Of a stretch of DNA of 42,790 nt, positions 1 to 42,790 are shown piece by piece. Position 1 is the stretch's first letter. Each line of letters starts with the position of its first letter. A model generated the notes under the pieces. The model worked only from the letters and a program-made list of their open reading frames with translations. It had not been told where the DNA came from and searched no databases. The DNA is from Thermoplasmata archaeon (GTDB lineage: Archaea; Thermoplasmatota; Thermoplasmata; Methanomassiliicoccales; Methanomethylophilaceae). A program made the translations under genes and the position numbers. The DNA lies in assembly GCA_015063135.1 (NCBI GenBank), contig SUTA01000001.1, positions 1-42,790 on the forward strand, in the 5' to 3' direction.

Positions 1-12
1 GACCGTCGGAAT

Positions 13-40
13 TAAAAATCAACACCAGCGTTGATTTTTA
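13..40 (+). terminator. Hairpin, probable terminator of an upstream gene
   Basis: An 11-bp perfect stem (TAAAAATCAAC, positions 13-23, pairing with 30-40) closes a 6-nt loop, and the right arm is T-rich. No gene is visible before it in the window, so it most likely ends transcription of a gene that lies outside. Confidence 0.5.
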
Positions 41-172
41 TGTATTGGAGTCACGATGATGTATCGGTACTTAATGCTTCGCATCCGCGCTCGGCCAGGA
101 AAAGATCGGGAATTACCGAACACAGTTCACCCTGGGCGAGGTAATATATATGCGCAAGGCGACGCCCCCGGC

Positions 173-946
173 ATGATATTCACGTTCTCCGGCACGGGAA
201 ACTCCTTCCACGTGGCCCGCATGGTCTCGGATGCCCTGGGCATCCCCAAGGTCGATATCGCCGCCGCCGTCCGCTTCAAGCGCTTCGTGTACGATGCCGG
301 CGGGGAGGACGTGGGGTTCGTGTTCCCGGTCTACTATCTCGGGCTCCCGGACATGGTCAGACGCTTCGCCGAGAACGTCGAGGTCAGGCACGCGGGCAGG
401 GTTTTCTGCATAGTCACCTGCGCAGGCACATCCGGCGGAGCCTACGAGCAGCTCAGGGAGAAGCTCGGGAGGAGGCTCGACGTGTCCGCATGCTACGACG
501 TGCTGATGCCCGAGAACGCCGTGTTCTACGAGGAGGTCCCCACCCGCGAGGAGGCGGCGCCCATGCTGGCCGCGGCCGACGAGGAGGTCAGGGGAATCAT
601 AGAGTCCCTCAAGGCGGGAGACGAGGGGGACCTCAGGAAGAGGCCCGACCCGGCATCCGCGGCGGAATGGTACTCCAGGTACGACGATGACCGCAGGACC
701 GAGAACTTCAGGCTCAACGGGCGCTGCATCGAGTGCAGGATCTGCGAGGACGTCTGCCCCGAGCAGATCATCAAGATCTACCACAGGAAACCCGTCTGGG
801 ACGAGGAGCTCTGCAGCATGTGCATGTGCTGCCTCAACCTCTGCCCGAAGAAGGCCATCGAGTTCGGCCCGGACACGGAGAACAGGGGCAGGTACCACCA
901 CCCCGACTTCGACGAGAGGGTCATAGGGATACCCCTCAAGTGGCGA
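173..946 (+). CDS. EFR1-family flavodoxin/ferredoxin protein
   Basis: The N-terminus has a flavodoxin-like FMN-binding loop (FSGTGNS, residues 4-10), and the C-terminal half has two 4Fe-4S clusters (CIECRICEDVCP from Cys185 and CSMCMCCLNLCP from Cys214). This is the architecture of EFR1 family proteins, cytoplasmic electron carriers whose partners are unknown. I start at ATG 173, because TAATATATA at 142-150 lies about 25 nt upstream and the alternative ATG at 56 would add an uncharacteristic basic stretch of 39 residues. The protein would be 257 aa, ending ...GIPLKW before an in-frame CGA at 944-946. A TAA follows three codons later (956-958), so a conventional call differs by only a few residues. 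Confidence 0.85.
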
Positions 947-991
947 ATCCACCCCTAATCCCTTTATAAGTGATGGCCAATCGCGTCATTT

Positions 992-2296
992 ATGGCATTA
1001 ATCAGGGACTCCTCCGACATCAAGGTGGCCGACGGCACCGCGACCGTTCGCGGCTGGGTGCAGGACGTCAGGAACATGGGGGGCATCTCATTCCTCACGC
1101 TGCGCGACAGGCACGGCACCCTCCAGGTGACCATGCCCAAGAAGAAGATCGACCCCGAGCTCTTCGAGCTCCTCACCAAGCTGTCCAGGGAGACCGTCGT
1201 CTCCATCACCGGCGAGGTCAAGGAGAGCAACCAGACCGCCCTCGGCCTGGAGCTCATCCCCACATCCGCCGAGGTCCTCTCCGAGGCCGCCGTCCCCCTC
1301 CCCATGGGGGTCATCGACAAGGTCAACGTCGAGATGGACACCCGCCTCAACAACAGGTTCATGGACCTCAGGAAGCCCGAGGTCAAGGCCATCTTCGAGC
1401 TGAAGGCCATGATGGTCGAGCTCATCGAGGAGGCCGTCAGGAAGAACGGGTTCACCCAGGTCTACACCCCCAAGATCTCCGCCGCCGGGGCGGAGGGGGG
1501 CGCGGAGCTGTTCAAGGTGGACTACTTCGGCAAGCCCGCGTACCTCGCCCAGTCCCCCCAGCTCTACAAGCAGATCCTCATGTCCACCGGGCTCGACAGG
1601 GTCTTCGAGATCAGCCCCGCCTTCCGCGCGGAGCACTCCAACACCAACCGCCACGTGACCGAGTTCATCTCCTTCGACTGCGAGATGTCCTGGATCGCCA
1701 ACGAGGAGGAGGTCATGGGGATGATCGAGACCATCATCGACCACGTGCTCAACGGCCTCAAGGAGAGGGGCAAGAAGCAGCTGGAGATCCTCGGCAAGGA
1801 GATCACCGTCCCCGCCAGGCCCTATCCGATGCTCACCTACTCCGAGTGCCTCAAGATGGTCAACGAGAACGGCCTCCCCCTGAAGGAGGGCGACGACCTC
1901 GGCACCGAGGGCGAGAAGATCATCGGCGACATCATGATGGAGAAGGGATGCGACCTGTACTTCATCATCGAGTACCCCGAGGAGGCCAAGCCCTTCTACA
2001 TCATGGAGAAGGACGGCACCCCCTACTCGTTCTCCTTCGACCTGGACTACCGCGGCCAGGAGATCTCCTCCGGCGGCCAGAGGGAGCACAGGTACGACGC
2101 CCTCGTCGCCAGGATGGAGAAGAAGGGCCTCGACCCCGAGGACTTCTCGTTCTACCTCGACGCCTTCAAGTACGGCATGCCCCCGCACGGCGGATGGGGC
2201 ATCGGCATCGAGAGGCTGCTGGTCAAGATGCTGGACCTGCCCAACATCAGGGAGGCCATCCTCTTCCCCAGGGACCCCTCGAGGCTGTCCCCGTGA
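992..2296 (+). CDS. aspS: Aspartyl-tRNA synthetase, archaeal type
   Basis: This 434-residue class IIb synthetase charges tRNA with aspartate. The N-terminal OB-fold (VRGWVQDVRNMGGISFLTLRD) binds the anticodon. Class II motif 2 is FRAEHSNTNRHVTEF, and motif 3 is near the C-terminus (GWGIGIERLL). The RGQEISSGGQREHRYD segment is typical of AspRS rather than LysRS. A TATA box (TTTATAAG, 962-969) about 25 nt before the ATG points to a leaderless mRNA. The gene ends in TGA and is followed by a hairpin with a T-tract. Whether it is discriminating, or also charges tRNA-Asn, cannot be judged without knowing whether asnS or gatCAB is present. All Arg codons read are AGG or CGC. Confidence 0.95.
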   Translation: MALIRDSSDIKVADGTATVRGWVQDVRNMGGISFLTLRDRHGTLQVTMPKKKIDPELFELLTKLSRETVVSITGEVKESNQTALGLELIPTSAEVLSEAAVPLPMGVIDKVNVEMDTRLNNRFMDLRKPEVKAIFELKAMMVELIEEAVRKNGFTQVYTPKISAAGAEGGAELFKVDYFGKPAYLAQSPQLYKQILMSTGLDRVFEISPAFRAEHSNTNRHVTEFISFDCEMSWIANEEEVMGMIETIIDHVLNGLKERGKKQLEILGKEITVPARPYPMLTYSECLKMVNENGLPLKEGDDLGTEGEKIIGDIMMEKGCDLYFIIEYPEEAKPFYIMEKDGTPYSFSFDLDYRGQEISSGGQREHRYDALVARMEKKGLDPEDFSFYLDAFKYGMPPHGGWGIGIERLLVKMLDLPNIREAILFPRDPSRLSP

Positions 2297-2303
2297 AACT
2301 CCA

Positions 2304-2330
2304 GAGGGGACTCTACCCCTCCTTTTTCTT
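2304..2330 (+). terminator. Intrinsic terminator after aspS
   Basis: A 6-bp stem GAGGGG (2304-2309) pairs with CCCCTC (2316-2321), followed by the pyrimidine tract CTTTTTCTT. It lies 8 nt after the aspS TGA. Confidence 0.65.
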
Positions 2331-2349
2331 CCCCATCCTGCTTTCGGAG

Positions 2350-2383
2350 CCACTTTCGGGCACCCCCCGCTTTGGTTTATATA
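2350..2383 (+). promoter_or_regulatory. 19-nt element plus TATA box, nuclease-gene promoter
   Basis: The 19-mer CCACTTTCGGGCACCCCCC (2350-2368) sits 7 nt upstream of TTTATATA (2376-2383). Almost the same 19-mer, with one mismatch, lies 8 nt upstream of the TATA box of the helicase gene on the other strand (17599-17617). Its position just upstream of TATA suits an activator or an extended BRE-type site; this is an inference. A partial copy (CTTTCGGAG) precedes it at 2341. Confidence 0.55.
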
Positions 2384-2416
2384 CTGTCTCCGCATGGTAA
2401 CCAATCGGGATGCAAC

Positions 2417-2956
2417 ATGGCTGCGGCCGGAGATGTTTACGAGAGGGAGCTCAAGGCCCTCCTGTCGGGCGACGACAAAGCGCTGACGAAGATGGTAAAG
2501 ACCTGCAACGCGATGGAGAAGGCGGGTTACGACTCGCTCAGGGTGAACCCCTACATGGTCATCAGGGCCGCGGGATCCCTCGGAGTGGACATAGTGGCCC
2601 TGAGGTGGGACTTCGCGTTCCCCATCGAGGTCAAGAGCTCCGCCGACGATGTGCTCCACTTCAGCAAGAGCCAGAGGCTCACGGACCAGGCCAACGGCAT
2701 GCTGGACGACTGCTGCCGCTCCCATCTGGTGCCGATCTACGCCTACAGGTACAAGGGGTTCAAGGGCGACCCCTGGAGGATATTCACCATCCCCACCGAC
2801 CATAAGTTCAAGGGCCGCAACGCGATGCTCTACCGCAGGATACCCAAGATAGACACCTCCGCCAGCGGGAACCTGATAATGAGGTGGAACGAGGGGATGA
2901 AGCTGTCCGACTTCATCATGTACACCGGGATGACCGACTACTCGGCGGGCGAGCGA
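2417..2956 (+). CDS. Hjc-like PD-(D/E)XK nuclease
   Basis: This 179-residue protein carries a restriction-endonuclease-like core: Glu near the start (VYERELKALL), then the segment RAAGSLGVDIVAL, then IEVKSS. This order (E...GxxD...ExK) matches archaeal Holliday junction resolvase Hjc, which cuts four-way junctions, but the protein is longer than the usual 120-140 aa, so the family call is tentative. I start at ATG 2417, 34 nt after a TATA box. The frame reaches CGA at 2954-2956 after ...YTGMTDYSAGE. Beyond it the codons become atypical (AGA, CAT, CGA, TCA) before a TAG at 2999-3001, so I take CGA as the end. Confidence 0.65.
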
Positions 2957-3099
2957 GGGGAAGCCGTCAGAACTCATAGGGCTCATCACCGATCAGGCTA
3001 GATGCATCATCATCCGGTCCTTCCCCGGACCCAGCACGCTCTTTGTTTATATATTAAATTGGGAAACGTTATAACCGCCCAGTACGTTTCTGTACCATT

Positions 3100-4623
3100 A
3101 TGCCGTTAGACAAGACGGAGTTAATCGGGGCCTTGCCGAGGCTGTTCCTGCTCTCATTCAGTACTTTCGTCGTTTGCGTGCCCGCGGCGTTCACCCAGGT
3201 CATATCCTTCGACCTGATGCTCGATATGGACTCGTTCGCGACCAAGGAGTACACATGGGCTTTCCCATTCTTCGTAGCTGGGGAATGCGCCGCCATGGCG
3301 TTCAGCATCTGCATGCTGGACCATTACGGGCGCAAGAGGCCGTACCTCATTGGGTCCTTGCTCTTCCTCGCAGGCACGGCGCTTTGTGCCCTCAGCGGCG
3401 ATATGATCACGTTCATCGCCTTCCGCCTGATCCAGGGGTTCGGTGCGGGAATAGTCATAGTCGCATGCATCGCGCAGATCTACTTCGACGTCAAGGACAA
3501 GCAGAACCGCTACGCCGCGAACGGGATCATGTCGCTGGGATTCGGCGGAGGCATGCTCTGCGGCATCTTCGCGGGCAAGCTGGCGATAGAGACGATCGGG
3601 TGGAACGAGGCGTTCTGGATTGTCTTCTTCCTGCAGGCCATAGTAACGTACCCTGCGCTCCAGGTCTTCAACAACGGCAAATGCAGCGACAGGCCGGCCG
3701 ACCTGCCCGGGGCCATAATCCTCACGATTTGGGCTGGGCTGTTCGTCCTCCTCCTGCAGAAGATCTACCTCGACTGGCCCCTGACGAGCCCCCAGGCCCT
3801 CATGGGCATCTCCGGCGTCACGCTGCTGTTCCTGCTGTTCGTGTTCATAGAGCTCCGCCACAAGCACTCCGTGTTCCACAGGAAAGTGGATGGCGGGAAG
3901 ATGATCTCGGGGCTGCTGATCTTCGTCGTCCTGCTGGGCCTCATAGACATGGCTGCAGTGGGCTACATGGTGAAGATCGCCCTTTTCACTTACAGGATGT
4001 CCGTCCTCGAGGCGGCCCCTTACTTCGTAATCCTTGTCATCGGGGCGGCGGTCACCGCCATCGCCGTCACGGAGACCATAGACAAGACCGGCCACAGGTT
4101 CTGGCTTCTGCTGAGCGCCGTTCTTTCGCCCATCGCCCTGCTCTCCATGCTACTGGTGTCTCCCGAGGACCACTCGGCCATATTCGCGGCCCACCTGTTC
4201 ATCCTCGGCCTCGCCATAGGATGCCTCGTGTCCATGCTCAACGCGGCCATCCAGAACAGGCTGGACGAGCACAACAACGGCGCAGTGATGAGCTTCGCCA
4301 TCATGATGCGCACCGTGGCCCTCTGGTTGGGCTACAACTTCTACCAGCTGGTCTCGGACGGCTACATGTCGCAGAAGATCGGCGACATCATCGACCACTG
4401 GAACTCCGTGCTCCCGTTCGACCTTCCCAGCACCAGCGCTCTGGCCAACCTGCTCATAACGCCGCTGGGGGACGCCCTGAGGCTGCTGCCCGGGATCTCG
4501 GACGACATCGCCACCTACTTCGCCGAAGGAGTGGGGGAGGCCATGATATACGGCGCCGTAGCGTTCCCGCTAGTCGCGATACCCGTCGCGTTCGTCCTCA
4601 TCAAGAAGGAGAGGGTACTATGA
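3100..4623 (+). CDS. MFS transporter, DHA2-like, about 14 TM segments
   Basis: This 507-aa integral membrane protein is made of long hydrophobic segments. It has the MFS loop motif DHYGRKRP between TM2 and TM3 and an RLIQGFGAGI motif in TM4, as in drug:H+ antiporters of the DHA2 group. The substrate is unknown. GTTATAACC (3068-3076) lies about 25-28 nt before the ATG, so the transcript is probably leaderless; another AT-rich TATA-like stretch is at 3046-3056. The stop TGA overlaps the start of the next gene (ATGA at 4620-4623), so the transporter and the large surface protein are co-translated and probably act together at the envelope. Confidence 0.85.
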   Translation: MPLDKTELIGALPRLFLLSFSTFVVCVPAAFTQVISFDLMLDMDSFATKEYTWAFPFFVAGECAAMAFSICMLDHYGRKRPYLIGSLLFLAGTALCALSGDMITFIAFRLIQGFGAGIVIVACIAQIYFDVKDKQNRYAANGIMSLGFGGGMLCGIFAGKLAIETIGWNEAFWIVFFLQAIVTYPALQVFNNGKCSDRPADLPGAIILTIWAGLFVLLLQKIYLDWPLTSPQALMGISGVTLLFLLFVFIELRHKHSVFHRKVDGGKMISGLLIFVVLLGLIDMAAVGYMVKIALFTYRMSVLEAAPYFVILVIGAAVTAIAVTETIDKTGHRFWLLLSAVLSPIALLSMLLVSPEDHSAIFAAHLFILGLAIGCLVSMLNAAIQNRLDEHNNGAVMSFAIMMRTVALWLGYNFYQLVSDGYMSQKIGDIIDHWNSVLPFDLPSTSALANLLITPLGDALRLLPGISDDIATYFAEGVGEAMIYGAVAFPLVAIPVAFVLIKKERVL

Positions 4624-7097
4624 GGAAGCTCATCATCGCAATCGCCATCCTGGCGGCCATACTCGCCCCCGCGGCGCTCATGTCGTCCGAGACGGACGCC
4701 GACATTGTGGATGTTAACATCGGCGGCAATGTCGTCCTGGAGGAGGACGTGAAGTACGGCGACGGTTTGAACGTCCTCATCGACCCCGAGACCACCCTGG
4801 ACCTCAACAGCCACACCCTGGAGTTCGGGAAGGACTGCAGGATCGCCATACTCGGCCTCGTGGACATCAAGTGCACCACCGGAGCCCTCATCCTGGGCGA
4901 GGGCACGCTGATGTTCGCCGACGCCCTCGTCATCCCTGCCCTGAACGACGACCTCAAGATCGAGTTCAACGGGACCATATCCATCGACAGGATCGACACG
5001 TCCCTGAAATACAGCTTCTCGCCGACCGTGGAAGGGGAGGGCATAACCGCCGATCACGGCGACATCACGAGCGTCATCAAAGGCCTGGAGGCGGACATCA
5101 CGCTGTCCCTGTCAGACATGGCCCTGAAGTACAACATACAGTTCGACAGCCTGGAGAGGACCGAGCCCCAGTACGGCAAGGAAGGCGAGCACATCTCCGA
5201 CAGGATAATCATAGTCGACGGCGGCCCGGAGGGCTGCTGCAAGCTGGATTTCACCATCGGGCTGACCGGTTTCGACGTGACGGACCTGCAGATATACGAG
5301 GTCACCGTCAAGCTCGTCACGCTGGAATCCGGGGAGACCAACATCTTCAAGGTGAGCGAGATAGGGCCCACCTCGATCGTCGCCAAGGGCGACATCAGGG
5401 GGGTCAAGACCCACATCGGGGAGTTCTCCATGATCCGCGCCGAGAAGGAAGACGTCAAGGAGAGCAGGGTCTTCAAGGACATCGTCCTGGAGGCCGACAT
5501 CAACCTCGCCAACCTGATCGAGGCCCTGAACCCTCTGGGCACCCACGGCAACATCCTCGCCAAGCTGAGCCTCACCTGCGCCGAGGCGGAGATAAAGGCC
5601 GGCATAATCAGCAAGGACCTGACCGACATCTACGTGACCCTCGACGGATCGGATGACGAATTCGCCCTCAAGATGGGATTCACCGACCACAATAATGTGT
5701 ACTCTGTCGTCGCGAACGGATTCGACATCAAGTCCGTCAGCATCAGCACAGATCTGAGGATCAGCATCGAGATCGACATCGCCGACTTGGACATCGTCCA
5801 CAACAATTCCGGAACCTTGGTGGCCGAGGCGAAATTCATCAACCTCGCCCTTTCGGTCGACGAGCTGCGCGTGAAGGCGCTCTACGCCTTGATGGAGGAC
5901 GAGGGGTCCCTCTCGCCTCAGATCATCCTCGACAACTGCGACAGGCTGTCCCTGACCGCCCTGAGCGCCATGCTCGACTACGACGGCGACGGGCACAACG
6001 ACCTGAATATCGGGAATTTCGCCTTCGTCATGGAGGAGGACGCCAGGAAGATAGACACAATCACCATGAACGTCGGCATCATGCTGGGCTCCGCTCCACT
6101 GGGGGACGGGCTGATCGTCCTGGATGCCATGGACCTCACGCTCTACATGGAGACCAACGGGTCCATCGCCGAGACGGTGGATGCCTTCATCCTGCCCCAT
6201 TTCACCGAGGATACCTATGCGTCGATAGAAATGGACGCTGCCAGGTTGATGATGACGTACGCCAAGGATAACGACGTGGTCTCATTCAATGTCTACAGGG
6301 TCAACGAATCATCCCCCAGGGTGGCATCCATGACTCTGGCGATATCCCATTCCATGTACAACGAGACCACCACGCTCACCACGAACCTGGCCTGCCTGGG
6401 CTACCACCTCGAGTTCTTCATCAACAAGCCATTCGAGGACACCGGCGACACCCTCAAGATGAAATTCAGGGCAACCGACGCGAACGCCGCCATAACCACA
6501 TCGTTCGGCGAGGAGGTAACCTTCGGGGCCAACATCTACATGCCCTGGACCCTGGAATTCGACTACGCGGACATAGAGGCGCAGTTCGAGGGCAAGGACA
6601 CTAGCATCGACATCTCCCACGGGGTCATCAGCGTGGATGGCTACGACGGCAGGACCATGGGGATCCTGATCCTCCCCCTCATGATGAGGCTGGGCGACTA
6701 CTCCATCTCCATGAGGCCCAACATATCCATCGGCGAGCTGAACATCTACGTGGAGGGATGGAGCGTGCTCAGGGACCAGTTCCTGGACTGGGAGCTCGGC
6801 ATCCGCAACTTCGACCTGGAGTTGCATCGGAACGACTACAGGCACATCGGCATCAAGGAGTTCGACCTGCGCCTCGCCTACCCGGACGGCTCCACGTTAA
6901 GGAGGTACATCCCATCCCTGGACCTAGACACGGACCTGTCCGGCGAGGACAAGCCGGAGTCATGGATCGATGAGAACGCCATGACCCTGACCTATGTCTT
7001 CACCGCCGGATGCATCGCGGTGCTGGTGGCGATACTCGTCGTCGGCATAAGGAAGCCCCACCTGTTCAAGTTCAACGAGGGAGACGGGGAGGAGCGA
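4620..7097 (+). CDS. Large secreted, C-terminally membrane-anchored surface protein
   Basis: The protein is 825 aa. It starts with a Sec signal peptide (MRKLIIAIAILAAILAPAAL, residues 1-20, likely cleaved near SSETDA). A long beta-rich ectodomain follows, opening with a pectate-lyase-like stretch (IGGNVVLEEDVKYGDGLNV...TLDLNSHTLEF). One transmembrane helix near the C-terminus (VFTAGCIAVLVAILVVGI) leaves a short cytoplasmic tail, KPHLFKFNEGDGEE. I recognise no named family. The start overlaps the MFS gene by 4 nt, implying a shared job at the cell surface. An in-frame CGA stands at 7095-7097 right after the acidic tail; the conventional frame runs 11 codons further to TAG at 7131-7133, through the left arm of a hairpin. 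Confidence 0.75.
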
Positions 7098-7426
7098 TCC
7101 TTCCCCTCCCCTCCCATTACCGTGGGCCTATAGCGGCCCACGGGTAATTCTGACATGGGCCCGCACCCGCTGCGATAGCGGACCTGATGTTGTTCTCCGC
7201 CTGCCGGCCGGTTGTTTATTACGAGAGCTCCGGCTACCAAAGCATTTCCGTGAACGCTGCGAGATGGGAAGGGAGCGACAGCCATCTTGGGGGAGGATGG
7301 CGATGCTCATCGAGACCCGAATTCGCCTTAGGCTAGTGAAGATGGGCGGGCGGCAGCATCGCCTCCAAACCAATCGCTCGACGATTAAGGCCAATCGTGA
7401 AGCCGCTCCGGGATGGGCGACAATAC
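7098..7426. other. Non-coding gap between convergent genes
   Basis: I see no convincing gene here. The stretch holds a 9-bp hairpin (7120-7143), a TATA-like TTGTTTATTACG at 7210-7221 on the plus strand, and a second weaker inverted repeat (GCCATC...GATGGC near 7282-7303). A small RNA read from the TATA-like site is possible but unsupported. Confidence 0.4.
7120..7143 (+). terminator. Hairpin after the surface-protein gene
   Basis: CCGTGGGCC (7120-7128) pairs perfectly with GGCCCACGG (7135-7143) around a 6-nt loop. It has no T-tract, so its termination role is uncertain. It lies 22 nt beyond the CGA of the surface-protein gene, where a 3' UTR hairpin would be expected. Confidence 0.45.
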
Positions 7427-8485
7427 TCAATCGAGCGTCTCCACTTCCTCGTCCATCTCCACGTAGGTCTCGCTGTACTCCTCTCTGGAGTTGTCGCGCT
7501 TGAGCTTGTCGACAACCCTGCGGGACATGTCCTTCACGAACATCTGGATGAAATAGCCGTCCTCGCCGTAGATGCGTATCATCTGGCCCACGGACGTGGT
7601 CCCTAGCATGTAGTAGGTCATCTTGAAGCCCTTTCCGTAGGACAGGGAGCCGGTATCGTTGAACAGGCTGATCCTGATGCAGTCCTCCCCCCTCCATTGG
7701 CGGGACAGGAACGTGTAGACGCGGTTGCCGTCGACCATGGTCGAGGAGAATTCGCGCTCGATGGGACCGTCCTCGTAGGTCGTCCACTTGGACTGGTCAA
7801 GGCCCACCATGGCATCGACCTCGCTCTGGAGGACGTATGCCTCGGATCCTATGGAGATCTCCGATTCGACGGCGACCATGCCGGCCTTGAGCCTCTTGCC
7901 GATGCCGGCCTCGTGGATGGTTGGGTGCAGCAGCAGGATGATGAAGAACAGGTACGTGGACTCCCAGGCCGCATAGCTGAGTATCTGCTGGACGCAGTCC
8001 TCCCATTCGATCTCCGGATCCGATAGCATCGTCTTCATGACCTCGATTATGCCGATGAACACGATGTTGCCCATGATCAGCACGGAGTACATGACCATCC
8101 TGACTGAGCCGTGCTGGTAGCCCAGGTAGTAGTTCAGACTGGTGACTACGATCAGTACGTTCAGCAGGATCTGGATGGCGTATACGATGTTGAAGCCGTA
8201 ATCCAGTATGTTATCGGCGACGTTGAGTGCATCGAGTATGCAGAGGCAGACCGCCACGACCAGCAGTGAGGACTTCGGGGGCTTGTTGACGATCGATATT
8301 ATGACGACGCAGGCGACCGCATAAGGGATGAGCATGAGCTCCTCCCACTCGAGGACCCCATCCTCCAGCAGCAACAGCAGGGGGTAATACATCCTGGCCA
8401 CAAGGGTCAGGGCTATGAGGACCAAGACGATCTTCTCGGCCAGTATGAACTCCGAGTTCCGAAGGCGCTTTATAGCGTCATTCAT
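7427..8485 (-). CDS. Membrane protein with C-terminal soluble domain, unknown
   Basis: This 352-aa protein has about six hydrophobic helices in its first 200 residues (for example IVLVLIALTLVARMYYPLLL and IVYAIQILLNVLIVVTSL). A soluble C-terminal domain of about 150 residues ends in an acidic tail, EMDEEVETLD. No family is recognised. It overlaps the preceding gene by 8 nt (ATGAATGA) and shares that gene's layout of membrane half followed by soluble half, so the two probably form a complex. It ends with a true TGA, and all its Arg codons are AGG, AGA, CGC or CGG. Confidence 0.75.
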   Translation of the reverse strand: MNDAIKRLRNSEFILAEKIVLVLIALTLVARMYYPLLLLLEDGVLEWEELMLIPYAVACVVIISIVNKPPKSSLLVVAVCLCILDALNVADNILDYGFNIVYAIQILLNVLIVVTSLNYYLGYQHGSVRMVMYSVLIMGNIVFIGIIEVMKTMLSDPEIEWEDCVQQILSYAAWESTYLFFIILLLHPTIHEAGIGKRLKAGMVAVESEISIGSEAYVLQSEVDAMVGLDQSKWTTYEDGPIEREFSSTMVDGNRVYTFLSRQWRGEDCIRISLFNDTGSLSYGKGFKMTYYMLGTTSVGQMIRIYGEDGYFIQMFVKDMSRRVVDKLKRDNSREEYSETYVEMDEEVETLD

Positions 8486-9467
8486 CCCGCTCGCCTCCCT
8501 GTATCTTGAGGGTTATGTCGGTGCCGTCCTTGCTGATGATCCTGATGGTATCGCCCACGCGGGTGATCACATCGGCCGCGAACCTGTTGGCGGTGATGAT
8601 GGAGCCCGGGTTGGCGTGGACTGTGAAATGTATCCTGGAATCGTCCGCCCAGATCTGCGCAATGACGTGGGCAGTGACGGTCTTGCCGCCTATGAGGAAT
8701 GCGAACTCGGAATCCGCGGGACCCCCGCTCAGGGGCTTCCAGAGTCTGTTGGCCGGATCCAGGAGGGCCTCCGCGGCATCCTTGGGGATCCATGTGACGT
8801 AGTCCAGCCTGTTTGAGTTGCGGACCCTGTCCAGGTAGCGCACGTGGCGGCCGTCGAACGTACCGTAGCGGACCTCCTCGGAATCGAGCAGGTAGAACAG
8901 GACGATGTACATCGCGCCGCCGACCAGGTTGTTCACATAGAACGCCGGCCCGAAGTCTATCATACCTCCTGCGACGACGATCAATACGGTCACGTAGATG
9001 AGGTTGAGGCCCAGCATCAGGAGGGTCGTGAACATCATGGCCTTGCGCCTGACCGCCTTGCCCATCGCGAATGAAATTCCGGTGAGCACCAAGGTGATGG
9101 CGATCAGCATCAGGATGCAGCACGGTATGACCGTCACGATGTTGCCGTTCTGGATCTGGTCGCTGAATATCGCGATACGGGAGAGGCCCAGGCTTATGGC
9201 GAATATGCCGATGGCGCGGATGAGGCTCCTGCGCCAGTAGAGGGTCAGGAAGACGCCGCCCACGATCATTATGACGTTCGTGATGAACTTGTTGTCGATC
9301 TCGTCATAGCCGTCGACGAACAGGATGCGCACTAAACCGTACACAACCATCAGAATCCCCATCGCCATGCACATGACGGTAGGGACCTTGCGCATCACGC
9401 GCCTTAGGCGCTGGCGGCCGTCATTGACCTTCTCATCGACATCGATATCGAACTTCGGCAGATCCAC
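8478..9467 (-). CDS. Membrane protein, first gene of a two-gene unit, unknown
   Basis: This 329-aa protein has a short basic cytoplasmic N-terminus, about six transmembrane helices (residues 30-200) and a C-terminal soluble domain of about 130 residues. I start at GTG 9467, because TTTAATAA at about 9492-9499 on the minus strand is 25 nt upstream, giving a leaderless GTG start. The stop overlaps the start of the next gene. I do not recognise the family; the layout suggests an envelope or sensing role, which is inference only. Confidence 0.75.
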   Translation of the reverse strand: MDLPKFDIDVDEKVNDGRQRLRRVMRKVPTVMCMAMGILMVVYGLVRILFVDGYDEIDNKFITNVIMIVGGVFLTLYWRRSLIRAIGIFAISLGLSRIAIFSDQIQNGNIVTVIPCCILMLIAITLVLTGISFAMGKAVRRKAMMFTTLLMLGLNLIYVTVLIVVAGGMIDFGPAFYVNNLVGGAMYIVLFYLLDSEEVRYGTFDGRHVRYLDRVRNSNRLDYVTWIPKDAAEALLDPANRLWKPLSGGPADSEFAFLIGGKTVTAHVIAQIWADDSRIHFTVHANPGSIITANRFAADVITRVGDTIRIISKDGTDITLKIQGGERDE

Positions 9468-9551
9468 GATTGGTAATCGTACTCGCCGATTATTAAAATT
9501 GGGGTTGGCTGGATGAGTGATGGGCAGCCAGAATCAACACCAGGTGGCGGA

Positions 9552-10424
9552 TCGGGAGCCCTTCCTCCTCATAAGCACCACCGAGATGACAAAGAACAGG
9601 GCGGTGACCCCCAGCACGTACAGGAGCGATGCGGCCATATCGAACTGGAAATCCCCCATGTAGAGGTCCACCCCCATATCCTTCCTGAATGTGGCGGCAT
9701 CCTCAGGGGAGAACACCTCGTCCATGGGCCCGGAGCACAGGAACTGGCGGAACACCGCGGCCATATGCGTGGCGGGGACCAGATTGCCGAGGAAGAGCAC
9801 GACCCCGGGCAGATTGACCATTGGGAGGTATATCCCGAAGAGCAGGCCGATCATCGAGCTCATCAGTATGGAGAAGCCGGTGAATGCGCCCTGGCTCTTG
9901 AAGAATGATGTTATGGCGAAGAGGATGATGGCCGCCGACAGGGTAGAGGGGACCAGGAGCAGGAAGCACGCCAGGATGCCTGAGGCATCCAGGACGCAGC
10001 CGGTCGCGCAAAGGTAAAGCAGCGCGATGACGAGGGTGGATGCGCTGACGATCATCCCCACGTAGAAGGCGCTGAGTATGTAGCTCGCAGACAGCTCCGC
10101 CGGTCCGATGGGCGCGCTCCCCAGGTCCATGTCCTTGCCGGCCGCCCTGTCCTCCACCATGACCTGGAGGGCCTGCACGCACGAGGTCACGGACACGATG
10201 CCGATGATGCCGGCCATCACCCACGAATCTATCAGCGCCGGCACCTGCGCGTCCGTGATGAACTCCCAGTCCCCGGAATACATGCTGTTGATGAGCACGT
10301 TTCTCAGGAAGAGGAGGTACAATGCGACCACGATGAAAGCCGTCAGGAACGAGAACGCGACTGTCGCCCTGTCCCTGAAAAAGCACAGGGTGTTCCTCTC
10401 AGCGAGCATGAGCACCCTGTTCAC
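9552..10424 (-). CDS. ABC-2 type transporter permease
   Basis: This 290-aa membrane subunit has about six TM helices in the ABC-2 arrangement, including a first TM after an RDRATVAFSF segment and the conserved GxxLPMVNLPGVV region. It pairs with the ATPase encoded just upstream; the GTG start overlaps the ATPase stop (GTGA at 10421-10424). The complex probably exports a small molecule, polymer or lipid. The frame meets CGA at 9554-9552 after ...VVLMRRKGS, a typical positively charged cytoplasmic end, and a TGA five codons later (9534-9536). Confidence 0.85.
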
Positions 10425-11317
10425 TGGTCCGAACCCCCTATGATGTTTATGAACGCATCATCCAGGGTGCCGGTGTGCACTTCGAAGGACTCTATTCCAT
10501 CCTTCGCCCTCTCGATTATCGGGATCGCATCCACCGTCCCCTTCAGCTCTATCCTCAGGACATCGGAGCGCTTGCTGTAGGGGATCCCGCACTCCCTGAG
10601 CACTGATTCCACGAATCCGGGATCCTTCGGTAGGATCTCCAGGTAGTCGGAGCTGTACCTCTCCTTCAGCACGGAAGGCGTGTCGTGGGCCACGATCTCG
10701 CCCCTGTTCAGGATGACGATGTCGTCGGCATCCGCGGCCTCCTCCATGTAGTGGGTCGTGAGGAACACGGTCATCCCGTCCTCGTTGAGACTGTGGATGG
10801 TGCTCCAGATGAGCCTCCTGGTCTTCGGATCGAGGCCAGATGTGGGCTCGTCCAAGAGGAGGATCCTGGGGCCGTGGATGATGGCCCTGGCTATCTCGGC
10901 CCTCCTCTTCTGTCCGCCCGAGAGCTGCGAATAGCGCTTGTCCGCGAACTCGGTGGAATCCGTCCTCTCCAGGACGTCCTCTATCCTCCTGGAGAGCTCG
11001 TCCTTGCCGAATCCGTACAGCGACCCGCGGTACTTCAGGTTCTCGCGGACCGTGAGCCTCTGGTCCAGCTTGTTGTCCTGGAAGACTATGCCGATGTCCG
11101 CCCTGGCCATCCGGGGGTCCTTCCCGAATATGGTGGCGACGCCCGAATCGCTCCTGAGCTGGGAGCACAGGACGGATATGGTGGTGGACTTCCCGGCGCC
11201 GTTAGGGCCGAGGAAGGCGAAGAACGAGCCCTCCTCCACGTCGAACGAGATGCCTCTCACGGCCTGGAAATCGCCGTATGACTTGCAAAGCCCGTCGACA
11301 TGTATGGCTGCGTCCAT
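10421..11317 (-). CDS. ABC transporter ATP-binding protein (DrrA/CcmA-like)
   Basis: The protein is 298 aa, with Walker A GPNGAGKST, Q-loop VFQDNK, signature LSGGQKRR, Walker B ILLLDEPTSGLDP and an H-loop histidine (LTTHYMEEA). The C-terminal 70 residues form the accessory domain usual in DrrA-type ATPases. It powers the permease encoded downstream. I start at ATG 11317, with GGAG 9-12 nt upstream and a TATA box (TTATATGC, 11383-11390) giving a leader of about 45 nt. An upstream in-frame ATG at 11374 lies too close to the TATA box. The stop is TGA. Confidence 0.92.
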   Translation of the reverse strand: MDAAIHVDGLCKSYGDFQAVRGISFDVEEGSFFAFLGPNGAGKSTTISVLCSQLRSDSGVATIFGKDPRMARADIGIVFQDNKLDQRLTVRENLKYRGSLYGFGKDELSRRIEDVLERTDSTEFADKRYSQLSGGQKRRAEIARAIIHGPRILLLDEPTSGLDPKTRRLIWSTIHSLNEDGMTVFLTTHYMEEAADADDIVILNRGEIVAHDTPSVLKERYSSDYLEILPKDPGFVESVLRECGIPYSKRSDVLRIELKGTVDAIPIIERAKDGIESFEVHTGTLDDAFINIIGGSDQ

Positions 11318-11437
11318 ATCCCGCTCCGTTCGCCGCGGTGGGGATCCCGCGTCCGACTCCGTTCTTGGTATCATTCCATGTCGCATATAATGCTGGCCAT
11401 CGGCACCCTGATGATTTTTATCCGAAGCGGACATCCC

Positions 11438-12574
11438 ATGTTGGAAATGGCCAAGCGCATCCTGATCTACACGATGTCGTCCGGCGACGGACACAACATG
11501 ATCTCCAAGATGCTGAAGGAGAACTTCGAGAAGTACCGCCCCGGCTGCGAGGTCATCATCCTGGATTACTACAAGGACTACCCGTCCCCCATCAGGTCGT
11601 TCATCGGCGAGAAGTTCTACAGGTTCACCATGGGGCACGCCCACTGGCTCTACTACATCTACTACAACGTCTATCGTCATGACGCTCCTCCCAAGAGGTA
11701 TCCCATAGGCATGTGGTACGCCCATCTCGGCAAGTACCGCAGGGTCCTGAGGACCGTGGACGAGTTCAGGCCCGACTTCATCATAGGCACCCACATGTTC
11801 CACCCGATAGGCCTGACGAACCTCAAGAACCGCGGCAAGCTGGACGTGCCCTTCTACAGCATAGTGACTGATTTCACAGTGTATCCGCTTTCGGAGTTCG
11901 GCCTCGGGGTGGAGAAGATAATCACCCCCTGCGAGGAGCTGAAGGACGGGCTGATGAAGCTGGGATACAGGGAGGACCAGATAGCCTGCCTCGGATTCCC
12001 CGTGCGGGTGGAGAGGCCCGCCGAGCGTCCGAACCGCGGGAAGGGGAGGCTCTCGCTGATGATAATGGCTGGCCCCGGGAGGATAAAGACCATCGACAGG
12101 GACCTCATGGACCTGCTGGAGGCCGATCTGGACATCCGCATCGACGTCCTGAACGGCAAGGACGAGAGGCACAGGAGGAAGATTGACAGGATGATCTCGA
12201 AGGCCGCACCGAGGAACACCATCATCGAGAACCACGGGTTCGTGGACGATGCGACCTATTTCGAGATCATGAACGGATGCGACATCATGGTCTCGAAGTG
12301 CGGGGCAAACACGCTCTCCGAGGCCATAAAGCTGGGAAAGGTGGTGATCACCAGCCCCGACCTCGTCGGCCAGGAGCTCGAGAACCTGGAGTACTTCACC
12401 GAACGCATCCCCATCTTCCGCATCGACAAGAAGACAGAGATCCTGGACGTCCTGAGGGAGAACACGTTCGACGATGCTTTCCTGGACGATTACTGGGCCA
12501 GGACCGATGGGATCATACCCAAGGAAGGCTACATGAGGTACGTGGATTTCCTGTACGGCCCCGAGGAGCCCCGA
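11438..12574 (+). CDS. MGDG-synthase/GT28-like glycosyltransferase
   Basis: The 378-residue protein has an N-terminal MGDG_synth-type domain (SSGDGHNMISKMLKE at about residues 13-27, aligned with the xGxGHxxAAxAL motif) and a C-terminal GT-B nucleotide-sugar domain (GFVDD...MNGCDIMVSKCGANTLSEAI). These enzymes transfer sugar from UDP- or GDP-sugar to a diacyl or dialkyl glycerol; here an archaeal ether-lipid acceptor is likely. A TATA box (ATTTTTATCC, 11413-11422) favours ATG 11438 or 11447. The frame meets CGA at 12572-12574 after ...FLYGPEEP. The next 14 codons run into the TATA box of the following gene and reach TAA at 12614-12616, so CGA is the sensible end. Confidence 0.85.
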
Positions 12575-12637
12575 TTATCGATATTTCCGTATGAGTGCCC
12601 AGTCACTTTCATATAATAAACAGCTATTCGACCGCCT

Positions 12638-13609
12638 GTGACATTCATACTGGCACACAAGGGGCTGTCCGGATCCGCCCCCGAGAACACCATGCCCGCC
12701 TACTGCTCCGCCATGGAGATCGGAGCCGATGGCTTCGAGGCGGACATCCAGATGACCTCGGACGGGGTGCCCGTATGCTCACACAGCTACACTATCAACT
12801 CCCACAGCAACGGCAAAGGGGCCATCCACGACCATACCCTTGACGAGCTCAGGGGCCTGGATTTCGGATCATGGAAGGGCGAGGAGTTCAAAGGGACGGG
12901 GATCGCCACATTGGACGAATGCCTGTCGGTCGTCGACGGCACCGGCATGGTCAACCTAGAGCTGAAGACCCCCTTTGTCAGGCGCAGGGAATACATCCAG
13001 GGCATCTCCACATGCCTGAATGCCCACGGCATCGGCGGCAGGGCGATAATCACATCCTTCGACCATTCCCTCGTGTCGGATTTCCAGAAGGTCGATCATG
13101 ACTGCGGCATCGGCGTCCTGATGCTGCCTGTATTCAAAGAGGTCGAGGAGATAATCGAGATAATAGGGGAGTGCTACCCGTCGGACGTGCCCCTCGACAG
13201 CCTCAAGGCGGACGACGTCGAGCCGCTGGACGACATAGCCTTCGTGGATGAGTTCCTGGGCGTGGAGGGGGCGAACCCCAGGGATGTGTTCATGAGCCTG
13301 GGCAAGATCCTCGGGGAGATGTTCCCAGGGAAGACGTTCGGCCAGGTGGGTCAGCACGTAATGAGCCAATCCGACGTCCCCGCGTACCTGGAGAGCCTGG
13401 ATTTCGAGCCCGATTACGTCTTCTGCCACTACCTGACGTGCTTCATGGAGCCCGATGCCATCAGATCGATACATGAGGCCGGGAAGAAGGTCGTTGCATG
13501 GACTGTCGACAGCCCCGAACATGCCAGGAGGCTGCTGGAGATTGGTGCCGACGGCATGATCACTGACAACCCGGCAGAGATCGTCGGGATCATCGGGACA
13601 AAACATTGA
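12638..13609 (+). CDS. Glycerophosphodiester phosphodiesterase (GDPD)
   Basis: This 323-aa GDPD-family TIM barrel would hydrolyse glycerophosphodiesters to an alcohol and a glycerol phosphate. Visible motifs are AHKGLSGSAPENT (usual HRG...PENT), FEADIQMTSDG (metal-binding Glu and Asp) and a C-terminal VVAWTVDSPEHARRLLEIGADGMITDNP. The usual catalytic HD is CSHS here, with the His kept. An insert of about 50 residues (around residues 180-235) is longer than in minimal family members. The start is a leaderless GTG 25 nt after TCATATAATAAA (12609-12620). It lies between a lipid glycosyltransferase and a phospholipid synthase, so lipid head-group turnover is a plausible role. The stop is TGA. Confidence 0.88.
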   Translation: MTFILAHKGLSGSAPENTMPAYCSAMEIGADGFEADIQMTSDGVPVCSHSYTINSHSNGKGAIHDHTLDELRGLDFGSWKGEEFKGTGIATLDECLSVVDGTGMVNLELKTPFVRRREYIQGISTCLNAHGIGGRAIITSFDHSLVSDFQKVDHDCGIGVLMLPVFKEVEEIIEIIGECYPSDVPLDSLKADDVEPLDDIAFVDEFLGVEGANPRDVFMSLGKILGEMFPGKTFGQVGQHVMSQSDVPAYLESLDFEPDYVFCHYLTCFMEPDAIRSIHEAGKKVVAWTVDSPEHARRLLEIGADGMITDNPAEIVGIIGTKH

Positions 13610-13716
13610 ACCTGCGCTGGCCGATAACCTGGATATCGTGCCAATTCCAGCTATCTTTCCGGGAATCTTTTGGAATTGAACATTGGTTTGCACCGGAATC
13701 TATTCTCGGCATTGAA

Positions 13717-14262
13717 TTACGAACGGCGCATTAAGGCTGACCTGTAGTTGGGGTCGTACTTCTCGCTGCAGATGTTGATGTACAGATATTCCGCAGCAGA
13801 TATGGAGGCGACGGTGCAGACGGTGGCAACAGTGAAAGCATCCCCGAAGAGGAAGAGCAGGAAGGGGCTGAGGAAAAACAGCACCCCTGCTGCCTTGTTA
13901 AGATATGTATGGATGAACGCAGCCTTCCCGTATTTGGCGGAACCAAGGGCGAAGGAGATCAGACGAACGGCGGCGATTGTGGCAATCCAGATGATCATCC
14001 ACTCTTTCCAATCTACAGCGGGGATGATGCAATAGAGAAGACATACAGCAAGCACCAAATCCGCGATGCTGTCCAAGGTGTGCCCTCTAGGCGAGCATGC
14101 ATCGAATCTCCTGGCTAAATAACCGTCAAGAACGTCAGTTAGACAGCCGACCGCCAAGATTGCAAGGAAGGTGACGGATAGCGGTTCTGTTAGGGGAAGG
14201 ACCAAGGCCAGGCCGAACCTGGATAACGAAAGCATGTCTGGTAAGGCCTTGTACACGATCAT
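13717..14262 (-). CDS. CDP-alcohol phosphatidyltransferase
   Basis: This 181-aa membrane enzyme carries the complete signature DGYLAR...G...D...D (residues about 42-65), which binds CDP and Mg2+ and moves a phosphatidyl-type group from a CDP-lipid to an alcohol. In archaea the family makes head groups on archaetidic acid; which alcohol is used cannot be told from sequence. I choose ATG 14262, because a TATA box (TATTTAATC, 14277-14285 minus strand) is about 20-25 nt upstream; an upstream TTG at 14313 lies before that TATA box. It ends with TAA. A 107-bp convergent spacer to the GDPD gene contains an 8-bp inverted repeat (13642-13649 with 13671-13678). Confidence 0.88.
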   Translation of the reverse strand: MIVYKALPDMLSLSRFGLALVLPLTEPLSVTFLAILAVGCLTDVLDGYLARRFDACSPRGHTLDSIADLVLAVCLLYCIIPAVDWKEWMIIWIATIAAVRLISFALGSAKYGKAAFIHTYLNKAAGVLFFLSPFLLFLFGDAFTVATVCTVASISAAEYLYINICSEKYDPNYRSALMRRS

Positions 14263-14412
14263 CGATCGAAATGCCTGATTAAATACTTGGCCAACGGAGG
14301 CCTTTCTAGGCAAAACTGGGGTCTACCGATGTTTTTCCTATAGAATTCGAATGAAACCGACGGTTTCAGCATAATATGTACTGAAGGATTCTTTCAGGTG
14401 CAGTTGCATTGG

Positions 14413-14497
14413 CGCGGAGGAGGGGATTCGAACCCCTGGGGAGATGCTCCACCGGTTTTCAAGACCGGCGCCGTGGGCCAGGCTTAGCTACCTCCGC
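14413..14497 (-). tRNA. tRNA-Ser (anticodon UGA)
   Basis: The acceptor stem GCGGAGG/CCTCCGC closes. The anticodon stem-loop CCGGT-CTTGAAA-ACCGG places UGA at 14461-14459. A long variable arm (GGAG-CAT-CTCC) marks a class II tRNA, and the T-arm is AGGGG-TTCGAAT-CCCCT. The discriminator base is G, as in archaeal tRNA-Ser, and no CCA is encoded. Confidence 0.95.
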
Positions 14498-14528
14498 TTG
14501 ACGCATCCGATGGTGGGAGCGTATTTGA

Positions 14529-15458
14529 TTATTGTGCAGGAGCAGGCTCCTCACGAGGCCACATGCGGTCTATCGTGCCGTTGATGAAGGCGAACCAAGC
14601 GGACTCCACCACCAGGCTGATGATCGCCGGAAGCACGGCCTCGGGATACTGCTCGGATAGGAGGACCATGCACATGGACACGGCCATGCTGGAGTTCCTC
14701 CAGATGGTCAGCACCAGGTATACCACCCCGTCCTCCCTGCGGCAGCCCGTCCTGCGGATGATCGGGACCATCACCATGCTGAATATGAACACCCTGAGGA
14801 TGCATGCCAGGACGAGCCAGAAGATGATGTCCGGCGCTGAGAAGATATAATCCCTGCGGGAACCCAGGCCGATCATCACGAGGATCAGCATCATGGCGTT
14901 GATGCCGATGAGCTTGGGCACGCGCGGTATCTGGACCCTCTTCAGCGGCAGGGCTATGGCGAAGGGGATGATGACGAACAGCACCACGTACTTCAGGATG
15001 TCCAGGGGATTGATGGCGTCCCCTATGAGGAGATGCGTTATGAGCGGGGATGCCCCCATCGCCACCAGGTAGATGGCGATGAGTGAGAGCACGGCCATCT
15101 TGGTATCCCCGTGCATGTAGAGCGACGCGGATATGAGCGACACGGCGCAGGGGACGGCGGCCAGCATGACCCATCCGTACCAGAGGGCGGTGTCGTCGAT
15201 GAAGAGCAGTCCGGTGAGTAGCGTTATGGAGGTGTTCACGATGAAGCAGCACCCGATGCTGACGGCTATGCTCTTCTTGTACCTGGAGAAATCGTCCCTG
15301 TGGAAATCCAGGCCGTGCAGGGACAGTATCATTTGGAACATCAGCGCGACCATGAGGATCGAGCCTGAGTTCGGATGATCGAAACCGACGGCGAGACCCA
15401 GGATGATCCCAAGGACCACCCAGATCTTGATGTCCGTCAGTAGGTCTAGCCCCGCCAT
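14529..15458 (-). CDS. BASS/SBF-like membrane transporter
   Basis: This 309-aa protein has about nine or ten hydrophobic helices and resembles the bile acid:sodium symporter (BASS) superfamily in length and layout, with paired helices separated by short charged loops such as LPLKRVQIPRVPK. The substrate is unknown; the superfamily moves organic acids with Na+. I start at ATG 15458 (MAGLDLL), because a TATA-like GTAAATAC at about 15478-15485 (minus strand) is 25 nt upstream; GTG 15464 is an alternative. It ends with TAA, 32 nt before the tRNA-Ser gene on the same strand. Confidence 0.7.
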   Translation of the reverse strand: MAGLDLLTDIKIWVVLGIILGLAVGFDHPNSGSILMVALMFQMILSLHGLDFHRDDFSRYKKSIAVSIGCCFIVNTSITLLTGLLFIDDTALWYGWVMLAAVPCAVSLISASLYMHGDTKMAVLSLIAIYLVAMGASPLITHLLIGDAINPLDILKYVVLFVIIPFAIALPLKRVQIPRVPKLIGINAMMLILVMIGLGSRRDYIFSAPDIIFWLVLACILRVFIFSMVMVPIIRRTGCRREDGVVYLVLTIWRNSSMAVSMCMVLLSEQYPEAVLPAIISLVVESAWFAFINGTIDRMWPREEPAPAQ

Positions 15459-15488
15459 AGCCACCCGACTGCTACGGCGTATTTACCC

Positions 15489-17561
15489 TTAATCCTTGAA
15501 GAAGCGGGCCGCATCCGCCGCAGGGTCCTTGGAGAGCTCGCACGGCAGGTACGACTGGTAGCGGGCCATCCTGCTGTCCAGGATCACGGCCATCCCCCTG
15601 TCAGTCTCCGTCCTTATGAGACGGCCGATGGCCTGCTTCATCTTCCTCATGGCCGGGATCAGGCTGACGTAGACGAACCCCTTGCCGGCATATCTCTCGT
15701 CGAAGACGGCCTGCATGGCGCGGTTGTTGGCGTCCGGAGGCGGGAACGGGATGCCCACGATGATGGCGAAGCACAGCTCGTCGCCAGGGAAATCGATGCC
15801 CTCGGCGATGTTCCCGCCCATTACGGTGAAGAACACCCCGTTGCGGCCGTTCCTGAACGCGTCCAGCTTCTGCATGGTGCGCTTGCTATTGCCCCTCTCC
15901 TCCCAGTACTGCACCTTGTCCACATGCCTCTCCAGGTAGGGCCTCATCAGGGACATGTTGCCGTAGGACGTGAAGAAGACCAGGGTGTTCTTGTCCACGG
16001 AGTTGCAGAGGGATGCGATGTACCTCTCCAGGCGGTCCTTGTGGGTGGGGTCCTTCTTCATCTCCGCCGTGGCGGTGGTGGCGTCGCCGATGTAGATGAC
16101 CTTGCGGTTCTCCGGCGGGAAGGGCGATGGATAGGTCCTGAACCTGGGATTCCCGGAGAGGCCGAGCACGCGGGCGTACTGGTCCATGGGGGCCAGGGTT
16201 CCCGACATGTGGACCGCCCCCTTCAGGGAATTCAGGAACATGGAGGTGTCGCGCGGGTCCATGCAGAACGCCGAAAGCACCTCGCCGTCCTTGTCGACCT
16301 TCAGGGACCTGATGTACCTGGCGGAGTTGGAGGTGCACCAGTTGCTCATGGCCTCCCCCAGGATGTGGATGTCTGACATCCTGTTCTCCTGCTTCTCCAT
16401 CAGCACTTCTGTGCGGGCCTCGCCCAGGGAGACTAGCCTGTCTATGGCCCCGTCGAACTCCACGCGGGTCATGGAGAACTTCTCCATCATGCGGTCCTCG
16501 ATGAAGTCGCCCTGGATGACGACCTCGCTCTTCCCGAGCTCCAGCTTCTGGGTGGCCACCGCGCGTATGCTGTTCTTGAAGTACTCGATGAAGGTCTTCA
16601 TCTGCACCCCGGGATGCACCTCCGGGGATCTGAACGTGGAGCACTCGTCGATGGCGGCGTTGACCATCCTGGTGTCGATGCTGAAGCTCTCGGCGTCCCT
16701 GGCCTGGTCTATGAAGTTGTGGGCCTCGTCGATGATCAGCAGGATGCGGCTGTAGTCCTCCTCCAGCCCCATGTTGGCCAGCAGGCTGGAGCGGATCTCA
16801 GGGGTGAGGATCTGGGTGTAGGCCACCACGATGACGTCCATGGACTTCATCAGGGCCTTCCTGGCCTCGTACGGGCATATGCCGTTGTTCTCGCAGAACG
16901 TGTCCAGGTCCGACGAGTCTGGGATGTTGGCCCTGACGTAATTCTCCAGGGACTCCGTGTCTACGCGGGCGCGGTCGAAGTACCTGCAGCCGCCGCCGAT
17001 GCCCTTGATGCTGTTCTGCTTCTTGGCGTCGCACATCATCGACAGGACGTTGGACGGGATGCCCTCGTAGCCCTCCAGGTTCCTGAACAGGGGGCAGGAC
17101 TTCTGGCGGCCGGTGATTACCATGCCGCATACCGGCTGTATCCTGTTGATGGCCCTGAGCTCCCTCATGACCTGGGAGCCCTGCGAGATGGTGCGGACCA
17201 GGTAGACGATCTTCTTGTTGGTGGCCCTGGCATGCTCCAGCGCCGCCGCCAGGGATGTGACGGTCTTCCCGGTGCCGGTGCCGGACTCCATGATTATGTG
17301 CTTCCCCTCGTTGAGGGCGCCCAGGATGTCCTCTATCATGGCCAGCTGGGAGCCGCGGACGGGATAGGGCATGAAGGGGGCCTTGGGGTCGGCCTTGTCG
17401 AGGACCCTCGCCTCCTCCGCCCTCTTCTTCTTGGAGGGGATGTGGGTCAGGACGGTCTGCGGGCTGATGTTGCTGCCATCAAGCTCCCAGCCGCAGTTGC
17501 GGCAGCGGGCGGTGCCCGGGGGCATGAGGCTTTTGCAGTGCTCGCAGAAGAGTCCTTGCAT
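15489..17561 (-). CDS. XPD/DinG-type Fe-S superfamily 2 helicase
   Basis: The 690-residue protein opens with a zinc ribbon (Cys6, Cys9, Cys20, Cys23). Helicase motifs follow: Walker A ESGTGTGKT, DEAH box LLIIDEAHNF and motif VI QAIGRLIRTETDRG. Four cysteines between motifs Ia and II (SCPLF, MMCDAK, GGCRYF, FCENNGIC region) can ligate the 4Fe-4S cluster of XPD-like 5'-3' DNA helicases. It likely acts in DNA repair. The frame is open upstream to 18506, which would fuse it to a TPR protein, but a TATA box (17583-17590) sits 22 nt before ATG 17561, the zinc ribbon makes a natural N-terminus, and the junction residues are translated promoter. It ends with TAA. Confidence 0.85.
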   Translation of the reverse strand: MQGLFCEHCKSLMPPGTARCRNCGWELDGSNISPQTVLTHIPSKKKRAEEARVLDKADPKAPFMPYPVRGSQLAMIEDILGALNEGKHIIMESGTGTGKTVTSLAAALEHARATNKKIVYLVRTISQGSQVMRELRAINRIQPVCGMVITGRQKSCPLFRNLEGYEGIPSNVLSMMCDAKKQNSIKGIGGGCRYFDRARVDTESLENYVRANIPDSSDLDTFCENNGICPYEARKALMKSMDVIVVAYTQILTPEIRSSLLANMGLEEDYSRILLIIDEAHNFIDQARDAESFSIDTRMVNAAIDECSTFRSPEVHPGVQMKTFIEYFKNSIRAVATQKLELGKSEVVIQGDFIEDRMMEKFSMTRVEFDGAIDRLVSLGEARTEVLMEKQENRMSDIHILGEAMSNWCTSNSARYIRSLKVDKDGEVLSAFCMDPRDTSMFLNSLKGAVHMSGTLAPMDQYARVLGLSGNPRFRTYPSPFPPENRKVIYIGDATTATAEMKKDPTHKDRLERYIASLCNSVDKNTLVFFTSYGNMSLMRPYLERHVDKVQYWEERGNSKRTMQKLDAFRNGRNGVFFTVMGGNIAEGIDFPGDELCFAIIVGIPFPPPDANNRAMQAVFDERYAGKGFVYVSLIPAMRKMKQAIGRLIRTETDRGMAVILDSRMARYQSYLPCELSKDPAADAARFFKD

Positions 17562-17582
17562 GGCTGGGGTGAGGATGGGGCC

Positions 17583-17617
17583 GTATAAAAGGCTCACAGG
17601 GGGGTGTCCGAAAGTGG
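17583..17617 (-). promoter_or_regulatory. TATA box and 19-nt element of the helicase promoter
   Basis: On the minus strand CCACTTTCGGACACCCCCC (17617-17599) is followed 8 nt later by TTTTATAC (17590-17583) and, 22 nt further on, by the helicase ATG. The 19-mer matches 18 of 19 positions upstream of the Hjc-like nuclease gene. It begins one base after the CGA that ends the TPR gene. Confidence 0.6.
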
Positions 17618-17618
17618 A

Positions 17619-18506
17619 TCGGAACTCCCCGCCATCGCGATCCGCGGCGGCGCCGGAGATGCCTATCTCCATGGCCTTCAAGAGGTGCTTCTCGGCCTCC
17701 TCGGTGCGCCCCATCTTGATGAGCTCGCCGGCGATGCCCTGGTGGAGGCTGACGAGTATGTCCGCGTCGTCCAGGGCGCGGTACTCGGAGATGCCGTCGA
17801 GGATGGCGATGGCCGCCTCCGCGTCCTCGATGTACCTCTCCGGCTGGCCTATGCCGAGGTAGGTCTCCCCCCTTGAGACCAGCGCGAGCACCAGGGATTC
17901 CGGCTCCTCCATGGCCTCGGAGTCGAGGAGGCCCGCGGAGATGTCTATGGCCTTGGTGTAGCACTCTATGGCCGCGTCCGTCTCGTTCAGGGAGTCGTGG
18001 GCCTCGCCAAGGAGGTTGAGGATCTCTACCCTGCGGTTCTGCGTCCACGGGTCCGAGGGGCCCTCGAGGAACTCCAGGGCGCGCTCCAGGAATGGGACGG
18101 CCAGCTCGCCCTGCTCCGAATCGAGCAGGTCGTGCGATGACTCCACCGCCATCCTGACCAGCGACCTGCGGTCGAAGTAGCCGGAGGACTCCTTCAGGCG
18201 GGGCAGGTAGCGGATCGCCTCCAGGTAGTACTCGGACGGATCGGAGCCGGACTCGAAGGCGATGCAGCCCATCTTGGTGAGCATCTTCACCATCAGCCCA
18301 GGGTCGGCGCCCCCGGCGGCGGAGGCCATCTCGTACGCGGACTCCAGGTCCTCCATGGCGGAGGTCCCGTAGCCCAGCATGTGCAGCACGCAGCCCCTGC
18401 TGACGTAGGCGTCCATGAGCTCCGGGCCGCCGCTGGACTCCAGCGCGTTGACGCGGTCGTTGCATTCCTCCAGCGCTCTCTCCAGATGGGCGTCCGAGGC
18501 GTTCAT
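17619..18506 (-). CDS. TPR-repeat protein
   Basis: The protein is 295 aa, built of tetratricopeptide-like helical pairs (for example LNLLGEAHDSLNETDAAIECYTKAI and VSRGETYLGIGQPERYIEDAEAAI), and probably acts as a cytoplasmic protein-protein scaffold. A TATA box (TTTATACG, 18526-18533 minus strand) gives a leaderless ATG at 18506. The only CGA in the frame is at 17621-17619, after ...AADRDGGEF. Beyond it the frame stays open through the helicase promoter into the helicase, so a standard caller would report one protein of about 1005 aa. I treat them as two genes. Adjacency suggests the TPR protein may assist the helicase. Confidence 0.65.
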
Positions 18507-18585
18507 GCCTGAGCATGGGGTTCGCCGTATAAACCTACATCCCCGTTTCCGAGCCTCTTTTATAAAAGGGGACGTATGCACGCGC

Positions 18586-19923
18586 ATGAACGCAAAAAGG
18601 GTCCTAGCGGTCCACGACATCTCCTGCGTGGGGAGATGCTCGCTCACCGTCGCCCTGCCTATAATCTCCTCCGTCGGCCTGGAATGCTCGGTGCTGCCCA
18701 CAGCGGTGCTGTCCACCCACACCGGCGGGTTCACCGGGTTCACCTACCGCGACCTCACAGACGACATCGTCCCCATCAAGGAGCACTGGAGGGCCCTCGG
18801 GATGCGCTTCGGCGCGATATACACCGGGTTCCTCGGGTCCTTCGAGCAGATCGACCTGGTGAAGGGGCTCATCGCCGACTTCCCGGAGGCGACGGTCTAC
18901 GTCGACCCCGTCATGGCGGACAAGGGGAAGCTGTACTCGGTATTCGGGCCGAACTTCCCGGCCGGGATGAGGACGCTCTGCGAGAAGGCCGACGTCATCA
19001 AACCCAACATCACCGAGCTCAGCATGATGCTCGGCGTGGAGTACAGGGAGGGGCCCTACACCAGGGAATACGTCTCCGATATGCTGGAGAGGGCCCGCGC
19101 GTTCGGCGCCAGGAAGATCGTCCTCACCGGCATCAGCTTCAGGCAGGGGCAGATCGGCTCGGTGTACATGGATTATGGGACCGGCGAGACCGGGGAGGTC
19201 ATGAGGCCCGAGATCCCGGGATACTACCACGGGACCGGCGACGTGTTCGGCTCCGCGCTGGTCGGAGCCTGCGAGTCCGGACTGTCCCTCGGAGACGCGG
19301 TGGAGTGCGCGGTCGACCTCACCGTCGGGAGCATCGCCAGGACCCACGGATCCGGGGAGGATGTCAGGTACGGGGTGGACTTCGAGCCCGGCCTGGCCGA
19401 CTACGCCCTGGACGTCAGGGCTCACGGGGCCCCGCACCTCGTTAAAGTGGTGGAGGACGACCAGATCAGGATCGTCGCGTCGCTGGCCAGATCAATCTGG
19501 CCCAAGGCTTTCCACGGAATGGAGCCCGACGAGCACCTTGAATACATGATCAACAACCTCCAGAGCTTCGAGGGGATTTCCGACTACATCAGGAACAAGG
19601 GATTCATCTACTGGCTGCTCCAGTGCGACGGGAGATCCGTCGGGTACATGGCGTACGTCCCCGAGGAAGGGTGCCTGCTCCTCTCCAAGTTCTACCTCCT
19701 GGAGGAGTACCGGGGCAGGGGCCTGTCCGATGTGATGATGAGTAAGGCGGAGGAAGCCGCCAGGGGGATGGGCCTCCCGAAGATCAGGCTCGAGACGAAC
19801 CGCCGCAACACCGGGATCGTGGAGATCTACAAGCACTTCGGCTTCGAGATCGTCCGCGAGACCGACAGGGACATCGGCGACGGGCACATCAACCACGATT
19901 ACGACCTGGAGAAGGTACTATGA
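18586..19923 (+). CDS. Pyridoxal kinase fused to a GNAT acetyltransferase
   Basis: Residues 1 to about 285 form a PdxK/PdxY-like ribokinase-fold kinase: VLAVHDISCVGRCS, YVDPVMAD, and the anion-hole/catalytic motif GTGDVFGSAL. It would phosphorylate pyridoxal, pyridoxamine or pyridoxine to the 5'-phosphate. Residues about 290-445 form a GNAT domain with the acetyl-CoA loop YRGRGLSDVMMSKAEEAA and the C-terminal ETNRRNTGIVEIYKHFGFE. The junction shows no CGA, promoter or change of codon use, so unlike other long frames here this looks like a real fusion. A TATA box (CTTTTATAAAAGG, 18557-18569) gives a leaderless ATG at 18586. The stop overlaps the next start (ATGA). Confidence 0.85.
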   Translation: MNAKRVLAVHDISCVGRCSLTVALPIISSVGLECSVLPTAVLSTHTGGFTGFTYRDLTDDIVPIKEHWRALGMRFGAIYTGFLGSFEQIDLVKGLIADFPEATVYVDPVMADKGKLYSVFGPNFPAGMRTLCEKADVIKPNITELSMMLGVEYREGPYTREYVSDMLERARAFGARKIVLTGISFRQGQIGSVYMDYGTGETGEVMRPEIPGYYHGTGDVFGSALVGACESGLSLGDAVECAVDLTVGSIARTHGSGEDVRYGVDFEPGLADYALDVRAHGAPHLVKVVEDDQIRIVASLARSIWPKAFHGMEPDEHLEYMINNLQSFEGISDYIRNKGFIYWLLQCDGRSVGYMAYVPEEGCLLLSKFYLLEEYRGRGLSDVMMSKAEEAARGMGLPKIRLETNRRNTGIVEIYKHFGFEIVRETDRDIGDGHINHDYDLEKVL

Positions 19924-20954
19924 GCGCAGACGACCCGCTGGCGATGATCGACGAGATAATGCAGAACGACCACACCGTGGACGACCTCCAGAGGGTGAGG
20001 GCCCTCATACAGATGGCCGTGGAATCCAGGATCCAGGGATCCCTCGATGCCCTGGACGACCTCGCTGAGCTGCACCCGGACGTCTTCGACCCTGCGTTCT
20101 GCGCCGGACTGGAGCAGAGGGGATTCGAGCTCGGCATTGACGATGCCCTGGCCAGAAGGGTCTACGACCCCACCGTCATGGGCGAGGAGGGCCAGAGGGA
20201 GCTCTTCGAGAAGGTCCTGGAGACCGCCGAGAGATACGGCGGGATGGCCCTGAGCCTGGCCGCGGCCATGTACATGGACGGCCTGGGCACCGAGAGGGAC
20301 CCCGCCAAGGCCATGGAGTACGCCAGGAGGGCCAAGGCGGCCGGGAACGCCGGCGCCGACTCCATCATCGCGGAGCTGCTGCTCTCCGGCGAGGCGGGGG
20401 AGAAGGACCCCGCGGAGGCCGTCTCCATCCTGACGGACCTTGCCCTCGACGGCGACGCCACCGCCATGTACGACCTAGGCAGGGCGCTCATCGCCGGCAC
20501 GGAGGTGGAGAGGGACGAGTCCAAGGGGCTCGACTACCTGCTGAGCGCCAGCGAGGCGGGGTACGTGCCCGCGGTGGTCATGTGCCTGGACCTGAAGAGG
20601 TCCGGGACCCCCATGGACCTGGACCCGGTGAAGAGGCTGGACGAGCTGGCCCGCGAGGGGCAGTCCGAAGCCGCCATCCACCTTGCCCAGCTATACGTGG
20701 AGGACGATGAGTACAACTCCGACACCGCGAAGGCCGAGGAGTACCTCCGCATGGGCGCCGAGGCCGGATCGTTCGGGTGCATCGAGGAGCTGGTGTACAG
20801 GATCGCCGACGACACCGTCAAGGAGGAGTACGAGGGCGAGCTGTACGACCTCATAAGGTTCGGCGTCGCGATAGGCGACGAGGACCTCAACGACCTGCTC
20901 GCGCAGATCGAGGAAGATAGGAAGAAGGCCGCAGATGTTCCTTCCGACGACTGA
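19920..20954 (+). CDS. Sel1-like repeat protein
   Basis: The 344-aa protein has several Sel1-like repeats in its middle (ALSLAAAMYMDGLGTERDPAKAMEYARRA, AMYDLGRALIAGTEVERDESKGLDYLLSASEAG). These alpha-solenoid repeats usually serve as protein-binding scaffolds. It starts by 4-nt overlap with the kinase-GNAT gene and overlaps the start of ygiQ by 20 nt, so it belongs to a translationally coupled operon. The stop is TGA, and it lacks a signal peptide. Related but distinct Sel1 proteins occur 3 kb downstream. Confidence 0.85.
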   Translation: MSADDPLAMIDEIMQNDHTVDDLQRVRALIQMAVESRIQGSLDALDDLAELHPDVFDPAFCAGLEQRGFELGIDDALARRVYDPTVMGEEGQRELFEKVLETAERYGGMALSLAAAMYMDGLGTERDPAKAMEYARRAKAAGNAGADSIIAELLLSGEAGEKDPAEAVSILTDLALDGDATAMYDLGRALIAGTEVERDESKGLDYLLSASEAGYVPAVVMCLDLKRSGTPMDLDPVKRLDELAREGQSEAAIHLAQLYVEDDEYNSDTAKAEEYLRMGAEAGSFGCIEELVYRIADDTVKEEYEGELYDLIRFGVAIGDEDLNDLLAQIEEDRKKAADVPSDD

Positions 20955-22629
20955 CAGGGAGATGCGCGCCCTGGGATGGGACGCGCCCGACGTCATCCTG
21001 GTCTCGGGTGACACCTACACCGACAACTCGTACAACGGCACCGCCCTCATCGGCCACTGGCTGATGGACCGCGGGATCAAGGCGGCGATCATCGCGCAGC
21101 CATCGATGTATGGCCCCGAGGACATAGCGAGGCTGGGCCAGCCGAAGCTTTTCTGGTCCGTGTCCGCGGGCTGCTTGGACTCGATGGTGGCGAACTACAC
21201 CCCCGCGAAGAAGTTCCGCAAGGAGGACGACTTCACCCCCGGAGGGGTCAACGACAGGCGCCCCGACCGCGCCTGCATAGCCTACACCAACCTGATCAAG
21301 AAGCACGCAAAGGGCAAGCCCATATTCCTCGCGGGGATCGAGGCGAGCCTCAGGAGGACCGCCCACTACGACTTCTGGTCCGACTCGGTCAGGAGGTCGA
21401 TCCTGCTTGACTCGAAGGCGGACGGCATCATCTACGGCATGGCCGAGCTGGCCACGCTGGAGGTGGCCGCGTGCATCCGCGACGGGAGGGACTGGAGGGG
21501 GACCAGGGGCGTCTGCTACATGTCCTCCGAGATGCCCGAGGGGTGCGTCGAGTTCCCCTCATACGAGGATTGCGCCTCCGACAGGAGGGCGATGGTCAGG
21601 CTGTTCAACATGTTCAGGGACTCCTGCGACCCGGTGACCGGCACGGACGCCGTGCAGATGCACGGCAACAGGTACCTGGTCCAGAGGCGCCCCCAGAGGC
21701 CGCTGAGGACCGAGGAGCTGGACTCGCTATACGGGTCGGACTTCGAGAACGCCGTCCACCCCTACTATGCCGCGCAGGGCCACGTCCGGTGCATGGACAC
21801 CGTCAGGAACTCCGTCACCATCCACAGGGGCTGCTACGGGGAGTGCGCCTTCTGCGCCATAGCCGCCCACCAGGGCAGGACCGTGGTCAGCAGGTCCGAG
21901 GACTCCATAGTGGCCGAGGTGGAGCGCATGGCCTCCAGGAAGGGCTTCAACGGGATCGTCCAGGACGTCGGCGGGCCCACCGCCAACATGTACGGCATCG
22001 ACTGCGACGTGAAGTCCGCCAAGGGCGCATGCAGGGACAGGAGGTGCCTCGGGAGCAGGCCGTGCCCCAAGCTTATGATCGACCACTCCCGCCAGATCGC
22101 GCTGCTCGACAGGATATCGGAGGTCGAGGGGGTCAGGAGGGTGTTCGTGAACTCCGGGATACGCTACGACATGATCCTGGCGGACAGGAAGCACGGGGAG
22201 GAGTACCTCAGGAGCATCGTGGAGGACCACGTGTCGGGTCAGATGAAGGTGGCCCCGGAGCACACCTCCGACTCCGTGCTGAGGTACATGGGGAAGCCCG
22301 GGACCAGGGAGCTGAAGGACTTCAAGCGCATGTTCGACAGGCTCTCCGCGGAATGCGGCAAGGACCAGTACCTCACGTACTACTTCATGGCCGCCCATCC
22401 CGGATGCACCGACGGCGACATGAGGCAGCTGTCGGATTTCTGCAGCAGGGAGCTGAGGATGAGGCCGGAGCAGGTGCAGGTGTTCACGCCCACGCCCTCC
22501 ACCGAGTCCACCATGATGTACTGCACCGGGCTGGACCGCGAGGGCGGCAAGGTGTTCGTCGAGAGGTCCGTGCAGGGCCGCCAGAGGCAGAAGGGGATGG
22601 TGATCGGGGATGCGCAGGGACATAAGCGA
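20935..22629 (+). CDS. YgiQ-family radical SAM protein
   Basis: This 564-residue UPF0313/YgiQ-like protein has the N-terminal cobalamin-type region (VILVSGDTYTDNS), the radical SAM cluster GCYGECAFCAIAAHQGR (CxxxCxxC), and the family segments DVGGPTANMYG and MKVAPEHTSD. The family's substrate is not known. The conserved part ends near ...VERSVQGRQRQKGMV, and an in-frame CGA follows at 22627-22629. The same frame then stays open for about 118 more codons to 22983, out of register on top of the next gene and full of Arg and Gly, so it is not protein-like. With CGA as the end the overlap with the next gene is 20 nt, as at the previous junction. Confidence 0.88.
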
Positions 22630-23305
22630 CATCGTGGCCGGCGCATGCGCACCCTACTACCCCTCGGTCAGCGCGGCGATGGCCTCCAGGAAGGAGTACT
22701 TCTACTCCTGGAGGGCGAGGGGCGGCAGCATAGAGATCACGCTGTCGGACTATCTGGACGGCGCGCCGGAAGAGGTGCTCTGCGACGTGGCGGAGATGGT
22801 CTGCCGCAGGTCAAAGAAGCTTCAGTGGGGGGAGCCGGAGTCGTTCCTCGAGTACGTCACCGACCCGGACTTCATCGCCGAGTACCGCCCCGTCTACATC
22901 AAGAGGTCCAGGAACCTCACCAGGTCCGACATGGGGGAGCACTTCTGCCTCATGGACTCCGTGCAGAGGCTGCTGGACGATGACATGCTCCAGCCCGGGG
23001 ACATAGAGAACGCCTACATGTCGTGGACGGTCAGGGACACCACCCGCAGGCTGGGGTTCTGCAGCACCATGTTCAGGGTCGTCGGGATATCCTCCGTGCT
23101 GGATTCGCCGGACGTCGACGACGACATGAGGGACTACGTCGTGTACCACGAGTGCCTCCACCTGCGCCAGCGCTACAGCGGCGATTCGAGGCACCACGAC
23201 TCCAGGTTCCGCTCCTGGGAGCGCGCCTACCCGGATTGGAAGGGGATAGAGGCGAGGCTCGGGAGGCTGCACCAGCAGAGGACGGCCGGGAAAGGACGCC
23301 GCCGA
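22610..23305 (+). CDS. YgjP/SprT-like zinc metalloprotease
   Basis: The protein is 231 aa. The zinc site is YVVYHECLHLRQ (HExxH) followed about 14 residues on by HDSRFRSWERAYPDW, the arrangement of YgjP/SprT-like metal-dependent hydrolases. The function of the archaeal members is unknown; SprT relatives degrade proteins, some bound to DNA. It is the last of the four overlapped genes that begin with the kinase-GNAT fusion. CGA at 23303-23305 follows ...RTAGKGRR. The frame then runs 37 codons through the TATA box of the next gene (near 23372-23382) and stops at TGA 23417-23419, inside that gene. Confidence 0.75.
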
Positions 23306-23411
23306 GCGCACGAAGGCTCTTCTACGATTCTGCATGGGCCGGGGCATCGTCCGCAGGCTGCGATGAAGGCAGTTATTTTATCGATGGTGCCGGATTCCGA
23401 TTCGGATTATC

Positions 23412-24299
23412 ATGGCTGACGAGAAGGGCTTCGTTTTCCACACCCACAACGGGGACGTAGACATGGACATCCGCCAGGTGAAGGACCTGGCGGCCAAGGG
23501 CGACCCGGACGGGCTGTACGCCCTCGCCATGGCGTACCTGTACGGATGGGACGTCGACGAGGACCGCGGGCTCGGCTTCGAGTACCTGGAGAAGGCCGTG
23601 GAGGCCGGGCAGGTGGACGCCAAGGCGCTCATGGTCAGCCTCTACATGCAGGGCGACTACGACGGGATCGACAGCGACAAGGCCGCGGAGTACTCCATCG
23701 AGGCCGCAGCGGAGGGGATCCCGGAGGCCCAGCTCTACGCCGGCCTGGCCTACATGGACGGAGTGTCCGTCGAGCAGGACTACGCGGAGGCCGCGAGGCT
23801 GTTCCGCCTGTCCATGAACCAGGGCAACCAGGAGGCCCGCACGAACCTCGGGTACCTGTACCAGAACGGGCTGGGCGTGGACAAGGACGAGGCCAAGGCG
23901 TTCAAGCTGTACCGCACATCCGCCAAATCGGGCAACGTCAGCGGGATGTTCCACATGGGGGTCTGCTGCGAGTTCGGCATAGGCACCGAGGTGGACTACG
24001 TACAGGCCAAGGAATGCTACGAGGAGGGCGCCAAGATGGGCGACCCCTTCGCCGCGGAGAGGCTGGGGTTCCTGTACTCGCAGGGTCTCGGAGAACTCCC
24101 CGCGGACGCGGAGAAGTCGTTCGAGTGCTTCCTCCAGGGCGCCATGGGCGGATCCGTCTCCGCCATGTACATGACCGGCTACATGTACCTCCACGGGATA
24201 GGCACCGAGAAGTCCGAGGAGGAGGCCGTGAAATGGCTGAAGATGGCCTCAGACAACGGCTACGAGGAGGCGGTGGAGCTCCTCACCATCCTCGCCCGA
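23412..24299 (+). CDS. Sel1-like repeat protein (first of a tandem pair)
   Basis: The protein is 295 aa and contains about seven Sel1 repeats of 35-37 residues (for example ALAMAYLYGWDVDEDRGLGFEYLEKAVEAG and TNLGYLYQNGLGVDKDEAKAFKLYRTSAKSG), forming an alpha-solenoid. It has no signal peptide. A TATA box (near 23372-23382) lies some 30 nt upstream. The frame carries a single CGA at 24297-24299 after ...AVELLTILA. A TATA box starts 3 nt later and the frame continues open into a second Sel1 gene, so a conventional caller would fuse them into one 569-aa protein. The junction residues (CFYTSQPMVATIP) are translated promoter and show no repeat pattern. Confidence 0.75.
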
Positions 24300-24301
24300 T
24301 G

Positions 24302-24309
24302 TTTTTATA
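24302..24309 (+). promoter_or_regulatory. TATA box between the two Sel1 genes
   Basis: TTTTTATA begins 3 nt after the CGA of the first Sel1 gene and lies about 30 nt before ATG 24339. It marks an independent transcription start inside what would otherwise be a single reading frame. Confidence 0.6.
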
Positions 24310-24338
24310 CCAGCCAGCCCATGGTCGCGACGATACCA

Positions 24339-24992
24339 ATGAGCGACAGCATCCAGGACAGGGCGGAGGCCGGCGAGGCCGAGGCGCAGTACCAGATGGG
24401 ACTGAACTACATCTACGGCACCGACGTGCCCAAGGACGCCTCCAAGGCAGCGTTCTGGTTCTCCAAGGCCGCTGAGCAGGGGTACCTCCCCGCCAAGCGC
24501 GAGATGGGCATCCTCCTGGCATCCGGCGAGGGCGTGGAGCCCGACATGGAGAGGGCCGTGAAGTACCTCTCCGAGGCCGCAGACCAGCTCGACCCCAGCG
24601 CGCTCTACCACCTGGGGATCATGTACGAGTCCGGCCTGGGCGTGGACAAGGACCTCCAGAAGGCCGTCAGGATGCTCGCGTACGCGGCCGAGATGGGCTA
24701 CCCCGGGGCCGACGTCGACGCCGAAAGGGTGGACAACGTGCTCACCGAGGAGCGCAACAGGAAGCTCAGGGCGAGGCCGATCCTCAAGCTGCAGATCTCC
24801 GACGTGGACGTGGAGGCCGCATGCTGCAAGCGCATGCTCGACGCCCTCCTGGCGCAGGACATCGTGTTCATAGACTCGTACAAGGGGCCGGCGCTCCTGG
24901 GCGAGGACAAGGACGGCATGGACGCCGTGCTGGAGAGCTGCCCGTTCTGCGGCGCCAGGATCCAGCTGATCCCCCACGACACCAAGTTCCGA
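24339..24992 (+). CDS. Sel1-like repeat protein with C-terminal Cys motif
   Basis: The protein is 217 aa (MSDSIQDRAEAGEAEAQYQMG...). It has three Sel1 repeats in the first 120 residues and a C-terminal region with two cysteine sites (ACCKRM and SCPFCGARIQL), perhaps a small zinc knuckle. The chosen ATG lies about 30 nt after a TATA box; ATG 24321 is an alternative. The single CGA in the frame is at 24990-24992, after ...LIPHDTKF. Beyond it the frame passes a short palindrome (24994-25006) and the TATA box of the next gene before TGA at 25119-25121, so CGA is the natural end. Confidence 0.7.
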
Positions 24993-25014
24993 AACCCCCT
25001 GGGGGTCTCCCCCC

Positions 25015-25023
25015 TTATTTATA
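25015..25023 (+). promoter_or_regulatory. TATA box of the 183-aa coiled-coil protein gene
   Basis: TTATTTATA lies about 25 nt before ATG 25046 and just after a GC palindrome. It is inside the conventional extension of the Sel1 gene, showing that this extension is not coding. Confidence 0.6.
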
Positions 25024-25045
25024 CCTCGAAGGATATCATCCGACC

Positions 25046-25597
25046 ATGGATCCAGATTATACGCTCGAGGACGCAGTCAAAGTCCTCAACAAGACCGTCG
25101 ACAGGAAGGCCGCCGAGATAGCGGACATCGAGAAGAAGATAAGGCGCTACAAGAATGAGGAGCGCAGGGAGGCCGCGCAGGAGCTCGTCGACTACCTCAA
25201 GGCCGACAGGATCGCGTACATCTCCGTCATCGCCGACATGACCGACGACGACACCCTCCTCGAGGGCATCGACACCGACACCGTCGTCGTCGACTGCCCC
25301 AGGCTCTACGACGAGTACCTCTCCGGCCTGGATGCGGATGATCTGGAGAACGAGCTCGATGCCGAGGAGATCCGCGCGGACTACTGCGACGAGGTCCTCG
25401 AGATCATGTGCGAGGGCATCGGCCAGGAGGCCCTGGAGAACAAGAAGATGATCAAGGCCCTCATGGACGACCCCGAGGCCTGCAGGATCATCGGAGAGTA
25501 CATCTTCTACGACGACGCCCTCTACGGACTCCTCAACGAGATCGTCCAGAAGAAGAAGGCAAAGAAGGACAAGAAGAAGTCCAAGAAGAAGGACTGA
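25046..25597 (+). CDS. Acidic coiled-coil protein with Lys-rich tail, unknown
   Basis: This 183-aa protein begins with a heptad-like helical stretch (VKVLNKTVDRKAAEIADIEKKI). The acidic middle is rich in Asp (ADMTDDDTLLEGIDTDT), and the tail is made almost only of lysine (KKKAKKDKKKSKKKD). The tail could bind nucleic acid or acidic protein. It is probably leaderless. The TGA is 2 nt before the GTG of the next gene, another coiled-coil protein, so the two are likely co-translated. I recognise no family. Confidence 0.75.
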   Translation: MDPDYTLEDAVKVLNKTVDRKAAEIADIEKKIRRYKNEERREAAQELVDYLKADRIAYISVIADMTDDDTLLEGIDTDTVVVDCPRLYDEYLSGLDADDLENELDAEEIRADYCDEVLEIMCEGIGQEALENKKMIKALMDDPEACRIIGEYIFYDDALYGLLNEIVQKKKAKKDKKKSKKKD

Positions 25598-25599
25598 AC

Positions 25600-26271
25600 G
25601 TGCCCGGAAGCAAGTACGAGCGCGAGCTCAGGTTCATAGACACGGAGGTCCGCAGGCTCAGGGGCCAGCTCCAGAACATGGCGGAGTTCGTCCCCGCCGA
25701 CCCTGCAGAGGCTGCGAAGAAGGCGGAGCAGGTCGATCAGATCGAGGTGCGCATCTCGGAGCTCCTGGCCAGGAAGAAGGAGATCGAGGACTCGTTCATC
25801 GAGTGCGGCCTCGACGTCCCGGACATCTCTAGGAACCTGAACGCCAACACCTGCCGCGACAACGCGCAGTACGATTCAACGGTCGAGGCCAAGGAGGGCG
25901 ATGGATCCAAGCCCAAGTCCGGCCTCGACGACCTCGGCGAGGAGATCTCCTCCATAACCGCCGAGATCAACGAGCTGGAGGTCCTGCTCATGAAGGCCGA
26001 GCTAGACGACACCGGCGAGGCCCCCAAGCTCAGGATGAGCATCAACGCCCTCCGCGACAGGCGCGAGGACCTGATCCACGAGATGAAGGAGGCCAGGACC
26101 GCCCCCAAGGAGGAGCCCAAGGCCGACGACGCCACCTCCAGGAGGCTCGACGCCCTGGAGGCCGATAACCGCGCCATAAGGTCGCAGCTGTCCGGCGTCC
26201 GCTCCGACATGATGGACATCAAGGAGCAGCTCAGGGAGCTGCTGCAGGCCCTCGGACGCGAGGACGACCGA
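25600..26271 (+). CDS. Coiled-coil protein, unknown
   Basis: This 223-aa protein is rich in Glu, Lys, Asp and Arg with long predicted coiled coils (LRFIDTEVRRLRGQLQNM, ISSITAEINELEVLLMKAEL, and LDALEADNRAIRSQLSGV near the end). I start at GTG 25600, directly after the previous stop. The only CGA is at 26269-26271 after ...LQALGREDD. The frame otherwise continues 42 codons to TGA 26398-26400 on top of the convergent gene, in Arg/Pro-rich noise. The CGA lies one base from the convergent gene's own CGA. It is probably a structural or scaffold partner of the preceding coiled-coil protein. Confidence 0.75.
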
Positions 26272-26272
26272 T

Positions 26273-26704
26273 TCGGCGGTAGAAGCTGGACCAGTTGTCC
26301 TCGCCCTTCTCGTCCTCGAACTTGGGGACGCCCTCGGAGAACCCGTCCCAGTCGATCGGCTCCCTGGAGAGTATCACATAGGAATCGTTCTTCCCGTTGA
26401 ACTTGATGGCATCGTTGGACACCATCAGGTCGACGTCGAAGAGCGCGATGAAATCGGCGTCCTGATACTCCCCGTCCGGGTCCAGGATGCTCCTGTCCCT
26501 GTGGATGCTGGTGTACTTCAGGACCTTGGTGCCCAGGAGGCCCTTCACGGTCTTCTTGACGCGGTCCAGGAAGTACCCGTTGCCGATGTCCAGGGTCCAG
26601 AACTCGATGTTCTTCTCGGCCCCGACGTCCACCTTCTCCCAACCGGTGAAATCATCCTTCCTGGTCCCCGCGTAGATCCTGTACTGAGCCTCCCTGGATA
26701 TCAT
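26273..26704 (-). CDS. Small soluble protein, unknown
   Basis: This 143-aa protein (MISREAQYRIYAGTRKDDFTGW...) has mixed alpha/beta character, no signal peptide and no membrane segment, and I do not recognise it. A TATA-like CTAAATAG around 26725-26732 (minus strand) is 25 nt upstream of ATG 26704. The single CGA in the frame is at 26275-26273 after ...NWSSFYR. The conventional frame would continue for 13 residues rich in Arg, Pro and Ala to TGA 26231-26233, lying over the opposite gene. Confidence 0.65.
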
Positions 26705-26781
26705 GCCGGGAACAGGAGCGACGGACTATTTAGCGGTATCATGAGGATGCTCGGAATCAGCATATATACGCAATAGCGGAT

Positions 26782-27654
26782 ATGGGTCGCATGTTCTCCA
26801 AAGCCGTAGGGAAAGCGATAGGCTACACCCGCCCCGTTGTCATATCCATCAGGATGCAGAACGGCGACGTCAAGACCGACACGGCCACGTACACCGTGAT
26901 CAACGACGACGGATGGGCGATTACCGCGGCTCACATCATGGACAGCATGGTCAAATTTCAATCCGACCAGAACAAGGTCAAGGAGATCGCCGAGATCAAC
27001 TCCAAGAGGCCGAAATCCGGGGCGATAAAGTTAGAACCGGACACCATCGTCAACCACTCGTTCTGGTGGGGCTGGGACGGGGTGGCCATAACCAAGGCCT
27101 TCGTCAACAGGCAGATGGACCTAGCCGTGGTCCACCTCCAGGGCATCGGAGACAGGGTGAAGGACTTCCCCGTGCTGGCAGACCCGGAGAGGCCCCGCCC
27201 CGGCACCAGCCTTTGCAGGCTCGGCTACGGGTTCTGCAACATAACGACCACCTTCGACACGGCATCGGGCAACTTCCGCATCCCCCTCATGAAACCCGAG
27301 GAGCTGATTTTCCCGAACGAGTGCATGCACACCCGCACCATCGACCGCGGGATGACCAAGGACAACGAGTTCAGGATGGTGTACGTCGAGACGTCCACCC
27401 CGGGCATCGGCGGCCAGTCCGGCGGCCCCATCATCGATACCGAGGGCAGGCTCCATGCCATGCAGGTCAACACCGCCCACCACCCCCTGGGATTCCATCC
27501 CACTGCCGAGTACGATGGGAAGACCGTGGTCGAGAACCAGTTCCTGAACCTCGGCGTGGGGCTCAGCGTCGGATCGATAAGGCAGATGCTCGATTCCAAG
27601 AACGTCCGCTACTCCGCCGAGGGCGACGAGTCCGGCTACAGGATCACAGGCCGA
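26782..27654 (+). CDS. Trypsin-like (S1C/HtrA-type fold) serine protease
   Basis: This 290-residue protein has a complete catalytic triad: His in ITAAHIMDS, Asp in NRQMDLAVVHL, and Ser in GQSGGPIID. Trypsin-fold proteases cut proteins; there is no signal peptide, so this one is probably intracellular. No PDZ domain follows. ATG 26782 is used; ATG 26791 is also in frame and better spaced from the TATA box CATATATACG (26761-26770). The frame meets CGA at 27652-27654 after ...SGYRITG, then TGA three codons later (27664-27666). The gene is convergent with and slightly overlaps the HAD gene. Confidence 0.85.
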
Positions 27655-28300
27655 ATTCCATCCTGACCGCTTCGGGGATGGCCGATGCGCTGTCCACATG
27701 AGGGATGCCCCGCTCCTCGCACAGCTCCGCAGGAAGGGAGTAGCCGTAGGAAGCGGCGATGAACGGCATTCCGCATTGCATGGCGGCATGGTAATCGTCG
27801 GGGCTGTCGCCTATCATCAGGGCCTCCGATGCATAGCACCCGGTCGCCGCCAGGCACCTGCGGATCATGTCGGCCTTCGGCTTGAGGTCATCCACATCGG
27901 CTCCGCATACGGGCCCGAACAGGTCGCGGATCCCCCATCTCGACAGCATGTCATCCGCCAGGTACTCGAGGCGCATGGTTGCGACAGCGAGGAGGTACCC
28001 CTCGGAACTGAGCTGCTTCACGGTTTCGATTACTCCGTCGAAAGGTGCGACGGCGGTCTCACCGCGGGAGATGTAGTGGCGCCTGTAGACCAGGAGCGCC
28101 TCCTCGAGGTCCGCTCCCCTGAGGTCGAAGACCCTGGCGAGGTTGTTCCTGAGCGATCCGCCGAGAGCATGCCTCAGGGAATCGGTATCCGGGACCGGCA
28201 GCCCGAGGGAAACTGCGGTGGCCTTGTAGCAGGCGATGATCGGCGAGGACGTGTCGGCCAGCGTTCCGTCCATATCGAGAATCACCAATCTCCTGCTCAT
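27644..28300 (-). CDS. HAD-family phosphatase, phosphoglycolate-phosphatase-like
   Basis: This 218-aa HAD hydrolase has motif I LDMDGTLADTS, motif II in the LAVAT region, and motif IV MIGDSPDDYHAA. A helical cap (residues about 20-80) marks the subfamily I type found in phosphoglycolate phosphatase and beta-phosphoglucomutase. The substrate is unknown. A TATA box (TTTAATAC, 28322-28329 minus strand) lies 25 nt upstream of ATG 28300, giving a leaderless mRNA. It ends with TGA; I see no CGA in the frame. Confidence 0.88.
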   Translation of the reverse strand: MSRRLVILDMDGTLADTSSPIIACYKATAVSLGLPVPDTDSLRHALGGSLRNNLARVFDLRGADLEEALLVYRRHYISRGETAVAPFDGVIETVKQLSSEGYLLAVATMRLEYLADDMLSRWGIRDLFGPVCGADVDDLKPKADMIRRCLAATGCYASEALMIGDSPDDYHAAMQCGMPFIAASYGYSLPAELCEERGIPHVDSASAIPEAVRMEFGL

Positions 28301-28400
28301 GCACCGGCCATGACCAGCGCGTATTAAATTGAAACGCCGATTTGCTCGGAGTCTTCGACCTGTAGTGCATTCTTCGCAATACTACATTTTAAAAATATAC

Positions 28401-28425
28401 TTAATTAAGTTATCAACTTAATTAA
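28401..28425. repeat. Perfect palindrome upstream of the 129-aa gene
   Basis: TTAATTAAGTT (28401-28411) and AACTTAATTAA (28415-28425) form an inverted repeat with a 3-nt spacer. It is the most symmetrical copy of the repeat family in the following AT-rich island and lies about 20 nt upstream of the TATA box of the next gene (near 28446-28455), so it could be its operator. Confidence 0.7.
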
Positions 28426-28476
28426 TTAAATACCATCAATCATAGCGGATATTAACCACCTGCCATATGCACCAGC

Positions 28477-28866
28477 ATGGCTCGGATGACCAGGGAACAG
28501 ACTGCGGAGCTCTTCCATCGCGGGGCGCAACGCAAGAGGCAGGAGGCGAACATGTTCGCTGTGATGTCGGTCTCGTCCACAGACAAGGCTGAACTGTACA
28601 ATTCCCTGGCTGAGTACGCCGCAGTCGATGCCCGCTATTATGACATGGCATCATGGTACTATTCCGGTGATTTCGACAGCCTCGATGACGGCACCAACGA
28701 GGACCTCCTCATGCTCACCTCCGTGAGCGAGCTCTCCCCCAGGCTATATGCGGAGTATCTGAGGAACATAGATGCCTCATGCAGGTCCGAGGAGAAGATC
28801 ACCCACAAGCTGCTCCGGGATCTGAAGTCATCCATCAGGGCTGAGATTAAGGATAATCTTGATTAA
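28477..28866 (+). CDS. Small helical protein within the AT-rich repeat region, unknown
   Basis: This 129-aa protein is largely helical (MARMTREQTAELFHRGAQRK...), basic at the start and with a central Asp-rich loop. I recognise no domain. A TATA-like GGATATTAACC (28447-28457) sits about 25 nt before the ATG. Copies of the TTAATTAAGTT repeat flank the gene on both sides (28401 and 28863), and the second overlaps its stop codon. This suggests that it may bind or depend on these sites, for instance as a repressor or partition-type protein; that is inference only. It ends with TAA. Confidence 0.65.
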   Translation: MARMTREQTAELFHRGAQRKRQEANMFAVMSVSSTDKAELYNSLAEYAAVDARYYDMASWYYSGDFDSLDDGTNEDLLMLTSVSELSPRLYAEYLRNIDASCRSEEKITHKLLRDLKSSIRAEIKDNLD

Positions 28867-29860
28867 TTAAGTTGATTAAGGTTTAAACTTAATTTTTTTC
28901 TATTGAGATTAAATTGCTCTTTATCTCAACTATATTATTTTAGTTGATTGCTTTATTTCATTAAAAAATATTGATTGCACTAAGTCTAATTATGTATATT
29001 AATTAATTTTTAATGTTGATAACGTTACTTAATAATTTAATTTAAATAAATTGCTTACGATTCTCGCTCGAATCGATTTTATGTAACTAATTAAGTTGAT
29101 ATCTTAACTAAAATAATTTTTAACGATAATTTGCACTGCGGATCTATTATTATGATTTAATGTATATTAATTAAGTTGATGACTTAACTTAATTAAATTT
29201 TATCAATTAGTAGTGCAGTGCAACTTGCTTATTTAATTTAACATTACTAATTAAGCAAATAACTAAACTAAATATATTAATTAAAGGTAATGAAAATATG
29301 ATGCAAATCCGATGCAAAATGAACACAAATATACAATAAGCACGAAAAATCTCAAATTTTCAACCCGGATCAGCAAAAACAACAGTTTGCATCGCATACT
29401 GCTGTCAACGACGGTCTCCCGAATATCAACTTGATTATCCCGAAATGAGGCGTTTACCCATACAGAAACAAGCAAAAAATGCCAATGGATGTGAATTACT
29501 CAAAAATATAGTGCAAATTGCAGATAATACTTAAAAAATGACCATTTTCCACATGAATCTGAGCTCAAAGCAACCCGGCACCTCGTGGATCTTGCTACTC
29601 TGCATTGCTCCCCAGCTTCATCGTCATATGTATGCAATTAATTAAGTTGAATACGTTACTTAGTATATTTTTATCAATCAATCAACTTGAAAGCTCCCCG
29701 AGATCGTACACCTCGAGCATATTCATTATTAATTTAGCTAAATACGTTATTTAGTATATTTTTATCAAATTATGAATCCGGAAGTTACTTGGAATCTGAA
29801 ACAGAAAGATAAGCTTAATTAATTTAGCTAATACATTAACAAGATTAATTATTATTAATT
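28863..29860. repeat. AT-rich island with degenerate TTAATTAAGTT repeats
   Basis: About 1 kb without a credible gene, strikingly AT-rich against GC-rich neighbours. Copies of TTAATTAAGTT, with or without the opposite arm AACTTAATTAA, begin near 28863, 29087, 29167, 29248, 29638, 29728 and 29818; a related ACGTTACTTA copy lies at 29022. The copy at 29167-29196 has two complete 11-bp arms separated by 8 nt. Spacing is irregular, so this is not a CRISPR array. Candidate roles are a replication origin, a centromere-like partition site or the edge of an integrated element. Confidence 0.6.
29638..29769 (+). repeat. Two 42-nt direct repeats
   Basis: The copies begin at 29638 and 29728, 90 nt apart. 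Both contain ATACGTTA(C/T)TTAGTATA followed by TTTTTATCAA. They differ at only a handful of positions and are the longest conserved copies in the AT-rich island. Confidence 0.65.
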
Positions 29861-29897
29861 AGTCAAAAATGAGATCGTTTTGCCTGGTGGAAGTTTC

Positions 29898-29966
29898 TTG
29901 TTTTGAAAACAAATAATTTTTTAATTGTTTTAAAAACAATTAATTTAGAAATTGTTTTATAAACAA
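29898..29966 (+). promoter_or_regulatory. Three palindromic operator-like sites, 27-bp period, over the TATA box
   Basis: Three palindromes of the form TTGTTTT-N-AAAACAA are centred at 29905, 29932 and 29959, exactly 27 bp apart. The first is a perfect 15-mer (29898-29912), the second extends to 23 bp (29921-29943), and the third (29952-29966) contains the TATA box TTTATAAA (29956-29963), 25 nt before the ATPase start. A dimeric regulator bound here would block TBP. Which protein binds is unknown. Confidence 0.7.
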
Positions 29967-29980
29967 AAACAATACAATGA

Positions 29981-31387
29981 ATGATGGCAGAGGACAAGTT
30001 GATCGGAAGAGAATCGGAATTGACCTTCCTCGAAGGTCTTTGGAAACAGAAGGGCCTGACCACGTGCTGCATCTGGGGCCGCAGAAGAATCGGCAAGACG
30101 GCACTCCTCCGCGAGTTCGGCAAGAAGAAGAGGACTCTGCACCTCCAAGGAATCAAGGGCTCCTATTACGAGAACCTGTCATCGTTATCCATGGACATCT
30201 CGAATTTCCTGGGGATGGAGTATCCTCAGGCTTCCGATCTTTCCCACCTCATGAAGACCATAGAGGATATCTGCCGGGAGGAGCGCACACTGGTGGTTAT
30301 CGACGAGCTACCGTATCTCCTTGAATCCGCACCGCAGGCCTCATCGGTCATCCAGAAGTCCCTGGATACAGGCCTCAGGAACCTCGACTGCATGTTCGTG
30401 GTATGCGGCTCATCAATCTCTGTGATGCGCAGGGAAACCGAGAATGCGGGGCGCCCCCTCTTCGGGAGGTTCGAGAACACGCTGCAGGTCAGGCAGCTGT
30501 CCATTGAAGCGTGCCGGGAATTCCATCCCGACCTTGACGACGAGACGTCCCTGAGATGGTACTGCACCGTCGGCGGGATCCCCTTCTATCATCTCAACCT
30601 CGGAACAGAGAACTACGATGGGCTGATTCAATCGAAGTTCTTCGGCACGGGTGGTACCTGGAGGGGCGATGCCGCCGGCATAATCCTTCAAGAGTTCAAT
30701 GGCAACACGAAGTACACGGGGATTGTCAAGTGCATCTCCGACGGCTACGTCAGGCAATCTGAGATCGCAGACAAGATGAAGATGGATGCTGCCGGCTGCA
30801 AGAGGGCCCTCGATGACCTGGAGTTCGTGGGAATCATCGGGCGCAGAGTCCCCATGGGAGGGTCGCCGAAGAAACCCGTGTATTTCATCAGGGACCCGTT
30901 CATAGCATTCAGCTACGGGGCCGCGCTGAGGAACGAGAGGCTCATGGACCGGGATTCCAACAAGAATGCCGCGTACGGGATCATCCGGAACGACATCGAC
31001 ACTCAAGTCGGCAAATCGTTTGAGATAGTTTGCGGCGATTGGCTGGAATCCGCATACCTGGTGGTCGAAAGGGGCCAGTGGTGGGGCCGTATAAGTGATT
31101 CCGAGGCTGACATAGATATCGTGGCCAAGGTCTCCGACGGCCACGGCATGATCCATACAGTGCTAAGCGAATGCAAGTTCAGCAGGAGGCCCATGGGGTT
31201 CGGCGCCTACAACACACTGGCATCCAGGGCAGTCTGCGCCGGTTTCACAGAGAACGTCAAGTACGTGCTGTTCTCAGCCCTTGGATTCGACGATGACCTG
31301 ATCGAATATGCAGAGGAGAACGGCATCTCGCTCGTCGATAGTGGAATCCTCATGGGCAAGAAGTCCCCGCCGCGCCTGTTCGATCGA
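29981..31387 (+). CDS. Archaeal ATPase with DUF234-like nuclease tail
   Basis: This 468-aa STAND/archaeal-ATPase family protein has Walker A WGRRRIGKTALL (about residue 32), Walker B LVVIDELPYLL, a winged-helix region (YVRQSEIADKMKMDAAGCKRAL) and a C-terminal DUF234-type region (DSEADIDIVAKV...LSECKFSRRP) resembling a PD-(D/E)XK fold. The function of the family is unknown; members are often found in many copies. Two in-frame ATGs (29981, 29984) fit the TATA box. The only CGA is at 31385-31387 after ...KKSPPRLFD. The extension to TAA 31427-31429 runs through a GC hairpin, so CGA is the likely end. The promoter carries three operator-like palindromes. Confidence 0.85.
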
Positions 31388-31408
31388 GTGATAGAAGGAA
31401 AGGGTTTC

Positions 31409-31426
31409 CCCCGGGTCGCCCCGGGG
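31409..31426. terminator. GC hairpin between convergent genes
   Basis: CCCCGGG (31409-31415) pairs with CCCGGGG (31420-31426) around TCGC. It lies between the CGA of the ATPase gene (31387) and the stop of the permease gene (31436) on the other strand, where a shared terminator is expected. Confidence 0.5.
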
Positions 31427-31435
31427 TAAAGGGTT

Positions 31436-33217
31436 TCAGGATTGGCTATCGTCCTTGATTCCGAAGTCGTACTTCTTCTCGAAGTCCTTCTTCCTGCCCG
31501 TGCGCCTCTCCTCCGGATCGCTCGAGAACCCGAAGGTCAGCTCGTAGCATATGGGGCACAGCGTGACATAGGTGTTTCCGACCAGCAGGGTCGGGAGGGT
31601 CTCCATCTCCTCCATGATGTCCTCCTTCTCCGTCCAGTCCTGGTTCTTCATCTTGCCGATGAACTGATTGTAGTCGTCCACCGTCTTCTTGCAGATGTAG
31701 CAGCTCTCCATCTCCTTGCTATGCGCGTACTGCAGCGCGAACCACAGCGGCACGTACATCAACAGGATGACGGCTCCGATGATGACGGAGAAGGTACCGT
31801 TCTCGATACCCCCGTTGATGCACCAGTAGGCGAGGCAGGGGATGAGCACGAAGAACTGGTAGCACATCAGGAAGCAGGCGACATAGAACCATCCCTTGGG
31901 CGCCTTGTAGGGCCTCTCAAGGTCCTTGAACCTGGGGTCCCTGTGGGACACGATGTACGCGACCATGGCCATTCCAAGTGCGAACGAGAATCCGAAGGAG
32001 GATGCGGCCAGGATCATACCGACTGATCCGAAATGGATGATCACAATGAATATCAGTCCCATGGCGAACTGGAAGAACATGGCGAACAGAGGCGCGCCGT
32101 TCTTGTTGGTCCTGGTGAAGAACTTGGGCATGTTGCCCTCGTGGCCCATGAAGTACAGCGTCCTCGACGAACCGAGGAACGCCGTCTGGATGAGCATGAT
32201 CATACCGGTGACCAACAGGATCAGGGCGATTATCAATCCGATATCGCCGAAGTCCAGCTGAGCGATCGGGTACAGGGTGGAAACGCCCCAGGAGTCGATC
32301 TGCTCGGGAGTCATGGTTCCGTAGACCACGAAGGGCACGATGAAGTACATCGCGAGGCACACGAGACCGGCGGAGATGAGCGCCTTGGGGACGTCGCGGC
32401 CGGGGTTCTTGTACTCGGCACCGTAGGTAGCGGCGGACTCCCATGCGCAAGCGCACCACTGGGCGTATGCGAACATACCGAAGACCATGAAGAAGTCGCC
32501 GGCGCTCCAGCCCCATCCCTCGGGGATGAAGTTCTCGACGAGCGTGTCGATGGAGAATCCGGTCAGCTCCCCTCCACCGGCAGTGAACCCGGTGAGCGGG
32601 ATGACGATGACCACGAGCAGCGGCAGGATGGCGATGAGAGCGAGGATGAGGCCCATCTTCGCTCCTCCAGCGAGTCCCTTAGATCCGACGAAGACGATCG
32701 CGCTGAAGATCGCGGCTCCGAGAGCGAGCTGGAAGGCGAGGGTCGCCGTGTCGCTCAGGGGGTCCATGCCGAGGCCGTACTCCATGAACTTAGTGATGTA
32801 ATCAACGGAAGTGCAAGTGAAAATCGGGATAACGGGGGTCCATGTGAACCAATAGGCCCACGCCGTGAACGCTCCTATGAACTTACCGAAACTATACTTC
32901 CCGCTATTTGGCTTAGTGAAAACCTTCTGGGCACACCCACCGATACCAGGCATCTCCAGAGCCGCGGCCATCTCTCCGATGGCGAGGTTCTGGGCGAATC
33001 CCTGAAGAACGGATACGGTCCAGATGACTATGCTCAGACCCCATGCAGTTCCCGCGATATCGTAGATACCGGGGAGAATGAGGATGGGCACACCCATCGC
33101 GATGATCATACCCTGCTTCCAATCGATGGATTTGACCAGTCCGGTGTCGGAGTTCAGCACGCCGCCGAAGGCGTTACTGTTTCCCTCCGCTAGAATCCTG
33201 ACTGCATGTCTAGCCAT
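31436..33217 (-). CDS. APC-superfamily amino acid permease with Cys-rich tail
   Basis: This 593-aa protein has about 12 TM helices in the APC layout, with a first TM motif KQGMIIAMGVPILILPGIYDIAG and the loop CAWESAATYGAEYKNPGRDVPKAL typical of amino acid/polyamine permeases. After the last TM a cytoplasmic tail of about 100 residues holds two CxxC knuckles (SCYICKK and LCPICYE), which could bind one zinc ion; this tail is unusual for the family. The start ATG 33217 has a good Shine-Dalgarno GGAGG (33230-33226), and a TATA box (CTTTATATAC, near 33283-33292) gives a leader of about 45 nt, unlike the leaderless neighbours. The stop is TGA. Confidence 0.88.
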   Translation of the reverse strand: MARHAVRILAEGNSNAFGGVLNSDTGLVKSIDWKQGMIIAMGVPILILPGIYDIAGTAWGLSIVIWTVSVLQGFAQNLAIGEMAAALEMPGIGGCAQKVFTKPNSGKYSFGKFIGAFTAWAYWFTWTPVIPIFTCTSVDYITKFMEYGLGMDPLSDTATLAFQLALGAAIFSAIVFVGSKGLAGGAKMGLILALIAILPLLVVIVIPLTGFTAGGGELTGFSIDTLVENFIPEGWGWSAGDFFMVFGMFAYAQWCACAWESAATYGAEYKNPGRDVPKALISAGLVCLAMYFIVPFVVYGTMTPEQIDSWGVSTLYPIAQLDFGDIGLIIALILLVTGMIMLIQTAFLGSSRTLYFMGHEGNMPKFFTRTNKNGAPLFAMFFQFAMGLIFIVIIHFGSVGMILAASSFGFSFALGMAMVAYIVSHRDPRFKDLERPYKAPKGWFYVACFLMCYQFFVLIPCLAYWCINGGIENGTFSVIIGAVILLMYVPLWFALQYAHSKEMESCYICKKTVDDYNQFIGKMKNQDWTEKEDIMEEMETLPTLLVGNTYVTLCPICYELTFGFSSDPEERRTGRKKDFEKKYDFGIKDDSQS

Positions 33218-33292
33218 CTGTCATTCCTCCAAGATTGTCAATCTCGTTCCATTATATGGATAGACAAAAATCGAAACTGACTGTATATAAAG

Positions 33293-33669
33293 ATGACTGG
33301 ACTTAACAATTAGTTTTATATACTATACATAAACAACTATAAAATACTGAGTAATCCATAAATTTATTGAAATAGTCATTTTTATTGTTGAAATGCATGA
33401 ATTTATGCAATAATTTCAACAGATTCGTATCAATACGTGGAAAATATGCAAGAATTATCATCATAATATGATGATGTTAGCTGGATTGATAAAAATCGTA
33501 AAAGAGAAATGCTTATATACTTCTAGTTTTAGAAACAATGCGCGACAGTCAAAGATTATATACCATTCCAGACAGGAATGCGATCGATGCAATTGGATGT
33601 GTGAGCCAACCGTGAACTGATGCTATGCACGGGGGGCGTGCGGATCGGTTGCTCGCATCGAGTGCCAGA
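33293..33669. other. AT-rich gap upstream of the permease
   Basis: No convincing gene. It contains several TATA-like stretches (for example TTTATATACTATAC near 33315-33328 and GCTTATATACTT at 33511-33522). The last of these precedes a 25-codon plus-strand ORF (33538-33615, MRDSQRLYTIPDRN...) at leaderless spacing; I would not call it a gene without expression data. Confidence 0.35.
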
Positions 33670-33765
33670 TCAGGCGAACAGGCTTGCGGCAGCAACGAAG
33701 ACGACGAACACCATGATGCCTACCATCCCGTAGGCGAGAACCTTCTTCCTGGTATCGGCTTTCAT
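33670..33765 (-). CDS. 31-aa single-pass membrane peptide
   Basis: A short frame encodes a basic start (MKADTRKKVLAYGM) followed by one hydrophobic helix (VGIMVFVVFVAAASLFA), ending in TGA. A TATA-like GTTTATTAAG (33793-33802 minus strand) sits about 30 nt upstream, just beyond the CGA that ends the recombinase gene. The pattern of positive N-terminus plus helix argues for a real small membrane protein, but the length makes it uncertain. Confidence 0.45.
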   Translation of the reverse strand: MKADTRKKVLAYGMVGIMVFVVFVAAASLFA

Positions 33766-33808
33766 TGTTATCAGGTGCGGGATGGCCTCCCCCTTAATAA
33801 ACTATGGT

Positions 33809-34990
33809 TCGCAGGCGGAGTACGGGTACCAGGAACACGGTACGCTTGGACGGGTCCCTGACCCTGGAGGCCATGAGCTCCTGCACGGCGTTATAGTCCT
33901 CCGGCGACACCGCATTGCCGGCGTCGTGATGGATCAGGACGTCCTCCCACCGCATGTATCCAGCGTAAACGGGGTTGTGAAGGACGTTGCGCAGGTTGAA
34001 CTTGTTCCAGGGGTTGCCCTTCCTGGTGAGCTCGCCGGATGAATTGAGCTCGTAGCATATCATCTCCATGGTGGTGCCTCCGAGGTACATCGAGAAGATC
34101 CTGGAGACCACGGACAGCTCCTCCGGGACGGCAACCAGCTTGCCGCCCTCCAGGGCGTACCCGAACGGCGGTGTGAACCCCATGGTCCTCTTGCCGGAGT
34201 CCGCCTTCTCTAAAGTCTCCGCCTTCTCGCGCATGCCCATGTACGTGCGCTCGCCCGTCTGCTCGCTCTCCAGCTGCGCTATCCTCATTATGATGTCCGT
34301 GGCGAACCTGCCCACGGCGTTAGATGTGTCGAGGTTCTCGTTGACGGATGCGAACTTCTTCCCGTTCCTCTCGAGGGTCTCCATCATGGTCATGAAATTG
34401 CGGAAGTTCCTATGGATACGGTCCATCTTCATGACCAAGAGCACGTCCCAGTCGCCGATCTCCTCCATCATGCGGCGGTACGAGGGGCGGTTGTCGTTCC
34501 TGCCGGAGTAGCCGTCGTCGATGTACACCTGATGGACGGCCCACCCCTGGGAGACACAGAACTCCCTCAGCAGGGCCTCCTGGGCGCCGAGGGAGTACCC
34601 CTCCATGGCCTGCTCCTCGGTAGACACCCTGATGTAGACGGCGGCGCGCCTGCTCTCGGTGTCCTCGAGGTGGTCCTCCGGGCCGGACACAGAGACGAAC
34701 GCCTTCCCCTCGCGCTCCAGCCTGCGCAGGAGCATCGCGTAGTTCATCTGGGTGGTGTGGACTATGCTGATCCTCGCGACCACGAGCACGTCCCAGTTGT
34801 CCATCTCCGCCATCATGCGGATGTAGCCCGGGCGCTTGTTGTCCCTGCCGGATACGCCTATGTCCTCGTAGACGGCCGCGACGTCCCATCCCTCTGCCAG
34901 GCACTGGTCCTCCAGGACCATCCTCTGGTCCTCGGCGGAGGGGCCCTCCTGGCCCGCGGGGGGCGTCCTGATGTAGAGTGCCGCGCGCAT
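33809..34990 (-). CDS. Serine recombinase with duplicated, partly dead resolvase domain
   Basis: The protein is 393 aa. Residues 1 to about 115 form a degenerate resolvase domain (MRAALYIRTPPAGQ...): the catalytic Ser position of the RVST motif is lost, and the DRIHR-type Arg motif reads SIVHT. Residues about 116-265 form an intact resolvase domain (AAVYIRVSTEEQ, MKMDRIHRN), followed by a Recombinase domain (MGFTPPFGYAL...). No zinc ribbon or long coiled coil follows, so it is shorter than most large serine recombinases. It starts 1 nt after the stop of the second recombinase gene. The single CGA is at 33811-33809 after ...FLVPVLRL; TAA follows five codons later (33794-33796). Confidence 0.82.
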
Positions 34991-34991
34991 C

Positions 34992-35765
34992 TCAATCGAT
35001 GTCCACGGGGCCGTTAATCGCCTCGTAGACGGCCCTGTCGACGATGGGGTCCTGCTCCCCCTTGCGGAGGTTGCCGTCCCATCTGTTGAGCCCTATGTAC
35101 AGCGGGTTGTGCAGCACGTTGCTGACGCTCTGCCTGTTCCACTTCCCGCCCTTCTTCGCGGGGATGCCGGCGTCATTGAGGGAGTCGGTGATCTTCCCGA
35201 GGGTGTAGCCCTCGTTTGACATGTTGTATATCGCCCTGACGACGTGGGCCTCGTCCTCCTCGACGAGCAGCCTCCCGTCCTCGTAGCGGTAGCCGTACGG
35301 ATGCCCCGAGCCGAGCGACCCGGTGGTGCTCTGGGCCTTGTAGGACATGCCCATCTTCACCCTCTCCCCGGTCTGCTCGCTCTCCAGCTGCGCTATGCCC
35401 TGCATGATGCTCATGACGAACCTGCCCATGGCCGTGGTGGTGTCGAACTTGTCCTGCATCGAGTTGAAGTCCTTCCCCTTGGCCTTCAGGTCGTTCATCA
35501 TGACGGTGAAGTTCAGGCTGTTCCTGTGGATACGGTCCATCTTCAGGACCAGAATGGTATCCCAGGAGTCGATCTCATCCATCATGCGTGAGTACTCGGG
35601 CCTATGGGCGTTCCTTCCGGAATACCCCTCGTCCCTGTACACGCCCGCGACCTCCCAGCCGCGGACCCTGCAATATGCCTCCATCCTCATGACCTGGGCG
35701 TCGAGGGAGTACCCCTCCACCGCCTGGTCCTCGGTCGAGACCCTGGCGTAAAGCGCTGCGCGCAT
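34992..35765 (-). CDS. Serine recombinase, short form
   Basis: This 257-aa site-specific recombinase has an intact catalytic domain (MRAALYARVSTEDQ, with Ser at residue 10; KMDRIHRNSLNF) and a Recombinase DNA-binding domain (GSGHPYGYRYEDG...SVSNVLHNPLYIG). It lacks the C-terminal zinc ribbon and coiled coil of large serine integrases. It is encoded first in a two-gene unit with the tandem-domain recombinase, suggesting the two act as a heteromer. A TATA box (AATATAAATATCC, 35796-35808 minus strand) precedes it. It ends in TGA. No att-like core site or cargo boundary was recognised. Confidence 0.85.
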   Translation of the reverse strand: MRAALYARVSTEDQAVEGYSLDAQVMRMEAYCRVRGWEVAGVYRDEGYSGRNAHRPEYSRMMDEIDSWDTILVLKMDRIHRNSLNFTVMMNDLKAKGKDFNSMQDKFDTTTAMGRFVMSIMQGIAQLESEQTGERVKMGMSYKAQSTTGSLGSGHPYGYRYEDGRLLVEEDEAHVVRAIYNMSNEGYTLGKITDSLNDAGIPAKKGGKWNRQSVSNVLHNPLYIGLNRWDGNLRKGEQDPIVDRAVYEAINGPVDID

Positions 35766-35987
35766 CGTGCATCCATCCCGAAGGCATATTGGGGTTCGAG
35801 GATATTTATATTTTCTACTCGTAAATCTATCAGCTTAATTTATCAATTATCTAGCTTAAATTTAATATACCCAGTGCCGACTTGCATCTATGTCGAGGGA
35901 ACGTCCTAAGCCGCTGCGCCCATGAGATGCCACCCTGCATGACCGCAACCAACTTTTTATCCAGAGACGCGACAACCGCTCCCCGAA

Positions 35988-36068
35988 ATGAAGAAGGTCA
36001 TCACCACCCCCAACGACAGCGTCGAGTCCTCCGTGATCGTCAACTTCGACACGACCGCTGAACTGTGA
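35988..36068 (+). pseudogene. 26-codon ORF, possible remnant of a RidA-like gene
   Basis: MKKVITTPNDSVESSVIVNFDTTAEL ends in TGA. A TATA-like CTTTTTATCC (35953-35962) lies about 30 nt upstream. The first nine residues resemble the usual start of RidA proteins (MKKVI-T-N), but the rest does not follow the family, so it may be a small gene of its own or the stub of a broken one. Confidence 0.25.
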
Positions 36069-36320
36069 AGGGATGGGGCCGTTCCAGCCGCATGCGGGCA
36101 GGCATCCCCGTTCCTGTCGGCGCCGATGCCTGTCCCGATGCCATACCGAGGCCGGAGACATGTCGGGCCGTCATCCCCTTCAGCAGTAGAGGAGGCCTCT
36201 GCAGGCCGCGGATCGGTGAAGCGGCGACAAACCGATCCCTTGTACGTTCATCGGTACGAAGAAGCAATTCGAAGACGGACCGACGCATCAACGCGCAGCG
36301 AAGAATCAAAGAATAGAAGT
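36069..36320. other. Non-coding gap before the thermosome terminator
   Basis: About 250 bp in which neither strand shows a protein-like frame. CGA and other codons rare in the real genes are common here in all frames. No repeat or RNA structure stood out. Confidence 0.4.
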
Positions 36321-36336
36321 GGGGGCCGAAGCCCCC
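36321..36336 (-). terminator. Terminator of the thermosome gene
   Basis: On the minus strand GGGGGC-TTCG-GCCCCC forms a 6-bp stem with a stable TTCG tetraloop, 16 nt after the thermosome stop, followed by ACTTCTATTCTTT. Confidence 0.7.
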
Positions 36337-36351
36337 TTGGTTTCAATCGGT

Positions 36352-37974
36352 TCACATCATGCCCGGGGGCATTCCGCCCTGGGGTCCTGCGGGCGCCGGG
36401 GGAGCCCTGCGGGATGCGATGACATCGTCGATCCTGAGGATCATGTTGGCGACCTCCTCGGCGGAGTTGATGGCCTGGACCTTGACCCTGAGGGGCTCGA
36501 CGACGTTCTGGGCGAGCATGTCGACTGCCTCGCCGGAGTCCAGGTCGAGTCCGTAGTACTTGCCCTTGGACTTGTTCTTCTCATGGGCGTTCTTCAGCTT
36601 GATGATGCTGTCGATGGGGTCGATACCGGCGTTCTCGGCGAGGGTCCAGGGGATGATCTCCATGGTCTTCGCGAACTTCTCGATCGCCAGCTGCTCCCTT
36701 CCGCCGACGGATGCGGCGTAGTCCATGAGCCTGAGCTCGAGCTCGATCTCGGGTGCCCCGGCTCCTGCGACGACCTTCCCGTCCTCGATGGCGACTCCGA
36801 CGACGCGGATAGCATCGGTCAGGGCCCTCTCGACTTCCTCGAGCACGTGCTCGGTTCCGCCGCGGGCGAAGATGGTGATCGCCTTGGGGTTCTTGCAGCC
36901 GGTGATGAAGGCCATTCCGTCCTCTCCGACCTGCTTCTCGTCGACCGCTCCGGCGGTTCCGAGGTCGGCCTTGGTGATCTCCATGACGTTGCCGGCGATG
37001 GTGGCGCCGGTGGCCTTGGCGATGGCCTCAAGGTCGGACTGCTTGAGCCTCCTGTAGGCCATGATGCCGGCCTTGGCGAGGTAGTGCTGGACGAGCTCGT
37101 CGACTCCCTTCTGGCAGAACACGACGTTGGCTCCGACCTCCTTGATCTTCTCGACCATGGCCCTCATGGAGTTCTCCTCCTCTGCGAGGAAGGCTCCCAT
37201 GGAGGAGGGGTCGGTGATCTGGATCTGGGCGTCGAACTCGGTCTTCTTGACCTCGAGGGGGCAGGAGAACAGCGCGATCTTCGCCTTCTCGACGTGGGTG
37301 GGCATCCTGCTGTGGACCTTCTCCTTGTCGATGACGACTCCCTGGACGAGGTAGGTGTCGCCGATGACTCCTCCGACCTTCTTCTGGATCCTGATGTTCT
37401 TGGTGTCGATGTCGTTGCCATCGGCGACGGACTTGCATGCCTTGACGACGATCTCGGCCAGGGCATCCTCCTCCTCTCCGACGGACTTGCCGGTGAGGGC
37501 GGTCGCTGCGACCTGCTTCAGGATCTTGTCGCTCTTGGCATCGACGGCGATGTTGTTGAGGATCTCGACGGCCTTCTCGGCGGCGAGCTTGTATCCGTTG
37601 GTGATGACGGTGGGGTGGACGTTGGCGTTGATGAGCTCCTCGGACTGCTTGAGCAGCTCTCCGGCCAGGACGACGGAGGAGGTGGTCCCGTCCCCGCACT
37701 CGGTGTCCTGGGTCTTGGCGACCTCGACGACCATCTTGGCGGCGGGGTGCTGAACGTCGATCTCCTTGAGGATGGTCACTCCGTCGTTGGTGATGACGAC
37801 ATCGCCGATGGTGTTGACCAGCATCTTGTCCATTCCCTTGGGCCCCAGGGTGGACCTGACAGCATCCGCGACCGCTTTGGCGGCGGCGATGTTGTTGAAC
37901 TGGGCCTCTTTGTCCTTGCTTCTCTCGGTGCCCTCTTTGAGCACGATGACAGGCTGATTTCCAGAACCGTACAT
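36352..37974 (-). CDS. Thermosome subunit (group II chaperonin)
   Basis: This 540-aa subunit of the archaeal chaperonin folds proteins in an ATP-driven double ring in the cytoplasm. Motifs include [13 protein letters not shown] and [13 protein letters not shown] near the N-terminus, [15 protein letters not shown] (ATP site) and [15 protein letters not shown] near the C-terminus, ending in the characteristic GGMPPGMM tail. ATG 37974 has a Shine-Dalgarno AGGAGA (37987-37982). A TATA box (TTTTTATAG, about 38021-38030) indicates a leader of roughly 30 nt. It ends with TGA and a TTCG hairpin. Codon use is the most biased in the window, consistent with high expression; no CGA. Confidence 0.97.
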
Positions 37975-38130
37975 AGGATAGTCTCCTTGTTCTATGAACG
38001 AGGATAATTTTAATCTTCTATAAAAACATTACTAATCTTGGACTCCATCCACATCGTCGAGGCATCCCTTGAGGACAGATACAGTGGAATAAGAAAACCA
38101 ATATAACTTTTCGAGACGTTCCAGAAGGCG

Positions 38131-38592
38131 ATGCGCAGCCTGTACATCATGCTCCTCTCCATCGCGGCCGTTTCGGCCCTGGCGGTTACGGTCATGGTGC
38201 TCGCGTTCCCAGACCACAACGGGGAGCTGAGGATGTCGCCCGAAGTGGGGGACTACTTCATCATCGATGTAAACGGCAAGTCCGAGCAGAGGTTCACGGT
38301 GGCGGAGATCCTGGAGGACGCTTACAACGTGGAGATCAAGATCGGCGACGATACTTCCACGTTGAAGATGAAGCACGACGACTTCTATCGCTACATCTAC
38401 CTCGAGAAGGACAAGTCCCAGGGGATGGAGATAAACGGGCGTGTGATCCTCGACACGAATTACGGCAAGCGCATGTGCACCCTGTACGCGCAGCAGATGG
38501 GGACCTACTGGGCGGATGACAACGGCGTGATCTACCAGTCGTTCGTCGGAGGGGTGGGCCACAAGCTGCTGAAGACGTCGCTGTTCTACCGA
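38131..38592 (+). CDS. Small membrane-anchored or secreted protein, unknown
   Basis: This 153-aa protein has one N-terminal hydrophobic helix (LYIMLLSIAAVSALAVTVMVLAF), either a signal anchor or a signal peptide, and a beta-rich domain outside. No lipobox Cys is seen. A TATA box (CAATATAAC, 38098-38106) is 25 nt before ATG 38131. The frame meets CGA at 38590-38592 after ...LLKTSLFY. Six more codons would follow to TGA 38611-38613, overlapping the Shine-Dalgarno region of the peptide synthetase gene. It is the first gene of a likely unit with the peptide synthetase, but no function can be assigned. Confidence 0.7.
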
Positions 38593-38614
38593 ATTCTATT
38601 GAGGGGTTTTTGAA

Positions 38615-41600
38615 ATGAGGCTCGAGCTGAACGATTCGCAATACGATATACTGGCTACGTGCCTTTCCGATACGGATTCCACCTCCTACAACATGCCGCT
38701 GTTCGAGGAGCTCCCTCCCGGGACGGACGCCGCGAGGCTGGAATCGGCCATCAGGGCCGCGGTCTCGGCGCATCCGATGCTGACCATGAAAGTGTCCTCG
38801 GATGGGGAGGGGAGCTTCCTGGAGCCTGCCGACGGCATCGACTTCGAGACGGTCGAGATGGCAGAGGGCTTCGACCCGTGCGGCCTGGTGAGGCCCTTCG
38901 ACCTGGGGAAGGGGGCCTGCAGGTTCCGCATCGTCAGGTCCGGAGGAGGGCTGTCCCTGTTCATGGACATCCACCACATCGTCATGGACGGCATGTCCCT
39001 CAAGATCCTCGCCAGGGACATCGGGGCGGCGTACGCCGGCAGGGCGGTCAAACCGGAGGACCCCCCAGCGGCCCCGGAGGCCGGGGAGCCCGACTGGGGG
39101 TTCTACGACTCGTTCCTGTCGGCGGTGGAGTCCCCCTCGCTCCCGCTGCGCGACAACTACATCGGCGGTCCCGGCTCCGCCGCGGTGTCCAGGGCGTTCC
39201 GCGTCGACGCCGAGCGCCTGAGGCGCTTCTGCAAGGACCGCGGGATCAGCAGGACCGCGTACTTCGCCGTCTCCATGGGATACGCCCTGGAGCGCATGGA
39301 TCCGAAGGGCTACGCCTCCATGGGCGTAGTCATGAACTGCAGGGACGGGTCCGACAAGGAGTCTGTGGGGATGATCGCCCGCACGCTGCCGCTCGCCGTC
39401 AGGTTCGACTGTTCCGTGAGCGATTCCATGGCGGCCGCCAAGGGCATCCTGGACGGATGCATGGCGAACCCCGTCGCATACTCCAAGGCCCTGGCCAGGT
39501 ACGGCCTCGGCGACGAGGTCATATTCGCCTACCAGGGCGACGTGACCGATTACTCCATGGTCGCAGACCATGACACCGCCCCCAGGATGCTGAGGGAGGC
39601 CATGTCCCCCGCATCGGAGAAGATCAGGGCCGAGGTCGCGGACAGCGGGGATGGATACATCATAACGATAACTTACCGCACGGATTACTACACCGAGGGC
39701 ATGATGGCCTCGCTGGCATCCATATTCGCCAGGACCGCGGAGCAGGCCCTGGGCTGCGAGCGGTTCCAGGACATAGACATCATCGGCGACCCGGAGGAGG
39801 CCCTGAAGGGATTCAACGACTCCGACAGGGAGCAGGACCTCTCAATCACGCCGATCAACATGATAGAGCGCTGGATGCGCGAGAGGCCGGACTCCGTCGC
39901 GGCGGTGTTCAAGGACGCTAGCATCACCTACGGGCAGCTGGACTCGCTCACGTCCAGGATTGCCGCGTACCTGGCCGGCAAGGGCATCGGCAGGGAGGAC
40001 TTCGTGTCCGTGCTGATCCGCCGCGGCCTCGGCATGGTCACATGCCCGGTGGGCATCCTGAGATCCGGGGCGGCGTACCAGCCGCTGGACCCCTCCTACC
40101 CCAAGGAGAGGCTCAACTTCATGGTGAAGGACTCCGGGGCGAAGCTGGTCATAGCCGACCGCGACCTGGTGGGGCTCATCGACGAGTACGATGGGGACAT
40201 CCTTTACACCGACGAGCTGGAATCGCTGCCCGATGGGAGCGTGGACGCCGTCCACGGCCCGGGCGATGTGTTCACCATCCTCTACACCTCCGGGACCACG
40301 GGCACCCCCAAGGGCTGCATCCTGGAGAACATGAACCTCGCGTCCGTGATCAACCACGACACCGCGATCACCGGGCGCGACGTGGATTCCAGGACGGCCG
40401 CATACGCCAGCTTCGGATTCGACGCCAGCATGATGGACACCTTCGCATCTCTCGCCACCGGCGGGACGCTTTACATCATACCCGAGGACATGAGGCTGGA
40501 CCTCGGCGCCATGGACCGCTACTTCAACGAGAACTCCATCACCCACGCCTTCATGACCACCCAGGTCGGGAGGCAGTTCATCACCATGACCACCTGCCGC
40601 TCCCTGAAGCACTTCCTCGTGGGAGGGGAGAAGCTGGTCCCGGTGAACCCCCAGGACTGGGTGAAGTTCTGGAACATCTACGGGCCCACGGAGGCGGCGG
40701 TGTACGTGCTCACCGACCCGGTGACAGACGACAACCCCCTGTGCCCCATAGGATGGCCCAACGCCAACGTGAGGGCGTACATCGTGGACTCCGCCAACAG
40801 GAGGGTCCCCGTCGGCGTGCCCGGCGAGCTCATCGTCTCCGGGCCCCAGGTGTCCAGGGGATACCTCAACAGGCCGGAGAAGACCGCCGAGGCGTTCATC
40901 AAGAACCCGTTCTGCGACAGCGGCCCCCACGTCAGAGCCTACCGCACGGGGGACACCGTCAGATGGCTGCCCGACGGCAGGGTCGAGTACATCGGCAGGG
41001 GCGACGGCCAGGTGAAGGTCAGGGGATTCCGCGTGGAGCTGACCGAGGTCGAGGGCGTGATACGCAAGTTCCCCGGGATCGAGGACGCCACCGTCGCGGC
41101 CTTCGACTCGCCCGCGGGAGGGAAGTTCATCGCCGCGTACGTCGTCTCCAAGGAGAAGATAGACGTCAAGGCCCTCAACGAGTTCATAGCGGGGCAGAAG
41201 CCCCCGTACATGGTCCCCGCGGTGACCATGCAGATAGACAGGATCCCGCTCAACGTCAACAGCAAGGTGGACAGGAGGAAGCTCCCGGTGCCCACCTTCC
41301 AGGCCGAGGACGACGAGAAGCCCCAGAACGACGTCCAGGAGAGGATATTCAAGATAGCGGCCGAGCTGCTGGGCACGGACGCCTTCGGCATCGGCACGGA
41401 CCTGCGCGCCGTGGGACTGACGTCGATCACCTCGATCCGCCTGAGCGTCCTCCTGTCGGAGGCGTTCGACATCGACATGGCCGTCTCCGACCTGAAGGGG
41501 GACTGCACAGTCAAGGCCATCGAATCGTTCATAGGTTCCAAGCACGGCCACGAGACCTTCGAGAGGAGGGACGACTACCCGCTGTCCAAGATCCAGGAAG

Positions 41601-42790
41601 GGCTGTTCGTCGACTGCGTCGCGAACCCCGGCACCACCATCTACAACGTGCCGTTCCTGCTGAGGCTGGACGGCCCGGTGGACATCGCGAGGCTAAAGGA
41701 TTCGGTCGTGGCAGCCGTGGAGGCCCATCCTCACATCAAGGCCCGCCTGTTCACCACCAAGGACGGCGAGGCCCGCCAGAGGAGGATGGACGACGACCCG
41801 TTCACCGCAGACGAGATAGAGGACATCGAGGCCGGGAGCATCGACGACGTCATCGGCGGCCTGGTCAGGCCCTTCGAGCTCATCGGCGGCAGGCTGTTCC
41901 GCTTCGCCGTCGTCAAGGCTAAGGAGGGCACCTACCTGTTCACCGACGTCCACCACCTGTACATGGACGGCACGTCCATGAACGTGTTCCTCGACTCCAT
42001 CACGGCCGCCTACCTGGGGGAGAGGCTCGAGAGGGAGAGGTTCTCCGGGTTCGACGTCGTTCTGGCCGAGGAGAGGCGCCGCACGCCCGAGGCCCTGGCG
42101 GAGGACCGCGCCTACTACGATTCCCTGCTGGGCGGCTGCGAGACCGACATCCTCCCCACCACCGACCTCTACGAGAAGGGCCACGGCCTCGGGAGTGTCG
42201 TCATGGACGGCGCGGAGATCGCCACGATGGAGAGGTACTGCGAGGCCAACGGCGTCACCATGAACGGGTACATGTGCTCCGCCCTCGGGTTCACACTGTC
42301 CAAGTTCTGCGGCACCCGGGAGCCCGTTTTCACCACCGTCTACAGCGGGAGGAACGACTCCCGCACCATGGACACCGTGGCCATGCTGGTAAGGACCACC
42401 CCGGTGGTCTGCAGGATCGCGGGGAGCACCCCCGAGTACATGAGGACGGTCTCCAAGACCCTGATGGACAACATGGCCCACGACTCCATGTCGTTCGCCG
42501 AGATATGCAAGGAGTACGGCTTCCGCCCGGACATCCTGTTCGTCTACCAGGGCGACATGTTCACATTCGACGGCCTCTGCGGCATGCATTCCGAATCGAT
42601 CAACCTGCCCAACGACACCGCCAAGACCCCGATCACCTACTCACTGTGGGTCGTCGACGGCAGGCTGCACCACGTCTGCGAGTACGACCGGGCCAGGTTC
42701 AGCCACGCCTTCGTGGAGAGCTTCGTCAGGGCGTTCGACAACGCCATTGTGAGGATGATGGGGCACACCGACCCCAAGGACATCGACCTC
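38615..42790 (+). CDS. Nonribosomal peptide synthetase, 5' part (C-A-PCP-C...)
   Basis: At least 1392 residues, running off the window end. The first condensation domain has HHIVMDG (about residue 119). The adenylation domain has LYTSGTTGTPKG (about 556), YGPTEA (about 689), the YRTGDTVRWLPDGRVEYIGRGD block (shown in part) and NSKVDRRK. A carrier domain has GLTSI with the phosphopantetheine Ser (about 936). A second condensation domain has HHLYMDG (about 1113). By alignment to GrsA the A-domain pocket reads roughly D-A-M-F-L-G-I-V-Y-K, suggesting an aliphatic amino acid such as Ile, Leu or Val; this is tentative. Starting with a C domain suggests an acyl or upstream-loaded donor. GAGGGG lies 8 nt before ATG 38615. 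No CGA in the frame. Confidence 0.92.
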   Translation, partial: MRLELNDSQYDILATCLSDTDSTSYNMPLFEELPPGTDAARLESAIRAAVSAHPMLTMKVSSDGEGSFLEPADGIDFETVEMAEGFDPCGLVRPFDLGKGACRFRIVRSGGGLSLFMDIHHIVMDGMSLKILARDIGAAYAGRAVKPEDPPAAPEAGEPDWGFYDSFLSAVESPSLPLRDNYIGGPGSAAVSRAFRVDAERLRRFCKDRGISRTAYFAVSMGYALERMDPKGYASMGVVMNCRDGSDKESVGMIARTLPLAVRFDCSVSDSMAAAKGILDGCMANPVAYSKALARYGLGDEVIFAYQGDVTDYSMVADHDTAPRMLREAMSPASEKIRAEVADSGDGYIITITYRTDYYTEGMMASLASIFARTAEQALGCERFQDIDIIGDPEEALKGFNDSDREQDLSITPINMIERWMRERPDSVAAVFKDASITYGQLDSLTSRIAAYLAGKGIGREDFVSVLIRRGLGMVTCPVGILRSGAAYQPLDPSYPKERLNFMVKDSGAKLVIADRDLVGLIDEYDGDILYTDELESLPDGSVDAVHGPGDVFTILYTSGTTGTPKGCILENMNLASVINHDTAITGRDVDSRTAAYASFGFDASMMDTFASLATGGTLYIIPEDMRLDLGAMDRYFNENSITHAFMTTQVGRQFITMTTCRSLKHFLVGGEKLVPVNPQDWVKFWNIYGPTEAAVYVLTDPVTDDNPLCPIGWPNANVRAYIVDSANRRVPVGVPGELIVSGPQVSRGYLNRPEKTAEAFIKNPFCDSGPHVRAYRTGDTVRWLPDGRVEYIGRGDGQVKVRGFRVELTEVEGVIRKFPGIEDATVAAFDSPAGGKFIAAYVVSKEKIDVKALNEFIAGQKPPYMVPAVTMQIDRIPLNVNSKVDRRKLPVPTFQAEDDEKPQNDVQERIFKIAAELLGTDAFGIGTDLRAVGLTSITSIRLSVLLSEAFDIDMAVSDLKGDCTVKAIESFIGSKHGHETFERRDDYPLSKIQEGLFVDCVANPGTTIYNVPFLLRLDGPVDIARLKDSVVAAVEAHPHIKARLFTTKDGEARQRRMDDDPFTADEIEDIEAGSIDDVIGGLVRPFELIGGRLFRFAVVKAKEGTYLFTDVHHLYMDGTSMNVFLDSITAAYLGERLERERFSGFDVVLAEERRRTPEALAEDRAYYDSLLGGCETDILPTTDLYEKGHGLGSVVMDGAEIATMERYCEANGVTMNGYMCSALGFTLSKFCGTREPVFTTVYSGRNDSRTMDTVAMLVRTTPVVCRIAGSTPEYMRTVSKTLMDNMAHDSMSFAEICKEYGFRPDILFVYQGDMFTFDGLCGMHSESINLPNDTAKTPITYSLWVVDGRLHHVCEYDRARFSHAFVESFVRAFDNAIVRMMGHTDPKDIDL

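Follow-up and report, generated by a model that had tools for sequence, protein, structure and literature searches.

A probable fourth stop codon, CGA, in the main genome of an uncultured Methanomethylophilaceae archaeon

In the literature examined, changes of sense codons to stop codons are described from organelles only, i.e. UCA and UCG in mitochondria of Sphaeropleales, UUA and UUG in mitochondria of Marsupiomonadales, and UUA and UCA in peDinoflagellate plastids; in the available excerpts of these reports the codon is confined to gene ends, no cognate tRNA is present and the release factor has changed (PMC6821328, PMC12574857). Rare arginine codons have changed meaning in bacteria, with accompanying tRNA changes, but the CGA/CGG and AGG cases found by Codetta became, in the available text of that report, codons for other amino acids, and sense-to-stop changes are by its own account not detectable by the method (PMC8629427). 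A further relevant system is bacterial prfB, encoding RF2, in which, according to the available extracts, an early in-frame stop is read by the gene's own product, heavy users of that stop losing the motif (PMC12421855). Among the best-ranked open-access papers, judged by title and abstract opening, none was recognised as reporting that an archaeon or bacterium uses CGA as a stop, that a cellular genome has turned a sense codon into a stop, or that aRF1 is autoregulated by an in-frame stop. No earlier four-stop code in a cell's main genome is known to us.

The window, i.e. the whole stretch of 42,790 nucleotides that was analysed, comes from an uncultured archaeon of the order Methanomassiliicoccales, kin of gut methanogens and the sister lineage to the rest of its genus as sampled. 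In this genome CGA has in all likelihood ceased to encode arginine and serves as a dedicated fourth stop, used about as often as UGA; that aRF1 is its reader, and the history by which it arose, we infer from sequence comparisons. Three sequence observations support this assignment: CGA stands at gene ends, it is nearly missing from gene interiors, and no tRNA-Arg(UCG) was found in the assembly. The case appears to share with the organelle examples the placement of the codon and the lack of the cognate tRNA, and its release factor carries substitutions that may correspond to the changes there. It differs in that those examples concern small genomes and bacterial-type release factors, whereas here the genome is that of an archaeal cell (1.86 Mb), the factor is of eRF1 type and the codon is CGA. 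With the Codetta cases it shares a rare arginine codon and tRNA changes.

An earlier note on this DNA had placed single CGA triplets at the ends of 16 of about 33 genes, the others ending in TGA (13) or TAA (four) and none in TAG. All 16 triplets are in frame at the positions below and are identical to the CGA ends returned by a codon-model gene caller, which gave 31 genes with 16 CGA, 13 TGA, two TAA and no TAG ends, counts that are partly circular because the caller itself treats CGA as a stop; the orthologue comparisons and the frame counts given below suffer less from this. The TGA count and the lack of TAG were thus borne out, the totals for genes and TAA becoming 31 and two; the caller skips short or weak genes, and one more TAA end, at 28864 and outside the 31-gene call, surfaces in the orthologue comparison. 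The comparison genome, G053, is of the same genus, has tRNA-Arg(UCG) and had its genes called with standard stops; offsets in the following list of CGA-ended genes refer to its stop column.

173-946, + strand: 4Fe-4S protein gene (Pfam Fer4_7), CGA at 944..946; no orthologue in the G053 stretches compared
2417-2956, + strand: Hjc-like resolvase gene (Pfam Hjc), CGA at 2954..2956; G053 TGA column, offset 0
4620-7097, + strand: gene with no Pfam match, CGA at 7095..7097; no orthologue in the G053 stretches compared
9552-10424, - strand: ABC-2 type transporter gene (Pfam ABC2_membrane_3), CGA at 9552..9554; no orthologue in the G053 stretches compared
11447-12574, + strand: MGDG synthase-like gene (Pfam MGDG_synth), CGA at 12572..12574; no orthologue in the G053 stretches compared
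17619-18506, - strand: TPR gene (Pfam TPR), CGA at 17619..17621; offset -3
20962-22629, + strand: radical SAM gene (Pfam Radical_SAM_N), CGA at 22627..22629; offset +1
22610-23305, + strand: gene with no Pfam match, CGA at 23303..23305; offset +8, a weak fit
23412-24299, + strand: gene with CGA at 24297..24299; offset -9, a weak fit
24339-24992, + strand: gene with CGA at 24990..24992; offset 0
25600-26271, + strand: gene with no Pfam match, CGA at 26269..26271; offset +1
26273-26704, - strand: gene with no Pfam match, CGA at 26273..26275; offset 0
26791-27654, + strand: trypsin-like peptidase gene (Pfam Trypsin_2), CGA at 27652..27654; G053 TAA column, offset 0
30020-31387, + strand: archaeal ATPase_2 gene (Pfam ATPase_2), CGA at 31385..31387; offset -1
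33809-34990, - strand: serine recombinase gene (Pfam Resolvase/Recombinase), CGA at 33809..33811; offset -1
38131-38592, + strand: gene with no Pfam match, CGA at 38590..38592; no orthologue in the G053 stretches compared

Eleven of the 16 sites are comparable with G053, nine of them lying within three codons of a TGA or TAA there and the remaining two at +8 (23303) and -9 (24297); the five sites at 944, 7095, 9554, 12572 and 38590 are those lacking an orthologue in the stretches compared. Under the standard code, the TPR frame (17619-18506) continues into a separate helicase gene at 15489-17561 (Pfam DEAD_2/Helicase_C_2), and the gene at 23412-24299 is fused with the next, 24339-24992 being the second gene within a 569-codon ORF (23412-25121) that matches Pfam Sel1. 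The genes at 25600-26271 (+) and 26273-26704 (-) lie tail to tail.

The wider sample, comprising the window and 20 further stretches (414,025 bases, 22% of the genome), yielded 155 orthologues when compared with the codon-model gene set of G053. After 20 had been left out of the end count, because the match fell short by over 12 residues or the stretch came to an end, the 135 remaining ends were CGA in 63 cases, TGA in 68 and TAA in four; a smaller orthologue set of 75 ends gave 36, 38 and one, respectively. Use of all long ORFs of G053 as the reference, which gave 112 and 8 internal CGA, was rejected as unsound, since shadow ORFs are included. When C-termini were aligned with this relative, as the earlier note had proposed, CGA fell exactly at the G053 stop column in 37/63 ends and at most five codons away in 56/63, the corresponding figures for TGA being 40/68 and 65/68, with outlying CGA ends (-9, +8, +14, +15, +19, +23, +34) retained in the counts. 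In the gene with offset +23, CGA is at residue 350/351 of the match in the smaller set and is probably the true end. Within the aligned coding parts, from which CGA had been claimed to be absent, only five were present in 47,433 codons, all in the last 16 residues of the G053 protein; the same alignments contain two TGA, three TAG and one TAA. Genes ended by CGA include those for aRF1, Pelota, ArgS, PheS and adenylate kinase; family models extend up to the CGA in argS (position 569/569) and pheS (residue 498/499), and aRF1 and Pelota finish at canonical AILRY tails before it.

It is highly implausible that CGA is instead a very rare arginine codon gathered in fast-evolving C-terminal tails. 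The codon is scarce in G053 too (30/197,385 codons), as such a reading might lead one to expect, but its exact coincidence with the G053 stop column in more than half of the ends argues otherwise, as does the loss of coding character past CGA that had been noticed in the window: the coding score is negative after CGA in 157/159 genes (mean -0.80, compared with -0.90 after TGA), while eight other rare codons taken as pseudo-stops show no such fall (means of -0.12 to +0.30). Nine CGA-ended genes would, in addition, merge with the next gene if read by the standard code.

A sequencing or assembly artefact, with TGA misread as CGA, is hardly credible. The window does stem from a draft assembly, but a systematic error is disfavoured because the placement of CGA is specific to frame and to gene ends; TGA still ends the other half of the genes, and separately assembled relatives also have CGA ends. 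The base preceding the stop likewise separates the two codons, being A in 26% of TGA ends (ATGA, 43/165) and only 4% of CGA ends; scarcity of A before CGA is expected if ATGA overlaps with a following start, which are presumed here, cannot change.

Editing of CGA to UGA by C-to-U conversion is known from plant mitochondria, and papers on plant mitochondrial genomes, in their available excerpts, contain, in whatever sense, the wording 'CGA stop codon' or 'CGA as a stop'. Such editing of terminal CGA in mRNA would account for the finding that the G053 counterpart of a CGA end is TGA in 59/63 cases; it is nonetheless very improbable here. The called genes contain 1,544 CGA in the +1 and 7,135 in the +2 frame, so the trinucleotide itself is not depleted, and all 8,679 would also be edited unless the editor were frame-aware, a demand that leaves this branch of the earlier proposal without support. 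Nor is there a strong flanking motif around 160 CGA ends, where base -1 is C or G in 89%, much like third codon positions, and base +4 is T in 41%, G in 26%, A in 23% and C in 10%. Neither the lack of a tRNA for CGA nor the CGA within aRF1 genes of relatives, considered below, would be explained by editing.

The loss of tRNA-Arg(UCG) proposed in the earlier note is consistent with the assembled genome, in which 43 tRNA matches, 42 with an anticodon, include TCT, CCT, GCG and CCG for arginine and no TCG, in a search that was not exhaustive, given that tRNA-Tyr and tRNA-Trp were likewise not recovered (in this genome or in G053) and that the assembly is 87% complete in 40 contigs. A blastn search of the genome for tRNA-Arg(UCG) matched only the GCG paralogue. 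The syntenic site, an interval by a HypE-like gene, is assembled and lacks the tRNA; candidate remnants at this site, with just 6-11 base matches among the ten best, were judged to be chance. Elsewhere in the genus, the tRNA has a 31-39 mismatch (16) or C33 (4) in 20/20 copies examined, features that are both absent from 29/29 other copies; in the Methanomethylophilus-like group it looks normal. Genomes G052, G058 and G065 of the genus gave no match to this tRNA at all and some others, e.g. G074, only the GCG paralogue; of such genomes, the three looked at more closely, G050, G054 and G055, each have a divergent tRNA-Arg(TCG).

Such a tRNA loss might also leave CGA unassigned, so that ribosomes would stall there and be freed by rescue factors (Pelota and partners), aRF1 not reading the codon. 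Pelota is present, being with aRF1 one of two proteins of the genome matched by the eRF1_3 domain, the tRNA was not found, and an unassigned codon would likewise be missing inside genes. This alternative is nevertheless unlikely: half of the genes, housekeeping ones included, would finish in presumably costly stalls, relatives have CGA ends despite carrying tRNA-Arg(UCG), and the conserved CGA inside their aRF1 genes suggests that the codon is read by the release factor.

CGA would, on the favoured reading as a true stop, be recognised by the single aRF1 itself. The decoding region of this protein has K65N and N66H, present in 0/78 other aligned copies and hence in the window's species only, adjoining a Met where human eRF1 has Arg68. 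At this column (64), Met or Leu is found across the clade in 65 copies, including lineages without CGA stops, and K, R, N or Q in 14 basal or outgroup copies, from lineages with ordinary CGA usage. Human eRF1 Arg68 holds the NIKS loop and helps to reject C as first base, such that its loss would relax rejection; in simulations, as given in the available text, Arg68Ala cuts the penalty on first-base C from about 6 to 1-2 kcal/mol, a result for the human protein and an Ala mutant, not archaeal Met/Leu (PMC5681627). It may be that the clade-wide Met/Leu, together with the species-specific K65N and N66H, helps CGA reading, although the latter two could be mere drift. These substitutions may represent the altered aRF1 that the earlier note had envisaged, and fourth-stop usage through tRNA loss and a changed aRF1, as proposed there, fits these observations. 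Met64 alone was rejected as a cause, since group C (34 loci), which has Met/Leu, keeps CGA as a rare sense codon (72/4,826 arginine codons, 1/252 gene ends). Simple tolerance of first-base C would cover CAA as well as CGA, so CAA should behave likewise, but no group shows an excess of it in aRF1.

With respect to other decoding components, SSU rRNA was not found in the window's genome assembly; in an rRNA comparison confined to relatives, two stretches of h44 were found, with no difference between two relatives that use CGA as a stop and one that does not, and the search pattern for the 530 loop matched nothing in any of their SSU rRNAs. A PylRS gene is present, suggesting that UAG is probably a pyrrolysine codon beside the CGA stop.

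Beyond what the earlier note had described, CGA is a minor stop in relatives too, and their aRF1 retains a single CGA. Across the remainder of the genus and in one related genus, about 4-11% of genes end in CGA, with neighbouring-gene counts of 17/202 in the rest of the genus and 10/105 in the Methanomethylophilus-like group (1/252 and 1/94 in other groups). Genes other than aRF1 in the two CGA-end groups together have five CGA in 99,254 codons, i.e. two in 68,174 and three in 31,080, respectively; every aRF1 copy covering the site has one in frame, at column 78 in the rest of the genus (all 20) and column 25 in the Methanomethylophilus-like group (11/11). The codon preceding the column-78 CGA is GCT or TCT in 19/19 copies where present, GCT making up 923/16,348 alanine codons in G053. 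The aRF1 of the window's species has no in-frame CGA. Some observations run counter to the proposed model: of the 22 genes of G053 that contain CGA, six, namely aRF1 and five others, have it at a distance from the 3' end; a second gene of G012, in addition to aRF1, still looks coding past a mid-gene CGA; and the relatives combine CGA gene ends with retained tRNA-Arg(UCG).

The conserved CGA suggests a self-control switch in aRF1 that may have been the origin of the new stop codon. As in prfB, to the extent described in the available extracts, the relatives' aRF1 gene carries early and in frame the stop that its product would read; by contrast with prfB, where a programmed frameshift bypasses the stop, the reading frame of aRF1 simply continues beyond the CGA, which tRNA-Arg(UCG) presumably reads through. 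The relatives' aRF1 may thus work like prfB without being prfB. aRF1 is not an RF2 homologue.

In the ancestor, weak reading of CGA by aRF1 would have competed with decoding by tRNA-Arg(UCG), and CGA would then have been purged from nearly all genes bar aRF1, in which it would act as an autoregulatory stop, abundant aRF1 favouring termination and scarce aRF1 read-through by the tRNA. Changes of UGA to CGA at gene ends could next have been tolerated, and the window's lineage would have lost both the tRNA and the CGA of aRF1, in either order, CGA spreading to half of the genes. We consider it likely that this scheme as a whole holds, i.e. that a cell's main genome has acquired a four-stop code through a CGA-reading aRF1 in Methanomethylophilaceae and a self-limiting CGA in aRF1, for which mainly the genus kept its weakened tRNA, switch and tRNA both having been lost here.

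In practical terms, standard gene calls on this genome would overrun about half of its genes, giving added tails and fused genes. The natural eRF1-type factor may have altered first-base specificity, making it useful for studies of stop-codon recognition. If true, this cellular case shows that a stop codon can be added to a genetic code, and one family offers apparent intermediates, in which CGA is a rare codon, a minor stop beside a weakened tRNA, or a main stop in a genome lacking the tRNA, so that codon-capture and ambiguous-intermediate models would become directly testable.

CGA is almost certainly a dedicated stop codon in the genome of the window species, a member of what is presumably the genus UBA71 (40 contigs, 1.86 Mb, 87% complete). 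The window comprises bases 1-42790 of its contig C29, where an earlier note had proposed that 16 genes end on CGA; all 16 triplets are present and in frame, and a codon-model gene call that permits CGA as a stop recovers exactly the same 16 ends, the 31 window genes ending in CGA (16), TGA (13) or TAA (2), and none in TAG. The same calling applied to a larger sample of 414,025 bases, which adds 20 further stretches to the window and covers 22% of the genome, gave 346 genes, with 165 ending in TGA, 160 in CGA, 15 in TAA and 6 in TAG. Under the standard code, nine CGA-ended genes merge with the following gene, e.g. a TPR gene and a helicase at 15489-18506. At 26269-26275 of the window, two convergent genes meet in the heptamer CGATTCG, in which each has a separate CGA stop and a single base lies between the two.

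Alignment of C termini with those of a congeneric genome, G053, which is assembled as one contig and has tRNA-Arg(UCG), bears out this proposal. With standard stops, 60 stretches of 20 kb from G053 yielded 939 genes (TGA 859, TAA 66, TAG 14), 155 of which have orthologues in the sample. The 135 comparable ends of the window species are CGA in 63 cases, TGA in 68 and TAA in 4, with the CGA ends falling mostly on or near the G053 stop, which is TGA in 59 of the 63 and TAA in 4. CGA lies exactly in the G053 stop column in 37 of 63 cases and within five codons of it in 56, the corresponding values for TGA being 40 and 65 of 68. Only five internal CGA codons occur among 47,433 aligned codons, every one within the last 16 residues of the G053 protein (positions 453/461, 494/494, 350/351, 265/265 and 289/304); the other stops inside the same codons are TGA (2), TAG (3) and TAA (1), of which the TAA and two TAG codons come from one 160-residue match. 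A smaller set of 75 ends gives the same picture (CGA 36, TGA 38, TAA 1; one internal CGA in 26,822 codons). Eleven of the 16 window sites can be compared in this way, with offsets from the G053 stop column of 0 (four), +1 (two), -1 (two), -3, +8 and -9 codons; for the other five an orthologue was not found in the G053 stretches.

In 157 of 159 genes the coding score past CGA is below zero (mean -0.80, compared with -0.90 past TGA), and eight other rare codons tried as pseudo-stops are followed by mean scores of -0.12 to +0.30. CGA is plentiful out of frame, with 1,544 and 7,135 occurrences in the two remaining sense frames of called genes. The base preceding the stop is A at 26% of TGA ends (ATGA, 43/165) versus 4% of CGA ends, as would be expected if an ATGA overlapping the next start cannot become CGA; CGATG is present at 18 of 160 CGA ends and TGATG at 12 of 165 TGA ends.

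Housekeeping genes are among those ending in CGA. The archaeal release factor, aRF1, has the C terminus ...GGIAAILRYKVS, then CGA, which is overlapped by the ATG of argS in the next frame. Pelota, with aRF1 one of two proteins of this genome that match the eRF1_3 domain, terminates in ...GAILRYRME, then CGA. In an NCBIfam search of ten CGA-ended proteins, models reach the CGA, or almost so, for adenylate kinase (residues 207/208), Kae1 (325/327), PheS (498/499), NAD synthase (258/261) and ArgS (586/586); the HMP kinase match is above cut-off for the N-terminal domain only, two proteins have sub-cut-off matches only and two are without a match.

The loss of tRNA-Arg(UCG), which the note had coupled to the new stop, agrees with the tRNA search. 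The genome has 43 tRNA matches above cut-off, for 42 of which ARAGORN gives an anticodon; the Arg anticodons are TCT, CCT, GCG and CCG, and TCG was not found among the 42. The 43rd match (L030, contig C7, 41813-41917), of 105 bases and uncalled by ARAGORN, has CAT in the anticodon region and perhaps an intron. This search recovered tRNA-Tyr and tRNA-Trp in neither the window species' genome nor G053, and thus misses some genes; it did detect TCG in G053. With the G053 tRNA as the query against 102 family genomes, blastn yields only the GCG paralogue in the window species. Close matches to this tRNA lie at 16 loci of the genus; at every one the tRNA adjoins a gene that, from its sequence, we take to be HypE-like, and at 11 of the 16 also a gene of ~165 residues. 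Both genes are present on contig C25 of the window species, with ~380 bases and no tRNA between them, so its absence at that site is not an assembly gap.

The use of CGA in relatives was assessed at 80 loci around aRF1 (the best 80 of 125 in one GTDB scan) aligned to G053 genes. We set groups A-D from identity, column 64 of the aRF1 alignment and the tree, and counted ends within six codons of the G053 stop, leaving out aRF1. Among these best 80 of 125 loci, group A, the rest of the genus (21 loci), has 2 CGA in 68,174 codons of non-aRF1 genes, ends of TGA (172), CGA (17) and TAA (13), and 20 CGA codons in aRF1, all at column 78 (L083-L098, L125, L131, L153 and L157; the 21st copy does not span the site). 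Group B, 11 Methanomethylophilus-like loci, has 3 CGA in 31,080 such codons, ends of TGA (88), CGA (10) and TAA (7), and 11 CGA codons in aRF1, all at column 25 (L117, L122, L123, L127, L129, L132, L135, L138, L139, L141 and L147). In both groups the aRF1 CGA is nearly the sole internal CGA of its neighbourhood. In group C, made up of the remaining 34 loci in which column 64 is Met/Leu, CGA accounts for 72 of 4,826 Arg codons, 1 of 252 ends and, in aRF1, 52 of 765 Arg codons (Fisher p 4.5e-15, kin copies counted as independent); in group D, where that column is K/R/N/Q (14 loci), the values are 129 of 2,335, 1 of 94 and 20 of 326 (p 0.61, kin copies again counted as independent).

If CGA is allowed as a stop in gene calling, 26 of 684 genes of G053 end in it, with coding character lost afterwards in 24, as do 37 of 334 genes of the group B genome G012, with loss in 36; one non-aRF1 gene of G012 (L298:5704-7231) retains coding character past a mid-gene CGA. 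Under standard stops, 22 of 675 G053 genes contain CGA; in 16 of them it lies among the final 25 codons, the rest being aRF1 and five others. Of 78 aRF1 stops examined in relatives, 77 are TAA, TAG or TGA; the remaining one, at L111, has CGA in the stop column with TAG directly after it, and is possibly a CGA stop beyond groups A and B. Two loci outside both CGA-stop groups have aRF1 genes with multiple CGA codons, i.e. L145 (columns 27, 99 and 306; 0 in 3,191 codons of other genes there) and L114 (columns 27, 50, 78 and 261; 1 in 1,585).

The genus tRNA-Arg(UCG) has an altered anticodon arm in 20 of 20 copies examined, with a 31-39 mismatch in 16 and C33 for the usual U33 in four, each from a different genome (L263, L264, L265 and L278). 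Neither change occurs in 29 copies from elsewhere, three of which have another weak stem pair. These alterations would fit a tRNA that competes weakly with aRF1. In group B, also a user of CGA stops, tRNA-Arg(UCG) looks normal.

It is likely that aRF1 itself reads CGA. An altered aRF1, as the note had proposed, is seen in that Asn65 and His66 of the window species are unlike all 78 other copies aligned there (79 compared, one gapped), which have Lys at 65 and, at 66, either Asn (73) or Ala (5). By HMMER alignment, these positions are residues 69 and 70 of human eRF1, and Met64 is Arg68; column 64 is Met in 62 copies, Leu in 3 (the window species and G053 being among these 65), K/R/N/Q in 14 and a gap in one. 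Simulations of human eRF1 are reported in which Arg68 holds the NIKS loop and Arg68Ala reduces the penalty for a first-base C from ~6 (for CAA, CAG and CGA) to 1-2 kcal/mol (PMC5681627). Among the best 80 of 125 loci, a simple role for Met/Leu64 is opposed by group C, which has this feature yet is without CGA stops, and simple tolerance of a first-base C by the observation that CAA is not enriched in aRF1. The aRF1 at L085 has NIRS instead of NIKS, whose lysine reportedly touches the first base of the stop codon (PMC5681627), and CGA is at 3 of 10 compared gene ends there.

The in-frame CGA in the aRF1 of relatives likely serves in autoregulation. The sites of groups A and B are near the start of the gene, where an autoregulatory stop would be expected; of the aRF1 CGA codons in group C, 42 of 52 fall in the first third, as do 11 of the 20 belonging to group D (best 80 of 125 loci). 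The codon before the column-78 CGA is GCT or TCT in 19 of 19 group A copies having it, against a G053 background of 923 GCT in 16,348 Ala codons and 345 TCT in 9,399 TCN codons, and such retention of xCT at a silent position points to a regulatory element; before the column-25 CGA of group B it is TAT (6/11) or TAC (5/11). Among the 79 aRF1 proteins of a PMSF tree, the window species is sister to 20 group A rows (fork 100/98; group A 95/88), and groups B (100/100) and D (99/98) are each single groups. Since the CGA is at different columns in groups A and B, repeated gain or relocation of the site would be implied, unless it shifted in one lineage. In the window species, the codons at columns 78 and 25 are CGC and AGG, respectively. 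A parallel may be seen in bacteria, where loss of the prfB motif is reported to go with heavier use of RF2-specific stops (PMC12421855).

According to its description, the Codetta screen gave no inference for 218 archaeal sense codons (PMC8629427), so a sense-to-stop case could have escaped it. A Methanomassiliicoccales genome paper covers UAG usage, and CGA was not found in its main text (PMC4153887). In the window species TAG behaves in the opposite manner to CGA, in that the score past six TAG 'ends' remains positive (+0.24). Together with an above cut-off match to PylRS (pyrrolysyl-tRNA synthetase) in its genome, G000 (C18:72418-73092, L307), this makes pyrrolysine the probable meaning of UAG in this genome, alongside the use of CGA as a stop.
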